A stretch of DNA of 64,000 bases from Tahibacter amnicola (GTDB taxonomy: Bacteria; Pseudomonadota; Gammaproteobacteria; Xanthomonadales; Rhodanobacteraceae): assembly GCF_025398735.1 (NCBI RefSeq), contig NZ_CP104694.1, positions 5,483,465 to 5,547,464 of the forward strand, written 5' to 3'. Shown one piece after another: positions 1 to 64,000 of the stretch. The position numbers and the translations under genes are program-made. Position 1 is the first letter of the stretch. The number at the start of each line of letters is the position of its first letter. The notes under the pieces are model-generated. The model was not told the origin of the DNA. It saw only the letters and a program-made list of their open reading frames with translations, and did not search any database.

Positions 1-909
1 CACCTCAAACCCCTGGATTTCCCCGTCCCGATGTTTGGGCTGGCCGTGGAGCCCGCCCACAAGGGCCAGGAACAGAAGCTCGCCACCGCGCTGCACAAGT
101 TGTGCGAGGAAGACCCCTGCTTCCGTGTCGAGCACAACAAGGAGCTCAACGAGACCGTCATTCGCGGCCTATCGGATCTCCACCTCAAGCTCACGCTCGA
201 GCGCATGCGCGACCGCTACGGCGTCGAGGTGAAATCACGCCCGCCACGCATCGCCTACCGCGAAACCGTCGGCGTGAACGCCGAAGGTCATCATCGTCAC
301 AAGAAGCAGACGGGCGGCGCCGGCCAGTTCGGCGAAGTATTCCTGCGCATCGAACCGCTGGAACGCGGAGCCGGCTTCGAGTTCGTCGACGCGGTCAAGG
401 GTGGCACGATTCCCGGCCAGTTCCTCCCCGCCGTGGAGAAAGGCGTGCGCCAGGTGCTCGAGCATGGCGCCATTGCCGGCTACCAGATGCAGGACGTGCG
501 CGTCATCGTCTACGACGGCAAGTCGCATCCGGTCGATTCCAAGGAAGTGGCGTTCGTCTCCGCCGGCAAGAAAGCGTTCCTGGACGCGATCTCCAAGGCA
601 CGTCCCACGCTGCTCGAGCCGGTCGTGAACATGGAAGTGTTCGTTCCCGACAACCACATGGGTGATGTGACCGGCGCACTGGCCAGCAAGCGGGCGCGCA
701 TCAATGGCACTGATTCCGCCCACGGTGGCGAGATCATCATCAAGGCGCAGGTGCCGCTGGCGGAAGTGTCCGACTACCAGACCGAGCTCAAGTCCATGAC
801 CGGCGGCCGTGGCCGCTACGCCATTGAATTCAGCCACTACGAAGCAGTGCCGCCGAACGTCCAGAAGCAACTGATGGACGCCTACAAGCCGCGCGTGGAA
901 GAAGACTGA
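1..909 (+). CDS. Elongation factor G-like protein, 3' part (5' end outside window)
   Basis: The reading frame is open from base 1 and ends at TGA 907-909, so 302 C-terminal residues are visible and the GTPase domain lies upstream of the window. The visible part covers EF-G domains III to V. It includes the domain III start (FPVPMFGLAVEP), domain IV features (KQTGGAGQFGEV, GGTIPGQFLPAVEKG, HPVDSKEVAF) and a domain V with LLEPVVNMEVFVPDNHMGDV. Canonical EF-G has YPV in the dynamic loop region and PLSEMFGY/LRSxTQGR in domain V; here the latter reads PLAEVSDYQTELKSMTGGRG. That divergence fits a second EF-G paralogue (FusA2/EF-G-like) better than the housekeeping FusA. Such proteins act on the ribosome in translocation or recycling, but the exact role of this paralogue is unknown. 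The next gene reads the same way but is about 245 bp away, behind a hairpin. Confidence 0.9.
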   Translation, partial: HLKPLDFPVPMFGLAVEPAHKGQEQKLATALHKLCEEDPCFRVEHNKELNETVIRGLSDLHLKLTLERMRDRYGVEVKSRPPRIAYRETVGVNAEGHHRHKKQTGGAGQFGEVFLRIEPLERGAGFEFVDAVKGGTIPGQFLPAVEKGVRQVLEHGAIAGYQMQDVRVIVYDGKSHPVDSKEVAFVSAGKKAFLDAISKARPTLLEPVVNMEVFVPDNHMGDVTGALASKRARINGTDSAHGGEIIIKAQVPLAEVSDYQTELKSMTGGRGRYAIEFSHYEAVPPNVQKQLMDAYKPRVEED

Positions 910-920
910 CCTGCCCCAGC

Positions 921-952
921 GCCTTGCCCGCCGATCCTTCGGCGGGCAAGGC
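921..952. terminator. Strong hairpin after the EF-G-like gene
   Basis: An inverted repeat (GCCTTGCCCGCCGA / TCGGCGGGCAAGGC with a 4-base loop) lies 11 bases after the stop codon. There is no U-run after it on the plus strand, so it is a plausible but imperfect terminator or an mRNA 3'-end stabiliser. Confidence 0.5.
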
Positions 953-1153
953 TGTCTCCGCTGTGTCGCGCCGTACTGACGGTGCTCCATTGATACAGAC
1001 GCAGCGAAACCCGCATCCCCCTACCCTGTCCCCGCCCCCTTCTTTCCGAATTGGGACGGGTCTCGCACTTCCCGCAATTACCACTTTCCACAGATTGCAT
1101 TCTCCAAATGCGATTCGTATACATCCGCCGCCCCTCCCCCTGATGGAACGCGT

Positions 1154-3079
1154 ATGGATACTCGAATGAACGCATTGCTGGCCGCGCTGTTGCTGGCCAG
1201 CTCTACCTCGCATGCCGCCTGGACCGCAAACGGACCTGACGGCGGCTATATCTTCGACTTGGTCACCCACGGCAACGCCGCGCTGGCCGCTACCGGCGAC
1301 GGCATTTATCGTTCGATTGACGGCGGCCTGCAGTGGGCACGCTTGGGCGACCTGCCACGCGGACTGGAAATGTCCAGCATCACGGCCAGTCACAGCGGAG
1401 AACGTCTCTGGGCCACCTCGCAATGGAGCTCTGACGTCTTCCGCAGCACAGACTTCGGACGGACCTGGACCCGCCACGAGGCCAACTTCGCGACGGACGT
1501 CGTGATCCACCCGCTGCGTAGTGAGAGCCTGATCGCCTACAACCGCTACAACGATATACCGATGGTTTCCCAGAACGGCGGCGAATCCTGGCGCCGCGTC
1601 GTCAGCCCTGCGGACTTCCGGCCGGAAGCCATCGCCGCAGATCACGCCGTCGCGTATGCGTTCTACGCTGCGGTGGACGGCGGACTGATGCGCTCCGTGG
1701 ACGGCGGCCTGAATTGGACACCACTCCCCAATGCCAGCTACTCCGAAACCACGGACCTCGTAGTCGATCCCTTCGACCCAAACATTCTCCTGACCTCGCA
1801 CGGGCGGATGGTTGCCGGATCAGTCGGCCGCTACGTCGTCAATAGCCAGTCTTACACGCGCCCCCAATCCGGCAGCAGCAGTGCACTGGGCCTGGTGGCT
1901 GATCCGACCACGCCCGGACGCTTCTGGTGGTCGGCGATCTCGCTCAATGGCATCTACAACAGTGATGTCTATGAGTCGACCGATCACGGTAACAGCTGGC
2001 ACCTCGTCAGTAACTCCTTCGTCCGGCCGCTCGCGGCCAACGCTCAGCTGGCTGGCCATGTGTTTGCCGCGCGCGCCGGCGGCGGACTCGCCCTCTCCGT
2101 CGATGCCGGTCGTACCTGGTTGTCGGCCCATCGGGGAATTCCCCTGGCGGCAACCACGCACGTGCTGGTGGATCCCACCAACCCCTATCGGATCACTGTC
2201 CTCGCCGACGGGCGCCTGCAACGCAGCAACGACGGCGCCGGGTCCTGGCATGCGCACGGCAACCTGCCAGACGTCCCGGTCACGGCACTGGCTCGCGCAC
2301 CGTCCAATCCCGCGTACCTGCTGGCAACGGTCTGGGATTCGAGCCTGTATGCCAGCCAGGACAACGGCGCACACTGGCAACGCATCGCGGCGACACCCAA
2401 TGTGCCGCACAACCTCACTGTCGACGCCACCGACAGCCGCAAATTGGCGCTGACAGACGGCTTCCAGGCAAGCTGGAGCGATAACGGCGGCACCGACTGG
2501 CGGCCAGTGATCGTCAGCGGTGGCGACGTCTCCCTGCGCTACCTCGTCACGCGCCCCAATGGCGCCATCCGCTACTACGGCCTCGTCGACTCAAGCGTCG
2601 CCAAGTACCACGTAGTGCGCGCCGAACAACACGGCGCCCTCTTCCAGGCGACGAGCGATCGCGAGGTCTCGGCGCTGGCGGTGCATCCCACCAACGATCT
2701 GCAGCTGCTGGCACTCGAGATCGACGACGACGGCCAGCACTTTGCGACCTGGCATTCACGCGATGGGGGCGACCATTGGACGCAGCGGGGTTCGATCGTC
2801 ACGCCATCGCCCGGATTTTCCGCGCAACTGACCTTCGACACCTGCGACACGCAGACCGTTTATGCTCTGGCGGGTGATCGTGCGTGGCGGAGCACTGACC
2901 AGGGCCGCACATGGCAAGAGGAGCCCCTAGGCATACCGAGCAGTTCGCACTACGCGCTGGTTTCCGCCTGCCATGAGGGCCGATCGCTGGTCGTCGCGGC
3001 CACACGAAATGCGGGCGCACAGGTTCGTACAGCAGAAGCGATCGATCGGGTGTTTACGAACGGCTTCGAGGCCGATTGA
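1154..3079 (+). CDS. Secreted Asp-box (BNR/sortilin-like) beta-propeller protein with a C-terminal GFE-type tail
   Basis: A 641-residue protein with an N-terminal signal peptide (MNALLAALLLASSTSHA, cleavage before AW). The likely start is ATG 1154 or ATG 1166; neither has a strong Shine-Dalgarno. The body carries many Asp-box motifs of the S-x-D-x-G-x-(T/S/H)-W type, for example SIDGGLQW, SVDGGLNW, STDHGNSW, SVDAGRTW, SNDGAGSW, SQDNGAHW, SRDGGDHW and STDQGRTW. Repeats of this sort fold as sialidase- or sortilin-like beta-propellers. I see no sialidase Arg triad or FRIP box, so an enzymatic role is not supported; binding or structural function at the surface is more likely. The protein ends in VFTNGFEAD, a short hydrophobic-GFE tail also seen in other exported proteins of this lineage and echoed by the LPMO at 54346. 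Confidence 0.8.
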   Translation: MDTRMNALLAALLLASSTSHAAWTANGPDGGYIFDLVTHGNAALAATGDGIYRSIDGGLQWARLGDLPRGLEMSSITASHSGERLWATSQWSSDVFRSTDFGRTWTRHEANFATDVVIHPLRSESLIAYNRYNDIPMVSQNGGESWRRVVSPADFRPEAIAADHAVAYAFYAAVDGGLMRSVDGGLNWTPLPNASYSETTDLVVDPFDPNILLTSHGRMVAGSVGRYVVNSQSYTRPQSGSSSALGLVADPTTPGRFWWSAISLNGIYNSDVYESTDHGNSWHLVSNSFVRPLAANAQLAGHVFAARAGGGLALSVDAGRTWLSAHRGIPLAATTHVLVDPTNPYRITVLADGRLQRSNDGAGSWHAHGNLPDVPVTALARAPSNPAYLLATVWDSSLYASQDNGAHWQRIAATPNVPHNLTVDATDSRKLALTDGFQASWSDNGGTDWRPVIVSGGDVSLRYLVTRPNGAIRYYGLVDSSVAKYHVVRAEQHGALFQATSDREVSALAVHPTNDLQLLALEIDDDGQHFATWHSRDGGDHWTQRGSIVTPSPGFSAQLTFDTCDTQTVYALAGDRAWRSTDQGRTWQEEPLGIPSSSHYALVSACHEGRSLVVAATRNAGAQVRTAEAIDRVFTNGFEAD

Positions 3080-3139
3080 TACAGCTGGCGGCCGGCCCCC
3101 ATCCTCGGGTCCGGCCGCCGGCACCGACAAGGAGGATCT

Positions 3140-3286
3140 ATGACCATCCATTTCGCCATCCAGCCGCTCCTGGCCCTCGCTGCCGGCATCCTTATCCTGG
3201 TCCGGCCGAAGATGCTGAATCTGATTGTGGCGGTCTACCTGATCGTCATCGGAATTCTCGGCCTGTTCCCGGGCCTTCGCATCTAA
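3140..3286 (+). CDS. DUF3096 small membrane protein
   Basis: A 48-residue protein that begins at ATG 3140, seven bases after a near-perfect Shine-Dalgarno (AAGGAGG), and ends at TAA 3284-3286. The sequence begins MTIHFAIQPLLALAAG and continues with two hydrophobic stretches split by RPKMLNL. This matches the short DUF3096 family of two-helix inner-membrane proteins. The function of the family is unknown. A longer frame (3076-4863) runs over it in another phase, but its upstream part is non-coding in character, so this small gene is preferred here. Confidence 0.8.
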   Translation: MTIHFAIQPLLALAAGILILVRPKMLNLIVAVYLIVIGILGLFPGLRI

Positions 3287-3423
3287 ACAACGGCCACACG
3301 GCGATCGAGCATTCCGGCGGCCTGCCAGCCGCCGCGCCCGTCATGCGCTTTCGCCGGCCCTTTTCCCGCACTAGACTGCGCGCCCCGTGGCGTGGCCGTC
3401 CGACGGTTACGCCTGCCTGCCGT

Positions 3424-4863
3424 GTGACTGCCGTCGTGCCTGTTTACCGCCACCTCCTGATCCTGCTTCTGGGAATCGCTCCGGCCGCCGCCGAAGTCGA
3501 GCCCGTGCTCGACAGCGCGGCGATCGTGCAGCCGGCATTGCTCTCGGGCCCCGGCTTCACCGTCAGCCCCACCGCCACGGTGCGCGGCTTCATGGCGCAG
3601 TTCGAGATCACCACCGCTTTCGGCCCCCTCGTGGCCGAAAGCGTGGAACTGCTTGCCATCCGCCAGGCGGAAATCCCCGCGATTGAAGCGCTCGAACGCA
3701 CCAGCCGCACCGAAGCCTTCTCGCAGGCGCTGAAAAATCGCGCCGAGAAAACCGGCAAGGCCGTCTGGCAGGTAGCCACCCATCCGATCGACACGGTGAC
3801 GGGCTTGCCCGCCGGCGTCGCGCGCTATTTCGTCAAGCAGGTAAATCGCTGGACCAACCGCGCCCAGTCCGTGAGTGATCGCGCCGCGCGCGAGTTCGGC
3901 AGCAGCGGTGATCCCTTTTCCGAGCCGCAGGCCCCCATGGGCACCGCACGCGCATCCGGCGGCGACGCATCAGAAAAGAAGGGCAAAGCCTGGTACGAAC
4001 GCGCCGGCAAGGAAGTCAGCCGCGAAGTCAAACGCCAGCTCGACTTCGGCAAGATGCGACGCGAGCTCGCCAAGCACCTGGGCGTGGATCCCTACTCCAG
4101 CAACCCGCTGCTGCGCGAACGCCTCGATCGCCTCGCCTGGGCCGCCGTAGGCGGCAACCTCTCCGCCGGCGCCGCGCTCGACAGCATCGGCGGCGCCGCC
4201 GCGCAGGTGCTCAGCGTCACCGGCCAGCTCAACACCCTGGTGTGGGAACTCGACCCGGAAAACCTGCGTGAAGCCAACCGCGTGCGCTTCGCCCGCTGGT
4301 GCAGCGACGATTTCGCCGTTCGCCAGTTCCTCCGCCGCGGCGGATTCACCGACACCTTGCGCACATCGCTCGCCGATTCCGTCGAAGCCCTCAAACCTGC
4401 CGCCGGCTGCAACGACCTCGTCGAAATCGCCGCGGGCACCCGCACCGAACTCGAAGCCCGCTACCTCGTCAACGCACTGACCCTATTGCGCCACCACGGC
4501 GGAAAACCCGGCGGCAAACTCTTCGTCGTCGGCGCCGCCATCGTCTGGCGCAGTACTGATGGCAACCTCATCCTCCCGCTGCCGCTGGATTGGATGAGCT
4601 GGACCGACGACATGGCCGCGTTCTTCGACAGCCCCCAATTCGCCAAAGAATCGAACAAAACGCTGCTGCTCACCGGCGAAGCCTCGATGCAGACCCAGCG
4701 CGAACTCACGCGTCGCGGGTGGCACCTGATGGCGCGAACACCCTATCCGGGAGCACCGGCGTATGCGGCGGATATTTCACAGGGGCTTCCACAAACGCTC
4801 GATATGGAACCGGCGCAGCTTCTGTGTGTGGGGGATGTGGAGGAGACGGCGGCGTGTTTGTGA
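3424..4863 (+). CDS. Exported protein of unknown function
   Basis: About 479 residues from GTG 3424 (or GTG 3436, which gives a tighter signal peptide MPVYRHLLILLLGIAPAAA). The frame extends upstream to 3076, but that part overlaps the DUF3096 gene and looks non-coding. After the signal peptide comes an alpha-rich body with a charged central segment (residues about 180-225, SEKKGKAWYERAGKEVSREVKRQLDF) and the stretch LAWAAVGGNLSAGAALDSIGGAAAQ. I do not recognise a family. The location is likely periplasmic or outer membrane. No close operon partner is evident: the next gene is on the other strand. Confidence 0.65.
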   Translation: MTAVVPVYRHLLILLLGIAPAAAEVEPVLDSAAIVQPALLSGPGFTVSPTATVRGFMAQFEITTAFGPLVAESVELLAIRQAEIPAIEALERTSRTEAFSQALKNRAEKTGKAVWQVATHPIDTVTGLPAGVARYFVKQVNRWTNRAQSVSDRAAREFGSSGDPFSEPQAPMGTARASGGDASEKKGKAWYERAGKEVSREVKRQLDFGKMRRELAKHLGVDPYSSNPLLRERLDRLAWAAVGGNLSAGAALDSIGGAAAQVLSVTGQLNTLVWELDPENLREANRVRFARWCSDDFAVRQFLRRGGFTDTLRTSLADSVEALKPAAGCNDLVEIAAGTRTELEARYLVNALTLLRHHGGKPGGKLFVVGAAIVWRSTDGNLILPLPLDWMSWTDDMAAFFDSPQFAKESNKTLLLTGEASMQTQRELTRRGWHLMARTPYPGAPAYAADISQGLPQTLDMEPAQLLCVGDVEETAACL

Positions 4864-5112
4864 GGTTCGGCCGGTCGCATCACTCAGAACGTCGAATCAA
4901 CGCCTCTCATTCTGCGAATCGCGTAACCGCCGAACCTCCTCCACTCCGGCAATCGCGGGATAGCGGCGACGCTTCCGGGGAAGCGTGAAGGTGCCGGCGA
5001 AACGCAACGATACTGTCCGCCGCCACGCGAGCCGTTAGCACGAGCTGAAACTCCACCGAATAGAATGGGCGCAAATGCGCCCATTCTTGACCAAAAAACT
5101 TTGTGGCGGAAT

Positions 5113-8100
5113 CTACTTCTCGTCGAACGCCTTGGGGTTTTCCCCACAGGTGCTCTTGCAATCGTTGTACGTATCAGCAGCCCAGTCCCAACAATTCTGT
5201 ACGCCGACTGCTGTCGCGCTGTATTTAGGCCTTGGCCTGGTAATCATCTCCCGCAGGCACTTCTCCTCGCAATCGCCGGGTCCCTGCGGTTGCGCAGTAC
5301 ATTGCTCTTCACTAAATTTTTCATTGGAGTCCGCACCTTCACCATAAGCCGTGTCCCAAAACGTCTTTGGCCCGTGGCCTCCGCAGTCCGGCTGCAAACC
5401 CGGCACTGCGGAAGATGCACAGAGGAAATCGTGTGGGACTTGGCGTAGTCCGCGCATGGGACGCGTGCACTTGTATACGGTCAAGCCGAATCTGTCGAAC
5501 AGCGACTGGGGTCGCTGAAATGCATATCCATAGGTACTCAGCCCACCGCGCAGTCCAATCGGGTCACTTTCAACATAGCGTCCGGTGGAAGCTTCATAGT
5601 CGCGGAAGTAGTTGTAGTTCAATCCCGTCGAAGCATCCAAGTACTGGCCCGGGAACCGGAGCGAAACGTCGATGCCCCCTGGAGGAACGACAGCCGCATT
5701 TTCGCCGAATGCGCTCGCAAAATAGTCCCACTTCCATTGCTGGGCGTTGTTGCCTGGATTGATTGCAACCCGGGGCGTGCCCAATGGATCAGTTTCCAAA
5801 TAGCTCGCCAGACCATTCATCGCGACCGCTACCGGCACGTCGTCAACGTACAAATATTCCACCGCACCAGACCCCGGATACTCCGCTAGCAATACGCCGC
5901 TTTCGCCGAAGACAAACGTCCGTCGTGTGTCGACGATGTTGGTGCCGGACTCGCTGCGCATTGTCTTTCTGACCCGCTGACCGAGCGCGTTGTACAAGTA
6001 CAGTGCCGTCATCGTGGAACCAGGTTGGTGGTTGCATGTCTCCGGATCGGTACAGACTAGGCCGCCGGCCGTTTCCTGAATCTTCGCGCTATTCAGCCGA
6101 TTCCTGGCGCCATAGGTAAACGTCGGAAGCTGATTGTCGGCCCGCGCCAGTGTGTTGCCACTCCCGTCATAGGTGCGTGTTGATGAACCGACCGTGCCCA
6201 ACCGATGCGTTCCAGGCGCATACCCATAGTTCTCGACCGGCTGACCGGCAATCAGCTTGGACAGACGGTCGCCCGTCTTGTTGTACGAATAATCTTCTCG
6301 CGTAACTCCGAGCCTGTCTTTCACCAGCGTCAAACGGTGCAGCGAATCGTATTCGTACTGCCGTTCCGCCGGCGTGGCCACTCCGAGCTCAGCCGCGGCG
6401 GTAATCTCGCCCATTACGTTTGTCGTGAACTCGAGATTGAAGCCTTCCGCCCCAGCGGAACTGGTGATACTGTCGATGAGGTAGTCGTTGTCGTAGGTCT
6501 TGGTCGAAGTACGTCCATTACCATATGTCACCACGTTTACCGGGCCAAACGGGTAATACGTGATGTTCGAAACAACGGCAGTCGAACTGGCGGACGGGCT
6601 CGGCCTCCAACTCAACCCAGTGACACGTCCCAATCCATCACGCGAATAGGTCGCTTCCGCTCCGCTGGGATAGACAATCTGGATGAGGCGGTCCGCCTTG
6701 TCGTAGACGTAGGACACAACAGACGTCAACGGCGCGGAAACTCCACCGGCCGTGGCAACATACTGCGTCTTGCGCGTGATGTTGCCACGGCGGTCGTAGC
6801 AGTAGGTCGTGGCACCAGACTCGTCACTGACCTGAGTCAGGCGCCCCATTGGATAGGACTCCGTACACCCTGTCACCGCATTCGACTGGTCATAGCGAAA
6901 CGCCACATTCTGCGTCGAATCCGGGTAGGTCAATGAGACCCGACGATTCAGGCTGTCAAACGTCACAGCGGCGGTAATGCCCCGATTATCCGTCAGGCGT
7001 GTGCGATTTCCTGCCCTGTCGTAGACATAGTCAGCGTGCCCCGTATCTGGACTATCCAGTGCGGTCTGGTTCCCAAGGCTGTCAAACGTGTACGTCGTGG
7101 AAAGACTATCTGGATCAGTCACCGACTTGACTCTACCTGCCGTGTTGTACACGTAGGTCGTTCTTGACTGTCGTGTTTCCGGATCCGTACCAGTAGCGTC
7201 ACGCAGCATACTGGTGAGGCGGTTTAGCCCATCATATTCCTGTATGGTTTCCACGCCGAAGGCGTCTTTGGTGCGCGTCAGGTTGCCGTTTCCATCGTAG
7301 CCAGGGCTCTCAAAGACCGGCACGGAAAACGCGTTGAGCTGGGCAGTCAAACGATCCAGCGAATCGTATGTACGTGCCATTGCAAACTTGAGCCCGGTGG
7401 AGGGCGAATTCGGGTTGTAGCTGGAATCGTAGATGCCTTCGCCCACACGCTTGCCGGACTTGTCCAGAGTGTAGTGCACGCGATTGCCCCCGCTATCGAT
7501 CACGTCGGTCAAGCGTCCAGCCGAATCGTAAACGTATGTGTTGAAAACGCCATCCGGCAACGTCACCTTGGTCACATTTCCGTGCGTATCGTATTCAAGC
7601 CTGGTCGTTGCGTCGGCAAGCCCAATATTGCCTGTACCCAATGCGCGCACATAGCGCCGAATCATTCGCCCTCGCTGGTCGTAAGCGAAGTCGGTGAAGC
7701 TGCCATTGGCATCTTTCATGCGCGCGACCTGTCCGTCACGCGTGTAGGCAATCCGTTCTGTAACGTGCCCTAATGCGTTGACGTGTTTACGCAGGTCGCC
7801 AACGCGATGACAGGGACCGGCGAAATTTCCGCAACCCGACTCGTCGGACACCGTGAAGTAGCGGAACGTCTCTATGTCATCGATCCCGTTCATACCCTCT
7901 TCGGTCGGCAGGCGCGGCCCGTTTACCGACTTCAGATTCCCGAGCACCGGACATTCGACGGAAGCGTTCGCGACATCCGCCGATTCACAGTAGGTGTAAG
8001 TCCACCGGCGAACTCCGAGCGGTGCGGCGGAGGCGGAATCGCACGCAAACGCCATAGCTGCCGAACTGGTCGCATCTACATGGCATCGTGCAGTGACTTG

Positions 8101-10080
8101 TTCGCGCGCATTGTAGGTCCAGCGGGTGACCTGTTCGATGACGCCCTGGCTGTTCTCAACAGTGCGCTGTACGGGCTTTGCAAATGTCGGATGCCACTCC
8201 GTTCGCGTCGTGCGGGCTGGCGCGACCGCCGGACGATTTGCCGGAGATGGGCAGCTGAAATATTTCGCGGAAATTCCGAGATGGTCCGCATGCCTGGCGC
8301 CGGGGAATGGCTGGTCACTGGTGCAGGTCTTCTTCTCGCAATCCGCCATAGCCGGGCCAACGGTGGTGCCGACCGGGCACCCGCTGGACGCCGTAGCAGC
8401 TTGTACGGCTTCTTTCCTGACGATTTCGAGTCCACGGCTGTTGTAGTCACGGTCGGTCGTGTAGCCCCGACCGTCAGTGGTCAGGTCAGCCAGACCGTTT
8501 TGGTCGTAGACGGTGGATTTCGTCGTAGTTCCACTGCAGCCGGTGCATCCCAACGTAGCCTCGGAAAGCACGACCTTTCCGTTCCTCACAACGCCTTGGA
8601 TGGTCTCAGTAGTGAGCTTCGGATGAGTAACAACGGTCGCCGTCCGAGTTTCATTCAGCGTATACGCGAATGTGTATGCGATATCGTCCGCCGGGTCGTT
8701 CTTGTTGCCGACCAGATAGGACTTCGTCGCCAGGCTACGCAGGGTTACACCACCGAAGTTCTGCATCTGGTTGTATTCGTAGGCGGTATAGTCGACGCCA
8801 TTCCGCAGCACCCGCTCCAGAAGGATCTCGCCGGTATCCGTTCTGTAGCGGTACTCGCGTGTCGCCGCGTCCGGATACGACACCAGTCGCAGCACCCCTC
8901 GACCGTAGCTGTCCGGCGTGTCGATCGTGTACTGAATGGCTTCCCCATTAGGAAGCGTGACTGAGGCGATAGTCGGCGATGCCGAGGACGCATAGTTGAA
9001 TACAAGCTTGCGGCCGCTGGTGTCCTGTACTGCCGACAGACGTCCATTGGCATCGTATGTCAGCGTAGTGCCGCGCTGACTACGATCCTTGACACTAACC
9101 AGCCGGCCGACGTCGTTGTAAGTTTCGACGCGACCGCTTTGATCAACGATTTCATAGCCGCTCGCTGGCGTTCCGCCGAGAACGGTGAGTGTCAATTGCT
9201 CATCAATGAGTGTGCTCTTTCCACCGGAGAAGTCTCCGAATATCGAAAGATAGCCATCGGGTCGGTAGGCGAGCACCGTTCGATAGGCGCCGTCGCCAGA
9301 GTCGATGACGTAACTTTCGAAGTTGTGACGCCATGCGTGGCCGACAGGCCAGTCACCGGCACCGTAATTCGGACCGAAGCTGTTGTAGGTACGCTGCAAG
9401 GTGAGCGCGCCGGATGACGAGCTATCCTGCCAATCGATCTCGACCAGCCGCTTGTTGCCAACAAGCGCATCGACGGGTTGGCCGCGCCGCGTCGTGCAGT
9501 TCGTCCGCCCCTTCTCGTTGAACCATCGCTTGACGCACAGACCTCGCTCCTCGAACGAACCAGGCGGACAGAAAATGAACCGGGTATGCTGCCACTTGTT
9601 CAGTCCCCACGGCTCCGGAGGGTTGCATTTGCCCTCGTTGCGCGCGCTTCCGGTGAACGCGTAGTAGGTCGTTCCTTCGACAGGAATCCGGCGCTCGGCA
9701 ATAGGTTTTCCGTAGATGCAGTCGCTGTCGCTATCGGTTTTCCACGGCTTGTCCATGTTGAAGTCGGTCGAGCAGAACTTGACCGCCAGATCTGTACCAT
9801 TTTGCGCAGCCATCGCTGCGTCATTGAACCAGAACTTGTTGATGTGGCACGCGTGCCGAAGATCGTGAGGATTTGGCTGCGGAAAGTTCGACGGGTAGAC
9901 GCACTCGCTCTTCCACGGTGAGAACAGAAGGGCGCTACAGCGCTGGTCCGGCGGGCACGGCGGTGTTTGATAGGCGGGGCATTGATGCGCCGCGTTCACT
10001 ACGCCCCCGACAAGGAGGAACAGTGACAGCAGCCACCGCCCGCCAGCGGCATGCCTGCCACGAAATATGTGTGGTGCCAT
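5113..10080 (-). CDS. RHS/YD-repeat protein with a cysteine-rich C-terminal tip
   Basis: 1,655 residues. It starts with a basic stretch and hydrophobic helix (LLSLFLLVGGVVNAAH) typical of a Sec signal. A Cys-rich N-terminal segment follows, then a DUF6531-like entry domain (RRGQPVDALVGNKRLVEIDW), then dozens of YD repeats of the type G-x(3-9)-Y-x-Y-D-x-x-G-R-L. The RHS core ends with the conserved block DPLGTPRVA ... RFPGQYLDASTGLNYNYFRDY ... RYVESDPIGLRGG. After DPIGL comes a variable tip of about 140 residues with many cysteines (HDFLC, GPGDCEEKCLREM, NCWDWAADTYNDC). In RHS proteins this tip is the variable functional domain enclosed by the YD shell; here the tip family is not one I can name. 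No small immunity-like gene directly follows in the 250 bases downstream. Confidence 0.9.
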   Translation of the reverse strand: MAPHIFRGRHAAGGRWLLSLFLLVGGVVNAAHQCPAYQTPPCPPDQRCSALLFSPWKSECVYPSNFPQPNPHDLRHACHINKFWFNDAAMAAQNGTDLAVKFCSTDFNMDKPWKTDSDSDCIYGKPIAERRIPVEGTTYYAFTGSARNEGKCNPPEPWGLNKWQHTRFIFCPPGSFEERGLCVKRWFNEKGRTNCTTRRGQPVDALVGNKRLVEIDWQDSSSSGALTLQRTYNSFGPNYGAGDWPVGHAWRHNFESYVIDSGDGAYRTVLAYRPDGYLSIFGDFSGGKSTLIDEQLTLTVLGGTPASGYEIVDQSGRVETYNDVGRLVSVKDRSQRGTTLTYDANGRLSAVQDTSGRKLVFNYASSASPTIASVTLPNGEAIQYTIDTPDSYGRGVLRLVSYPDAATREYRYRTDTGEILLERVLRNGVDYTAYEYNQMQNFGGVTLRSLATKSYLVGNKNDPADDIAYTFAYTLNETRTATVVTHPKLTTETIQGVVRNGKVVLSEATLGCTGCSGTTTKSTVYDQNGLADLTTDGRGYTTDRDYNSRGLEIVRKEAVQAATASSGCPVGTTVGPAMADCEKKTCTSDQPFPGARHADHLGISAKYFSCPSPANRPAVAPARTTRTEWHPTFAKPVQRTVENSQGVIEQVTRWTYNAREQVTARCHVDATSSAAMAFACDSASAAPLGVRRWTYTYCESADVANASVECPVLGNLKSVNGPRLPTEEGMNGIDDIETFRYFTVSDESGCGNFAGPCHRVGDLRKHVNALGHVTERIAYTRDGQVARMKDANGSFTDFAYDQRGRMIRRYVRALGTGNIGLADATTRLEYDTHGNVTKVTLPDGVFNTYVYDSAGRLTDVIDSGGNRVHYTLDKSGKRVGEGIYDSSYNPNSPSTGLKFAMARTYDSLDRLTAQLNAFSVPVFESPGYDGNGNLTRTKDAFGVETIQEYDGLNRLTSMLRDATGTDPETRQSRTTYVYNTAGRVKSVTDPDSLSTTYTFDSLGNQTALDSPDTGHADYVYDRAGNRTRLTDNRGITAAVTFDSLNRRVSLTYPDSTQNVAFRYDQSNAVTGCTESYPMGRLTQVSDESGATTYCYDRRGNITRKTQYVATAGGVSAPLTSVVSYVYDKADRLIQIVYPSGAEATYSRDGLGRVTGLSWRPSPSASSTAVVSNITYYPFGPVNVVTYGNGRTSTKTYDNDYLIDSITSSAGAEGFNLEFTTNVMGEITAAAELGVATPAERQYEYDSLHRLTLVKDRLGVTREDYSYNKTGDRLSKLIAGQPVENYGYAPGTHRLGTVGSSTRTYDGSGNTLARADNQLPTFTYGARNRLNSAKIQETAGGLVCTDPETCNHQPGSTMTALYLYNALGQRVRKTMRSESGTNIVDTRRTFVFGESGVLLAEYPGSGAVEYLYVDDVPVAVAMNGLASYLETDPLGTPRVAINPGNNAQQWKWDYFASAFGENAAVVPPGGIDVSLRFPGQYLDASTGLNYNYFRDYEASTGRYVESDPIGLRGGLSTYGYAFQRPQSLFDRFGLTVYKCTRPMRGLRQVPHDFLCASSAVPGLQPDCGGHGPKTFWDTAYGEGADSNEKFSEEQCTAQPQGPGDCEEKCLREMITRPRPKYSATAVGVQNCWDWAADTYNDCKSTCGENPKAFDEK

Positions 10081-10930
10081 TTCCAGATACCTCTCTGCAG
10101 AATCGATACGACAATCACGCCGGTTCGGCCCACCATGGTGTCCCGCGCCTCACAGGCGTCAGGCGCATGCGCCGGCCCTTGTTCGCTCCCCCTCAACTGC
10201 GGTGGCGCGCCCTTCCAGACCGGGAATGCGGATTTGCCCACCCAAAGTGATCACGCAGCGCACCGAAATCGGTCGTAGCTCGCAGTTCTAGCGTGCAGTT
10301 AGTGTCGCGTGGTCGTTCTGAGCGAGATCGTGATCAGGCTCAGCACCGTTTTACGGGGGAGGGGCATCGATCCGATGTTCGGGTGGCTACCCGACACGCG
10401 GCCACGGCAGAACGCGACCAGTTCTTTCCAGTACGTCGCAACAGTCGCCCGGGTACCACACATGGCCGACCAGCTATCGCTCAGCAACTGGTTCGCATCA
10501 GGCGACATTCACCGAGTATCACCCGAGCAGTCGTCATCTCCAGTCGTCCGCCCCTTCAAAGTCCACCCGACCGCCGGTGCAAGTCACCCACGCGTGATAC
10601 GCAATCACCCGTCGCCGCCTGATAGTTACCCGGTGGTGTCACTGATTTTTGCTCAGCGCCGCATGATTTCCGTCCAACGCCGCCCGCGCGGCAGGCAAAG
10701 GCGGGTGAATTTCAGTGGGCGGTGACCAGTATTCGTCCGCACCCTTGGCTGAAATTTGGTCACACGTGAGTGACGCCCGGTCACGCGCCAGTGACTTTCA
10801 GCGGGCGTCCACTGCCCGGCAGGCGCCGAAGCGTGATTGCCAGTGAACGATGCCAATTTTCCGCTCAGACGTGGTCGGCGCCATCCGAGAGGTGCGCGAT
10901 GCGCATCCAGAGCCTGCTGACCCTATGACG
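10081..10930. other. 850-bp stretch without a convincing gene; possible decayed mobile-element remnant
   Basis: The first ~150 bases must hold the promoter of the minus-strand RHS gene. Between 10300 and 10510 the minus strand has a short open frame with a WKELVAFC-like string that faintly recalls IS66 accessory proteins, too short to call. From 10570 to 10800 several GTCAC/GTGAC motifs recur in both orientations next to TTTCAG-like strings (for example TGAATTTCAGTGGGCGGTGA), a pattern reminiscent of IS21-family ends. I see no transposase, so this is only a possible remnant. Confidence 0.35.
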
Positions 10931-10969
10931 CCCATACCGCGCCGCCTGGAATTTCTGCCACCCTACGGA

Positions 10970-10999
10970 TTGACGCCGTCGCGCTGGGTTCGTAAGAAT
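10970..10999 (+). promoter_or_regulatory. Candidate sigma-70 promoter of the repeat module, copy 1
   Basis: TTGACG at 10970-10975 and AAGAAT at 10994-10999 with an 18-base spacer. Both boxes are conserved in copy 2 (28951-28980) although the spacer differs. The -10 box is weak (4 of 6), so this is a candidate only. Confidence 0.35.
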
Positions 11000-11215
11000 C
11001 ACCTCGCTGCCGCCAAATCGGCAGCCCAGGATTGGCCTCCTGGTATCGTTGGCGCTCAAAAGCGCCCATCCGTCGATGCCGGCGCTTTTTTCACGCCCAG
11101 TCGTCGGCTGGGCGCCCTATTGCCCCCAGTTTTATGGCGGGCGGCGCTTGGCAGCAGCAATGCTGGCCGGTTCCAACGATCCGGTAGGCCAACCAGGCGT
11201 CGTCCGTCACCGTTT
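11000..11215 (+). ncRNA. Structured RNA leader with a C4-antisense-RNA-like fold, copy 1
   Basis: Several hairpins follow each other: CTGCCG/CGGCAG (about 11017-11034), CCAGGA/TCCTGG, GGCGC/GCGCC, then AGCGCC/GGCGCT followed by TTTTTT (an intrinsic-terminator-like stem that shares its left arm with the previous one), and GCCCAG/CTGGGC. From 11134 to 11211 the pattern GGCGGGCGGCGCTTGGCAGC ... GGCCGG ... CCGGTAGGCCAACC resembles the C4 antisense RNA consensus (CCGG pairs and a long-range TTGGC/GCCAA pairing). Comparing copies, the hairpin CAGCA-GCAA-TGCTG becomes CAGCC-GCAA-GGCTG in copy 2: a compensatory change around a GNRA loop, which argues for a selected RNA structure. Assignment to the C4 family is from memory. 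Confidence 0.5.
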
Positions 11216-11257
11216 CGGGTCCGGTGACGGGTCATCCCCACTCGTCGAGGACACGCA

Positions 11258-11422
11258 ATGTCTCTCCGCATGGAACGCCCGTTCGCCGATCGCGAACGTT
11301 TGCCGTCGAGTCGTACCCGCCGCCTGCATCCGGTTTCGCGCCGGTGCAGGCGGTTGCATCGCAAATCCCGGGCCCCGCTGTCGTGCCCTGTCCGCCCCGC
11401 TGCATCAAGGAGCGGCGCATGA
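11258..11422 (+). CDS. Short Arg-rich ORF overlapping the start of the 107-aa gene, copy 1
   Basis: 54 residues from ATG 11258, with GAGG eight bases upstream. Its TGA (11420-11422) overlaps the ATG of the next gene in an ATGA arrangement, which suggests translational coupling. The product (MSLRMERPFADRERL...) is very rich in Arg and unlike any family I know. The frame and the overlap are kept in copy 2. It may be a leader peptide rather than a functional protein. Confidence 0.35.
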   Translation: MSLRMERPFADRERLPSSRTRRLHPVSRRCRRLHRKSRAPLSCPVRPAASRSGA

Positions 11423-11742
11423 GCCATTCCCACGATGACGATGATCAGGTCGACACCTCGCCCGAGTACGGCATCCACGATGTGCTCGTACCCGCGCTGG
11501 CCGAAGATCACCACGACTTTCCGCGCATCCTCCGCGCCGCACGCCACGTACGCGACACCACGCTTGCCAGCCTGCGCACCGTCGCACAGCTGCTACGCGC
11601 GGCCGCCAACGGCGACAACCCACGTCGGTCGGACCTGATGCACGACGCCGGCCACGTCGTCGCCCAGCTCACCGAATTCATCGACGCGATGACAACCCTG
11701 GAAAGCCATGCCGACTTTCAACGGCAGCGACTGGCGCGCTGA
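11419..11742 (+). CDS. 107-aa conserved small protein of the repeat module, copy 1
   Basis: Start ATG 11419 is chosen because AAGGAG lies 7-8 bases upstream; the frame could extend to 11224 but that part is leader. The protein starts MSHSHDDDDQ, with a His/Asp-rich head, then an alpha-helical body (HDVLVPALAEDHHDFPRI, VRDTTLASLRTVAQLLR, DAGHVVAQLTEFIDAMTTLE). Size, acidic head and late hydrophobic helix recall the small DUF3077/DUF6124-type proteins of pseudomonads that sit behind C4-like leaders, but I cannot confirm membership. The copy 2 protein differs only at the start (GTG start, S to R at residue 2). Function unknown. Confidence 0.65.
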   Translation: MSHSHDDDDQVDTSPEYGIHDVLVPALAEDHHDFPRILRAARHVRDTTLASLRTVAQLLRAAANGDNPRRSDLMHDAGHVVAQLTEFIDAMTTLESHADFQRQRLAR

Positions 11743-11754
11743 TCTGCCATTCCC

Positions 11755-11977
11755 TGTAGGTTGGCGGTGAACGCAGCGAACCCCGACATCGGGCCTCTAT
11801 GGCACCTCGGCCTGTGTATTTTGCGCCCTTGCTGGAGTTCGCTGCACTCACCCCAGCCCACCGTTGTGCACTTTCAGTTTTTGTCGCGTAATTCACCCCG
11901 GGTGCGCTGCGCTTACCCAGGCTACAGGGAGCACTGCTTTTATAGCCCGGGTTAACCCGCAGGGTTCACCCGGGGTG
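11755..11977. repeat. REP-like palindromic repeats, copy 1
   Basis: Two pairs of REP-like units. GTAGGTTGGCGGTGAACGCA... (11755-11788) faces GAGTTCGCTGCACTCACCCC... (11835-11862). CACCCCGGGTGCGCTGCGCT... (11893-11925) faces TAGCCCGGGTTAACCCGCAG... (11943-11977). Both types (GTTGGGTGAGCG... and AGCCCGGGTAAG...) are familiar dispersed extragenic palindromes in proteobacterial chromosomes. Confidence 0.65.
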
Positions 11978-12037
11978 GGGCTGCGACCACGATACGAGAA
12001 CTGCCACGCCTCACGATGTTGCACTGCGAACGTCACA

Positions 12038-12207
12038 GGAAACACCGTCAACCGCACCGGAGCGGTTGACCCATCCAAACAGCGCGGTGCGTCTTTCCGG
12101 AAGACTCACCCGCTGCGCACGATGGAACGGTGTTTCCGGTGACGCTTGCCATGAAAACCACCGGTGACTGCTATCCCTCCGACAGCGCCAATCGCGCGAG
12201 CGCTGTC
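12038..12207. other. Cloverleaf-like inverted repeat plus a second perfect hairpin, copy 1
   Basis: An 11-bp outer stem (GGAAACACCGT at 12038-12048, ACGGTGTTTCC at 12127-12137) encloses two arms: GTCAACCGC-ACCGGA-GCGGTTGAC (12047-12070) and GTCTT-TCCGG-AAGAC (12091-12105). About 45 bases on, GACAGCGC/GCGCTGTC (12181-12207) forms another perfect hairpin. The whole block is repeated without visible change in copy 2. No coding frame explains it. Confidence 0.55.
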
Positions 12208-12508
12208 GGGCACGGGGCTGTGCTGACGAGTGCAGCCGTGACAGCCAGGGTAGCGGGCGCCGGTTCCTATTCTTCGTTGCGGCTGCGGCGAAGTCCTGCG
12301 CCCCTCGATCCACTCAGCTACCTACCGGTGCTGCGCAGACGCCGCCTTGAACGGTGCCACACGGTCTCTCCGATGGGCGAGGATCCTCCTCATGTTCAAT
12401 CCTGTCCGAAAGCACGACCGCGCAGGACTGCAATTCATAAGACGAGCGTCCCGTAGATAACTCAAGACGGAACCGACACCAAATCTCAGCATCTGAGACT
12501 ACCATTTG

Positions 12509-12514
12509 TATACT
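12509..12514 (+). promoter_or_regulatory. Candidate -10 box upstream of the 12562 gene
   Basis: TATACT lies 48 bases before ATG 12562 in a locally AT-rich stretch; no convincing -35 box is visible. It begins after the end of the long repeat, so this gene's promoter is island-specific. Confidence 0.3.
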
Positions 12515-12561
12515 GATTACTCAGGGGACGTTTTTCACACCATGGACAAGGAACGAAGACG

Positions 12562-13167
12562 ATGCAAGACGCAGGTCACCCCACCACTGAGAATATGGAC
12601 TCTGTTGGGCGCGAGATTTCCAATAGCCGCTCACGCGCTGTGCGGACGGCGATTCGCGCTGTTTTCACGCTGATTACGCTCGTCGGCGCCAGCGGCGCTA
12701 CCGCACAGTCATGCCTTACGGGTTGTGACGATGGTGACGGCCAAGGTCAACCCATGCCAGCCGTACCCGTCATCGGGTTCATTTCGAACTGGGACCCATG
12801 TGCAGCAGGGTGGTGCAATTTCGACGGCGGCAACAATGATGAGCCAGATGACGTAGGTAGTGGCGGAGGCAGTGGCTCAAGTGGCAGCAACGACGGAGGC
12901 GATTACACCAAAGTTAAGGCCCGCGCGGCCGACAATGACAACGATTGCACATCGCAGGAAGAATGGCGCCTTGCGGCTGCAAATGCTCGCGCCAACCTGG
13001 TGGCACCACAGGTGGAAGAAGGTGACTTTATTGAGGTACGGCTCTCCGACGGGATGGTTGAGCGCTGGGAATACGTCTGCGGAGGCAGGTTCTGCGCCGG
13101 CACCGTCCTGGCGCCCTATCCCGTAAAATCCATGTGTCGCCAGGAATTCGACTGGTGGGCGCCGTAA
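12562..13167 (+). CDS. Exported Cys-containing protein with a Gly/Ser linker, unknown function
   Basis: 201 residues from ATG 12562; an internal start at Met12 (12595) is possible. A hydrophobic signal segment (AIRAVFTLITLVGASGATAQ) precedes a mature part with paired cysteines (SCLTGC, CAAGWC), a low-complexity Gly/Ser linker (about residues 97-110, GSGGGSGSSGS) and a C-terminal domain with WEYVCGGRFC and a terminal EFDWWAP. The disulfide-ready pattern suggests a periplasmic or surface protein. I do not recognise a family. It lies 75 bases before a membrane-anchored protein in the same direction and may share an operon with it and the Fic gene. Confidence 0.6.
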   Translation: MQDAGHPTTENMDSVGREISNSRSRAVRTAIRAVFTLITLVGASGATAQSCLTGCDDGDGQGQPMPAVPVIGFISNWDPCAAGWCNFDGGNNDEPDDVGSGGGSGSSGSNDGGDYTKVKARAADNDNDCTSQEEWRLAAANARANLVAPQVEEGDFIEVRLSDGMVERWEYVCGGRFCAGTVLAPYPVKSMCRQEFDWWAP

Positions 13168-13242
13168 TCTAGGGCCACGCGCGGTCCGCCCGGCGGTAGT
13201 GCGGGCGGATCGCAACGAACAGAACCATTCAGGAATCGTGAA

Positions 13243-14169
13243 ATGTCGGTCAGAAACTTCGCACTTGGTGGTGTCGCGGTAGTCGCGGTGGTTGGTGGAA
13301 TCGCCGTGTTCCACAATGGCAGAATAGCAGTCGCTCCTGATGTAGCAACACCGGCAGCGTCCGCGGTCACTGGATCGACATCGACCGTGCCTTCCACCGA
13401 GTCCAAGCCGCTGAAATTTGCTGACAGACGTGCGGAGGCAATCTCGGCACTTTCAGGCAGCGATTCGGATCGGTGGATCTCGACGTGGCGGAGCACCCTC
13501 TCACAGATGACCGCCAGCGAGCTTTGGGATCTGATGACCGATCCCGGTGTATCGGGCCAACGTGAGGCGAAAACACTGCGCGACCAAATGATCAAGGGTT
13601 GCACTGTCGCCGTAGGAATAGCCGAAAAGGGCGAAGATCAGAGTAATGCGGTAAGCGAATGGTGCTCCATGTTCGCTCGTCGAGGTGGCATGGACTACCT
13701 GCGCGAACAGTCTACCGCGCTGATGCAGGACGCGGACCTTCAATCCGCCCCGCATCAGGTTCTTGGCCCGCAGAAACTTCGTGGAACGCAAGCCGAACGG
13801 GCCGAAGAGATTTCAATGCTTGAGTCCGCGCTACGCCAAGCAAAGGATCCCTGGACGGCAAAGGCGAGCCTCCGCTCTCTGTGGGCTTATCGTAGCCAAT
13901 TTCTGCTGGACGATTGGTCAGCTGTTGAGCAACTTTCGAAATTCCAGCAGGAACGAATCCGTCACGTTGTATCTCTTGACTACGCCTGCCGCATGACTAG
14001 CGATTGCGACGCAAACAGCGTGTGGGTGGTAGAGCTCTGCGCACTCAGTCCGGGGTTGATTTGTCCACGGGGCGCCGGAATGGATCAAGTGCTGGCTCAG
14101 AATCTCTCTCCGGCAGAGATTGCCTTGATCCAGAAGATCCTGTCGAAGATCACGGCGGTAAAGAGCTGA
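13243..14169 (+). CDS. Membrane-anchored protein of unknown function
   Basis: 308 residues. A single N-terminal hydrophobic helix (residues 6-23, FALGGVAVVAVVGGIAVF) is followed by a Ser/Thr/Pro/Ala-rich spacer and an alpha-helical periplasmic domain with cysteines at several places (KGCTV, EWCSMF, DYACRMTSDCD, ELCALSPGLICP). The last part reads LSPAEIALIQKILSKI. No family recognised. It stands between an exported Cys protein and a Fic protein, with a 10-base gap to the Fic frame, which hints at a three-gene unit. Confidence 0.6.
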   Translation: MSVRNFALGGVAVVAVVGGIAVFHNGRIAVAPDVATPAASAVTGSTSTVPSTESKPLKFADRRAEAISALSGSDSDRWISTWRSTLSQMTASELWDLMTDPGVSGQREAKTLRDQMIKGCTVAVGIAEKGEDQSNAVSEWCSMFARRGGMDYLREQSTALMQDADLQSAPHQVLGPQKLRGTQAERAEEISMLESALRQAKDPWTAKASLRSLWAYRSQFLLDDWSAVEQLSKFQQERIRHVVSLDYACRMTSDCDANSVWVVELCALSPGLICPRGAGMDQVLAQNLSPAEIALIQKILSKITAVKS

Positions 14170-14179
14170 AGAGCCTTCT

Positions 14180-15247
14180 ATGCATACCGCAGACGGCGTT
14201 CGTCGTGGTGATGGCGGCCACGCACCCTATACAGTCTCTGGCTTTGGTCGTGGGTCGCGCTTGTCCGTACCGACGCCGATCTCGGGAAATATCTCGACCT
14301 ACTTCGTACCATGCCGGGTCTCAGGTATGACAATCGCATCATCCACGCCAAACGCGCCTGCTATCACTGCAAGCAGGTGCAACTTGCTGGGAACGGGGAT
14401 GTTGGCCGTTGCGCGCGACGGTGATGGTTGCGCTCCCTCCGTACGCATGAACGCAATGCGAGCGTTGGACCTTCTCCGCGCACACGGCTGGACGACGGAC
14501 TCGCTTTGCCGCGCACATGCCATTTTGCTGGGCAATGACCGATGCGTGCCCTCCCGCTTTCGAGATAGCATCGCGTGGGTGGACGGAGCATCCCCGTCGC
14601 TGGCGAAATTGATTCCGCCACCGACGTCAGCCCTCCATGAACTCATGCACGACTTGCTTACCTTCACCGGATCGTCGAGCCCCACCTGGTTTCGGCAAGC
14701 GATCGCGTACTACCAGTTCCTCCACATTCATCCGTTCAGTGATGGAAACGGGCGCATGTCGCGGCTTCTGGTCGCCTCGATTGCCGGACACGGCGCGCAT
14801 GACCAGTCCGAGGCACTTGCAGTTGCCATTGCGTTGACACTGAATCGCGTCGCCATGACGCGCCATTTCGATGCAGTGCGCGACGGTGACATTCAAATCT
14901 ACCTTGATCTGTGGCACAGGCTCGCAGCATGGGCTGCGGGATTCGTCGGTATCGCCGTCCAGCACGAGCAACGACTGCAAAGTGAACTGATGACGGTGGT
15001 CGGCCCCGGCGCCGGGCAACTGCTGACTCATCTGTGCAGCGCTGCCGCAATCCATCTGCATTCAATCGGGAAGCGCCTCAACTGGTCGAGTAAGATTTTG
15101 GCGTGTCGCGAGCAGCAGCTTCGGTCAGCGGGGTGGATTACCGGGGCGTCGAATGAGCTTACCTGTCCTCCCATAAATCGGACCAGGGTCGATCTCATGA
15201 ACTCGCTCCGTACGGATACCGCTCGGATTCTCGCTTCGCAAAGCTAG
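14180..15247 (+). CDS. Fic-domain protein (putative AMP transferase) without a clear inhibitory motif
   Basis: 355 residues from ATG 14180, or 306 from ATG 14327; the first ~50 residues do not look like a Fic N-terminus, so the later start may be right. The Fic signature HPFSDGNGR is complete at residues 184-192 with the catalytic His and the phosphate-binding Asn/Gly/Arg. Upstream there is the usual beta-hairpin flap region (SRFRDSIAWVDGASPSLAKLIPPP) and ALHELMHDL. Fic enzymes transfer AMP (or related groups) from NTPs to protein hydroxyls. Class II members carry (S/T)xxxE(G/N) before the core; at the matching place this protein has SRCNLLGTG, lacking the Glu, so autoinhibition may be lost or the domain may be drifting. 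The TAG stop coincides with the insertion point of an IS630 element. Confidence 0.8.
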   Translation: MHTADGVRRGDGGHAPYTVSGFGRGSRLSVPTPISGNISTYFVPCRVSGMTIASSTPNAPAITASRCNLLGTGMLAVARDGDGCAPSVRMNAMRALDLLRAHGWTTDSLCRAHAILLGNDRCVPSRFRDSIAWVDGASPSLAKLIPPPTSALHELMHDLLTFTGSSSPTWFRQAIAYYQFLHIHPFSDGNGRMSRLLVASIAGHGAHDQSEALAVAIALTLNRVAMTRHFDAVRDGDIQIYLDLWHRLAAWAAGFVGIAVQHEQRLQSELMTVVGPGAGQLLTHLCSAAAIHLHSIGKRLNWSSKILACREQQLRSAGWITGASNELTCPPINRTRVDLMNSLRTDTARILASQS

Positions 15248-16425
15248 TGTGGTGTTCCATTAATACGCTTAACTAATTGCGCGCCCCAGCCGACCGACAC
15301 TCGCGATGATCTGGTCGGCAGTGCGTCGCCAAGTGAACGGCTTTGGATCTTGGTTGTGTTGGTGCAGGTATTCGCGAATGGATCGTTCGAGGTCGGCGAC
15401 GCTCACGTGTGCGCCACGCTTGAGCCAGCGCGTGGTCAACGTGGAGAAGAAGCGCTCCACGAGGTTGAGCCATGAAGCCGATGTCGGGGTGAAGTGCAGG
15501 TGGTAGCGCGGACGCTGAGCGAACCAGCTACGCACCGCCTCGGTCTTGTGCGTGCCGTAGTTGTCGAGGATGAGATGGATGTCGAGACCTTTCGGCGCAT
15601 CGCGGTCGATGGCATTGAGGAACTCGAGAAACTCGGCACTGCGATGGCGGCGCTTGAGGCGGCCAATCACCTTGCCGGTAGCCACATCCAGGGCAGCGAA
15701 GAGCGAAGTGGTGCCGTGGCGCTGGTAGTCATGCGTATGCGTTGCCGGCTTGCCGAAAGTCATCGGCAGGCCAGGCTGCGTGCGGTTGAGCGCCTGAATC
15801 TGGCTCTTCTCATCCACACACAGCACCAAAGCCCGGTCAGGTGGCGCCAGATACAAACCCACAATGTCACGCACCTTGGCCACGAAGTGCGGATCGGTCG
15901 ACAGCTTGAAGGTCTTGGTCAGATGTGGCTTCAAGCCGAACGCACGCCAGATCCGATGCACGGAAGTCGCCGATACGCCGCTGGCCTGGCTCATCGAACG
16001 CACGCTCCAATGCGTGGCTTTCGTGGGTTTGGCTTTGCGGGTGCGTTCGATCACTGCCTGCACGCACTCATCGTCGACCGAACGCGGACGACCAGGACGC
16101 GGGGCATCGGTAAGCCCGGCAAAACGATACGCCGCGTAGCGACGGCGCCACTTCGATACCGTCTGCTCCGAGACAGCGTACTTCTTCGCAATCGCTTCCC
16201 CACCAAGCCCATCTGCGCACGCCAGCACGATTCGAATCCGAAGCTTTTCGTCTTCGGGCGCTTTGCGTACTGCCAGCTGCGCCAGCAATTCGCGCCGCTC
16301 ATCGGCAGAGATCTCGAGCTTGCTGATCGGTCGACCCATGCGCGCCATCTTCGCAGTCTCCGTCGGGGACTACGAGAGATTACTCCTTTGGCCAATTAAT
16401 TCAATCTATTAACGGAACACCACAC
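15247..16425 (-). mobile_element. IS630-family insertion sequence, 1,179 bp, complete
   Basis: Terminal inverted repeats GTGTGGTGTTCCATTAATA (left) and the complement of TATTAACGGAACACCACAC (right) differ at one base over about 19 bp. A TA duplication flanks it (15245-15246 and 16426-16427), the hallmark of IS630/Tc1-type insertion. The intact transposase is on the minus strand. It is inserted in the TAG stop codon of the Fic gene; because the element begins with G, the stop is rebuilt as TA+G. Confidence 0.92.
15269..16348 (-). CDS. IS630-family transposase
   Basis: 359 residues, full length. An N-terminal helix-turn-helix region ([26 protein letters not shown], then a winged part with [19 protein letters not shown]) is followed by the DDE catalytic domain. 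Catalytic acids are recognisable in [14 protein letters not shown] (first Asp), [11 protein letters not shown] (second Asp) and [15 protein letters not shown] (final Glu), all in the usual IS630 context. It should cut and paste at TA dinucleotides, as the flanking TA duplication shows. No frameshift is visible. Confidence 0.93.
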
Positions 16426-16428
16426 TAG

Positions 16429-17605
16429 GGAAGGTCTGAACAAGTCCGACCCGATTGTGTTGAGATAGTACCCTCCCACACAAAGGCACGCGCATGGACC
16501 AGATGAGCTTCGGCGACTCCGAGTATGCGAGCAAGCGCAAACGGACCCGCCGCGAGGTGTTTCTGGCAGAGATGGAGCAGGTTATTCCCTGGACGATCCT
16601 GCTGAACTTGATCGAGCCGGTGTATCCGAAGGCTGGCAATGGGCGGCGACCGTATCCGCTGAAGGTGATGCTGAAGATTCATCTGATGCAGAACTGGTTC
16701 GGGCTGAGCGACCCGGCGATGGAAGAAGCGCTGTACGAGATCGCGTCGATGCGCCAGTTCGCGAGCCTATCGTTGACGAAGCCGATCCCGGACGAGACGA
16801 CGATTCTCAATTTCCGGAGGTTGCTGGAAACCTACGAGCTGGGTGCCGAGATTCTGGCTCGAGTGAACGGCTATCTGTCGCGCAAAGGGCTGATGCTCAA
16901 GCGCGGAACGATGGTGGACGCCACGATCATCGCAGCACCGAGCTCGACGAAGAACGCCGGAGGTGAACGAGATCCGGAGATGCATCAGACGAAGAAGGGG
17001 AATGAGTGGTTCTTCGGCATGAAGGCGCACATTGGCGTGGATGTCGACTCCGGACTGGTGCACACGGTGACGACAACCGCAGCGAACGAAGCGGATGTGA
17101 ATGAAGCGGAGTATCTGCTGCACGGCAAGGAAAGCGTGGTCTATGCCGATGCCGGTTACACGGGCGCGGACAAGCATTCGTCGCGCCGAGGATTGGACTG
17201 GCAGATTGCTCGTCGACGCAGCAGCGTGAAGGCAATGCCGGAAGGACGCCAGAAGCGTGCGATCGAGAAAGCGGAGAAGCGCAAGGCGAGTATTCGCGCG
17301 CGCGTGGAGCACCCGTTCCGTGTCGTGAAGCGTCAGTTCGGCTACGTGAAGGTGCGCTTCAAGGGACTGGCGAAGAACACGGCGCAGATCCTGACGCTGT
17401 TCGCGCTATCGAATCTGTGGATGGCGCGAAAGCGATTGCTGGCGATGACGGGCGAGTTGCGTCCGAAGGTGGCATAGCGCGTTAAAAAGGCTGCTATTTG
17501 CAGCCTTTGCAAAGCAATCTCGTTCGCTCTGAACCGATTTTCATCACCACCGGCATGCGACCGAGTCTTCAGACAAGCAGTTTTCGAGGCTTGTTCAGAC
17601 TTTCC
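16429..17605 (+). mobile_element. IS5-family insertion sequence, 1,177 bp, complete
   Basis: Inverted ends GGAAGGTCTGAACAAG (left) and the complement of CTTGTTCAGACTTTCC (right), one mismatch. It is flanked by a 4-bp duplication CTAG (16425-16428 and 17606-17609), typical of the IS5 group. The left CTAG is composed of the last base of the IS630 element, the TA duplication and one G, so the two elements share a junction. A hairpin after the transposase (AAAGGCTGC/GCAGCCTTT at 17489-17510) may terminate its transcript. Confidence 0.92.
16494..17477 (+). CDS. IS5-family transposase
   Basis: 327 residues. N-terminal DUF772-type domain (PLKVMLKIHLMQNWFGLSDPAMEEALYEI, PDETTILNFRRLLE) and a DDE domain with MVDATIIAAPSSTKN (first Asp), VVYADAGYTGADKH (second Asp) and RARVEHPFRVVKRQFGY (Glu in the Y-(2)-R-(3)-E-(6)-K-like signature). 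Intact start and stop; it appears functional. Transposes the surrounding 1.18 kb element. Confidence 0.93.
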   Translation: MDQMSFGDSEYASKRKRTRREVFLAEMEQVIPWTILLNLIEPVYPKAGNGRRPYPLKVMLKIHLMQNWFGLSDPAMEEALYEIASMRQFASLSLTKPIPDETTILNFRRLLETYELGAEILARVNGYLSRKGLMLKRGTMVDATIIAAPSSTKNAGGERDPEMHQTKKGNEWFFGMKAHIGVDVDSGLVHTVTTTAANEADVNEAEYLLHGKESVVYADAGYTGADKHSSRRGLDWQIARRRSSVKAMPEGRQKRAIEKAEKRKASIRARVEHPFRVVKRQFGYVKVRFKGLAKNTAQILTLFALSNLWMARKRLLAMTGELRPKVA

Positions 17606-17757
17606 CTAGAGGAGAAGAGACGTTGGCAGTTAGCCGACCTATCCATAGTTACAATTTGTGCACACGACGCATAATTCACCTCCGGCACGGCACCCAAGCC
17701 GCAGGCGGAAAGGACCTCTCGGCACACATCCGCCTCGAACCTACGAATGCTCTTCAC
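17569..17757 (-). pseudogene. Short ORF interrupted by the IS5 right end (tentative)
   Basis: A GTG at 17757 follows GAGAGGA at a good distance, and the frame (MKSIRRFEADVCREV...) reads about 50 residues before it runs into the IS5 end. If both IS elements are removed in silico, the frame would continue into the sequence antisense to the 3' end of the Fic gene for about 17 codons before a stop. It may be a small gene convergent with the Fic gene that the insertions truncated, or chance. No family recognised. Confidence 0.25.
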
Positions 17758-17828
17758 TGTCCTCTCGTCAAATTGCCGGAAGGCTAGCTTTGAAAGCCGA
17801 TCGAGGGCCCTGCAAGAGCCTCAACTGG

Positions 17829-17902
17829 GTCTATTAGACCGATCCGCCGGTGGCTCCGTTAGGACGATCCTGGAGCGGCTCCATTGAGACGGTCGGTGCC
17901 AC
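17829..17902. repeat. Three imperfect ~25-bp tandem repeats next to the CRISPR array
   Basis: GTCTATTAGACCGATC (17829), GCTCCGTTAGGACGATC (17853) and GCTCCATTGAGACGGTC (17878) recur at 24-25-base steps just before the first decayed CRISPR repeat. They do not resemble the CRISPR repeat itself. Their origin is unknown. Confidence 0.5.
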
Positions 17903-17911
17903 CATGTCCGG

Positions 17912-20536
<2,625 letters not shown>

Positions 20537-20712
20537 GGCCCCAGTCTAACTGACAGATTTTCAAGGAACCAATCGGTCACCAGCGCGAACCTCTTCGTGC
20601 ACTGGGAAAATCACGCCCTCGAATCAGGGTGGGCGCACAAGTGCGCCAATGAATCAACGTGTTACGCCCGCGCGAACCCTCCGAGGGACGGCAAGTCGCT
20701 AGCGGTTCGCAC
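20537..20712 (-). promoter_or_regulatory. CRISPR leader region
   Basis: This 176-bp gap between the cas2 stop and the first (newest) repeat has no gene. On the minus strand it ends TTGGTTCCTTGAAAATCTGT...GGGGCC directly before the first repeat; an A/T-richer patch with this kind of TTGAAAATCTG string is common in type I-C leaders. It should hold the promoter of the pre-crRNA and the Cas1-Cas2 integration signals. Confidence 0.75.
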
Positions 20713-21003
20713 TCAGAAAATCAGCGGCCCCTTCAGATTCACGGGGCGCTTGGCGCCGATATGTTCTACCCGTCGCTCGCCATGGGCGCCGAGTTGATAG
20801 AAACGGAGGCTATCGTGGTCACTATCAATGATGTCGACCAATTTCTGCCGGAGCGCCACCCAGGTTGCCGGCTCCACCTCCACTTCGAAAACCGAGTACT
20901 GCACACGTTGACCGTAGTTCCTGCAGGCCTTGGCAATTCGACGTAGTCGCTTCTCACCTTCGACGTCCACCGTACTGACGTCATACGTCACCAGAATCAG
21001 CAT
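20713..21003 (-). CDS. cas2: CRISPR-associated protein Cas2 (type I-C)
   Basis: 96 residues, the usual Cas2 length. Starts MLILVTYDVSTVD, the conserved beta1 strand with the metal-binding Asp, and continues RRIAKACRNYGQRVQYSVFEVEV, the signature of the ferredoxin-like fold. Cas2 dimers bridge two Cas1 dimers in the spacer integration complex. It is the last gene of the operon, 6 bases after cas1, and abuts the leader. Confidence 0.97.
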   Translation of the reverse strand: MLILVTYDVSTVDVEGEKRLRRIAKACRNYGQRVQYSVFEVEVEPATWVALRQKLVDIIDSDHDSLRFYQLGAHGERRVEHIGAKRPVNLKGPLIF

Positions 21004-21009
21004 GGCAAC

Positions 21010-22050
21010 TCACTTCCAGAGAAATGGCGGGTACGCGTCGAGATCGCCCCGAAGATGACGTGCCATCAACTGAGCCTGCAACCACGGAAATAGCCCGATT
21101 TCGGCAGTCTCGCCGCAGAAAGCATGTTTCAAGGGCTCCCTCTTTCGCTCTTGATACGCCACCAGTACGGTCTTGCGCGCATCATCCTTCAAGGTTACTG
21201 CCCCGCTATCGGCAACAATGAAATCCGTAGGCCTGAGCTGCCGACGATTGATCAATGACAGCGCAAGGCGATCGGCGAGTACGGAACGGAATTCCTCTGC
21301 GAGATCCAGCGCCAACCCCGGACGGCCCGGACGATCACGGTGAAGAAAGCCAACAGCCGGATCGAGCCCGACCGATTCCAGTGCGGACCGGCAATCGTGC
21401 GTGACCAGTGTGTAGAGAAAGGACAACAATGCATTCACGCGATCGCGAGGTGGCCGGCGACTTCTTCCTTCGAACTGAAAGCCCGCGTCGGACACCCGAA
21501 TCAGATTCCGGAAGACGTCGAAGTACCGTCGCGCTGCGTCTCCTTCCAGCCCGCGCAAGCTGTCTACATCCGGCGTACGGTGCAACCGCTCCACTATGTG
21601 TGCCAGGCCACGGTCAGCCTGCACGAGCGCTCCAGATTCAGCCGCCGAACAGCTTGAAGCGTGATCGCGTATCGCGCGACGAATCACCGCGCGCTGATTG
21701 TGGATCTTCCCAAGCAGAATATGACATACGACTGCCGCACAGCGGGATGGATCGTCACTGCACCGGTACTGCTCTCTACGCAATAGCACGTTTCCCGACA
21801 CGGCCCCTTCGACGCGGGCGAGAAATCGGCCGTTCATTGTCAAGAAGGAAACGCAAATTCCCAGCTCACAACAATGCCCCATCAGCGCGGGGGACATCAG
21901 CACGTTTCCGAAACACACGATGCCGGACAGCAAATGCAACGGTAAACGCCCACTTTCTGCCTTCTCGACATCAATCACGACGTTCTCGCCATCTTTTCGC
22001 AGCCACGCGCCTTCCGTCGTCACGTACAACGTATTGAGAAGCGGTCTCAC
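21010..22050 (-). CDS. cas1: CRISPR-associated endonuclease Cas1 (type I-C)
   Basis: 346 residues. The N-terminal beta domain begins MRPLLNTLYVTTEGAWLRKDGENV. Metal-binding catalytic residues are in their usual context: Glu169 (RGLEGDAARRYFD), His237 (VGFLHRDRPGRPGL) and an acidic residue near 249-252 (LALDLAEEFR). Cas1 catalyses integration of new spacers at the leader end. Its start overlaps the cas4 stop by 4 bases, so the two are translationally coupled, in keeping with the Cas4-Cas1 complex known for type I-C. Confidence 0.98.
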   Translation of the reverse strand: MRPLLNTLYVTTEGAWLRKDGENVVIDVEKAESGRLPLHLLSGIVCFGNVLMSPALMGHCCELGICVSFLTMNGRFLARVEGAVSGNVLLRREQYRCSDDPSRCAAVVCHILLGKIHNQRAVIRRAIRDHASSCSAAESGALVQADRGLAHIVERLHRTPDVDSLRGLEGDAARRYFDVFRNLIRVSDAGFQFEGRSRRPPRDRVNALLSFLYTLVTHDCRSALESVGLDPAVGFLHRDRPGRPGLALDLAEEFRSVLADRLALSLINRRQLRPTDFIVADSGAVTLKDDARKTVLVAYQERKREPLKHAFCGETAEIGLFPWLQAQLMARHLRGDLDAYPPFLWK

Positions 22051-22691
22051 GACGAATCATCCCCGAGTGCTCGACGCAACCACTCCTTCACGCTTTCCCT
22101 GCCTGGCGACCGCCGCGGCCGGCACAAATCCAAAAGAGAACAGGAGTCGCATCGCGATGCCATGTAATCTGCTGTTGGCGTCGTCTGGTTCTGTATCAGC
22201 GCGCGGACAAGATTGATTACCTCCAACGTCAGGGCTCGCAGCCCGGCGTCAAACCGGACAACAACACGTCGTCGCGTCTTTCCGTAGAACAAGGCTCCCT
22301 CCGGCACCGGAGTTCCCAGCATCTCCTCAAGACACAAGGCTTGCGCGCATAGCTGAACTTCGTCGGCACGGTGTGACTTCGGGCTACCGCGCTTGTACTC
22401 GACAGGAAATGGCTGCAATCCGTCGTCGCCCACGAACTCCACAACGTCTGCTACACCGACCAGCCCCAATCCGTCGCTTCCGATTGCCAGCGCAGTAGCA
22501 GTACGCACACCGTGTCGCGCCTCGGTGCGAGGGCGGTCGCTGCGATCGTGCAGCAATCGCCCTTCAGCGGTGTGGACATTCTCTGCCCATAGACGCTCGA
22601 CATGAATCAACGCACATTGACGCGGACAGTACAGATAGTGCTGTAACGCGGAAATCGGAATAATGATCTCTTCACTGTCCACGCGCGCCAT
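22047..22691 (-). CDS. cas4: CRISPR-associated exonuclease Cas4
   Basis: 214 residues. Fe-S cluster cysteines are visible near the N-terminus (YLYCPRQC) and at the C-terminus (SRCDSCSLLDLC). The PD-(D/E)XK nuclease core is recognisable in GVADVVEF and FPVEYKRG. Cas4 trims prespacers and helps choose the PAM and orientation. Length is normal. It lies 7 bases after cas7 and overlaps cas1. Confidence 0.96.
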   Translation of the reverse strand: MARVDSEEIIIPISALQHYLYCPRQCALIHVERLWAENVHTAEGRLLHDRSDRPRTEARHGVRTATALAIGSDGLGLVGVADVVEFVGDDGLQPFPVEYKRGSPKSHRADEVQLCAQALCLEEMLGTPVPEGALFYGKTRRRVVVRFDAGLRALTLEVINLVRALIQNQTTPTADYMASRCDSCSLLDLCRPRRSPGRESVKEWLRRALGDDSS

Positions 22692-22698
22692 CGACCCA

Positions 22699-23568
22699 CT
22701 AGAACATTTCGGATACCGTCACACCCGCGGGCACACGCTGCTGATCGACACTGACGCGGTAGTCGGAGAAGCCGCGTGCCGGAGTTGTGGCATCACCGCC
22801 GGCGCGACCGATGTGAACCGCATCGAACAGAACATGCGCAGGTGCGTTGCCCATTGGGTTCTCGTGCTCAAAAACAATGAGCTTTCGAGCTGCCATCTCG
22901 CCGCGAGCTGCCGACCGGTCGTGTTCGAACAGGTTGCCCAAGGATCGCCAAAACAGCTGCAGGTCGTCTTCGGAGAATCCGGTGCGCTCGGCAAGCTTCG
23001 CAGAAATGAAGCCGTGCACCCGATAGAGGCCGTAAGGCAGAATGTGCTTACGTCCCATGGTGCGTTCCTTTTCCAGATCACGCTCGTTGGTGACCGCGAC
23101 GCGGGTGATTGCCACTTCCAGTGGCAGAACGGGATCAATGGATGTGGCGAATGCCATTTGGACGGGACCGCGAACCTGTCCGGAATTGACTTCCGTCGTC
23201 ATCACCGCTCCGAAGGTTCGCACGTCAAAGAAGTTCTTGCACATCCAGGCGGTCAATTCCCGCGCCTTGGCCTCGTCCTTTGGTAGCTTCTTCGGTTCGT
23301 GCGTGATCCCCAGCGCGGAATAGGCCTGTTTGTGCTGATTATTGAGCACGGACTTCTCTTGCATATAGATCGCAAAACCCGGCTCGCCCTCCTTCTCAAG
23401 GGATACATAGTTCCGGATCTTTCGCTTTAGCGCTACGTCTGTCACCAGGCCCTTATTGGTTTCAGGGTCAAGACGCGGAAGGTTTCCCGCATCCGGATCC
23501 CCATTGGGGTTGCCATTGGCGACGTCGAACAGGTAGACGAATTCATAGCGGTGAGTGATCACGCTCAT
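22699..23568 (-). CDS. cas7c: Type I-C Cascade backbone protein Cas7 (Csd2)
   Basis: 289 residues. Begins HRYEFVYLFDVANGNPNGDPDAGNLPRLDPET, the hallmark of Csd2/Cas7c. Further typical parts are VKRKIRNYV-like (ALKRKIRNYVSLEKE), FFDVRTFGAVMTTEVNSGQVRGPVQMAFA and LPYGLYRVHGFISAKLAERTGF. Several copies coat the crRNA spacer in the Cascade complex. Its start overlaps the cas8c stop by 4 bases. Confidence 0.97.
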   Translation of the reverse strand: MSVITHRYEFVYLFDVANGNPNGDPDAGNLPRLDPETNKGLVTDVALKRKIRNYVSLEKEGEPGFAIYMQEKSVLNNQHKQAYSALGITHEPKKLPKDEAKARELTAWMCKNFFDVRTFGAVMTTEVNSGQVRGPVQMAFATSIDPVLPLEVAITRVAVTNERDLEKERTMGRKHILPYGLYRVHGFISAKLAERTGFSEDDLQLFWRSLGNLFEHDRSAARGEMAARKLIVFEHENPMGNAPAHVLFDAVHIGRAGGDATTPARGFSDYRVSVDQQRVPAGVTVSEMF

Positions 23569-25373
23569 GCCGAGACTCCTTCCGATTCATTCACGGTTTC
23601 ATGCGATTCCGCTTCGTCACCCGCGGCATAGCGCGACTGTGTCTGGTGGTAGTAGCCAATCGCAAACCGTCCTTGCGCGGCGATTGCCAGACTCCGAGGG
23701 AACGACGTTTCCAGCGAATCGACAATGGCACCGATTTCCTTCTCAAGCACCACCGCCAGCCCCGCCTTTTCCTTGCGAATCTTACTCAGGTGATTCTGCG
23801 CGTTGCGCAGCAGCACCGGGAAGATGCTTGCCGGCGTCGCCGACGCAGCGCCGTAGTAGCGGTCGCGGATGGTGGCGTTGACCTGCCTTCCCAGCGCCGC
23901 CTTCTGAACACTCTCCAGGGTCGAGAACAGTCGCCCCAATACATAGCCGGGATCGGCACAGGTCAGATCGAGACTCACGGGTAGTACTCCCTCGTCGGTC
24001 TGTCGGTTGCTCAGCCGCGCATCGCGGACCAGGACTGCCTTGCACAGCGCCACACGCGTACCAGTAACTTCGCCGTCTGCCCGAAAACGCATGACGAGCG
24101 TGCCCACCACGCTCAAGGGATAACGCGTGCCACAAAGTATGGCGCGCGTCAGCTCACCAGCGAGCAGGGGCGATACGTCTTCGTCTTTGGTCTTGCCACT
24201 AATAATCGGAGCGGTTGCCCGTGCTAGCGTCCGGGGTGATGGTGGACGCTGCCAACGGACAGGCTCGATCTTCAGGTCGTCATAGTGGGCAGCGAGCCGC
24301 TGTGCAAAGCGCCCAAGGGTGTCTGTCTCCCAGAAGCGGACGGAAAGTCGCGACGCATTCGGTGCAAGTCCCAAGACGAAGATCTGCGTTCCGTCATTTA
24401 GATGCCCGCCGAGCTCCCGCAATGGACGCGCATGCCGGATCTGTTGGAGCGCACTTCGCAAGAGTTCCGTCTCACGAGCGTCATCATCGCGATGGTCAAG
24501 AAACGCCGCGAGCAAGCTCTCGGCCTCCTCCGCATCTCTCGTGGCTGGCGCCTGGGCCCAGAACACGATCGTCGTGTCGCCGATCTGCAGGCGCTGTCGA
24601 TTGTGCGCGTCCCGGCGCAGCAGATGATTCAGCGCCGTCGTGTACGCAAATGCGGCTTGCTGCGAAACGGGCGCATTGTCGCCCTGCACTTTTCCAAACG
24701 ACGAGAATGCGCCCAGATTGAACGAAACAATGGATGCGCCGGAACTTTGTGCGCCATTCACGCCTTTTATTGCCGGGTGCAGACGCGCCAGCGGCGAATA
24801 CTCGCCCGTAACAAGGCACGTTCCGCGTGATTCGTCTCCGCCTTGCTGCTGTTGCCAAGCGTCACGCGCCGCCCGTCGATCATGCAGGTAGCCCAGGTCG
24901 CCATCCAACTGGAACACGACATTGGCATCCAGCATTTCGTCGCCCTGGTCGACGAAATGGACGTTCTCCCGGAACTGCTGCGGCGTCCAGCCATCCAGGA
25001 ACGCCAGCAGAGCCTGCACGCCCGGGTCGTTGGATACGGCCAGCGCTTCGCAGTGTCTTGCTTTGAACGCGGCATGCTCCTTTTCACATCGCGTGCTGGT
25101 CGCACTGACGCCCAGCACGTAACTGGTCTTGTCCCATAGAAAGTTGGAAGCGATACCAGACGCCCGCTTTCCAGGCTGAGGCACGCGGATCAGCCGCGGT
25201 GTCGGCTTCTTCCCACTCATATCCCGAAGATCACTGATATCGACGACTTCGCCGTTCTCTGCAAGTCGAATTGCGAAACTGATCTTCTCCTGACTGTAGC
25301 CCGGAGGGGCAACACCCGAAGCGCTGTCGTCCAGCAAACGCTGGTAGTAGTCAGCCAGCGCGGAGAGGATCAT
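23565..25373 (-). CDS. cas8c: Type I-C Cascade large subunit Cas8c (Csd1)
   Basis: 602 residues from ATG 25373, chosen because it overlaps the cas5 stop as ATGA; an upstream GTG at 25397 would add 8 residues. It begins MILSALADYYQRLLDD, the standard Csd1 start, and contains FAIRLAENGEVVDISDLRD, TSYVLG, VSFNLGAFSSFGKVQGDNAPVS and YTTALNHLLRRD, and the block IFVLGLAPNASRLSVRFWE. Cas8c recognises the PAM, and in type I-C an internal start in this gene is known to yield the small subunit Cas11c; I cannot pick that start with confidence. Confidence 0.96.
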   Translation of the reverse strand: MILSALADYYQRLLDDSASGVAPPGYSQEKISFAIRLAENGEVVDISDLRDMSGKKPTPRLIRVPQPGKRASGIASNFLWDKTSYVLGVSATSTRCEKEHAAFKARHCEALAVSNDPGVQALLAFLDGWTPQQFRENVHFVDQGDEMLDANVVFQLDGDLGYLHDRRAARDAWQQQQGGDESRGTCLVTGEYSPLARLHPAIKGVNGAQSSGASIVSFNLGAFSSFGKVQGDNAPVSQQAAFAYTTALNHLLRRDAHNRQRLQIGDTTIVFWAQAPATRDAEEAESLLAAFLDHRDDDARETELLRSALQQIRHARPLRELGGHLNDGTQIFVLGLAPNASRLSVRFWETDTLGRFAQRLAAHYDDLKIEPVRWQRPPSPRTLARATAPIISGKTKDEDVSPLLAGELTRAILCGTRYPLSVVGTLVMRFRADGEVTGTRVALCKAVLVRDARLSNRQTDEGVLPVSLDLTCADPGYVLGRLFSTLESVQKAALGRQVNATIRDRYYGAASATPASIFPVLLRNAQNHLSKIRKEKAGLAVVLEKEIGAIVDSLETSFPRSLAIAAQGRFAIGYYHQTQSRYAAGDEAESHETVNESEGVSA

Positions 25374-26044
25374 GCGTGCACCTCCTCGCCGGACCACGCC
25401 GGAACTGCGATCAATCCGTTGATCATTCGCGCGCGGAAAAATCGCGGCGTAATGCCGTCGGCGAAATCGATGTCATGAAGCATCCAGCCAAGGTCGCGCT
25501 CACCGTTGAGGGCGCAATCTGGCACCGGCACGGAATCGACATCCTCCACGAGCTGAAAGTGGGCGGGAAACTCCCGCGTTCCCAGACACGGCATCTGGAA
25601 GCACTGCCCCTTCCGAGCCCGCCGATTGAAGATGTCCAGGTGCTTTCCTTCACTATCGTCGGCGCCGGCATTCTCGGTCAGTTCGAAATGCGCCGAAATC
25701 ACATAACCGACATTCCGCAGGATGGTCGCGGCCCGCTGCTGCCGGTCCTCCTCGACATAGGTCACCAATCCATCCGTGCGTTTTGCCTTGATGGCCTTGG
25801 CAACACTGGCTGCGGAAAGTTTTGCGCCGACCTCGTTGCGTCGAATCGATTCGAAACGAATCGGCTTCAATACCTGGATGCTGTCAATTACCCATCGAAT
25901 CGCGGGCTTCCAGTGAATGGCATCCAGTATTCCTCTCGCCGCCGACGGCGTTATCACGTCGTAGGAGACGCGTTCGACCTTCATTTCCGGGCGTGTGAAC
26001 AGCGCCCGGTCGCCCCAGATGTGAAGCTTGATTCCATACGACAT
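25370..26044 (-). CDS. cas5c: Type I-C Cas5 (Cas5d), crRNA-processing endoribonuclease
   Basis: 224 residues, starting MSYGIKLHIWGDRALFTRPEMKVERVSYDVITPSAARGILDAIHWKPAIRW, a near-canonical Cas5d opening. A strong Shine-Dalgarno (GGGAGG) precedes the ATG. In type I-C, which has no Cas6, this protein cuts the repeat RNA and caps the crRNA 5' handle. The 158-base gap to cas3 is the longest in the operon. Confidence 0.96.
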   Translation of the reverse strand: MSYGIKLHIWGDRALFTRPEMKVERVSYDVITPSAARGILDAIHWKPAIRWVIDSIQVLKPIRFESIRRNEVGAKLSAASVAKAIKAKRTDGLVTYVEEDRQQRAATILRNVGYVISAHFELTENAGADDSEGKHLDIFNRRARKGQCFQMPCLGTREFPAHFQLVEDVDSVPVPDCALNGERDLGWMLHDIDFADGITPRFFRARMINGLIAVPAWSGEEVHA

Positions 26045-26202
26045 TGTCCCTCCCCGCTACCTGGCGTAGATGGCTACGACACCTGACCTCCGTCAACACC
26101 GCCTTGTTAGAAAGAACACAGATCAGCCAGAGCTGATGCTTACGCCTACTCCGCCTGCCCCTCCCGAGTCGCCGTACTCGATAGCAATTGTCCACTATTT
26201 TC

Positions 26203-28452
26203 TTAACGCACCAATTGCTCCGCGTCAAGGAACTGTGGGTTGTCCCACCGCAAGCCAAACCGTGCGTCGTACAGCCTCGGATTCACCAGCTCGACAAACT
26301 GTTCCCCATACCGTTCCGGCGCCACCGGGGCGATGGCGCTCGCGCACCTTAGCGCGTCGTACGCCTGCCTCGGGACTTGAACGAGGTAGGGCTGCACCCA
26401 TCGCCCGGCCGTCGCAGCGTATTCGAGAGTTTTCAACGCGTTGGAGATGTAGGGCTCACGGTTCCCGGTACCTGGCACGAACGGCACGATAATCGGCAGC
26501 ATTGCTGTTTCCACGATTCGGAAGCGGGCTGCCAATGTCTCCAGCGGCAAGTTCTCCGGGCCGGCGCCCTTGAGCAGTCCGAGCAGGTTTTCGTTGTCCA
26601 GCCTGTCGCTGCCCAACAGGTGGTAGATCTCTCGGAAGTAGTCATCTACCGCTGCCAACGCAAGCAGATCGTTACTGTGTCGGCGCTCTGTGGCACGGAA
26701 CGCCTCTGCAAAGCGCTTCAGCTCCGGCGGAGGCGCCCAATGGGGGTTCGCCGTCCGAAACACCAGCACTTCACTCGCTTCCGGCAATGCCAGACCTTCC
26801 CGGTTGCAGCGGCCGGCGGCCTGCGCCACCGAGTCCAGGCCCGCCTCGGCGCGCCAGACCGACGGGAACGAAATATCCACGCCTGCCTCAATCAAACTGG
26901 TGCTGACCAGCCGGCATGGCAGATTTTCGGCTAACCGGGCGCGCACCTCTTCAAGCACTTGCCGACGGTGGCGCGCATACATCAGCGTGGTCAGGTGGTA
27001 CGTACCTTCCAGGTCTTCCATCGACTCAAGCAAGTGCCGTGCATGCCGTCGGTTGTTGACGATGCAAAGTACCTGGTTCCGACTACGGAGATTCCCCACC
27101 AAAGTTTCATCCTCAAGCACGCCCACATGGCGCACCGTTACGCGACGAAGCCGCTGATAGAGCGATCTCGGCTCCGGTGCCAGCTCGCGCACGTTCTCCA
27201 ACCCGTCGGGAAAGCCTTGATCCTTCCGAAGCGATGGCTGTGTCGCCGTGCAGATGACCACGCTGGTCCCATAGTTGAGTGCCAGCTCGTCAATCAGCGC
27301 CACGCACGGCCGTAGCAGCTTTGGTGGCAAGGTTTGCGCTTCGTCCAGAACAACGACACTGCCGGCAATATTGTGCAGCTTCCGGCAGCGCGACGGCCGG
27401 TCTGCGAATAGACTTTCGAAAAACTGAACAGCGGTGGTGACAACGATGGGCGAATCCCAGTTCTCCATTGCCAGTCGACGTTTGTCCTTCGACGCGAACG
27501 CGGTGGACGGGTCGTCGACGAAAGCGCTGTGGTGTTCCAGAACGACGTCGTCCGAATCACCGAAGACACCCCGAAAAACAGCCGCTGTCTGCTCGACGAT
27601 ACTAGTGAACGGAATGACATAGATGATCCGCCGCAGGCCGTGCCTGACGGCGTGATCGAGCGCAAAAGCCAGAGACGCCAACGTCTTGCCACCACCGGTT
27701 GGCACCGTCAGTGAGAACAGCCCGGGCGTTTCGGTCGCTTTGCTGCGCACGTGAGCAAGGACTTCCGCGCGGATGGGGTTGACGCCGCCGACCGTGGGTA
27801 GTCGGGCGAGGTGTTCACTGAGCGTGTCACGCAACAACGCCAACCCGGGCGACATGTTCTGCAGACGCGGAGGCGCGCCCTCGACGCGACGATAGAAGTT
27901 GTCTGTATCCAGATAGTCTGCATCGACCAGACACGAGAACAGCATTCGTACCAGCAAAGCCAGCTGGAATGCGCCACGTTTGCTGCAAGGCTTGAAACCG
28001 TCCGGCAGACAGATTGCATCCGGAAGGGCGATTTCACTTTCCCAAGCCGACAACAGTGGCGGCAATGTCTGACGATAGTCATCCGACATCCGTTCACGCA
28101 GGGAGCTGCGCTTCTCACCCCCGTCACCGTTAGCAAGTCCGGCGTGATGACCCGCGATGGCATAGGCTAGCAATGTCGCCAACCCGTTCTGACGGCCTGA
28201 ATATCGCTCTCGAACAATGCGGGCGCCCCAGGTCGCATGGTCGACAGCGTAGGGATCCCCCGCCAAACGGCGTTGAAAGCGCTCCGTGTACTTGCCAAGG
28301 TCATGCAGCATACCGGCGACCCTCGCCAGCACCTGTGCATTGAACCAGGCCGCATTGGCGGCCGCGCCCTCTCCGACCGCGACAAGATGTTCCCGCAAGA
28401 GCTGCCAATCGGATCGATTAGCCTTTTCCGTCGAATGTGCATGGAAAACCAT
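26203..28452 (-). CDS. cas3: CRISPR-associated helicase-nuclease Cas3 (HD + DExH)
   Basis: 749 residues from ATG 28452, chosen for its GGAG and because the homologous part begins MVFHAHS; the open frame reaches further to 28599. N-terminal HD nuclease: the first His near HAHSTEKANRSDWQ, then MLHDLGKYTERFQRRL, DHATWGARIV and AIAGHHAGLANGD. Helicase: Walker A TVPTGGGKTLASLAFAL, VIPFTSIVEQ, Walker B VVLDEAQTLP, motif VI QAAGRCNREG. Cas3 is recruited by Cascade to degrade target DNA. It is the first gene of the operon. Confidence 0.97.
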   Translation of the reverse strand: MVFHAHSTEKANRSDWQLLREHLVAVGEGAAANAAWFNAQVLARVAGMLHDLGKYTERFQRRLAGDPYAVDHATWGARIVRERYSGRQNGLATLLAYAIAGHHAGLANGDGGEKRSSLRERMSDDYRQTLPPLLSAWESEIALPDAICLPDGFKPCSKRGAFQLALLVRMLFSCLVDADYLDTDNFYRRVEGAPPRLQNMSPGLALLRDTLSEHLARLPTVGGVNPIRAEVLAHVRSKATETPGLFSLTVPTGGGKTLASLAFALDHAVRHGLRRIIYVIPFTSIVEQTAAVFRGVFGDSDDVVLEHHSAFVDDPSTAFASKDKRRLAMENWDSPIVVTTAVQFFESLFADRPSRCRKLHNIAGSVVVLDEAQTLPPKLLRPCVALIDELALNYGTSVVICTATQPSLRKDQGFPDGLENVRELAPEPRSLYQRLRRVTVRHVGVLEDETLVGNLRSRNQVLCIVNNRRHARHLLESMEDLEGTYHLTTLMYARHRRQVLEEVRARLAENLPCRLVSTSLIEAGVDISFPSVWRAEAGLDSVAQAAGRCNREGLALPEASEVLVFRTANPHWAPPPELKRFAEAFRATERRHSNDLLALAAVDDYFREIYHLLGSDRLDNENLLGLLKGAGPENLPLETLAARFRIVETAMLPIIVPFVPGTGNREPYISNALKTLEYAATAGRWVQPYLVQVPRQAYDALRCASAIAPVAPERYGEQFVELVNPRLYDARFGLRWDNPQFLDAEQLVR

Positions 28453-28911
28453 CGTGTCTCCCTGCTCAGACGCGCACCTTCCGTACCGTCTGTCCGAACT
28501 CGTGCGCATTGCAATTGCACCACCGGAGTACTGCGCGCACGCCGGGTATGGTCTAAGGAAGCTAAGACGCATCGCACAGGTTGAGACAATCAGCGCCACG
28601 CAACGATATATGCCAATTCACCCGTTATTGAAACTTACGGCGCCACGCACCACAGGACCAGACGATGGGAAGATGCCCGTAATACACGCGGTCCAGCATG
28701 GCGCGACCATCTTCCATTTTTTTCGGGTGGCACAACGTCGCCACAGAAGTATTGAACGTTACCGTCGTAAATGCACGTCTATAGAACTCGCTACCCGCTA
28801 TGGCCGCGGACCGCATACCGCCGAGGTACCCGAAGCCGTTTCGCCCCGTTGAAGCGCAGAGTACGGACATCGCACGAGCAGGTCACCGCCGAGCAGATCA
28901 GAGGCTTCGCC
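28453..28911. other. Intergenic region with the cas operon promoter; no gene seen
   Basis: About 460 bases between the cas3 start and repeat copy 2. The cas promoter must lie here on the minus strand. I could not pick out a convincing -10/-35 pair. The palindrome GCAATTGC at about 28513 is a weak candidate operator. A minus-strand frame at 28625-28870 has no Shine-Dalgarno or recognisable product. Confidence 0.4.
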
Positions 28912-28950
28912 CCCATACCGCGCCGCCCGGAAAATCTGCCACCCTACGGA

Positions 28951-28980
28951 TTGACGCCGTCGCGCCGGGTCCGTAAGAAT
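28951..28980 (+). promoter_or_regulatory. Candidate sigma-70 promoter of the repeat module, copy 2
   Basis: TTGACG (28951-28956) and AAGAAT (28975-28980), spacer 18, the same boxes as copy 1 although spacer bases changed (CTGGGTT to CCGGGTC). Confidence 0.35.
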
Positions 28981-29197
28981 CACCTTGCTGCCGCCAAATC
29001 GGCAGCCCAGGATTGGTCTCCTGGAGAGTAGGCGCAGCCAAGCGCCCATCCGACGATGCCGGCGCTTTTTTGTGCCCAGTCTTCGGCTGGGCGCCCTATT
29101 GATACCATCCGGTTTCAATGGCGGGCGGCGCTTGGCAGCCGCAAGGCTGGCCGGAACCTACTCCCGGTAGACCAACCAGGCGTCGTCCGTCACCGTT
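28981..29197 (+). ncRNA. Structured RNA leader with a C4-antisense-RNA-like fold, copy 2
   Basis: Hairpins match copy 1: CTGCCG/CGGCAG, CCAGGA/TCCTGG (loop change C to T only), GGCGC/GCGCC (loop wholly changed, stem kept), AGCGCC/GGCGCT plus TTTTTT, GCCCAG/CTGGGC. The C4-like part has CAGCC-GCAA-GGCTG where copy 1 has CAGCA-GCAA-TGCTG, and keeps the TTGG/CCAA long-range pairing. Stem retention with loop drift supports RNA function in both copies. Confidence 0.5.
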
Positions 29198-29240
29198 TCG
29201 GGTCCGGTGACGGGTCACTCCCACTCGTCGAGGACACGCA

Positions 29241-29405
29241 ATGTCTCTCCGCATGGAACGCCCGTTCGCCGATCGCGAACGTTTGCCGTCGAGTCGTACC
29301 CGCCGCCTGCATCCGGTTTCGCGCCGGTGCAGGCGGTTGCATCGCAATTCCCGGGCCCCGCTGTCGTGCCTTACCCGCCCCGCTGCATCAAGGAGCGGCG
29401 CGTGA
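29241..29405 (+). CDS. Short Arg-rich ORF overlapping the start of the 107-aa gene, copy 2
   Basis: 54 residues from ATG 29241 to TGA 29403-29405, keeping the 4-base overlap with the next start (here GTGA). A handful of codon changes relative to copy 1. Function unknown; possibly a leader peptide. Confidence 0.35.
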   Translation: MSLRMERPFADRERLPSSRTRRLHPVSRRCRRLHRNSRAPLSCLTRPAASRSGA

Positions 29406-29725
29406 GGCATTCCCACGATGACGATGATCAGGTCGACACCTCGCCCGAGTACGGCATCCACGATGTGCTCGTACCCGCGCTGGCCGAAGATCACCACGAC
29501 TTTCCGCGCATCCTCCGCGCCGCACGCCACGTACGCGACACCACGCTTGCCAGCCTGCGCACCGTCGCACAGCTGCTACGCGCGGCCGCCAACGGCGACA
29601 ACCCACGTCGGTCGGACCTGATGCACGACGCCGGCCACGTCGTCGCCCAGCTCACCGAATTCATCGACGCGATGACAACCCTGGAAAGCCATGCCGACTT
29701 TCAACGGCAGCGACTGGCGCGCTGA
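29402..29725 (+). CDS. 107-aa conserved small protein of the repeat module, copy 2
   Basis: As copy 1 (11419) but started by GTG 29402 behind the same AAGGAG, and with Arg instead of Ser at residue 2. From the third residue on the protein equals copy 1. The weaker start codon could lower expression. Function unknown. Confidence 0.65.
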   Translation: MRHSHDDDDQVDTSPEYGIHDVLVPALAEDHHDFPRILRAARHVRDTTLASLRTVAQLLRAAANGDNPRRSDLMHDAGHVVAQLTEFIDAMTTLESHADFQRQRLAR

Positions 29726-29737
29726 TCTGCCATTCCC

Positions 29738-29960
29738 TGTAGGTTGGCGGTGAACGCAGCGAACCCCGACATCGGGCCTCTATGGCACCTCGGCCTGTGT
29801 ATTTTGCGCCCTTGCTGGAGTTCGCTGCACTCACCCCAGCCCACCGTTGTGCACTTTCAGTTTTTGTCGCGTAATTCACCCCGGGTGCGCTGCGCTTACC
29901 CAGGCTACAGGGAGCACTGCTTTTATAGCCCGGGTTAACCCGCAGGGTTCACCCGGGGTG
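29738..29960. repeat. REP-like palindromic repeats, copy 2
   Basis: Same two facing pairs as at 11755-11977, offset 17,983 bp, with no difference seen. Confidence 0.65.
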
Positions 29961-30020
29961 GGGCTGCGACCACGATACGAGAACTGCCACGCCTCACGAT
30001 GTTGCACTGCGAACGTCACA

Positions 30021-30190
30021 GGAAACACCGTCAACCGCACCGGAGCGGTTGACCCATCCAAACAGCGCGGTGCGTCTTTCCGGAAGACTCACCCGCTGCG
30101 CACGATGGAACGGTGTTTCCGGTGACGCTTGCCATGAAAACCACCGGTGACTGCTATCCCTCCGACAGCGCCAATCGCGCGAGCGCTGTC
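30021..30190. other. Cloverleaf-like inverted repeat plus hairpin, copy 2
   Basis: Same as 12038-12207, offset 17,983 bp: outer stem GGAAACACCGT/ACGGTGTTTCC with two inner arms, then GACAGCGC/GCGCTGTC. Confidence 0.55.
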
Positions 30191-30438
30191 GGGCACGGGG
30201 CTGTGCTGACGAGTGCAGCCGTGACAGCCAGGGTAGCGGGCGCCGGTTCCTATTCTTCGTTGCGGCTGCGGCGAAAGCCACTCGGACCTGCGCGGGAACA
30301 TTCGGGCTCTGCTCGCAGCGACGGATTCCTCTGCCCGATCACCCCGCGCGGCGCGTTCTCCCACCGCCCAGCCCGTTTCACCCCCAGCCAGCTTCCGGCC
30401 ACTACCCTGTCTGGGCGCCTGGACAAAGGGAATTCGTC

Positions 30439-30708
30439 ATGTCTTCGGAAAATCCGAAAACCGAGCTGGATCATGTGAATGACACGGTGCTGCAGCTCAA
30501 GGAAATGCGCCATTACGCGAAGAACAATGTCGAGCTGCTGACCACGCAGTGGATGTTGTTCGACGGGACGCTGGGCAAGCTCAAGCGCACGGAGCTGGAT
30601 CTGATGTCACGCCAGAGCCAGTTCTACGACGCGCTGGAGGCGGCGATTGCGGATCTGGAGGAACTGGCGGCGAGTCTGCAGCCGGTGCCCGAGGCTGCAT
30701 CGGAATAG
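30439..30708 (+). CDS. Small coiled-coil protein, unknown function
   Basis: 89 residues from ATG 30439 with AGGGA upstream. The sequence (MSSENPKTELDHVNDTVLQLKEMRHYAKNNVELL...) is almost all alpha-helical, acidic, with heptad-like leucines through residues 10-75 and a flexible VPEAASE tail. No family recognised. It is cytoplasmic, alone on its strand, and converges with the pilus operon (14 bases before the tip gene's stop). Confidence 0.6.
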   Translation: MSSENPKTELDHVNDTVLQLKEMRHYAKNNVELLTTQWMLFDGTLGKLKRTELDLMSRQSQFYDALEAAIADLEELAASLQPVPEAASE

Positions 30709-30721
30709 CGGGTGGGGCCGC

Positions 30722-31150
30722 TCAGTACGTCACGGTGACGACGAGCGTGTCGGCATACATGCCGGGTATCGCCGTGGGTTGCGCGGGAATGCGGCCGTAG
30801 GCGGTGTGCGATACGCCGGCGGCGTCGGCGGTGCCCGAGACGGTGACGGTGGATCCGCTGCCATCGCCCCAGATGGTGCTGCGCGATGCATCGGCGTAAA
30901 TGTTGTAGGCGAGATTCCCGCTGGTGCCGGTCAGCGTGCGGTCGGCGAAATCGCCGTTGCCGGCGCTCAGGCTGATGCTGTACTCGGTGGGATCCGGGCA
31001 GTAGACATCGATGCGGCTGAAGCTGTCGGTGGATGCGGCGTCCAGCGGATTGATCGGCATGAAGGCCATGGGGTCGGCACTGACGGTGCAGGCAACGGCC
31101 GGCAATGCTGCCGCATAGACCACAAAACCCGAACACCGCGTTTTCCACAT
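30722..31150 (-). CDS. Spore-coat-U/Csu-type pilin, single domain (minor or tip subunit)
   Basis: 142 residues from ATG 31150 with a strong GGAGG. A short hydrophobic signal (FVVYAAALPAVACTVSA) is followed by one SCPU domain: an N-terminal Cys, later YCPDPTEYSISLSAGNGDFADRTLTG, LAYNIYADASRSTIWGDG, and the C-terminal beta strand YADTLVVTVTY. This strand is the part exchanged with the chaperone. Being last in the operon, after the usher, it takes the position of CsuE, but CsuE-type tip adhesins have two domains whereas this has one. Confidence 0.85.
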   Translation of the reverse strand: MWKTRCSGFVVYAAALPAVACTVSADPMAFMPINPLDAASTDSFSRIDVYCPDPTEYSISLSAGNGDFADRTLTGTSGNLAYNIYADASRSTIWGDGSGSTVTVSGTADAAGVSHTAYGRIPAQPTAIPGMYADTLVVTVTY

Positions 31151-31159
31151 GACAACCTC

Positions 31160-33688
31160 CTACAGGCAGGTGATGGTGCCCAGCTCGCCCGGCCTGCCGT
31201 CACTGGCCTGCGGGATGTCCACGCCCACGGAGCAGCTGCCGTCAGGCCAGCTGACGATGAGATCCTGTCGCCCGGCCATTCCCGCTTCGAAGGCGGCAAG
31301 TCCGTTGGCACCCACAATACCGGACACATCGTTGGCGAGGATATCGGATCCCGCCGGAACGGGCGCGCCGTCGCTGCGGACGATCGTTGCGACGAAGCTG
31401 CGACGCAGCGTGCCCGCAAAATGCACGCGTACGCCGCTGCGCCGGGCAGGTACCACTTCGGCCCGCGTGCGCTGGAGCGAAACTTCCAGGGGAACATCCT
31501 GGTCGTCGATGCCCACGACGTTGCGCTGGTACGGAAGAAGGCCTACGGCCAACCCACGGCCGGATTCGTCGGCGCGGCCGACAACCTGTTCGTTGAGCGT
31601 GACCTCCACGTTTTCTGCGCCGCCATCGACCACGGCGAACGGGCCGTCCAGCCAACGGGACATCCACAGGCGGCCGTCTGCCCAGACCACGCCACCACGA
31701 AAGGATCCACGCAGGGCGGTTTCCTTCTCCACACGCGCCGCATCCACCTGCGCGACGCCCCAGGGCCCGTTGTGGATGACCGATGCCTGGCTCCGCAGGC
31801 GTCCGCCCTGGGCGCCCACCGACGCGCGATAGCCCGCGCCCGTCCCGCGCGGCGGTGCCTTCTGGTAGGAAACGTCCCAGAAGCTGGACTCATCCGACGA
31901 CGATGCATTCGCGCTGAGATTGCTTTGCGGGCCCAAGGGCAGCACGTAGGAGAGCGAAACCGTCGTGTCCTTGGTTTCATCTTCCCGCGACACCAGGGCC
32001 TGGAGATAGCCCAGCCACAGCGGCACTGAACCGCGCACATTCCAGGCGGCGTAGCGCTTTCCATCCAAAGTTTCGCGATCGATGCGGCTGATGCCGAGGT
32101 TTACCGGCTTGAGCTCGGCGTTGAGATAGGCCACCAGGCTGCGCCGCGCCGCAAATGCCGAACGATTCGACAGACTGGTGAATCCCGTTTGCGCGACGCG
32201 CAGGCGGGCGCCGGCACTGACATGCCGGCCGCGGTGTTCGACACCCGTACTCACGGCGTGACGGTTCGGGCCGTCCGCCGGCATATCCTGTTCGACACCC
32301 AGGTTGACGAGCGCGTCATCGAGGATCACCGCAACCAGGCCTGCACCCAGCACGAGGTGATCCGGAAACCATTCCATTCGCCCTTCGAGGGTCAGATGCG
32401 GATTCATGCCGCGCCGCCAGCTGGCCGCGGCAAAGGTGTCGCCGTAGCGATCACCCGCGCCACCAAACCCTACGCGCAGCTTGCCGGCGTCGATGCTCCA
32501 CTCCTGCTTGCCGGGCATCAGCAAGCCAGGATCACCGTAGAAGTCGGACTCGATCACCTGCACCCGGCCGAGCACGTCACGCACGACGGCGCGCACATTG
32601 CCCGAGCCCGTCACACCGGGAATAGCGCCGATATCGAATGGCCCAGGATTGATCGGCTGCGTACCCACGAGGCGGCTGTTGATGAAGACATCCAGTACAC
32701 CAGGCAGCGCCGATTCTCCCTTCACGACGATCGGTACGCTGTGCAGGGCCCAGGGCTGCACCGATCGCTCGGTGCCATAGTGGATGCCACCAAATCGCAC
32801 CGGCACCCCAAGGGTTCCGCTGCCTCCGATGGCATCGCCTATGCGCAGCTGGCGCCCCGTCTCGGGATAGTCGCGCACGAAACCTGTCTCCAGCCGAACC
32901 AGTTCGCCCGAGCCGGGCAACAGCGCGTGCCGGCTGGCCGCCGACCAGGTGCCGCGAAAGACAACGGCTTCGAACAAGCCACCGATGTCCGATTCCGTAT
33001 CGGCATGCTGCGCCACGAGTTCGTAGTTGAGTGCGGCGCCACCGATCAGGTCGGCAGACACGGCAACCTTCTCGCCACCGGTTGGACGGACGACCGTGGT
33101 CTGCAGCAGCGCCGTATCCGCATACAGCGAAAGGACCTGATTCGGTACGTCGATGCTGTAGCGCAGGCCCGGCACGGCGCGCAGCGAAACCGGGCCCTCT
33201 GCGATGACCGATGCGCGCAGTCCGACAGCGTGGAGATCTTTCGCGTCCATGACCAGGTCGTTGGCCGGACCGGTTGCGACGACCGGCTCTTCCCTGGCGA
33301 CGTGATTGAGATTCACCGTCAGCAGCCAGTCGCTCGCACCTTCCGATTCGAGCGGGGTGGCAGCGGTGATCAGTACGACACCAAATTCCGGGCGTACTTC
33401 GATCCGCACGTCGGCGACGGACGAGGCGCGATGAAAGCTTTCGCCATCGATGCGTCGCGGTGCGTCTGATGGTACCGGCAGCCCGAGGACATTCAGATCA
33501 AGAGCGCGCAGCAACCACTGTGCATCGCGATCCCTGACCATCCGCAGCGTGTAATGCCGGTCTTCCCCGTTGACGATCGCGCCCAGCCACGATTCTTCGT
33601 CGGCGCTGGTCGCCAGCGCCGGCATCAGGGCTAGGAGTGCAAGGAAAAGGGCGCGGCAGACGGCGCTCAGCGCGACGCGACCGTACAC
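31160..33688 (-). CDS. Fimbrial outer-membrane usher (Csu/archaic chaperone-usher type)
   Basis: 842 residues, GTG start at 33688 overlapping the chaperone 3' end by 22 bases. Signal peptide (VCRALFLALLALMPALATSA), N-terminal periplasmic domain (SWLGAIVNGEDRHYTLRMVRDRDAQWLL), a 24-strand barrel region with plug (DVFINSRLVGTQPINPGPFDIGAIPGVTGSGNVRAVVRDVLGR) and C-terminal domains (LLPYQRNVVGIDDQDVPLEVSLQRTRAEVVPARRSGVRVHF). It would secrete and assemble the pilins. Length is typical of ushers. Confidence 0.93.
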   Translation of the reverse strand: MYGRVALSAVCRALFLALLALMPALATSADEESWLGAIVNGEDRHYTLRMVRDRDAQWLLRALDLNVLGLPVPSDAPRRIDGESFHRASSVADVRIEVRPEFGVVLITAATPLESEGASDWLLTVNLNHVAREEPVVATGPANDLVMDAKDLHAVGLRASVIAEGPVSLRAVPGLRYSIDVPNQVLSLYADTALLQTTVVRPTGGEKVAVSADLIGGAALNYELVAQHADTESDIGGLFEAVVFRGTWSAASRHALLPGSGELVRLETGFVRDYPETGRQLRIGDAIGGSGTLGVPVRFGGIHYGTERSVQPWALHSVPIVVKGESALPGVLDVFINSRLVGTQPINPGPFDIGAIPGVTGSGNVRAVVRDVLGRVQVIESDFYGDPGLLMPGKQEWSIDAGKLRVGFGGAGDRYGDTFAAASWRRGMNPHLTLEGRMEWFPDHLVLGAGLVAVILDDALVNLGVEQDMPADGPNRHAVSTGVEHRGRHVSAGARLRVAQTGFTSLSNRSAFAARRSLVAYLNAELKPVNLGISRIDRETLDGKRYAAWNVRGSVPLWLGYLQALVSREDETKDTTVSLSYVLPLGPQSNLSANASSSDESSFWDVSYQKAPPRGTGAGYRASVGAQGGRLRSQASVIHNGPWGVAQVDAARVEKETALRGSFRGGVVWADGRLWMSRWLDGPFAVVDGGAENVEVTLNEQVVGRADESGRGLAVGLLPYQRNVVGIDDQDVPLEVSLQRTRAEVVPARRSGVRVHFAGTLRRSFVATIVRSDGAPVPAGSDILANDVSGIVGANGLAAFEAGMAGRQDLIVSWPDGSCSVGVDIPQASDGRPGELGTITCL

Positions 33689-34380
33689 GTTTGCGCGTCC
33701 CTGCCCCCCGCATCAAACGCGAGCGTGTCGCCTGCCCGGATCGTCGTGTTCGAAGGCAGGTTCACGCGACGGCTGGCCCCTGCCAGCACATACACTTGTC
33801 CCTCGTGCAGCACACGTTGATCACCACTGCCCACGGAACGAAGGCGCGTGAATCGATAGTGCACCGGTCCGTTGCGTGTAATGTCGAGCGCGCCAGAGCC
33901 CGCCACATGACAGCTGAGCGATGGCGGATCGGAGATCGGCTTATCCGGCGCAACGAACACCGGAACGCTCAGCTCCACGATGGTACGCACACCGGTGGAA
34001 ACGTCCGGCGTTTCCGGGGGGACTTCGCGAAAGCTGACACGGTAGCTTTGTTCGACGGTGGCGCTTTGCGGGTTGCGCAGGGCCACGCGGACCACCTGCC
34101 GCCCCTGCGGGGGCAGCTTGATCACCGGCGGGGCAACAATGAGGCCATTGTCGGCGACGACATTGTCGCGTCCGCCATCCTGCGACCACTTGCGCGGCTC
34201 GGCCTGCACGACGATCGCCTGATCGGTGGGGTTTTTCAGCTCAAAATTGGTCGTACGCTGGCCGGGCTTCAATTCCGCCCGGACCGGCGTCAATGACAAG
34301 GAACCGCACTGCGCCGCACCGCTTGCGAGAAACGATACGGCGAGCGCGACCCAGGGAAGTCGCGCCGCACGTGGAGTCAT
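33667..34380 (-). CDS. Periplasmic pilus chaperone (Csu type)
   Basis: 237 residues. Signal peptide (LPWVALAVSFLASGAAQCG), then the chaperone Ig fold: LSLTPVRAELKPGQRTTNFELKNPTDQAIVVQAEPRKWSQDGGRDNVVADNGLIVAPPVIKLPPQGRQVVRVALRNP is the classic first domain, with the PPxIxLPPxGxQxVR motif. It donates a strand to the pilins. It starts one base after the pilin stop. Confidence 0.93.
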   Translation of the reverse strand: MTPRAARLPWVALAVSFLASGAAQCGSLSLTPVRAELKPGQRTTNFELKNPTDQAIVVQAEPRKWSQDGGRDNVVADNGLIVAPPVIKLPPQGRQVVRVALRNPQSATVEQSYRVSFREVPPETPDVSTGVRTIVELSVPVFVAPDKPISDPPSLSCHVAGSGALDITRNGPVHYRFTRLRSVGSGDQRVLHEGQVYVLAGASRRVNLPSNTTIRAGDTLAFDAGGRDAQTCTVASR

Positions 34381-34381
34381 A

Positions 34382-34879
34382 TCAGTAGGTCACCGTGATC
34401 GTCACTGCGTCCGAATAGGTGTCGACCGGCGTTGCGGTCTGCCCGCCAAGGATAGTCCCATAGACCGTGAAGACTTGGTTGCTGCCGGTGCCGTCGCTGG
34501 AAACCATTTCCGTGGTGTCGGTGCCATCGCCCCAGATCACGGTGCGGCCGCTGTCGACGAACAACGCGTAGTTGAGGAGTTCACTGGTGTTCGTGCCGGT
34601 CATTTTGCGGATGGCCAGAGAAGCACCGTCACCCGTGCCGGCATTGAGCGCGATGGTGTAGTCGGTGCCCACCGTGCACTGCACGGTGAAGTTCTGGTTG
34701 CCGGTGAGAGCCGAACCGGTGCGCGGGTCGAACTGACCGAAATTCAGCGTCGCGCCGCCAGCGGTGCACGAGTCGACGACGGTGGCGGCGACGTTCAAGG
34801 TGCTGGTGGTGGTGGCGGCGATAGCGGGCGCAGCGGCGATGACGGACACAACGGCAACGAGAGCGAAGGAAAGTTTCAT
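34382..34879 (-). CDS. Spore-coat-U/Csu-type major pilin
   Basis: 165 residues from ATG 34879 (the frame extends to 35035 but the signal peptide MKLSFALVAVVSVIAAAPAIA sets the start). SCPU domain: ATVVDSCTAGGATLNFGQFDPRTG, NFTVQCTVGTDYTIALNAGTGD, LNYALFVDSGRTVIWGDG, TVYGTILGGQTATPVDTYSDAVTITVTY. Two cysteines for the conserved disulfide. First gene of the four-gene pilus operon. Such pili support attachment and biofilm formation. Confidence 0.92.
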   Translation of the reverse strand: MKLSFALVAVVSVIAAAPAIAATTTSTLNVAATVVDSCTAGGATLNFGQFDPRTGSALTGNQNFTVQCTVGTDYTIALNAGTGDGASLAIRKMTGTNTSELLNYALFVDSGRTVIWGDGTDTTEMVSSDGTGSNQVFTVYGTILGGQTATPVDTYSDAVTITVTY

Positions 34880-35194
34880 GAGTTTCAGATTCCAGGAATG
34901 TGTTGAGAGATTCAATACGGATTTGATTCGGCCGTTCCCGAATACCGGCCAGGGGATTTCGCACGCGGCGATCGGGATGCTGGATTTAGGGCAATACAGT
35001 GGCTTCGCGCCGTGGCGCGTTTTCGAATCCTCCATTTGTGATCGTCATTGCCTGCCGGCAGTCCAGGCCCGAGGCGGCGCGGTGGCCGCTGGTCCGGTGG
35101 CGGACAATGGTGTTGCGGCGGGGTGAGGTGAAACGATTGCGAACTACATGGGTCGAGCAGTGCCTTGCAGTAAACGGGTGTGCAGCATCGGGGC
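34880..35194. other. Intergenic region upstream of the pilus operon
   Basis: About 315 bases between the pilin start and the stop of the 35195 gene, both on the minus strand. It must contain the pilus promoter; I see no convincing -12/-24 or -10/-35 pair and no gene. Confidence 0.4.
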
Positions 35195-35524
35195 TTACAG
35201 GGAATCGGTCGTCGCCACGCAGGGCGTCTGGTCAGAACAGGTCGCGCTCGCCGCGATGGCCATGGCGCGACGTTCGGCTTCCACACGCTTGGCCGTACGG
35301 GCGGCGAGAATCTCGCGAACGCGCGCGTCGGCCACTGCGTCCGGCGGATCAAGGCCGTTGGCACGGCGCCAGGCGCGAATCACTTCCGCGGCGTCTTCGT
35401 CCACCTGGATATGAATGCCGACCTTCGTTGTCTGCGCCTGGATCGGGTTGACTGCAAAGAGCGCGACGAGCGTGGTCAGCAGCAGGGCCAGGATCCGGAC
35501 CAGTGAACGAGGGAAGGTTGTCAT
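35195..35524 (-). CDS. Small exported protein, unknown function
   Basis: 109 residues from ATG 35524, with GGAG at a good distance; the frame upstream to 35635 lacks support. Signal peptide MTTFPRSLVRILALLLTTLVALFAVNPIQAQ, then an alpha-helical stretch (DAAEVIRAWRRANGLDPPDAVADARVREILAARTAKRVEAERRAMAIAASA) and a tail with two cysteines (CSDQTPC). No family recognised. Confidence 0.6.
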   Translation of the reverse strand: MTTFPRSLVRILALLLTTLVALFAVNPIQAQTTKVGIHIQVDEDAAEVIRAWRRANGLDPPDAVADARVREILAARTAKRVEAERRAMAIAASATCSDQTPCVATTDSL

Positions 35525-35976
35525 CGGGATTCTCCGCAAAGCGTCTGGAGGCTTCGCAGGAACAGCAGTGCAAACCCTGTGCTCAGACACTGCGCCGAAA
35601 TCCCGACTGCGCCGACTGCACAAATAGTTCAACAAATACAGTCACTTGCATAACCTGGACGAAAGACCCGCCCTCGCGGGATGCCGTTGCGTCGGCGCCA
35701 ATCCCACGACGGCGGCAGATTGCCGTCGTCCCGTCCGCCAGTGCGTCCGACGACTTGCCGACACCGTCCGGATCGGTGTGCGTTTCGACGCCCCGCACCC
35801 GCACGGGGAGCCCTGCGCTAATCTGTCACGGAAGCAGCACATGCCGCGTCAATTCCTATACCCGCCATCGCTTGACACTGTGATGCCAAATCTCCTTGGA
35901 TAGAACGCAAGGAATGGCCGGACTTCGCCGGCGCAGTTTCCCGGCGCAGCCTCATTGCAGGTTCCAGGGTTTCGAC
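35525..35976. other. Divergent intergenic region, no gene seen
   Basis: About 450 bases between the small exported protein and the large signalling protein. It should contain both divergent promoters. Several short frames run through it with no Shine-Dalgarno or recognisable product. Confidence 0.4.
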
Positions 35977-38900
35977 ATGCAGATCGATCCGGCGTCCAGG
36001 CAGAACGCAGCGAATACCGAGACGGATAGCCGGCGCGCCCTGCGCGGTCCGGTGGCGTGGATCATTCTTGTGATCGGCGCCGTAACGGTGTTCCTGCCCG
36101 CACAGCCGCCGCCGGGATATCCGAGCTGGTTTGCGCAATGGATTTTCGCGGCGCTCGTTGCTGTCGCGCTCGCCGTGGCGGGCTTACGTACGGCCGGGCG
36201 GCGACTGGGGGCTGTACTGCTGGGTGCGGGCGTTCTCGCGTTGGCCACCGTAGCGGTTGGCGACGTCGACTATTCCGCCGAGCACCAGTACGTACGCGCC
36301 GCACGCATTCTGTTCGCGGTCGCCATCGCAGCCCTGGGTGCCGGCCTGCTGCGGCGCAGTCTGCCGGCAGGACGCCAGCTGCCGCGCACCGTGCCAGCCT
36401 GGCTGCTCATCGCCTGCGCGCTGTGTGCCGCCGGTTTCTTTGGCAGCCCCTGGGATCCGTTGCTGGGCTGGAGCTTCGTACTGTCGTGCCTGGTTGCCGG
36501 GGCGGGGCTCCTGGCCGACCAACGCGGACATGGCCCACGGGAATACACGCAGATCCAGGTGGCCTGTGCAGCGTTCGGCGTGCTCGCATGGCTGATGGGC
36601 AGCCCCATCCTCGTGGGCACCGGTGAACCCAGCAAGACGATGCAACTGCAGACGGCGTTGTCGCTGCTGCTCGTGGCGGGCAGCCTGTGGGCGCACCTGT
36701 CGGAACGACCGCGCCTGGCGACGGGACTGGCGATCCCCGTGCTGGCCAATGTCCTGCTGATCCTGGTCGGCCAGTACACCGGCCATGACCTCAGCCTGGG
36801 CGCGCTGGTATCGCTGCTGTTCGCGGGCTCCAGCGGCTCGCTGGTGCCGCGCTCGATGTCACCCAATTCCACGTTTGCACTTTTGACCGGATGCCTTGCC
36901 CTGGTCGGCATGCCCAGGGACGAACGCGACACCTTTCGCGCGGTCCTGGCGTGGACCGGCGGCCTGCTCACGCTGTCGATCGCCACCGCCAGCGCCATCG
37001 GGCATGTGACGGGACTGCTTGACCTCACCGCCTGGAGCGGACGCGGCGCGATGGCGCGCCTGACGACGATCGCCCAGCTGTCGTTTGGCGCTGCGGTTCT
37101 GTCGCTGGCGAACAGCCGTGTCTGGCAGCGCCGTACGCGACGCGAGTGGATCGCCGTGTTCGGCGGCGTTGTGGTCGTGGGCGTCACCACGTTGATCTGG
37201 CATGCCATGCAGCCCGGCGACCAGGAGCGCATCCGCGTTGCCACGAACGAGGCGATGGCTGAAGTACGGCATACGCTGCAACGCGAGATCACCCTGCGCC
37301 GGGAGATGATCACGCGGCTTTCGATCCATGTCGCGAACGGTTCGGACCAGTCCCAGTTCGAAGCCGATGCCGCGGCGCATTTTCGCGACTTCCCCGCCCT
37401 GCGCGGATTGCGCTGGCGCGATAACCAGGGCAACCGCTGGCGGGCCGATGCGCCGGGAAGCGCGGCAGGCCAGTTGCCCTTCGTCGACGACGCCATTGCC
37501 ACCGCCACGGCCGAGGGATTGCTCAAACCAGGCATGGCGGGCGCGTTCGTGCACGTTCCGAACGGTCCCTACCTGATGCTCGTGCTGGCCCCCGCGAGCG
37601 GCAGCGACAACCGTTCGGGCGACCTGATCGCGGCGTTCGATTTGCCGGCACTCCTCCAGCGCGTCCTGGACCGCCCGCCAGCGGGGTACGCGGTAAAAGT
37701 GACGCACCAGGGCAAGTCGCTCTACCAGGCCGGCATGGAAGATGTCGGCGAGAGCAGTCTTGCCGTGCAGGCCAGCGAGGCGCTGCTGGACGGATCAATG
37801 CAGGTCGAGGTCACACCCCGCCGCAGCGCAGTGGGATATCCACTGACACGGCTGTCGAGCGTGGTGCTGCTGGGAGGCCTGGCAATGGGCGGGTTCCTGG
37901 CCATGACGCTACGCTTTGCGCAGCTGGCCAGCCAGCGCACGCGCCTTGCCGAGGACAACAGCGACGGATTGCAGCGCGAAATCCAGGCGCGCCAGAGTTC
38001 CGAGGTGGCACTGGCAGCGGCCCTGGACCGGGCCGAACGACAGTCGCAGCAATTGCGGTCGATCATGCGTGGCGCGCTGCTCGCCAGCTCGAAGCTGGGC
38101 GACCCCAAGCTGCAGCAGGTACTGGTGGAGGAAATGCGCGGCGCGCTGTCGGCACATATCGCCGTGCTGCACCTGTTGCCCGAACGGGACGACGCCCACG
38201 CCAGGAACCACGTGTCGCTGTCGGACCGCTACGGCGGCTGGCGCACACAGCCGGCGGTCATCGAGGCCCTGGGCAATTTTGCCGCCGCGTTGCAGAGCAA
38301 GAAGCCGGTGATGCTGTCCGCGCAGGAGCTCGCGCACCATCCTGCCTGGCAGCAGTTCTGCCGCAGTGTCGCCGATTTCCCCGAAGGAATCAGCGTCATC
38401 TGCCTGGCGATCCGCGACCAGGCCGGCGAGCGCCAGGGCGCCCTGCTCGTGGCAGATCAGGATGTCGGTGTCTTCGACAGCGACGACCTCACGGTCGCCA
38501 TCCAGTTCTCCCAGATCGCCGCCATCTCCATCGGCTGGTCACGTCTGATCGACGATCTGAAAGCCACGCGGGCGCATCTGAACGAACAGGTCGATGCGCT
38601 GGACAAGAGCCGCTCGATGCTGGCGCAGGCCGAGCGGGTCGCCCGCCTGGGCAGCTGGGAGATCGATCTGGCCGATCCGGAACACCCGCGCTACCAATGG
38701 TCGGAACAGGCCTTGCGCAGCCTGAACCTCCCGCCGATGACGGCGCAGAGCGACAAACTCCTGGGTCAGGACCTGTGGCACCCGGACGAGCGCGAGCAGC
38801 TGGCAGCGGCGCATCGCGCGGCCATCAACGAGGGCACGCCGTTCGAAATGGACCACCGCCTGCTGCAAGCCGACGGCAAGTGGCGCTGGATTCATTCCAA

Positions 38901-41900
38901 GGCCGAGGTGGTCCGCGACAGTGACGGCAAACCCGTCCGGGTCATCGTCACCAGCCAGGATATCCATTCGCGCAAGCGCGCCGAACATTACGACCGCACC
39001 CGCGCCGAAATTCTGCGCGGCATCGCGGCAGGACAGCCCTTGGCGGATACCTTCCTGGCCGTCATCGACCTGTACGAACAACGGCACCCGAAGGCCATGT
39101 GCAGCATTTTGCTGATCGAAGAGGGAGAACGGGTGCGCACGGCCGCCGCACCGCGCCTGCCTCCGGGCTATTCGACGCTGATCGACAACCAGCGGATCGG
39201 CCCCAGCTCCGGGAGCTGCGGCACCGCCGCCTGGCGGCGAGAGCAGGTCGTTGCAACCGACATCGCCACCGACCCGCTGTGGGAAAACTACCGCGAGGCG
39301 GCACTGGGCTTCGGCCTGCGCGCTTGCTGGTCGATTCCGATCATCAGCCACAGCGGCGAGGTCGTCGCCACGTTTGCAGTCTATTACACCGAACCGAAGG
39401 GGCCGGACGCGGAAGAGCAGCGCAACAGCGACATCGCCGCGTCACTGATCGGCATTGCGATCGACGCGGTGCGTGCCCGCCAGGCGATTGAGGAGAGCGA
39501 GAAGCGCTACCGGATGATCTTCGAGCGCAGTCCGCTGCCGATGTGGCTGTTTGACACCCAGACCCTCCAGTTCGTGGCTGTCAACGATGCGGCGATCGAC
39601 CTCTACGGCTATAGCCGCGAGGAGTTTCTTGCGATGGGCCCGCGCGATATCCGGCCTGCGGATGAACTGACGGCGTTCGAACACCATCTCGCCTCGCGCC
39701 ACGGCGGGCTGGAATACGCCGGGCTGTGGCGCCACCGCAAGAAGAACGGCGAGGTTATCGATGTCGAGATCGCCGCGCACGACGTGGATTTCGCCGGACG
39801 CGAATGCCGCCTGATCACCATCAAGGACGTCACCACGCAGCTGCGTGTGGACGCCACGAACCGGCTCCTGGCCCGCGCGTTCGAGTCGAGCAAGAGCGGG
39901 CTGTTGATCGCCGATGCCCGATCCGCCGACTACCCCATCATCTACGTCAACCCCGCGTTCCTGCGCGCCAGCGGCTACAGCGCCCAGGAGGTGATTGGCC
40001 GCAATGTGCGCTTTCTGCAGGGCGATGACCGCAACCAGCCCGCCGCAGAAACGATCCGCTCGGCGTTGGACCGCCAGGTGGACTGCGAGGTGATCCTGCG
40101 CAACTACCGCAAGGACGGCACGCTGTTCTGGAACCAGCTCGCCATTGCACCGGTGCGTTCCAACCAGGGCGAGGTCACGCACTACATCGGCGTGAGCGTC
40201 GACCTGACCGACATCCGGCGCTACGAAACCGAGCTGGCCTACCTGTCGCAGTACGATCCGCTGACCTCGCTGCCGCGGTTCGTCGATGCGGAGGAAAACC
40301 TGGGTCATCTGCTGGAGGAGATCGCGCGTGACGGCGACCACGCCGCGATGTTCTATGTCGACCTGGATCGCTTCCACGCGGTGAATGAAAGCCTGGGTCG
40401 CAAGACTGGCGATGAGATCCTTCAACGCGTCACCAAGCGTCTGCAGCAGACGCTCGGCGATCGCGCCCACTACTGGCGCGTGGCGGGCGACGAGTTTGCC
40501 GTGCTGGTGCGCTACCGGCCCGGCCAGCTCGATCCGCTGGGCCTGGCCGATTCGGTGCGCAGCGCACTGGAAGCGCCGATCACGGTGTCGACCTACAAGC
40601 TGTTCATGAGCGCTACGATTGGCGTAGCCCTCTATCCGGACAACGCGGCCACGGCCGCAGACCTTCTCAACAGTGCGGACGCCGCCATGGGCCGCGCCAA
40701 GCGGCGTGGACGCAACTCGGTACTGGCGTTCTCCAACGAGCAGGCGGCCCTGCTGCGCGACCGCCTGGAACTGGGCAGCCGCCTGCGCGATGCGATCCGC
40801 AACAACGAACTGGTGTTGCACTACCAGCCCCAGGTCAGCCGCCACGACGGACGCATCGTCGCGATGGAAGCGCTGGTGCGCTGGCAGACAACCGACCTTG
40901 GCTTGTTGCCGCCGGCACGATTTATCGGCGTGGCCGAGGAACAGGGCATCATCGTCGACCTGGGCCAATGGGTGCTCAACGAAGCCTGCCGGCAGGCGCG
41001 CGAGTGGGTCGAGGCCGGTCATACGGATATCCGCGTGGCAGTGAATGTGTCCGCCCTGCAACTGCACCGGCTGTCGTTTGTCGACGAGGTACAGGCAGCG
41101 CTCAACGCGGCGCGGATCGACGGTTCCATGCTGGAGCTGGAACTGACCGAAAGCGCGGTGATGGATGACATCCAGCGCTCGCTGTCGATCATGCTCGCAC
41201 TCAAGGAACTGGGCGTGCGCCTGGCGCTGGATGATTTCGGCGTGGGCTATTCCAGCCTGAGTTATCTCAATCGCCTGCCGCTGGACAAGCTCAAGATCGA
41301 CCAGAGTTTCGTCGGCGAGGTGACGCACCACAGTGGCGAGGCGGCCATCGCGCGCGCCATCATCGCGATGGGCCACGAGCTGCGCATCGTGGTGATGGCC
41401 GAGGGCGTCGAGACCGAACCACAGCTGGGATTCCTGCTGCGCAATCATTGCGACGAATTCCAGGGCAATCTGTTCTCCGAACCGCTGCCGGCCGAGGGTG
41501 CGGGCCAGCACCTGCGCCGGCGCTATCTGGAACCGCATGCCTTTGCCGCTTCACGCGCTGCCCAGGGCCTGTTGCTGGTCGACGACGAAGAGAACGTGCT
41601 GCGTTCACTGGCGCGCGCACTGCGCCGTGACGGCTATGCGCTGCATACGGCCAACAGCGCCGCCGAGGCGTTCGATATCCTGGCCCGGGAAAATATCCAG
41701 GTCATCGTCTCCGACCAGCGCATGCCGGCCATGACGGGTACCGAGTTCCTGAGCAAGGTCAAACAGATGTATCCGGAGACCGTGCGTATGGTGCTGTCGG
41801 GATATGTCGACATCACCACCGTCACCGAGGCCATCAACCGCGGCGCCATCTACAAGTTCATCACCAAGCCCTGGGACGATGAAAAGCTGCGCAGCGAAGT

Positions 41901-41958
41901 GACGGATGCGTTCCGCACTTACGCGCGGCAGCAGGCCGCCCGCGGTACGGCGGGCTGA
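35977..41958 (+). CDS. Giant membrane c-di-GMP signalling protein: 7+TM / sensor / GAF-PAS-GAF-PAS-PAS / GGDEF / EAL / REC
   Basis: About 1,993 residues from ATG 35977 (AGGG upstream); the frame extends to a TTG at 35896. Order, with approximate residues: N-terminal multi-helix membrane region 25-410; extracytoplasmic CHASE-like sensor 415-620 closed by a helix (VVLLGGLAMGGFLAMTL); GAF 695-860; PAS 865-998 (WHPDEREQL, GKWRWIHSKAEVV); GAF 1010-1165; PAS 1172-1288; PAS 1292-1415 (GRNVRFLQGDDRN, LOV-like but without the Cys of GRNCRFLQ); GGDEF 1423-1585 with the variant AGDEF; EAL 1602-1855 with EALVRW, ELTES, DDFGVGYSSL, KIDQSFV and EGVE intact; receiver 1863-1975 with DDEEN, phospho-Asp in SDQRMP and KPW. 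The EAL half looks active as a phosphodiesterase; the cyclase half may be active or regulatory. A C-terminal receiver after EAL is unusual. Confidence 0.93.
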   Translation: MQIDPASRQNAANTETDSRRALRGPVAWIILVIGAVTVFLPAQPPPGYPSWFAQWIFAALVAVALAVAGLRTAGRRLGAVLLGAGVLALATVAVGDVDYSAEHQYVRAARILFAVAIAALGAGLLRRSLPAGRQLPRTVPAWLLIACALCAAGFFGSPWDPLLGWSFVLSCLVAGAGLLADQRGHGPREYTQIQVACAAFGVLAWLMGSPILVGTGEPSKTMQLQTALSLLLVAGSLWAHLSERPRLATGLAIPVLANVLLILVGQYTGHDLSLGALVSLLFAGSSGSLVPRSMSPNSTFALLTGCLALVGMPRDERDTFRAVLAWTGGLLTLSIATASAIGHVTGLLDLTAWSGRGAMARLTTIAQLSFGAAVLSLANSRVWQRRTRREWIAVFGGVVVVGVTTLIWHAMQPGDQERIRVATNEAMAEVRHTLQREITLRREMITRLSIHVANGSDQSQFEADAAAHFRDFPALRGLRWRDNQGNRWRADAPGSAAGQLPFVDDAIATATAEGLLKPGMAGAFVHVPNGPYLMLVLAPASGSDNRSGDLIAAFDLPALLQRVLDRPPAGYAVKVTHQGKSLYQAGMEDVGESSLAVQASEALLDGSMQVEVTPRRSAVGYPLTRLSSVVLLGGLAMGGFLAMTLRFAQLASQRTRLAEDNSDGLQREIQARQSSEVALAAALDRAERQSQQLRSIMRGALLASSKLGDPKLQQVLVEEMRGALSAHIAVLHLLPERDDAHARNHVSLSDRYGGWRTQPAVIEALGNFAAALQSKKPVMLSAQELAHHPAWQQFCRSVADFPEGISVICLAIRDQAGERQGALLVADQDVGVFDSDDLTVAIQFSQIAAISIGWSRLIDDLKATRAHLNEQVDALDKSRSMLAQAERVARLGSWEIDLADPEHPRYQWSEQALRSLNLPPMTAQSDKLLGQDLWHPDEREQLAAAHRAAINEGTPFEMDHRLLQADGKWRWIHSKAEVVRDSDGKPVRVIVTSQDIHSRKRAEHYDRTRAEILRGIAAGQPLADTFLAVIDLYEQRHPKAMCSILLIEEGERVRTAAAPRLPPGYSTLIDNQRIGPSSGSCGTAAWRREQVVATDIATDPLWENYREAALGFGLRACWSIPIISHSGEVVATFAVYYTEPKGPDAEEQRNSDIAASLIGIAIDAVRARQAIEESEKRYRMIFERSPLPMWLFDTQTLQFVAVNDAAIDLYGYSREEFLAMGPRDIRPADELTAFEHHLASRHGGLEYAGLWRHRKKNGEVIDVEIAAHDVDFAGRECRLITIKDVTTQLRVDATNRLLARAFESSKSGLLIADARSADYPIIYVNPAFLRASGYSAQEVIGRNVRFLQGDDRNQPAAETIRSALDRQVDCEVILRNYRKDGTLFWNQLAIAPVRSNQGEVTHYIGVSVDLTDIRRYETELAYLSQYDPLTSLPRFVDAEENLGHLLEEIARDGDHAAMFYVDLDRFHAVNESLGRKTGDEILQRVTKRLQQTLGDRAHYWRVAGDEFAVLVRYRPGQLDPLGLADSVRSALEAPITVSTYKLFMSATIGVALYPDNAATAADLLNSADAAMGRAKRRGRNSVLAFSNEQAALLRDRLELGSRLRDAIRNNELVLHYQPQVSRHDGRIVAMEALVRWQTTDLGLLPPARFIGVAEEQGIIVDLGQWVLNEACRQAREWVEAGHTDIRVAVNVSALQLHRLSFVDEVQAALNAARIDGSMLELELTESAVMDDIQRSLSIMLALKELGVRLALDDFGVGYSSLSYLNRLPLDKLKIDQSFVGEVTHHSGEAAIARAIIAMGHELRIVVMAEGVETEPQLGFLLRNHCDEFQGNLFSEPLPAEGAGQHLRRRYLEPHAFAASRAAQGLLLVDDEENVLRSLARALRRDGYALHTANSAAEAFDILARENIQVIVSDQRMPAMTGTEFLSKVKQMYPETVRMVLSGYVDITTVTEAINRGAIYKFITKPWDDEKLRSEVTDAFRTYARQQAARGTAG

Positions 41959-41971
41959 TCCGTGACGTAGC

Positions 41972-41996
41972 AAAAAGCCCGGCCAGGACCGGGCTC
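41972..41996 (-). terminator. Intrinsic terminator of the minus-strand kinase/regulator operon
   Basis: On the minus strand AGCCCGGTCCTGGCCGGGCTTTTT: 7-bp GC stem followed by five T. It lies between the convergent signalling protein and the response regulator. Confidence 0.85.
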
Positions 41997-42049
41997 ATCA
42001 GGGTAGAAGGCAGAACACGGCGGCCACGCAGCATGCGGCCGCCGACGCC

Positions 42050-42580
42050 TCAATCGTCGTCGTCCAGGGACAGGTAGATGCCGCCGTCCTCGTCGCGCTC
42101 GACAAAGGTGATGCCGGGGCATTCCTCTTCCAGGCGCTTCATCGCGCGATCGGCCGGCGCGCGCTGGCGGGCATTCTCGTTGGCGCCGGAACGGCCGCGC
42201 TTGAGCAGCGAGACGACCGTGTCACGCAGCTGGTTGTCGCTCCAGGGCTTGTTGATGAAACGCGCGATGTTGGTGTCGTTCACCGCGGAGATGATGGCGT
42301 CCTTGTCGGCGTAGCCGGAGACGATCATGCGCGGCACCGTGGGCTGCGCCTCAATCAGGCGCGACAGCAGCTCCACACCGTTCATCAACGGCATCCGGTA
42401 GTCGCTGACGATGAGGTCGAAATCCTGCTCCTCGCTGCGCGCGATGGCGTCATCGGGATTGGTGAAGGTTTCGATCGCGAGCGATTCCCCATCCAGCTGC
42501 TCGGAATCGATGGCCGAAAGGCACCGTCGCATGGCACTGAGAATATTCGGTTCGTCGTCGATCAAGAGCACGCGATACAT
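42050..42580 (-). CDS. Response regulator with an acidic C-terminal tail
   Basis: 176 residues. A receiver domain fills residues 1-130: VLLIDDEPNIL, phospho-Asp in DLIVSDYRMPLMNG, switch Ser in MIVSGYADKD, Lys in FINKPWSDNQ. The remaining ~45 residues (DRAMKRLEEECPGITFVERDEDGGIYLSLDDDD) end in an acidic run and are not a known output domain. It follows the histidine kinase by 18 bases and is its obvious partner. The receiver closely resembles the one at the end of the 35977 protein. Confidence 0.9.
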   Translation of the reverse strand: MYRVLLIDDEPNILSAMRRCLSAIDSEQLDGESLAIETFTNPDDAIARSEEQDFDLIVSDYRMPLMNGVELLSRLIEAQPTVPRMIVSGYADKDAIISAVNDTNIARFINKPWSDNQLRDTVVSLLKRGRSGANENARQRAPADRAMKRLEEECPGITFVERDEDGGIYLSLDDDD

Positions 42581-42598
42581 GACGCCTCCTAGCCGGCC

Positions 42599-43957
42599 TC
42601 AACGCGGTTGGTTCACCGGCAGCTCGATCCGGAACAGGGTTCCCTGCCCCGGCGTGCTGGTGACACTGATTGTACCGTGGTGTTTCGCCACGATGCCGTA
42701 GGAGATTGACAGGCCAAGGCCGGTTCCGGTCCCCACCGGCTTGGTCGTAAAGAAGGGGTCGAAAATCCGCGACAGGACCTCCTCGGACATGCCCACGCCG
42801 TCGTCGCCGATCGCGATCCAGATCTTCTCGCCGTCACTGGAGCAGCCGGTGCTGACCGTCACGACGCCGCGGTCGGTGATGGCCTGCCCGGCATTCACCA
42901 GGATGTTCATGAACACCTGGTTGAGCTCGGATGGCAGGCATTCGATCAGCGGCAGGTCGCCGAAGCTGCGCACGATCTGGGCCTTATACTTGAGCTCGTT
43001 CCAGACGATGTTGAGGGTCGACTCGATACCGCGGTGCAGATCCGCCTTCACCCAGGCCTCGCCGCGATCACTGCGGGAGAAGTCCTTGAGATCCTGCACG
43101 ATCTTGCAGACCCGCTCGATGCCTTCGCGCGACTCGGTCAGGAGCTGCGGAAGGTCAGCGGCAACGAAATCGATATCGAGCCGCCGCCGGATCTCGTTGA
43201 CCTCCCGGAAGTGCCCCGGGCTGTCGATGCGTTCCTGCGCCATCGAATACGCCTCGATCACCGTCAGCAGGTGCGAGACGTATTGCTGCAACGTGCTGAG
43301 ATTGGAGTTGACGTAGCCGATCGGATTGTTGATTTCATGCGCCACGCCGGCCGACAACTGGCCGATCGAGGCCAGCTTCTCGGACTGGACCAGTTGCTCC
43401 TGCGCCCCCTTCAGCTTGGCATAGGCGACCTCGAGTTCACCGTTGCGGGCCTGCAGCTCGCTTTCGCGGGCGTAGTCCTCGGTGATGTCGCGCACCTGCA
43501 TGCCGTAGGGGCCCAGGCCGTCCAGGCCGATGGCCGAGACCTGCACCAGCAACACCAGGCGTTGGCGGGACGATGAACGCAGCACGACTTCGCCCACCCA
43601 GCAGCCACAGGAGGCGGCCGTGGCCAAGGCCGAGGCCGGCAGCAATTCCGGATGCCAGTCGGACACCATCACCAGGTCACCCGAGCGGACGCGCAGCGGG
43701 TCGAGCAGTTCCACCAGCGCGTCGGCCGCGCGGTTGGAGTAAAGCACGCGTTGCGTGCCGTCGAAGATCAGGATGGGAATGGCGCTGATCTCGGCAAACG
43801 CGTGCAAGAATGCGGCTGCCTGCGGATGCTCGGGGCGCGCAAAGCCGGAACCGCGCCGCGGCGCGTCACTGGAGTGGGCGGGTACGCCCACCGATGTGCC
43901 TGACTTTGGCTTGATCATGTCGGAGTTGGTTGACAACACAGGGGGTCTCCGTTTCAT
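42599..43957 (-). CDS. PAS-containing sensor histidine kinase
   Basis: About 452 residues from ATG 43957; ATG 43918 is an alternative and neither has a good Shine-Dalgarno. No membrane segment, so cytoplasmic. A PAS domain (IPILIFDGTQRVLYSNRAADALVELLDPL), a coiled-coil linker (ARESELQARNGELEVAYAKLKGAQEQLVQSEKLA), then HisKA with the phospho-His in SAGVAHEINNPIGYVNSN, and an HATPase with NILVNAGQAI (N box), GDDGVGM (G1) and GTGLGLSISYGI (G2). All motifs for autophosphorylation are present. It pairs with the 42050 regulator. Confidence 0.92.
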   Translation of the reverse strand: MKRRPPVLSTNSDMIKPKSGTSVGVPAHSSDAPRRGSGFARPEHPQAAAFLHAFAEISAIPILIFDGTQRVLYSNRAADALVELLDPLRVRSGDLVMVSDWHPELLPASALATAASCGCWVGEVVLRSSSRQRLVLLVQVSAIGLDGLGPYGMQVRDITEDYARESELQARNGELEVAYAKLKGAQEQLVQSEKLASIGQLSAGVAHEINNPIGYVNSNLSTLQQYVSHLLTVIEAYSMAQERIDSPGHFREVNEIRRRLDIDFVAADLPQLLTESREGIERVCKIVQDLKDFSRSDRGEAWVKADLHRGIESTLNIVWNELKYKAQIVRSFGDLPLIECLPSELNQVFMNILVNAGQAITDRGVVTVSTGCSSDGEKIWIAIGDDGVGMSEEVLSRIFDPFFTTKPVGTGTGLGLSISYGIVAKHHGTISVTSTPGQGTLFRIELPVNQPR

Positions 43958-44283
43958 TGGACGGGTCTCGTCTGGGTGCGAGCCGACGGACCCGACCGGC
44001 GCCACAGATCGCTGTACGGCAATGCGTGCGGCGCTCTCGGAGTAGATGAGGCAATTCCCGTGCCGGCCGCACAGGGCGTTCCGCACGACGGGATACGACG
44101 CCGGAAAGCGCGTATTTCCCGGGAAATTGTGGCAAAAGTCTCAAGACGATTCGGTAACGCCCTCGCCTGTCGCCATTTTTCCGCCGGAGCCGCGACAAAT
44201 ATCCGCCGCGAACGGTCCAGGCCGTTATCGGGGGCGACGAGGTGCCCATACGCAAGGCCGGTGCAGCGTGGTATACCGTTTCC
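43958..44283. other. Divergent intergenic region between kinase and LuxR-type regulator
   Basis: About 325 bases. Frames run through on both strands, but the starts chosen for the flanking genes leave it as a promoter region. No clear promoter boxes or operators picked out. Confidence 0.35.
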
Positions 44284-44937
44284 ATGACGAAACCGGCTGC
44301 CAGCGAAACTGTCCGCGTGATCGTCGCCGATGACCACACGCTGGTGCGCGCGGGCATCTGCCGCCTGCTCGAGGGCACGCCGGGCGTTGCAGTGGTCGGC
44401 GAAGCCAGCAACGCCGATGAGGCTCTCCAGCTGGTCGACCAGCACCATCCGGATGTGGCGTTGATTGATCTGGCGATGCCCGGCCGTAGCGGGCTGGACC
44501 TGATCGGTGACCTGCGCGCGCGATTTCCCCGCACGGCGGTGGTGGTGATGTCGATGCATACCGAGCTGGGCTATGTGCGCACGTCGCTCGAACGCGGCGC
44601 CAGCGCCTATATCGTGAAAGACGCTGCGCCTGCCGAGCTGGAGCAGGCCCTGCACGCGGCCCGGCACGGCCAGACCTTCGTCAGCCCGCCGATCGCCGCG
44701 CAAATGCTCAGCGCCTTCGTAGGACGAAGCAAGAACAGCCTGGATGCCCTTTCGCCGCGTCAGCGCGAGATCCTCCATCACATCGCCAAAGGCGAAGCGA
44801 CCAAGGAAATCGCTGCCGCACTGGGAATCAGCGTGAAAACCGTTGAGACTCATCGCGCCCGCATGATGGACCTGCTCGGCATCAAGCGGTCGAGCGAACT
44901 CCTTCGCTTTGCCCTGCAACACAATTTGAACATGTAG
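44284..44937 (+). CDS. NarL/LuxR-family response regulator
   Basis: 217 residues from ATG 44284; a GTG at 44242 would add 14. Receiver: VRVIVADDHTLVRAGI, phospho-Asp in VALIDLAMPGRSG, VVVMSMHTELGYV, Lys in AYIVKDAAPAEL. LuxR helix-turn-helix: LSPRQREILHHIAKGEATKEIAAALGISVKTVETHRARMMDLLGI. A DNA-binding regulator probably phosphorylated by a HisKA_3 kinase; the one at 48375 is of the right class and is the only one in the window, although rpoN2-vemR-fleQ lies between. Confidence 0.92.
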   Translation: MTKPAASETVRVIVADDHTLVRAGICRLLEGTPGVAVVGEASNADEALQLVDQHHPDVALIDLAMPGRSGLDLIGDLRARFPRTAVVVMSMHTELGYVRTSLERGASAYIVKDAAPAELEQALHAARHGQTFVSPPIAAQMLSAFVGRSKNSLDALSPRQREILHHIAKGEATKEIAAALGISVKTVETHRARMMDLLGIKRSSELLRFALQHNLNM

Positions 44938-44957
44938 CACCGCATCACTGCAGTGTC

Positions 44958-44976
44958 TGTCAGGAAAATCCTGACA
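44958..44976. promoter_or_regulatory. Perfect palindrome upstream of rpoN2
   Basis: TGTCAGGA-AAA-TCCTGACA, 8-bp arms, 20 bases after the LuxR-regulator stop and about 80 before the rpoN2 start. It lacks a T-run, so a protein-binding operator for the rpoN2 promoter is likelier than a terminator, though a terminator role is not excluded. Confidence 0.45.
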
Positions 44977-45058
44977 CCGCGTACGGGATCGACCCGATAG
45001 CCGTCCGGCGCCGACGAAGCACACAGTTTGCATCGAAGAACAACGATGCGGACCGGCG

Positions 45059-46441
45059 ATGCGTACGGGCACAAATCTCCAACTGGGACAGCATCTGCGG
45101 ATGACGCCGCAGCTGCTGCAATCGATCCGTCTGCTACAGCTGGATGGTGTCGAGCTCGAGCGGGAAATCCAGCGGTGCCTGGAAGCCAACCCGCTGCTCG
45201 AACGCATCGAGGGCGACGGCGAGGCGCCACCACCGGATTTTGACCGCCGCGCCGTGCCGCGCCCCACGCGCGAGGCTGGCGACGAAGACTGGCTGGCGCA
45301 GTGCGCCGCACGTGACACGCGGGATATCCGCCAGCAGATTCTCGACGACCTGGCACTGCAGACGCAGGACCTGGATCGGCTAGCCATCGCCGCCTGGCTG
45401 CTCGACCGCGTAGCGGACACCGGCTACCTGGAAGCCCCCTGTGCCGAGCTGGTGCATTCGGCGGCAGAGTCACTGGGCGCGGCCGCCACGACGGTGGAAT
45501 CCGTGCGCCAGCAAATCCTGCACGGCCTTGTCCCGGGTTTTGGCGCACGCGACCTGCGCGAATGCCTGCTGGCTCAGCTGCGGACACAGGCCGCGCTGGA
45601 CCCTCACGTTCACCTGGCGCAGCTGCTGGTGACGCATTACCTCGAAAGCTTGCGGCGGGAAGCACTGGCCGGAATCGCCGGGGAGATCGGCGCCCGTGTC
45701 GCCGACGTGCGCGCAGCCTGGCGCCTCATCCTGACGCTTGACCCCAAGCCGGGCCTGGGCGCTCCCGACAATGCGGGCTCGGCCGTGGTGCCGGACGTCC
45801 TGGTGGTGCGGCGTGGCGAGGGCTGGCATGTCAGTCTCAACCGGCGCAGCATGCCGCATATCCGCATCGATCCGGAGATGGCAGCGCTTATGGATCAGGC
45901 TGGTGATTCGGCCCACGCACCAATGCGCGAGCTGCTGCACCAGGCGCGTGCCCTGGCACTGGGCCTGTCGGTGCGCAATGACACGCTGCTGCGTGCCTCG
46001 CAGGCCATCGTCGACTCGCAGGTGGAATTCCTGCGCCACGGCATCGAGGCCATGCGCCCATTGACGCTGCGCGAGGTCGCTGACACGATCGGCGTGCACG
46101 AATCCACTATTTCTCGGATCACCACGGGCAAGTTCATGCAGACTCCGCGTGGCACTTTCGAGCTCAAGCATTTCTTTGCCGCCCGCGTGGACGGAGCCGT
46201 CTTCGCCGGCGTGGCAATCCGGGCAATGATCAAACGGCTGATCGATGCCGAAAACCCGGCGACCCCCCTGGACGATGACACGATCGTAGGTCTGCTGGCC
46301 CGCAGCGACGTGCGCATCGCCAAGCGGACCGTCGCCAAGTACCGCAGCATTCTAGGCATCGCTACGGCGAAGGAGCGGCAATGTACACAGCGTCACACGT
46401 TTCACAGCAACCCCCCACCAAGCCGCGGAGCGTACCGGTGA
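45059..46441 (+). CDS. rpoN2: RNA polymerase sigma-54 factor, RpoN2 type
   Basis: 460 residues. Region I: LQLGQHLRMTPQLLQSIRLLQLDGVELEREIQRCLEANPLLE. A shortened acidic region II. Region III core-binding part, then the helix-turn-helix (PLTLREVADTIGVHESTISRITTGKFMQTPRGTFELKHFF) and the RpoN box AKRTVAKYR. About 28 residues follow the box and overlap the next gene by 61 bases. Sigma-54 directs transcription from -24/-12 promoters with an AAA+ activator such as FleQ, here in the same operon. The order rpoN2-vemR-fleQ matches the Xanthomonas locus that controls flagella and virulence. Confidence 0.93.
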   Translation: MRTGTNLQLGQHLRMTPQLLQSIRLLQLDGVELEREIQRCLEANPLLERIEGDGEAPPPDFDRRAVPRPTREAGDEDWLAQCAARDTRDIRQQILDDLALQTQDLDRLAIAAWLLDRVADTGYLEAPCAELVHSAAESLGAAATTVESVRQQILHGLVPGFGARDLRECLLAQLRTQAALDPHVHLAQLLVTHYLESLRREALAGIAGEIGARVADVRAAWRLILTLDPKPGLGAPDNAGSAVVPDVLVVRRGEGWHVSLNRRSMPHIRIDPEMAALMDQAGDSAHAPMRELLHQARALALGLSVRNDTLLRASQAIVDSQVEFLRHGIEAMRPLTLREVADTIGVHESTISRITTGKFMQTPRGTFELKHFFAARVDGAVFAGVAIRAMIKRLIDAENPATPLDDDTIVGLLARSDVRIAKRTVAKYRSILGIATAKERQCTQRHTFHSNPPPSRGAYR

Positions 46442-46824
46442 CACCGATTACGGTTCTGTTGGTCGATGATCACCCCGGTTTCGTCAATGCGGCGATGCGT
46501 CATTTCCGCGGCATCGAGTGGCTGCGCGTGGTCGGTCAGGCGCAGAACGGCCGCGAGGCGATCGAGCGGACCGAAGCGCTGCGTCCGGACGTGGTGCTGA
46601 TGGACCTGGCCATGCCCGAGATGGGCGGGTTGCAGGCCACGCGCCTGATCAAGGCGCAGACCGATCCGCCCTACATCGTGATCGCCAGCCACTTCGACGA
46701 TCCGGAACACCGCGAGCATGCCGCCCGCGCAGGCGCCGACGCATTCATCGGCAAGATCAACTATGCGCAGGACGTGATGGTGATCCTGTCGCAATTGCGC
46801 AGCACAGCAGACCGGAATGTCTGA
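46381..46824 (+). CDS. vemR: Single-domain response regulator, VemR-like
   Basis: 147 residues, ATG 46381 with AAGGAG within the rpoN2 coding end. Receiver only: ITVLLVDDHPGFVNAAMRHF, phospho-Asp in DVVLMDLAMPEMGG, IVIASHFDDPEHREHAARAGADAFIGKINY with the conserved Lys. No output domain. In Xanthomonas VemR acts through contact with FleQ; the 8-base overlap with fleQ here suggests coupled synthesis and the same partnership. Confidence 0.88.
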   Translation: MYTASHVSQQPPTKPRSVPVTPITVLLVDDHPGFVNAAMRHFRGIEWLRVVGQAQNGREAIERTEALRPDVVLMDLAMPEMGGLQATRLIKAQTDPPYIVIASHFDDPEHREHAARAGADAFIGKINYAQDVMVILSQLRSTADRNV

Positions 46825-48310
46825 ATCCCGCATACTCATCGTCGATGCCGACCGCGAGCGCGGAGATCGGATCGGGGCCATCCTTGATTTCATGGACCTG
46901 ACGCCGACGGTGCTCGAATGTGCCGGTGACCTGCGCCTGAAACGGCACACGCCGCAAGACTGGCTGGCGATCGTCGTCGGCACGGTCAACGAACGCGATC
47001 CGTGGAACACCTTCGCGTCGTGGCTGGCGGATGACCCGATGCATCCGCCGCTCCTGGTCATGAGCGACGACGGAAAAGTCGAGCCAAACGGCCTGGGTGT
47101 CAACGGCGCCAGTGTCTGGGCGCTGGACTACCCCATCAAGCAGACGCAGCTCAATGATCTGCTGCGTCGCGCCAGCATCAAGCGCCTGGACGACAGCGCG
47201 CGCGCTGAAACGCCACGTGGCGGGCCCAGCGGTTCCAGTGCCGCAGTGCAGCGCCTGCGCCGGATGATCGAGCAGGTCGCCAAATTCGATACCACCGTGC
47301 TGATTCTCGGCGAGTCCGGGTCCGGCAAGGAAGTCGTGGCACGCGCCATCTTTGAACACTCGGCGCGGGCCAAGGGCCCCTTCATCGCGATGAATTGCGG
47401 CGCCATTCCCTCGGAACTGATGGAAAGCGAACTTTTCGGCCACGAGAAGGGCGCGTTCACCGGCGCTGTCTCGGCGCGCAAGGGCCGCTTCGAACTGGCC
47501 GAGGGCGGCACCTTGTTCCTGGACGAGATCGGCGACATGAGTCTGCCGATGCAGGTGAAGCTGCTGCGCGTGCTCCAGGAGCGACGTTTCGAACGCGTCG
47601 GCGGCGATACCACGATCCAGTGCAATGTGCGCGTGATCGCGGCAACCCACCGCAACCTCGAAGCCTCGATTGAAAAGGGCACCTTCCGCGAGGATCTCTA
47701 TTACCGCCTGAACGTCTTCCCGATCGAAGTGCCGTCGCTGCGCGAGCGCACCGATGACCTCGGTGAGCTGGTCAATGTGCTGGCGCACCAGCTCGCTGGT
47801 CATGGACGCGCCCGCATCCGCCTGTCACCCGATGCGCTGCGCGTGCTGCGCACCTACGCGTGGCCGGGCAATGTGCGCGAACTGTCGAACCTGGTGGAGC
47901 GCCTGTCGGTGCTGCATCCGGGCCAGGTCATCGAGGTCGACGACCTGCCCGTGCGCTACCGGGCCAATGCGGGCAACGCCGCGCCGGTGAATGTCGCAGC
48001 CGCCAGCGCGCCGCCGGCAGGAAGCACAGGCACGCCAGCGGCGGTTCTCACTGACGCTGGCGCACGCGCCGCGCCGCCCATGTACGCACCGTCGGTTCTG
48101 CCGCCGGACGGCCTGGATCTCAAGGAACACATCGGCAGCATCGAGTCGACGCTGATCCGCGCCGCGCTCGAACGTGCCGACGGTGTCGTCGCGCATGCCG
48201 CGCAACTGTTGCGGCTGCGTCGCACGACGCTGGTCGAAAAGCTGCGCAAGTACGGGCTCGGCCGTGAAAGCCTGATCGACGAAGGCGAAAGCGACACTCA
48301 CGTCAATTGA
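46817..48310 (+). CDS. fleQ: Sigma-54-dependent activator FleQ
   Basis: 497 residues. N-terminal FleQ-type receiver-like domain (RILIVDADRERGDRIGAILDFMDLTPT) with phospho-site features eroded. AAA+ domain: Walker A GESGSGKE, GAFTGA loop complete (contact with sigma-54), Walker B GGTLFLDEIGDM, VRVIAATHRNLE, FREDLYYRLNVFPI. C-terminal Fis-type HTH (ALERADGVVAHAAQLLRLRRTTLVEKLRKYGL). FleQ binds c-di-GMP and switches between flagellar and exopolysaccharide/pilus genes, which fits the c-di-GMP protein upstream. Between AAA+ and HTH there is a long Ala/Pro-rich linker. Confidence 0.93.
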   Translation: MSESRILIVDADRERGDRIGAILDFMDLTPTVLECAGDLRLKRHTPQDWLAIVVGTVNERDPWNTFASWLADDPMHPPLLVMSDDGKVEPNGLGVNGASVWALDYPIKQTQLNDLLRRASIKRLDDSARAETPRGGPSGSSAAVQRLRRMIEQVAKFDTTVLILGESGSGKEVVARAIFEHSARAKGPFIAMNCGAIPSELMESELFGHEKGAFTGAVSARKGRFELAEGGTLFLDEIGDMSLPMQVKLLRVLQERRFERVGGDTTIQCNVRVIAATHRNLEASIEKGTFREDLYYRLNVFPIEVPSLRERTDDLGELVNVLAHQLAGHGRARIRLSPDALRVLRTYAWPGNVRELSNLVERLSVLHPGQVIEVDDLPVRYRANAGNAAPVNVAAASAPPAGSTGTPAAVLTDAGARAAPPMYAPSVLPPDGLDLKEHIGSIESTLIRAALERADGVVAHAAQLLRLRRTTLVEKLRKYGLGRESLIDEGESDTHVN

Positions 48311-48374
48311 TGCGCCGCGTCGGCCGTCGCTCGCGTATGCTTGGCCCCGGGCATCGCAGCGATGGCAGTGTCGT

Positions 48375-49385
48375 ATGACGTCGACTTCGCCGCACCATCT
48401 GATCCTCCGCGTTGACGTGCCGGCCGGCACGCTGCATCGCCTGTCCCCGGCCCACCCTCTGGCGCCCGACAGCGCCACGGCCATCGATGCGCTGCTGATG
48501 CAGATTCATCCGCACGATCGCGTGGCGCTGCGCCAGCTGCTGACGGAATCCGCCGTCGACGCGGCACTCGACCCCGTTCGCGGACTTCCGCCCGACACCG
48601 GGCCCTGCTACGCCGTGAGTATCACTGCACTGCCGTCCGGGGAGCGCCTGGCGGTGTTCTCCGACAGCAGCGTCGACACCGCGCTGGCCGTCTGTCGCGA
48701 GCAAGCTGCGCAACTGCAGCGCCGGCTGGAGGATGTGTCACTGCGCCTGGTGAATGCGCAGGAGGAGGAACGCCGGCACATTGCGCGCGAGTTGCATGAC
48801 GAGATCGGTCAGACACTCACGGCGGTGGTCCTCAATCTCGAATACCGCCGCGACGAACCCATGCCGCCGGCCGACCGCATGCAGGCGCTGACGGACGTCC
48901 GCCGCACCCTGGCCGAAGTGCGCGACATGTCCCTGCTGCTGCGGCCGCCGCTGCTCGACGATATCGGGCTGGAAGCGGCTCTGCGCTGGTATCTGGAACG
49001 CCAGGCGGCTGCCGGCAAGATGGATACGCGCCTGTCGGTGCAAGGGCTGGAACGGCGGCCACCGATCGGCATCGAGATCACCGCGTACCGGTTGGTGCAG
49101 GAGGCCGTCACGAACATCATGCGGCACGCCCGGGCCCGCCATGTGGACGTCGCCCTCAACGCAACCGGGCACGAGCTGGCCATCCGGATCAGCGACGACG
49201 GCATCGGCTTCGACCCGCGCGAAGCCATGAGCGACGCCCAGGCCGGCGGCAGCCTGGGCGTCATCGGCATGGCCGAACGCGCTTCGCTGGTGGGCGGACA
49301 CTGCGAGATCGTCTCGATGCCCGGTGCGGGCAGCATCGTGCTCGCCCGGCTGCCCCTGGGCTCGCCGGCGGCGCCCCAGGGGTGA
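48375..49385 (+). CDS. NarX/DesK-type (HisKA_3) sensor histidine kinase, cytoplasmic
   Basis: 336 residues from ATG 48375. A PAS-like N-terminal domain (about 1-105), a coiled coil (AVCREQAAQLQRRLEDVSLRLVNAQEEE), HisKA_3 with phospho-His in RRHIARELHDEIGQTLTAVVLNLE, and an HATPase (QEAVTNIMRHARARHVDVAL, ISDDGIGFDP, GSLGVIGMAERASLVGG). No membrane segment. Kinases of this class phosphorylate NarL/LuxR regulators, so the 44284 regulator is a candidate partner. It follows fleQ by 64 bases. Confidence 0.92.
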   Translation: MTSTSPHHLILRVDVPAGTLHRLSPAHPLAPDSATAIDALLMQIHPHDRVALRQLLTESAVDAALDPVRGLPPDTGPCYAVSITALPSGERLAVFSDSSVDTALAVCREQAAQLQRRLEDVSLRLVNAQEEERRHIARELHDEIGQTLTAVVLNLEYRRDEPMPPADRMQALTDVRRTLAEVRDMSLLLRPPLLDDIGLEAALRWYLERQAAAGKMDTRLSVQGLERRPPIGIEITAYRLVQEAVTNIMRHARARHVDVALNATGHELAIRISDDGIGFDPREAMSDAQAGGSLGVIGMAERASLVGGHCEIVSMPGAGSIVLARLPLGSPAAPQG

Positions 49386-49409
49386 CGCTGCGACCCGTTC
49401 CGGGACTGC

Positions 49410-50585
49410 TCAGTTTTCCAGATCGCTGCGGAACAGCAGATCGGGCACGTGCATCACGATGCAATGCACGGCACCGGCCAGGTCAATGATGTCCGAACAG
49501 TTGATCGGCACCACGGTGCGGTCGGGCAAGGCGCTCTGGAATGTCGCGATGGCCTGGGCGTTCTGCGTGGTGTAGCCGTCGAACTGGCACACCAGAGCCA
49601 CCTTGTTCACCAGCACGGCGTTGGCATAGGTGTAGTGCGTACCGCCGCTGTTCCAGGCCGGCGTGCGATACACCGTGTAGTTGCGCGACGCCAGCAGGTT
49701 GGCAGTGGCCTCGGTCACGGTATAGGGGACACCGTCACTGCTGGCGTGCTGGCTGATCAGCACCTTGTCGTCGGCCAGCGGCAGCATCCACATGTCGATG
49801 TGCTGGGTGGAGTCGTAGGACGTGGGGAATGGATCGGTCAGGGTGAGATTCAATCCCTGGTAATCGCGGTAGTAGTCCTTGATCTGCTGCTCGCTGACGC
49901 CGGGGTTCTCGTTGACGATCAGGCGCGTCATGAAGGCATCGCGATTTCGGAACAGATGGAAATTTCCACCGCCGTGTGTCAGCGGGATATCGTACTTGGG
50001 TTCGCCGGAATAGGTCGCCCATACCGCCGGGAACACATCGTCGACCGGTCGCGGACGGTTGTAGACGTGATCCACCGACGCACGCCGGCCGTTCGCATCG
50101 ACGATGCGCGGACCGTAGTCGCGCATCCATACGCTGCAACCGCTGCTGCACGGCTGCGTGACGAACTTGATCCGCGACATATTCGCGCCGGCACCGGTCA
50201 GCGTGGACGTGGCGCTCGTCTGCTGGCTTTGCCCGGTGACGACGATGTACATCATGGCGTCCGGATCGCCCGTGGTGATCGCCACCGCCATCTGGGTAAT
50301 CAGGGCGTTGAAGGAGCCCCAGCGCACCAGGATGCCGCTGTTGGCTTCGTATTCGGCCTGGGCACGCACGGGGCCGCCGGGCGGGGCGAACGGAATGTGC
50401 GAGGCATCCGGCAAGACGAAATCGCGCAACTCATCGGCACTCAGGCCGCGCGGCAAGGGATAGGGGTTGTCGTCCTGGATGGTGGCAAGCACCTCCGGTG
50501 GGACGGCTTTCGGAACCGTCGCCCCGGCGGACGCGGCGTTGAGGGACAGGGCAAGCGAGACGGCGGCGATCAGCTTGAGCGGCAT
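49410..50585 (-). CDS. Secreted agmatine-deiminase/peptidylarginine-deiminase-family protein
   Basis: 391 residues with a signal peptide (MPLKLIAAVSLALSLNAASAGA). Guanidine-modifying fold with catalytic features in order: SVWMRDYGPRIVD (Asp), LTHGGGNFHLF, DSTQHIDMWMLPLADDKVLIS (His/Asp) and near the end GAVHCIVMHVPDLL with the nucleophile Cys375. Agmatine deiminase is cytoplasmic and makes N-carbamoylputrescine; the export signal here suggests a substrate outside the cytoplasm, for example peptidyl-arginine or free agmatine. Its convergent neighbour is the kinase at 48375. Substrate unproven. Confidence 0.85.
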   Translation of the reverse strand: MPLKLIAAVSLALSLNAASAGATVPKAVPPEVLATIQDDNPYPLPRGLSADELRDFVLPDASHIPFAPPGGPVRAQAEYEANSGILVRWGSFNALITQMAVAITTGDPDAMMYIVVTGQSQQTSATSTLTGAGANMSRIKFVTQPCSSGCSVWMRDYGPRIVDANGRRASVDHVYNRPRPVDDVFPAVWATYSGEPKYDIPLTHGGGNFHLFRNRDAFMTRLIVNENPGVSEQQIKDYYRDYQGLNLTLTDPFPTSYDSTQHIDMWMLPLADDKVLISQHASSDGVPYTVTEATANLLASRNYTVYRTPAWNSGGTHYTYANAVLVNKVALVCQFDGYTTQNAQAIATFQSALPDRTVVPINCSDIIDLAGAVHCIVMHVPDLLFRSDLEN

Positions 50586-50812
50586 TGACCAATTCTCCCG
50601 GATGAGAAAACGCGGACCCGTAACTTTCTAGCCTAGCAGACTGCGTCCACCAGGCTGTCGACCGGTTCTACAAACGCGACAGCCCGGCCGGGGCCCTACC
50701 CTTTCCTCGCCAGGCGACGGCCGCCGGGGCCACGCGCACCCGGCCGATTTGGCGCCCGCGGCACCCAGGCGGCACAATGGCGGCTTTCTCTCCGCCACTC
50801 TGCGAGCCAGCC

Positions 50813-52006
50813 ATGGACTTCCCCGCCCGCGAGCGCCTCAGCGCCGAACTCGACGCCATCCGCGAACAGGGTCTGTTCAAGACCGAACGCGTCATCACCA
50901 CGCCGCAGTCGGCCGCCATCCACACCACCGACGGCAAGGACGTCCTGAATTTCTGCGCCAACAACTACCTGGGGCTGGCCGACAACGCCGAAATCATCGC
51001 CGCGGCCAAGCAGGCCCTGGACACGCACGGCTTCGGCCTGGCCAGCGTGCGCTTCATCTGTGGCACGCAGGACCTGCACAAGCAGCTGGAACGCCGGATT
51101 TCCGAGTTCTTCGGGACCGACGACACCATCCTGTACACCAGCTGCTTTGACGCCAACGGGGGCCTGTTCGAGACCATCCTGTCCGACGAGGACGTGGTCA
51201 TTTCCGACGCCCTGAACCACGCCTCGATCATCGATGGCATCCGCCTGTGCAAGGCCGAACGGCGCCGCTACGCCAACGGCGACATGGCTGAGCTGGAAAA
51301 ACACCTGGCCGGGTCCCAGGGCAAGCGCACGCGCCTGATCGCCACCGACGGCGTGTTCTCGATGGACGGCTACATCGCCAAGCTCGACGAAATCGTCCGC
51401 CTCAAGGAGAAATACAACGCGCTGCTGATGGTCGACGATTCGCACGCGACGGGCTTTGTCGGCCCCACCGGCCGCGGCTCGGCCGAGCTGCATGGCGTGA
51501 TGGACAAGGTCGACATCTTCACTTCGACGCTGGGCAAGGCGCTTGGCGGCGGTTCCGGCGGGTTCACCACCGGCCGGCGCGAGATCATCGATCTGCTGCG
51601 CCAGCGTTCGCGCCCGTACCTCTTCTCCAACACCCTGCCGCCGCCACTGGTGGCCGCCTCGCTGAAGGTGTTCGAGATTCTCACCCGGTCGACGGAACTG
51701 CGTGACCGCGTGGAAAGCAACGCGCGCTACTTCCGCGAAGGCATGACCGCCGCCGGCTTCGACCTCAAGCCCGGCAACCACGCCATCGTGCCGGTGATGC
51801 TGTACGACGCCAAGCTGGCGCAGCAGTTTGCCCAGTCGCTGCTGGCTGAAGGCGTCTACGTGATCGGCTTCTTCTATCCCGTGGTGCCGCAGGGCCAGGC
51901 GCGCATCCGCACGCAGCTGAGCGCCGCCCATACCCACGAACAGATCGATCGCGCGGTGGCCGCCTTCACCAAGGTGGGCCGGGAACTGGGCGTCCTGAAA
52001 GCGTGA
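50813..52006 (+). CDS. kbl: Glycine C-acetyltransferase (2-amino-3-ketobutyrate CoA ligase)
   Basis: 397 residues from ATG 50813, which equals the usual Kbl length; the frame extends to 50777. PLP fold type I, alpha-oxoamine synthase family: [46 protein letters not shown], Schiff-base Lys in [30 protein letters not shown]. It converts 2-amino-3-oxobutyrate and CoA to glycine and acetyl-CoA in threonine breakdown. Its usual partner tdh is not adjacent. Confidence 0.95.
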
Positions 52007-52013
52007 TCGAGCG

Positions 52014-52045
52014 CCATTGCCGCCCCGGGGGCGGCAATGGCTGGT
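52014..52045 (+). terminator. Intrinsic terminator of kbl
   Basis: Stem CCATTGCCGCC/GGCGGCAATGG with a short loop, followed by CTGGTTTTT, eight bases after the kbl stop. Confidence 0.85.
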
Positions 52046-52066
52046 TTTTCCAGAGCGCGGCTGGGT

Positions 52067-52834
52067 TCAGACCAGGCGCGCGATCTCCGCTGCCGTCAGC
52101 CGTCGCCACCGTCCCGAAGGCAGGTCGCCCAGCGCCAGGCCGCCGATCGCGATGCGCACCAGTCGCAGGACCTCTACGCCATGCGCGGCCAGCAGGCGGC
52201 GGATATGGCGGTTGCGGCCTTCGTCGAGCACGACTTCGAGCCAGGCGTACTTCTCGCCCCTGCGCAGTTCCCGCACATCTTTCGCGGCCAGGTGACCGTC
52301 CGCCTCCGTCACCCCTTCGCGCAGGCGAGCCAGCAAATCCTCATCCGGCAGGCAGTCGATCTGGACGTGGTAGGTCTTGTCCACGTGGCTCTCCGGCGCG
52401 GTGAGCCGCGCGGCGGACGTGCTGTCATTGGTGAACAGCAGCAGGCCCTCGCTGGCCTTGTCCAGGCGCCCGACCGGTGCGACCCACGGCAGGGTGGAAT
52501 CGTCGAGCAGGCGGTAGACGGTATCGCGCCCCTGCTCATCGGAGGTCGTGGTGACCAGCCCGCGTGGCTTGTTCATCATCAGCCACACGGCGCTGGCTGC
52601 CGCGATGGGGGCGCCATCGACCTCGATCCGGTCGACGGACAGGTCCGTGGCAGCTTCCGGGTCGCGTACGATACGGCCGTTGACGCGGACGCGCCCGGCC
52701 GCCACCAGCGACTGGGCCTGGCTCCGTGAGCAGTAACCCCGCTTGGACAGCACCCGGGCAAGCCCGTAGCGAGGCCCGGCCGACGCGCGCGGCTTTGGAG
52801 GATTGGGCCGTGGCGGCCGACGGGATGCAGTCAT
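52067..52834 (-). CDS. RsuA-family 23S/16S rRNA pseudouridine synthase
   Basis: 255 residues from ATG 52834; the upstream frame to 53332 is only antisense to the OsmC gene. S4 RNA-binding domain at 25-75 (LARVLSKRGYCSRSQAQSLVAAGRVRVNGRIV), then the catalytic domain with the Asp in VGRLDKASEGLLLFTND, KTYHVQID and EGRNRHIRRLLAAHGVEVLRLVRIAIGGL. It isomerises uridine in rRNA. Closest to RluB/RluE/RluF-type enzymes, but the exact site cannot be told from sequence alone. Confidence 0.9.
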   Translation of the reverse strand: MTASRRPPRPNPPKPRASAGPRYGLARVLSKRGYCSRSQAQSLVAAGRVRVNGRIVRDPEAATDLSVDRIEVDGAPIAAASAVWLMMNKPRGLVTTTSDEQGRDTVYRLLDDSTLPWVAPVGRLDKASEGLLLFTNDSTSAARLTAPESHVDKTYHVQIDCLPDEDLLARLREGVTEADGHLAAKDVRELRRGEKYAWLEVVLDEGRNRHIRRLLAAHGVEVLRLVRIAIGGLALGDLPSGRWRRLTAAEIARLV

Positions 52835-52900
52835 CACGTCACGCTGCCGCAATCGGGCGTTGCCGTCAAACCACGCCACGACGAACTGCCGGAGAACCGT

Positions 52901-53347
52901 ATGGAACACCGCATCACCCTGGATTGGCGCCGCAACGACGGCCCCTTCGAACGCGGCAACTATGCGCGTGAGCACCGCATCCGCTTCGACGGCGGCCAGA
53001 TGCTGCGCAATTCCGCCGCCCCCGACTACGGCGGCGACGCCGCCGCGGCAAACCCGGAAGAACTGCTGCTGGCGGCGCTGGCGTCCTGTCACATGCTCAC
53101 CATCCTGGCAGTGCTGGCCAATCGCGGCTATGTCGTGGAGGGTTATGACGACGCGCCGGTGGCCGTGCTGGAAAAGAATGCAGAGGGAAAGATGGCTGTC
53201 ACGCGGATCACCCTGCGCCCCGCGATCCACTTCAGCGGTGCGAACCAGCCGTCGGCGGACGAGCTCGCCAAGTTCCATGAACGCGCCCACTCGGCGTGTT
53301 TTATCGCCAATTCCATCCGCAGCGAGGTGCACATCGTACCGCGCTGA
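52901..53347 (+). CDS. OsmC/Ohr-family protein
   Basis: 148 residues. The two peroxidatic cysteines are in place: Cys63 (LAALASCHMLTILAV) and Cys133 (AHSACFIANSI), with PEELLLAALASC typical of the family. Such proteins reduce organic hydroperoxides with a dihydrolipoyl-type or thiol donor. It belongs to the OsmC-like branch (YhfA/Ohr relatives). Divergent from the pseudouridine synthase. Confidence 0.92.
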   Translation: MEHRITLDWRRNDGPFERGNYAREHRIRFDGGQMLRNSAAPDYGGDAAAANPEELLLAALASCHMLTILAVLANRGYVVEGYDDAPVAVLEKNAEGKMAVTRITLRPAIHFSGANQPSADELAKFHERAHSACFIANSIRSEVHIVPR

Positions 53348-53415
53348 CCGCCGTTGACCTTTCCACTACGCAGCACGGATTAGGATCACGCGGCGTTCCA
53401 CCATCCCTTGCGCGC

Positions 53416-54216
53416 ATGAACGGCAATGCAGTGCTAATCGTCTGGGGAGCTGCGGCCTGCGCGATGCTGGTCGGCTGGCTGCTGCAACGCGCGACGCGCA
53501 ACGCCGGCATCGCCGACGCGATCTGGGCCGCCTGCCTGAGCGGCGGCGCCCTGTACTACGCGGGCGTTGGCACTGGCAGTGCCCTGTCACGCGGCCTTGT
53601 TGCGGTGTTCGGCGGATTCTGGGGCTTCCGCCTGAGCATGCACCTGTTGACGCGCGTGCTCACCGAGGAAGAAGACGGCCGCTACCGGCAGCTGCGCGCG
53701 CACTGGCACGGCAGCGAGGTGCGCTTCTTCGCCCTCTTTCAGGTGCAGGCCGCGCTGGTGGCCCTTTTCTCGCTACCGTTTCTGGCGGTCGCGGAGAATC
53801 CGGTCACGCGAATCTCCGCCTGGCACGTCATCGGCGTCACCGTGTGGCTGGTCAGTCTGGCCGGGGAGTCGTTCGCCGATCTCGAACTCGCCCGTTTCCG
53901 GCGCGATCCCCGCAATTCGGGGCGGACCTGCCGCATCGGCCTGTGGCGCTATTCGCGCCATCCCAACTACTTCTTCGAGTGGTTGCACTGGTTCGCGTAT
54001 GTGGCGCTCGCGGTAGGCTCACCGATCGCCTGGACGGCATGGCTGGGCCCCTTGCTCATGTACATCGCGCTGCGCTGGGTCAGCGGGGTTCCGTTTGTCG
54101 AAGCCCAGGCGCTGCGCTCGCGCGGTGACGACTATCGTGCCTACCAGTCGGAAACCTCCGCGTTCATCCCCTGGGTGCCCAAGCCCGAACGCACGTCGGA
54201 CCTGCGCAAGGCCTGA
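53416..54216 (+). CDS. DUF1295 membrane protein (steroid 5-alpha-reductase-like fold)
   Basis: 266 residues from ATG 53416 (the frame extends upstream into osmC). About six membrane helices. Typical motifs: NAGIADAIWAA near the start, RYRQLRAHW, and the C-terminal NADPH/isoprenyl-reductase-like block GLWRYSRHPNYFFEWLHWFAYVALA, followed by PFVEAQALRSRGDDYRAYQSETSAFIPWVPK. The substrate is unknown; in other bacteria DUF1295 genes sit with fatty-acid or cyclopropane-lipid genes, which are not seen here. Confidence 0.9.
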   Translation: MNGNAVLIVWGAAACAMLVGWLLQRATRNAGIADAIWAACLSGGALYYAGVGTGSALSRGLVAVFGGFWGFRLSMHLLTRVLTEEEDGRYRQLRAHWHGSEVRFFALFQVQAALVALFSLPFLAVAENPVTRISAWHVIGVTVWLVSLAGESFADLELARFRRDPRNSGRTCRIGLWRYSRHPNYFFEWLHWFAYVALAVGSPIAWTAWLGPLLMYIALRWVSGVPFVEAQALRSRGDDYRAYQSETSAFIPWVPKPERTSDLRKA

Positions 54217-54345
54217 CCGGCGCCGCCGCGCCCCAGTGGTATTCGACCATAAAGCCCTGCGGACCGGACCTCCCGCACGGATCGGCGAGAGCGGCTTGTC
54301 CACACTGTCGGGCCGCCGGAACTGCCGGTGACGGGCGAGAATGCG

Positions 54346-55008
54346 ATGCGTACGGTTGCCTTCCTGCTGGCTGCGGCCGGCGTGACCCTTATTGCGCCGC
54401 GCGCCGATGCGCATGGCTCACTGATCGTTCCTGAAAGCCGCGTGTTCCATTGCTACGCGGCGGGCGTGGAGAATCCACAGGACCCTGCCTGCGCCGCAGC
54501 CATCGCCGCCGGCGGCCCACAGGCGTTCTACGACTGGATGGGCGTCAACCAGGCCCATGCCAATGGACAGCACCAGGCGGTGGTTCCCGACGGAAAGCTG
54601 TGCAGCGGCAACAACCCCACCTTCGAGGCCTTGAACCTGGCGCGCGCCGATTGGTACGCGACACCCATCCGACCCGACGCCACCGGGCACTACCAGTTTG
54701 TCTTCCGGGGTACCGCGCCCCATGCCACGCGGGACTGGATCTTCTATGTCACGCGCGACGGCTGGAACCCGCTCCAGCCGCTGGCCTGGGGGCAACTGGA
54801 TGAATTCTGCCGACTGGGGAACGTGCCCCTGGGCGACGGCGGCGTATACCGGCTGGACTGCCCGCTGCCGGTACGCCGCGGCCGTCATGTGGTCTACAAC
54901 GTGTGGCAACGGTCCGACAGCGAAGAGGCGTTCTACACCTGTGCGGATGTGGATTTTGGATCATCCGGCGACGCTATTTTCGCCGACGGATTTGGCGACG
55001 GCGACTGA
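54346..55008 (+). CDS. Lytic polysaccharide monooxygenase, family AA10, with a C-terminal GF-type tail
   Basis: 220 residues from ATG 54346 (a GTG at 54328 would add six). Signal peptide MRTVAFLLAAAGVTLIAPRADA; cleavage leaves His1 (HGSLIVPESR). The second copper-binding His is in TAPHATRDWIFYVTRDGW (mature residue about 104), and the axial-face Phe/Tyr in SEEAFYTCADVDF; together they make the copper histidine brace. VVPDGKLCSGNNPTFEALN and VVYNVWQRSDSEEAFY are typical. The enzyme oxidatively cleaves chitin or cellulose. No carbohydrate-binding module follows; the protein ends DAIFADGFGDGD, a tail like that of the 1154 protein. Confidence 0.93.
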   Translation: MRTVAFLLAAAGVTLIAPRADAHGSLIVPESRVFHCYAAGVENPQDPACAAAIAAGGPQAFYDWMGVNQAHANGQHQAVVPDGKLCSGNNPTFEALNLARADWYATPIRPDATGHYQFVFRGTAPHATRDWIFYVTRDGWNPLQPLAWGQLDEFCRLGNVPLGDGGVYRLDCPLPVRRGRHVVYNVWQRSDSEEAFYTCADVDFGSSGDAIFADGFGDGD

Positions 55009-55020
55009 TCGGAAACGGCC

Positions 55021-55047
55021 CACGCCGGCCGGGTCACAGCCGGCGTG
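55021..55047. terminator. Hairpin between convergent LPMO and GspS-like genes
   Basis: CACGCCGGC/GCCGGCGTG with a 9-base loop, lacking a T-run; placed where both convergent genes end (12 bases after the LPMO stop). Confidence 0.45.
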
Positions 55048-55055
55048 ACAAGCAT

Positions 55056-56216
55056 TCACACGATGACGTGCGGCACGAAGCGCGACGTGTCGCGCGTGAT
55101 CAGGCCAGCATCTTCGCGGATGCCGATGCCGGCGGCGCGATCGGCAATCACCCAGCTGCCGATGACGGTGTAGCTGTCGCCGAAACGCGGCAGCGGGTGC
55201 GCGGCCTGGCGAATCCACGGAGCGTCGTCGTAGGGCCCTTGCGACTCGTGCACGGACCCGTCGCGCAGACGCATGGCGATATTGGCCCCTTCGCGCGAGA
55301 ACAAGGGCTTGCGTACCCAGCCATCGACGAGCGGGCCCGCGTCGGCGGTCTCGAAATGCGCCTCCAGCAGGTTCGGATGACCGCGATGTTTCTCCCACAG
55401 CAGGGGCAGGATGCCCTTGTTGCTGAGGATGGATTTCCATGGCGGTTCGATCAGCTGGATGCCCGAATGCGGCAGAGCCGGTCCGAATTCTTCGGCAAAC
55501 ATGAACTCAAGTGGGTACAGCTTGAACAGGGACTGGATGACGTAGTCGTCCAGATCCGTGAAACGGCCATCTTCGCTCAGGCCGATATCTTCGATGGCGA
55601 TCGAGCGCGTGGTGATACCGGCCTGCTCGGCGCAATCGCGCAGGTACGCGACGGTGCCCTGGTCTTCCAGCGAATCGCGCACGGCCGAGAAATACAGCGG
55701 CTTGGGCAGGTTCGGAGCAATCGTGCCCAGCGCCTCGACGAGCAGATCCTGGATCAGGTTGTACTGGTCGAGGTTTTCACCGAGCTGGCCGCGCGACTGC
55801 TGCTGTTCCAGCCACACCCACTGGAAGAATGCCGCCTCGTACAGCGCGGTGGGCGTGTCGTAGTTGAGCTCATAGAGCTTGGCCGGGCTTTTGCCGTCGT
55901 AGGCCAGGTCCATGCGGCCGTAGAGGTGCGGATCGCGCCGGCGCCAGGATGCGGCGATCCACTCCCAGTAGGACGCGGGAATCGCCAGCTTCGTCAGCAG
56001 TTCCTCGTTGCCGACCACCTCGTCAACCATCGCCATGGCCATGGCGTGCAGTTCGGTGGTCGGGTCTTCCAGGTCGTTCTCGATCTGCGGCAGGGTGAAG
56101 GCGTAGTAGGCGCTTTCATCCCAGTAGGGTTCGCCTTCGATCGTGTGGAAGCGGAAGCCGAGCGATGCGGCTGTTTCACGCCAATCCGGGCGCTCGGCAA
56201 TCGCGATACGTTGCAT
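55056..56216 (-). CDS. Glutathionylspermidine-synthase-like ATP-grasp protein (YgiC/YjfC)
   Basis: 386 residues. Typical of the GspS amidase-less branch: ERPDWRETAASLGFRFHTIEGEPYWDESAYYAF, GRMDLAYDGKSPAKLYELNYDTPTALYEAAFFQWVW, LIEPPWKSILSNKGILPLLWEKHRGHPNLLEAHF, VRKPLFSREGANI and DDAPWIRQAAHPLPRFGDSYTVIGSWVI. ATP-grasp ligases join a carboxylate to an amine; the real substrate of YgiC/YjfC proteins is not established. It is the last gene of the operon, 3 bases after the YgiB-like gene, the same pairing as ygiBC in Escherichia coli. Confidence 0.93.
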   Translation of the reverse strand: MQRIAIAERPDWRETAASLGFRFHTIEGEPYWDESAYYAFTLPQIENDLEDPTTELHAMAMAMVDEVVGNEELLTKLAIPASYWEWIAASWRRRDPHLYGRMDLAYDGKSPAKLYELNYDTPTALYEAAFFQWVWLEQQQSRGQLGENLDQYNLIQDLLVEALGTIAPNLPKPLYFSAVRDSLEDQGTVAYLRDCAEQAGITTRSIAIEDIGLSEDGRFTDLDDYVIQSLFKLYPLEFMFAEEFGPALPHSGIQLIEPPWKSILSNKGILPLLWEKHRGHPNLLEAHFETADAGPLVDGWVRKPLFSREGANIAMRLRDGSVHESQGPYDDAPWIRQAAHPLPRFGDSYTVIGSWVIADRAAGIGIREDAGLITRDTSRFVPHVIV

Positions 56217-56219
56217 CGA

Positions 56220-56753
56220 TCAGCTACCTCCCCAGCTGCCACGGGCGCTGGAGGACGAGCCAAAACCCGAACGCGACATGGTGACGGCGCGGGACGGTGT
56301 TTCCATCGCGCTGCGCGTCACGCGCGCATCGCCCGTGGTGCGCGCGATGGGCTGCCCGCCCGAATTGAGATAGCCGCCACTGCCGTAGGTAGTGTGCGAA
56401 TAATATAAAGGTTGCGATTGGTAATAGTTCGGTCGACCGGCGTAATAGCCCAGCGCATAGGCCGCCATCAGCGGAATGTACTGGATGCCCGCGCCATGGT
56501 TGACCGTGTGGCAACGGCCGCTGCCGAAGTCCGTCTCGCAATCGGACTGGCTGGAGTAGCGCGGCGCAACGCGCTCGTGTTCCGACTTGGCGTGGTCGAA
56601 AGCGGCCTGGCACTGGTCCTGCGTCAGTTTGGCGCCGGCCACGCATTCGGCCACGTCCTTGTACAGCGACACCGGTTCTTCCGGTTCGCATGCCGTGAGG
56701 AAGACGGGGGCAGCCCCCATCAGCAGCAGTCGTACGGTCTGGGATCGTTTCAT
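56220..56753 (-). CDS. DUF1190 lipoprotein (YgiB/YjfM-like)
   Basis: 177 residues from ATG 56753 (MKRSQTV; three residues longer if GTG/ATG 56762 is used). Lipobox LLLMGAAPVFLTAC with the lipidated Cys. The mature part has four more Cys (DVAECVAGAKLTQDQCQAAF, SDCETDFGSGRCHTV) and a Tyr/Ser/Gly-rich tail (YYAGRPNYYQSQPLYYS, SGFGSSSSARGSWGGS). These are features of the DUF1190 family. Function unknown; envelope-located. Confidence 0.9.
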   Translation of the reverse strand: MKRSQTVRLLLMGAAPVFLTACEPEEPVSLYKDVAECVAGAKLTQDQCQAAFDHAKSEHERVAPRYSSQSDCETDFGSGRCHTVNHGAGIQYIPLMAAYALGYYAGRPNYYQSQPLYYSHTTYGSGGYLNSGGQPIARTTGDARVTRSAMETPSRAVTMSRSGFGSSSSARGSWGGS

Positions 56754-56763
56754 GGCGCGCACC

Positions 56764-57177
56764 TCAGTAGGTCATGCTGGCGGCGTTGAGCAGTCCCACG
56801 GCAATAAAGATGGCAGCGGAGAAGATGCCCGGCGCCAGCTCGTCGCGCGCGATGCGGTCTGGGAAATCCTTGAAGAGTGCGCGCACGGCAAAGAACGCGA
56901 GGACTTGCACGATCAACGCCACGACGCCCCACTGGGCGAGGTCCGGCAGGCTGATCGAGTGCGTGATTGCCGCATGCAGCGGCAGCGCAAAGCCGAGGAT
57001 GGCGCCGCCGAATGCCGTCGCCGCCGCGGGTTTGTTCGCCTTGATCAGGCTGAATTCCGCATGCGGCGTGAGGCGTACATACACGACGCAGAACAGCACC
57101 AGCAATGCGACCGCTACGCCAAAGTAGGACAGGAAGGCCGGCAGGCCGCCGAGATAGCGCAGAATCGAATCGGACAT
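56764..57177 (-). CDS. DUF350 membrane protein (YjfL-like)
   Basis: 137 residues with four predicted membrane helices in two DUF350 repeats: FLSYFGVAVALLVLFCVVYVRLTPHAE; ATAFGGAILGFALPLHAAI; LAQWGVVALIVQVLAFFAVRALF; LAPGIFSAAIFIAVGLLNAASMTY. Function unknown, typical member of PspA/YjfK operons. Confidence 0.92.
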   Translation of the reverse strand: MSDSILRYLGGLPAFLSYFGVAVALLVLFCVVYVRLTPHAEFSLIKANKPAAATAFGGAILGFALPLHAAITHSISLPDLAQWGVVALIVQVLAFFAVRALFKDFPDRIARDELAPGIFSAAIFIAVGLLNAASMTY

Positions 57178-57191
57178 GGGAATGCTCCGTG

Positions 57192-57842
57192 TCAGGTGAT
57201 GGTGAGATCGGCTTGGGTGACGTCCACGCCAACGGAAAAGGTCACGCAGTACTCGTCGGGACCGTAATCTTCGGCGCTGACCAGAAGGTATTCGTAGCGT
57301 TCCAGGCCCGGCACTTCGCGCTGGTAGAGCATGGCGTAGTGGGTGAGGTCGTAGTCAGGCGTGGTCGTGCTCTTCCCGTAGACTTTCTCGTCGAACACGA
57401 CCGGCGGTGCCCAGGCCGATTCCGGCGTATCGCCCCAGACGCGGTAGTAGCGCTGTCCGGCCACGTCGATGTGCTGCGCACCGATCAGCGAGCCGCGCCG
57501 CACCCACTCATTGAAGGCATGCTGGTTGGGTGGGTTGCGCGTTTCATGGAAGACGAACAGTTTCACGTCGTCGATCTGCCCGGCCGTCGTGCTGACCTGC
57601 ACGAAGGCATCATCGGTGAGGTAGTAGCGATGCAGGCGGGAGTTGCCGCCCAGCGTCACTTCGCCCCAGGCTTCGATGGCCTGATGGCCCTCGGGTGCAG
57701 CAAAGACGAGGCGGTCGCCCGCCATGCGGAACGGCAGTGAATCCACCGCCACCGCGCCGCGCAGGCGCAGGCCCAGAGGGCCGGACGGCGCGGGTGCAGG
57801 CTCGTCGTTCTTGCTGCCAAACATCTTTCCAAACCAGCTCAT
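57192..57842 (-). CDS. DUF2491 protein (YjfK-like)
   Basis: 216 residues from ATG 57842, whose ATG overlaps the channel stop by 4 bases. It begins MSWFGKMFGSKNDEPAPAPSGPLGLRLRGAVAVD, as other YjfK proteins do, and has HRYYLTDDAFVQVST, VKLFVFHETRNPPNQ and YDLTHYAMLYQREV. Soluble, function unknown. Confidence 0.92.
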   Translation of the reverse strand: MSWFGKMFGSKNDEPAPAPSGPLGLRLRGAVAVDSLPFRMAGDRLVFAAPEGHQAIEAWGEVTLGGNSRLHRYYLTDDAFVQVSTTAGQIDDVKLFVFHETRNPPNQHAFNEWVRRGSLIGAQHIDVAGQRYYRVWGDTPESAWAPPVVFDEKVYGKSTTTPDYDLTHYAMLYQREVPGLERYEYLLVSAEDYGPDEYCVTFSVGVDVTQADLTIT

Positions 57843-58891
57843 GGTCCACAGGCTCCCCAGCCGACGCGCCCCAGTTCCACGCGCTTGTCGGCGATGTAAT
57901 ACAACATGCTGCCGCCCGCTACGGAATCCGTATCGGGCGGGTTCAGACGCGGCGCGCTGCCGTCGGCCAGCATATAGCCCAACAGCGTCGCACCGTGCTG
58001 GTGTTTGAATTCGGTGAACAGCTTGCCATAACTGAGTGCTACGCAATCAACGGGAATGCGCAGGCTGAACTGGGTCGCGCCGCCGGCGATCGACAGCAGT
58101 TCCGCCGCCACGAAGGCGCTACCCGCGTCCTGGGCGGCGCGCACCATCACTTCCACGTGCAACGGCAGGATGCATTCCACGCGTGGATAGTGCGCACGCA
58201 GCACCGCGCAGGTGTCGGCACGATCAAAGGTGGCGACGATATGGCCTTTCGGGTGATTGGCCAGGACAGCGAAGGACGCAGCCAGGGTCTGCTCGTCGGT
58301 GGCGGCGTTGACGATGATGCGGGCCGCCTCGGCGATGCCGGCGCGCTGGTAACCGTGGGGATCAGCCAGCGACTCCAGGCGCACGAAACGGATTTCATCC
58401 GGCCGCGGGTTTTCGATTTCCTCGGTGGCCGCGAGCAGGATGCCTTCGTCGTCGGTTTCGGTGTCCTGCATGAGCAGGTCAATGGTGCGCAGCGTGTCGC
58501 GGCCCATCCAGCCGACGATGACGGTGTGCCCCTTGAGGGTGGGATAGCTCGATTTACCCATGGCGTGCCGCCTCCACGAATCGATTAATCCGGTCGTCGC
58601 CTTGCCCAGGAACATGGCGAACAAGGTGATTGCGCCGGGCAACAGCCACAGCGTGGCAATCAGGCGGCCGCCGTCGGTCTGGGGCGAGAAGTCGCCGTAG
58701 CCGATCGTCGCCGCGGTCACCATATAGAAATAGAACCAGATCGTCGGCGTGACGAGCTTTTCCTCGCCCGCCATCACCATCAGCTGCCAGCTGATCAGGC
58801 AATGGGCGACCACGACCAGCAGCAACACGCTCCAGCTCATGAGAGCCAGGTGTCGCCGGAACAAGCGCATGAGACGGACGAATACCGGCAT
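57839..58891 (-). CDS. Two-TM potassium channel with RCK (TrkA-N) domain
   Basis: 350 residues. TM1 at 18-37, pore helix (TPTIWFYFYMVTAA), selectivity filter TIGYGD at 62-67, TM2 at 77-99. The cytoplasmic part has a Rossmann-type TrkA-N domain (GHTVIVGWMGRDTLRTIDLL; DADPHGYQ-like; AARIIVNAATDEQTLAASF) and a C-terminal ligand part (QFSLRIPVDCVALSYGKLFTEFKHQHGATLLGYM). Gating by a nucleotide or ion ligand is likely. Being inside a PspA/YjfK/YgiBC operon, it is probably a partner in an envelope-stress response. Confidence 0.92.
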   Translation of the reverse strand: MPVFVRLMRLFRRHLALMSWSVLLLVVVAHCLISWQLMVMAGEEKLVTPTIWFYFYMVTAATIGYGDFSPQTDGGRLIATLWLLPGAITLFAMFLGKATTGLIDSWRRHAMGKSSYPTLKGHTVIVGWMGRDTLRTIDLLMQDTETDDEGILLAATEEIENPRPDEIRFVRLESLADPHGYQRAGIAEAARIIVNAATDEQTLAASFAVLANHPKGHIVATFDRADTCAVLRAHYPRVECILPLHVEVMVRAAQDAGSAFVAAELLSIAGGATQFSLRIPVDCVALSYGKLFTEFKHQHGATLLGYMLADGSAPRLNPPDTDSVAGGSMLYYIADKRVELGRVGWGACGP

Positions 58892-58983
58892 GCCATCCCT
58901 CCCTTTCCGGATCGCCGCGCCGGAGGCCGATTCCCGGCCTCCGGCGCGTCATGCCTCTTTCACGGCCCGTCGGCCGATGGATG

Positions 58984-59727
58984 TCAGTTGGGCTTTGGCA
59001 GAACCGGCGACGGCCCCGCCTCATGCCCCAGCGCCGGGCGCTGTTCGCGCTCGAAGCGGGCCAGGATCGAATCGGCCGAGGACTCGCCCGGCATGATGCC
59101 GGCCTGGGCGAGACGCCGGTGCAGGTCGCCATCGCCACTGGTGTCGGCCAGTTCCTGCGCCACTTCCAGCTGCGCCGCGCGTTCTGTCTGCCGCTGCTTG
59201 ATCCGTTCGAGCGAATCAAGGGCGGTACCCAGTTTCGCGCCGGTGCCCACGTGCGCGGCAGCCAGTGCCGCCTGTGCGCGCTGGACGCTTTCGGTCGCCT
59301 TTACCGTATCGATCTGCTGCTTCAGTCGCGAGATCACGGTCTCGGCCTGGCGCGCGGAGGCCTGGAGCTTGGAGATGCTGGCGTCGTACTCGCCGATGAT
59401 CTTCGTTTCCTGGGCGATATCGGCTTCCAGCTGGGCGAGCTTGGTCGCCACTTCCTGCGCCAGTTCGCGGTTGTTGCGGCTGAGCGCCTCGCGGATGTAG
59501 TTGGTGTACTCGGCCTGCTTGGCTTGCTTGTCGCCGACCTTGTCCGCTGTGATCTTGCGCTGCGCCATGATCTTGGCGAGGTCTTCACGCGAACGCACCA
59601 GGGCGTTCTGGGCGTCACGCACTTCCTGGTCAAGGATGCGCATCGCGTTGGCGTCGACGACGGCGGTGCCGGCCTCATGAGCGGCGCCGCGGAACAGGGT
59701 AATGATCTTGGTCCAGATGCTGGCCAT
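58984..59727 (-). CDS. PspA/IM30-family protein (YjfJ-like)
   Basis: 247 residues from ATG 59727 (frame extends to 59967 over yjfI). N-terminal membrane-binding helix MASIWTKIITLFRGAAHEAG, then a long coiled coil (DQEVRDAQNALVRSREDLAKIMAQRK through ERAAQLEVAQELA) as in ESCRT-III-like PspA. A tail (SGDGDLHRRLAQAGIMPGESSADSILARFEREQ) typical of YjfJ. It should bind and stabilise stressed inner membrane. Confidence 0.93.
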   Translation of the reverse strand: MASIWTKIITLFRGAAHEAGTAVVDANAMRILDQEVRDAQNALVRSREDLAKIMAQRKITADKVGDKQAKQAEYTNYIREALSRNNRELAQEVATKLAQLEADIAQETKIIGEYDASISKLQASARQAETVISRLKQQIDTVKATESVQRAQAALAAAHVGTGAKLGTALDSLERIKQRQTERAAQLEVAQELADTSGDGDLHRRLAQAGIMPGESSADSILARFEREQRPALGHEAGPSPVLPKPN

Positions 59728-59732
59728 GGCAC

Positions 59733-60158
59733 TCACTTCAGATGTTCGGCAAAGGCCTCGGCGGCCTGGAGGGTGTTGTCGGCGAGGACACGGATTTCCT
59801 CGACGACGGCTTGCAGCGGCGAACGCGCCGACAGCTCGCCGAAGACGATGTAGAGATCTTCCCCGTCGATGCTCTGCAGACCGAGGTTGGAGAGCGGATT
59901 GAGCGGATTGAGACGCAGGCAGGCCTCGTTGAAGGCCGGACGGTCCTTGACCTGGCTGCCCAGGCACAGCGGCGCGGAGACGAAGATCTGCTCGCCGGAC
60001 ACGGCCATCTGCAGAGCAAGGTCGCCATGCTCGCGCATCAGGATGCTCAACGTCGGATCCACACCGCCGACGAGGGACAGATCGATGCCGGACAAGTCAA
60101 TGCTCGCGTCTGAGTGGAGCGCCTCGTAAAGGGATTCGGTGGTCCAGGGATTGTTCAC
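59733..60158 (-). CDS. DUF2170 protein (YjfI-like)
   Basis: 141 residues, first gene of the operon. Reads LHSDASIDLSGIDLSLVGGVDPTLSILMREHGDLALQMAVSGEQIFVSAPLC, the YjfI/DUF2170 pattern, and FGELSARSPLQAVVEEIRVLADNTLQAAEAF. Soluble. Five bases before the pspA start. Function unknown. Confidence 0.92.
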   Translation of the reverse strand: MNNPWTTESLYEALHSDASIDLSGIDLSLVGGVDPTLSILMREHGDLALQMAVSGEQIFVSAPLCLGSQVKDRPAFNEACLRLNPLNPLSNLGLQSIDGEDLYIVFGELSARSPLQAVVEEIRVLADNTLQAAEAFAEHLK

Positions 60159-60410
60159 GACGATCGTAGCCTCCTGCGCAAGATTCGTGGTCGGTCACCA
60201 CGGGGTTATGCCAGACGGAAACGCGCCGACGGGAAAGACTCGAACAGCATCCACTGCCCTCCCCCGCCCGCGACCGCCGGCCCGGGCTGATCTTATGGCT
60301 GACCTGCGGCCACACAAGACCTATCCAATGGGTCTTGACCTTAGGCGAAATTGCCGTCCGTGACCAGTCTGCAGTACCAGCGCGGATCCTGCCGCCGGCC
60401 GGGCGCATAC
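60159..60410. other. Upstream region of the yjfI-ygiC operon
   Basis: About 250 bases between the operon start and the OmpA terminator. It should contain the promoter on the minus strand; no convincing sigma-54 (GG-N10-GC) or sigma-70 boxes were picked out. Confidence 0.35.
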
Positions 60411-60439
60411 AAAAAAGCCCGGCTTTCGCCGGGCTTTCG
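60411..60439 (-). terminator. Intrinsic terminator of the OmpA-like gene
   Basis: On the minus strand GAAAGCCCGGCGAAAGCCGGGCTTTTTT: 8-bp stem GCCCGGC, GAAA loop, six T. Confidence 0.95.
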
Positions 60440-60462
60440 AGTACAGATGTATTGCCTGTTGC

Positions 60463-61602
60463 TTACTGCACGTCAAGTTCGGTGCGGCGGTTACGCGCGC
60501 GGCCTTCCTTGGTGTCGTTCGTGTCGATCGGCTTGGACTCACCGAAACCGACCGGGCCGCTCAGGCGGCTGGCGTCGATACCGTGCGAGGTCAGGTAGTC
60601 GTACACGATGCGGGCGCGGCGCTCGGACAGGCCCTGGTTGTACTCGTCGGTACCGACGGCGTCGGTGTGGCCGGCGACTTCAACGCGGACGTCCGGGTTA
60701 CGCTGCAGCGCGTCAACGGCCTGGTCGAGGATCGCGATCGACTCGGCGGTCGGCTCCTGCAGGGTCGGGGCGATGTTCTTCTCACCCTTCTTCGGACGGT
60801 CGAACTTGAAGTTCACGCCGCGCAGGTCGATCACGACCTTGAGCGGGCAGCCATCCGGGCCGACGTTGGTGCCGGCCGAGGTGCCCGGGCAACGGTCGTC
60901 GCAATTGTTGACGCCGTCCTTGTCATCGTCGAGGTCACGGCACGACGTCGGCGGCTTGCCCGGTTCGTCCTGCTTGATCGGCTTATCCGGCGGAGCGGTT
61001 TCACCACCACCGAAGTTGATCACCAGACCACCGGTGACCAGCACGTCGGTAAAGCCCATGCGGTGTTCCGGGGTGTAGTACTGGCGCGAGTTGTTGTCGC
61101 GGTCATAGCGGGCGGCGATTTCGCCGCGGAACGCCACGCGCTCACCGAAGTTGTACTGGATGCCGCCGCCGGCGGTGACCATCGGATCCCAGCCATGGGT
61201 GCGGCCTTCCGGCAGCTGGCTCTGGGAAATGTTGGCGTGACGCAGCGCGCCGATGCCGCCCATCACGTACGGACGCCACGCGGTGCCGGCTTCGCCGAAG
61301 AAGTAGCGGGCCGAGACGCCGAGACCGACGCTTTCCCACTCATGGCCGTTGCGCGCGGAATCGTTCTCGAAATCCGCATCATTCAGGGACCACTCGAAAT
61401 CCACTGCCAGGTTCGGCGTGGACCACCAGCCAAGGCCAAGACCCGTGAACAGGGACGAATCGGTTTCACGGTCGCTATCGGGGATCACCGCGCCGACGCG
61501 GGGCGCAATGTACCAGTTGCTGTAGTCCTCGGCCTGGGCGGCCGTGGCGGTCATGCCACCGAGCGCCAGAGCGATCAGCGCAAACAAGCCATTACGTTTC
61601 AT
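60463..61602 (-). CDS. OmpA/OprF-family outer-membrane protein
   Basis: 379 residues. Signal peptide MKRNGLFALIALALGGMTATAAQA. N-terminal 8-strand barrel (SNWYIAPRVGAVIPDSDRETDSSLFTGLGLGWW ... YGVG-like VGLGVSARYFFG). A thrombospondin type-3 linker (CRDLDDDKDGVNNCDDRCPGTSAGTNVGPDGCPL) with Ca2+-binding Asp runs. C-terminal OmpA peptidoglycan-binding domain (VEVAGHTDAVGTDEYNQGLSERRARIVYDYL, NRRTELDV). It anchors the outer membrane to peptidoglycan and may form a small pore. Single gene with its own terminator. Confidence 0.95.
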   Translation of the reverse strand: MKRNGLFALIALALGGMTATAAQAEDYSNWYIAPRVGAVIPDSDRETDSSLFTGLGLGWWSTPNLAVDFEWSLNDADFENDSARNGHEWESVGLGVSARYFFGEAGTAWRPYVMGGIGALRHANISQSQLPEGRTHGWDPMVTAGGGIQYNFGERVAFRGEIAARYDRDNNSRQYYTPEHRMGFTDVLVTGGLVINFGGGETAPPDKPIKQDEPGKPPTSCRDLDDDKDGVNNCDDRCPGTSAGTNVGPDGCPLKVVIDLRGVNFKFDRPKKGEKNIAPTLQEPTAESIAILDQAVDALQRNPDVRVEVAGHTDAVGTDEYNQGLSERRARIVYDYLTSHGIDASRLSGPVGFGESKPIDTNDTKEGRARNRRTELDVQ

Positions 61603-62073
61603 TCGGAGTTCTCCTCATTGGTGTTATCGCACGCGTCCACTCCACCCCGTCAGGACGCAAAGCTCGTTCACTTTATCAAGTTTCAACAGGAAAAGTGACG
61701 ACGGCGCGGCTTAACAATTCTAGCCCGGTCCTCGGGCGGCGGCAGTCTAGCAAAATCAAAGACCTGTAACCAACCGACCCCCAACTCGTTCATCTTCCGC
61801 TCAGGGGCATTTAACACTTGCGGACTACACCGCGAATAGCGTCAAGTGCTCGTGAACGGCGCAAATCGGAGTACGAACGGTATCGTCGAAGCGGCCAATT
61901 TTCGGGGCCCGGCGGCGGCGGCGGAGGGCATCCGGGGACTTCGCAGACCCGCCCGTGAGCGGCACGGCGGATGATGCGATGCCGCGCCACTGCCCCCCGG
62001 AAGGCCCGCAATCGGCCGCGTCCCCGGCCGGGCAGGCTTGACCTTGGACGCTCGCGCCGTTACTTATTCGCGT
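61603..62073. other. Divergent intergenic region, no gene seen
   Basis: About 470 bases between the OmpA-like gene and the riboswitch. It should hold both promoters. A GGCGGCGGCGGCGGAGGG stretch (about 61910-61930) and GC-rich hairpins are visible, nothing more. Confidence 0.4.
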
Positions 62074-62205
62074 ATCGAAGGGGAGTAGCTCCTCGCGCGC
62101 GGATCGTCATCACGGGCTCTACTGCCCCGGTCCCGCGGCTGTCGTCACTGGCCCAGCCCAGTTTCGCAGTGAGCAAGACCTTCGCCGGGCACGGCGAAGT
62201 CTTGA
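62074..62205 (+). ncRNA. yybP-ykoY (Mn2+) riboswitch
   Basis: Begins around ATCGAAGGGGAGTAGCTCC and ends with the hallmark arm CAAGACCTTCGCCGGGC-ACGGCGAAGTCTTG (62174-62204), preceded by CTACTGCCCC and GGTCCCGCGG. This combination (GGGGAGUAGC opening, CACUG..., the CCUUCGCCGGGC/GGCGAAG closing helix) is the yybP-ykoY motif, a manganese sensor often placed before TerC, MntP or P-type ATPase genes. It sits 56 bases before a TerC start, the classic arrangement. It should switch expression on at high Mn2+. Confidence 0.85.
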
Positions 62206-62261
62206 CTGCGATTTCGTTTCCCCACACCCCCTCCAGACGCCAGCCAGACAGGTTTTTTTCC

Positions 62262-62951
62262 ATGGAATTGTTTTCCACCGCCTTCTTTACCGCACTGCTC
62301 GCCATCATCGTCATTGACCTCGTCCTTGCCGGCGACAATGCGATCGTCATTGCACTGGCTGCACGCAGCCTTCCCAAAGACCTGCAGAAGAAGGCGATCC
62401 TCTGGGGCACCGTCGGTGCGATCGTGGTGCGCACACTCATGACCCTGGTTGTCGTGTGGCTGCTCAAGCTGCCCGGCCTGCTGCTGGCGGGCGGCCTGTT
62501 GCTGATACCGATCGCGCTGAAACTCCTGACCGAGGACAAATCAGACGACGCCCACGAGATCAGCAAGGTGAACGGCTTCTGGGGCGCAATGCGCACGATC
62601 ATCGTGGCCGACGCGCTGATGGGTCTTGATAACGTCCTGGCCGTCGCCGGCGCGGCACATGGCCAGTTCACCCTGGTGGTGCTGGGGCTTTTGATCTCGG
62701 TGCCGATCGTCGTCTGGGGCAGCACGCTGATCCTGCGCCTGGTGGAGCGTTACCCGGTGGTGGTTTATATCGGCGCCGGCGCCCTGCTCTGGACGGCCGC
62801 GAAGATGATGCTGCACGAAGGTTTCGTGATCCGGTTTATCGACGGGCGCGTGTGGATGGAGGTCATCGTCTACGCCCTGGTCATCGGTGGCGGCCTCGCC
62901 GTGGGCTGGTGGCGCGAGCAGCGCCTGAAAGCCGCGCGGCCGGCGGCGTAA
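62262..62951 (+). CDS. TerC-family integral membrane protein (probable manganese exporter)
   Basis: 229 residues from ATG 62262; the frame upstream covers the riboswitch and is not coding. About seven membrane helices. Hallmarks: IVIDLVLAGDNAIVIALAARSLP and VADALMGLDNVLAVAGAAHGQ, the paired Asp-Asn motifs of TerC, plus LLLIPIALKLL. TerC proteins behind yybP-ykoY riboswitches export Mn2+ or supply it to exported enzymes. The riboswitch argues for Mn2+ homeostasis here. Confidence 0.93.
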   Translation: MELFSTAFFTALLAIIVIDLVLAGDNAIVIALAARSLPKDLQKKAILWGTVGAIVVRTLMTLVVVWLLKLPGLLLAGGLLLIPIALKLLTEDKSDDAHEISKVNGFWGAMRTIIVADALMGLDNVLAVAGAAHGQFTLVVLGLLISVPIVVWGSTLILRLVERYPVVVYIGAGALLWTAAKMMLHEGFVIRFIDGRVWMEVIVYALVIGGGLAVGWWREQRLKAARPAA

Positions 62952-62966
62952 GAACTGCGCCCCCTG

Positions 62967-64000
<1,034 letters not shown>

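Follow-up and report, generated by a model that had tools for sequence, protein, structure and literature searches.

Two long direct repeats flank a type I-C CRISPR-Cas region in the Tahibacter amnicola window (the whole stretch of 64,000 nucleotides that was analysed). Alignment of the window with itself by blastn paired 10931-12292 with 28912-30275 in the same orientation (1367 columns, 96.7% identity), and, with the CRISPR array left out, this pair was the sole listed self-match (E 1e-10, >40 bp); direct repeats were found at offsets of 17,983 and 17,981. The original prediction of a long module present twice in the same orientation at an offset of 17,983 bp is confirmed by both repeat search and self-blastn, and the identical tail, put at ~866 bp, was measured at 868 bp, with the final mismatch ahead of it at position 11424. 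The region contains the following features:

10931..12292, + strand: repeat copy 1, C4 cassette (repeat search, self-blastn)
11425..12292, + strand: 868-bp tract identical (100%) to 29408-30275, a probable gene-conversion tract
14180..15247, + strand: Fic/DOC protein inside the interval (PF02661)
15269..17477, - then + strand: two insertion-sequence transposases (domain matches)
17978..20536 (about), + strand: CRISPR array of a type I-C system (repeat search, pattern count)
20713..28599, - strand: type I-C cas3-cas5c-cas8c-cas7-cas4-cas1-cas2 (protein family matches)
28912..30275, + strand: repeat copy 2, C4 cassette (repeat search, self-blastn)

The transposases are of the DDE_3 type (15269-16348) and the DDE_Tnp_1/DUF772 type (16494-17477). 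A loose pattern counts 38 repeats in the array, of which 36 are perfect, and the occurrence of the array with cas3, cas5c, cas8c, cas7, cas4, cas1, and cas2 identifies the system as type I-C. The array also matches one phage record, without annotation. GC content is 0.604 at 12.3-28.9 kb, compared with 0.648 at 0-5 kb and 0.652 at 30.4-64 kb. The claim that all accessory content lies between the repeats did not hold: the stretch at 5.1-10.9 kb, an RHS gene to the left of copy 1, is also GC-poor (0.585), and the usher gene in the right flank has matches of only 29-31% identity in three of seven genus mates and none in the other four. The host EF-G gave 82-85% against Dokdonella/Rudaea in a scan of named genomes, which puts the host close to these genera.

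C4 RNAs, leader RNAs, and payload genes

Each repeat carries a leader RNA, a C4 antisense RNA, and two overlapping open reading frames:

10970..10999, + strand: promoter-like TTGACG-18-AAGAAT, copy 1 (9/12 consensus; putative function)
11006..11092, + strand: IsrK-like / c4-a1b1 leader RNA with terminator, copy 1 (subthreshold Rfam, fold)
11032..11038, + strand: b1 site TTGGCCT, copy 1, pairing with b' 11186-11192
11045..11052, + strand: a1 site ATCGTTGG, copy 1, pairing with a' 11173-11180
11051..11091, + strand: three-arm layout GGCGC / AAGCGCC / GGCGCTTTTTT, copy 1, a putative attenuator
11130..11214, + strand: C4 antisense RNA, copy 1 (RF01695, 68.1 bits, cut-off 45)
11258..11422, + strand: leader ORF, 54 aa, copy 1, stop overlapping payload start (ATGA; sequence)
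11419..11742, + strand: copy 1 payload, a helical orphan protein of 107 aa (unmatched in Pfam, NCBIfam, and PHROGs)
28988..29076, + strand: IsrK-like / c4-a1b1 leader RNA with terminator, copy 2 (alignment with copy 1, fold z -4.16)
29013..29019, + strand: b1 site TTGGTCT, copy 2, pairing with b' 29169-29175
29026..29032, + strand: a1 site GAGTAGG, copy 2, pairing with a' 29157-29163
29114..29197, + strand: C4 antisense RNA, copy 2 (RF01695, 64 bits, cut-off 45)
29241..29405, + strand: leader ORF, 54 aa, copy 2, stop overlapping payload start (GTGA; sequence)
29402..29725, + strand: copy 2 payload, a helical orphan protein of 107 aa (99% identity to copy 1)

Both C4 RNAs belong to RF01695, with covariance model scores above the gathering score. 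The copy 1 leader shows clear similarity to isrK and c4-a1b1 but scores below both cut-offs, and neither window copy is listed for these two families at the gathering score: copy 1 scores 48.2 bits against isrK (RF01394; cut-off 50, E 8.7e-9) and, at 10993-11046, 33.6 bits against c4-a1b1 (RF03163; cut-off 46.7, E 3.3e-6), a motif that appears in a table in the excerpt of PMC2864571. The fold of copy 1 at 11006-11095 has a z score of -3.25. The promoter-like pattern occurs once in 10800-11300 (0.1 expected) and is present in just 13 of 45 cassette copies, and the three-arm attenuator was recovered by a strict pattern in 35 of the 45, two of these (2811325- and 2827848-) being parsed with an arm inside b1.

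Payload homologues accompany 16 of the 19 C4 copies in this genome (3/19 are without one), and the 4-nt overlap of leader stop and payload start is present in 14 of those 16; in one copy (6302473+) the payload is interrupted. The window payload has no match in Pfam, NCBIfam, or PHROGs, and across 15 payloads the best matches were weak and limited to one member each (Pfam E 0.0044, NCBIfam E 0.064); thus, no credible antirepressor match was found downstream of the C4 RNAs in the libraries scanned. There was likewise no match to viral folds at E 0.001, no match in phages, and no relative when a payload alignment was used to scan named genomes, and a payload profile run against 200 genomes of the order recovered only this genome and two weak partial matches. 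Three payload families of C4 cassettes have no mutual homology by hhalign; two of the three are predicted to consist of an N-tail and helices, two helices long (pLDDT 76 and 72).

Private pairing of C4 RNAs with their own leaders

The module was predicted as a two-copy element, yet 17 more C4 RNAs lie elsewhere in the genome, giving 19 C4 RNAs at 18 loci, one of them a tandem C4 (2049673-) without a1b1. Pairing was assessed for 45 copies, from this genome and from the 26 of 51 C4 matches in relatives that were analysed as loci. An a1b1 was present in 43 of the 45 copies; at one locus in a relative (L087) none was recovered, perhaps from poor C4 placement by the script, and 2049673- was left out of the own-copy pairing tests. 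The a' and b' segments are complementary to the cognate a and b sites: mean a pairing was 7.95 for cognate vs 5.40 for non-cognate combinations, and mean b pairing 7.05 vs 5.61, with none of 10,000 permutations reaching the observed means. In this genome, the 18 C4 RNAs tested all pair over 7-10 nt with the upstream site of their own cassette. All 18 loops are distinct, with a cognate mean of 8.2 against a non-cognate mean of 4.2 when only the loop is considered; the own site is strictly the best for 17 of 18 loops on that measure, and for 14 of 18 when a wider C4 stretch is used. Shuffled loops pair only slightly better than non-cognate ones (4.36 vs 4.19). In 10 of 306 own pairs, non-cognate a pairing reaches at least 7 nt, which indicates that insulation is imperfect.

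When paralogues are compared, 73% of a1 sites and 70% of a' sites differ, as do 15% of those in the remaining RNA region; the b sites have few variants and little specificity, with equal mismatch totals for b1 and b' (168/1071 each). Furthermore, a1 and a' have switched jointly in three close pairs (p 9e-9, 1e-5, and 1e-9).

A second target (a2/b2) over the ribosome-binding site (RBS) of the downstream gene, the mode of phages P1/P7, was not found in own copies: cognate and non-cognate a2 pairing near the RBS were the same (4.61 vs 4.61; 2849/5000 permutations), with the exception of 6065600+, which has 7 nt of complementarity there. Cognate pairing near the RBS was 5.93 vs 5.33 in genus mates (58/5000) and 5.80 vs 5.12 in other relatives (407/5000). 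The lack of a cognate a2 excess in own copies points to leader attenuation rather than RBS blocking of the P1 type.

Proposed leader attenuation and related systems

We consider it probable that both repeats belong to a family of C4 cassettes spread over 18 loci and subject to private leader attenuation, with gene conversion of the payload half. The sequence itself shows both RNAs, their complementarity at private a and b sites, the three-arm layout, the ATGA/GTGA overlap, payload homology, dispersal, and mosaicism; we infer termination control, processing, translational coupling, and the function of the payload. A single transcript would begin with the IsrK/a1b1-like leader, in which b1 would be exposed in the loop of a hairpin and a1 would lie unpaired immediately ahead of the attenuator GGCGC-GCGCC-GGCGC-Tn. 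Read-through past the terminator would allow the C4 RNA to be made and then, by analogy with phages P1/P7, excised by RNase P, and the a' and b' loops of this RNA would then find their best partners in the a1/b1 sites of the same cassette. As the last base or two of a1 are the first G or GG of attenuator arm 1, the antiterminator hairpin should be unable to form once the RNAs are paired, which would promote termination; the coupled leader ORF and small helical payload would thus be held under private negative feedback. However, the isolated leader already folds into the terminator as its minimum free energy structure, so that termination may be the default and C4 may matter less.

A possible but rather unlikely alternative is that the leader switches the cassette on, as in Gifsy-1, with the terminated leader RNA serving as an IsrK-like activator or as a sponge for C4. 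The isrK model match just below cut-off is consistent with this, as is the ATGA overlap of leader ORF and payload, which resembles that of orf45-anrP in the excerpt of PMC4825925; the private pairing that joins the leader to C4 argues against it. As described in that excerpt, IsrK-orf45-anrP of Salmonella Gifsy-1 consists of a leader RNA with a terminator and a short ORF that overlaps the next gene by AUGA. The cassettes share the terminator-bearing leader and the AUGA-type overlap, but are multi-copy, with private C4 pairing and a payload without a credible family match.

The proposed leader attenuation by C4 has partial parallels elsewhere. Phages P1/P7, for which the excerpts of PMC12197685 and PMC5320573 cover heteroimmunity and the specificity set by the C4 loops, have a C4 RNA (RF01695) with a'/b' loops that pair with a and b sites and with an Rfam C4 score, as here; unlike P1/P7 C4, the RNAs described here are chromosomal, number 19 copies per genome, have no cognate a2 excess at the RBS, and accompany a payload without a credible antirepressor match in the libraries scanned. 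In Acinetobacter baumannii, Group 1 comprises 21 chromosomal C4-like sRNAs with a conserved scaffold and a variable a' loop of 7-11 nt, according to the excerpt of PMC5320573, which does not give their targets; the multiplicity and the variable loop recur here, whereas all copies here but one have a co-changing cis a1b1, together with the attenuator layout and a mostly coupled payload. The CI RNA of phage P4 (seqA/seqC), likened here by description, is an antisense RNA made downstream that pairs with an upstream leader site, with premature termination proposed in the excerpt of PMC4825925; the cassettes differ from it in their intrinsic three-arm terminator and, in own copies as a group, in having no downstream second site.

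The repeats and the CRISPR-Cas region

The original prediction interpreted the repeats as the ends of an excisable immune island, in which recombination of the identical 868-bp tails removes ~18 kb and makes CRISPR immunity reversible. The repeats are real, but the module largely proves to occur in many copies unrelated to island ends, as a family at 18 loci. We regard this interpretation as unlikely, although the flanking direct repeats of an integrative or excisable island are present: lying in the same direction and free of mismatches over 868 bp, they would provide a credible substrate for homologous recombination, and on sequence grounds deletion of ~18 kb between the copies is plausible. 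GC is lower inside the interval, which contains transposases, and a further direct C4 pair, separated by 16.5 kb, encloses genes whose translations look transposase-like by eye. Against excision, a second near-identical pair (95% over 1372 bp) lies on opposite strands, ~750 kb apart on the assumption of a circular contig, so that near-identity is no signature of an island. Same-strand neighbours are also not rare by chance: with 18 loci placed at random, such neighbours fell within 18.1 kb in 35% of placements, and at least two such pairs, as seen here, in 6%. The scanned interval proteins include no site-specific recombinase, and no syntenic empty site was found in genus mates via the usher, GGDEF, EF-G, or the protein encoded at 45059, which looks RpoN-like by eye. 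EF-G matched at 89-93% in six genus mates, and in each of these the GGDEF gene of the other flank had its best match on a different contig, with orthology reasonably clear only in G007 (60%).

The heads of the cassettes are mosaic, which also argues against excision. The entire 1.36 kb at 97% is common only to the two window copies within the C4 family, and the window payloads are 99.4% identical, whereas the RNA head of copy 1 is 91% identical to a distant paralogue vs 85% to copy 2. This combination of head and tail suggests gene conversion rather than simple duplication, and for the 868 bp that the window pair shares without mismatch, putative conversion of the payload half is the preferred interpretation. 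Two other candidates gained no support: a site-specific island (att/tRNA/integrase), as the window has no tRNA gene and, among the interval proteins scanned, two transposases but no integrase were recognised; and transposon ends, as the window has no inverted repeat of at least 60 nt, the length to which the search was limited.

Cassettes tend to lie near defence genes. With the window pair and the 2811325/2827848 pair left out, and with the test confined to ORFs of 220 aa or longer lying no more than 6 kb away, 4 of the 14 other cassette loci had defence genes (Septu PtuA, AbiLi-like, SoFic, and type III restriction) no farther than 1.7 kb away, vs none recognised at 15 random loci (p 0.04), in a small test based on the 25 of 53 (cassette) and 25 of 39 (random) families listed, which count families rather than proteins. 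Helicase-type and SngC matches, found among the 25 of 39 families of the random-locus control, were excluded by name, and PDC-S18 and a second REase_III member on the cassette side were not placed at any locus. The two copies may therefore lie beside the CRISPR island because cassettes tend to occupy accessory, defence-rich regions. A decidedly doubtful extension is that the host owns the 18 cassettes as a bank of sequence-specific sensors for phage RNA. Every C4 RNA would keep its own payload repressed by private pairing, and RNA from an incoming phage of the matching immunity group would titrate that C4 and free the payload as an abortive-infection effector. If true, diversifying selection on the loops would explain both the joint switching, even in 95%-identical copies, and the proximity of cassettes to CRISPR, Septu, Abi, SoFic, and restriction genes, with new specificities arising as copying and gene conversion swap heads onto payloads.

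Campbell-type acquisition, with the C4 cassette of an incoming molecule integrated into a resident cassette to leave one on each side, fits the differing heads of the two copies and the defence genes that adjoin cassettes elsewhere, but is improbable in that it predicts differing tails too, whereas the tails are identical over 868 bp; moreover, the head is unmatched in the phage collection and in viral contigs (head pattern), and the repeat in the plasmid collection. That the cassettes are dead prophage relics, decaying and functionless immunity fragments, is very improbable and already disfavoured: C4 RNAs are described as phage-derived in the excerpt of PMC5320573, and the copies with a missing or interrupted payload fit decay, but the paired RNA halves stay matched despite near-saturated divergence, and overlap and payload persist in most own copies.

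The preferred reading, of dispersed cassettes under private leader attenuation, carries the caution that long repeats flanking a defence island may be members of a dispersed cassette family and not island ends. On this single chromosome, 18 antisense RNA pairs have diverged naturally on a near-constant scaffold, close duplicates already switched in specificity among them. Such a set lets one ask how duplicated antisense RNA pairs turn orthogonal and what role a phage immunity RNA takes on in a host that has amplified it.

The two long repeats and the DNA between them

Self-comparison of the window recovered the originally predicted pair of repeats in the same orientation at an offset of 17,983 bp, with 96.7% identity over 1367 columns and a perfectly identical tail:

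10931-12292, copy 1 of the repeat
28912-30275, copy 2, on the same strand as copy 1
11425-12292 and 29408-30275, the identical tails (868 bp)
between copies 1 and 2, genes for a Fic protein and two transposases, then a CRISPR array and the cas genes of a type I-C system

The repeat observation of the original prediction was thus confirmed, and its interpretation as an excisable ~18-kb CRISPR/Fic island was supported in part. The decrease in GC begins left of copy 1, at an RHS gene, so the repeats are not neat bounds of the accessory DNA. The CRISPR array contains a spacer duplicated in tandem (19912-20043). Short repeats within the cassette tail (window 11752-12292; query 822-1333) occur scattered in dozens of genomic places, and some resemble REP or MITE elements by eye.

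Each copy encodes a C4 antisense RNA (Rfam, 68.1 bits in copy 1 and 64 bits in copy 2; cut-off 45). Just upstream of it in copy 1, a search of that copy at a lax threshold gave an isrK-like and a c4-a1b1-like element, both under their own cut-offs. Downstream lie two ORFs, of 54 and 107 aa, with the stop of the first overlapping the start of the second (ATGA in copy 1, GTGA in copy 2), and the 4-nt overlap recurs in 14 of the 16 own-genome cassettes with a payload homolog.

The RNA head of copy 1 (10990-11230) is 91.4% identical to the cassette at contig position 1107825 (+ strand) and 85.4% to copy 2, while the payload parts of copies 1 and 2 are 99.4% identical. Because the head of copy 1 is thus nearer to a distant cassette than to copy 2, a single duplication would not easily yield the contrast between head and tail; gene conversion of the tail or exchange of the head would. 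Assuming a circular contig, ~750 kb separate the members of a second near-identical cassette pair, which is inverted; near-identity is therefore a property of the cassette family, not of islands.

Private complementarity of C4 RNAs to their own leaders

The single 6.46-Mb contig of T. amnicola holds 19 C4 matches at 18 loci, two inside the window; the occurrence of the module in many copies unrelated to island ends, which the original prediction took as refuting its reading, largely holds for this family. At 2049673-2049996 of the contig, tandem C4 RNAs lie ~240 bp apart, the second without its own a1b1.

The C4 scaffold is well conserved across the 19 RNAs, and the a' loop is distinct in each of 18 copies compared. 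This loop complements a site (a1) that precedes its C4 by ~80-100 nt, with G-U pairs needed in some copies, and the b' loop complements a hairpin loop (b1) of the same cassette. An a1b1 is present in 43 of 45 copies (19 from the own genome and 26 of 51 from relatives), and cognate pairing means exceeded all 10,000 permutations for a and b separately. In the own genome, the cognate a1 was strictly the best partner for 17 of 18 loops; for the two window copies, scores were 8 and 7 against their own sites and 4 and 4 against each other's. Between paralogs, a sites diverge at 70-73% of positions, near saturation, vs. 15% in the remaining RNA region, and three close pairs, including 594998-/6302473+ (95% overall), show matched replacement of both a1 and a'.

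Attenuation as the putative regulatory mode

A three-arm element (GGCGC / GCGCC / GGCGC-Tn) is present in 35 of the 45 copies under a strict pattern, and its middle arm can pair with either flanking arm. The a1 site extends into the first arm, and in 18/18 own copies the listed a1 pairing reaches the arm's first G or beyond. C4 bound at a1 would cover the start of the first arm, leaving the middle arm free to form the terminator. Folded alone, the isolated leader forms the terminator even without C4.

The ribosome-binding site is a further target of C4 RNA in phages P1 and P7, where it is covered. At this position the own copies as a group lack a cognate excess (4.61 for cognate vs. 4.61 for non-cognate pairs; one copy with 7 nt), unlike P1, and for this reason we favor, from sequence, a model in which the cassette would work by private feedback via attenuation. 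A P1-like site complementary to a' does occur near the ribosome-binding site in some cassette loci of relatives (12 nt in L061; 8 nt in L062, L066, and L073; 7 nt in L063 and L083), and the test by group gave 58/5000 permutations for genus mates and 407/5000 for other relatives. The proposed attenuation resembles the regulatory logic of the P4 CI RNA with seqA, as described in PMC4825925.

Distribution, neighborhood, and standing of the family

The host is placed in the Lysobacterales, near Dokdonella and Rudaea, by EF-G. C4 matches were found in 10 of 36 relatives searched (including five of seven genus mates) and in 25 of 200 genomes sampled from the order, 24 over the cut-off; the own genome has the highest count of the sample (19, followed by 16, 12, and 12), and in a sample of this kind good payload-family matches are limited to it. 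Genus mates carry a different small orphan protein family downstream of C4 in 15 of 16 loci examined, and a RadC-like protein in the sixteenth (L090).

At 4 of 14 other loci a defense gene lies within 1.7 kb of the cassette:

Septu PtuA
AbiLi-like ATPase
SoFic-type Fic
type III restriction gene (with a type III methyltransferase)

The scan covered 70 proteins at the 14 cassette loci and 91 at 15 random loci. Random loci gave, among the 25 of 39 families listed, helicase-type GajB/UvrD, BrxHI, DruE, and RTasHel, plus SngC, which were excluded by name as probably generic; with this exclusion and the 25 listed families as control, the contrast is 4/14 vs. 0/15 (one-sided p = 0.042). It does no more than suggest that C4 cassettes mark defense-gene regions. 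A second Fic protein (DUF4172-Fic, SoFic-like; L104:6450-7784) is separated from a C4 cassette by 154 bp. RHS genes also stand close to cassettes, in the window (RHS 5113-10080, cassette 10931), elsewhere on the contig (201633-210010, cassette 210827), and among the relatives in several genomes (for example G009:C10, G018:C2, G018:C4, G004:C7, and G057:C122).

With 18 loci placed at random, 35% of trials had at least one same-strand neighbor pair within 18.1 kb, and 6% had at least two, as observed here. The second direct pair (contig 2811325-2827930) is 16.5 kb apart and 82% identical, with transposase-like genes between its cassettes, one RAYT-like by eye; a gene of similar kind that weakly matches Y1_Tnp is located 0.5 kb away from cassette 6065600+.

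Related literature includes the 21 C4-like RNAs of Acinetobacter baumannii, a family in which the a' loop varies (PMC5320573), a motif table that contains c4-a1b1 (PMC2864571), and hits in Xylella (PMC12189769). The C4 literature searched, in its partial coverage, yielded no description of C4 RNAs that have a matched a1 partner in cis together with a coupled payload. The feature is a C4/a1b1 system of the known C4 kind that is chromosomal and amplified, and its specificities are private.
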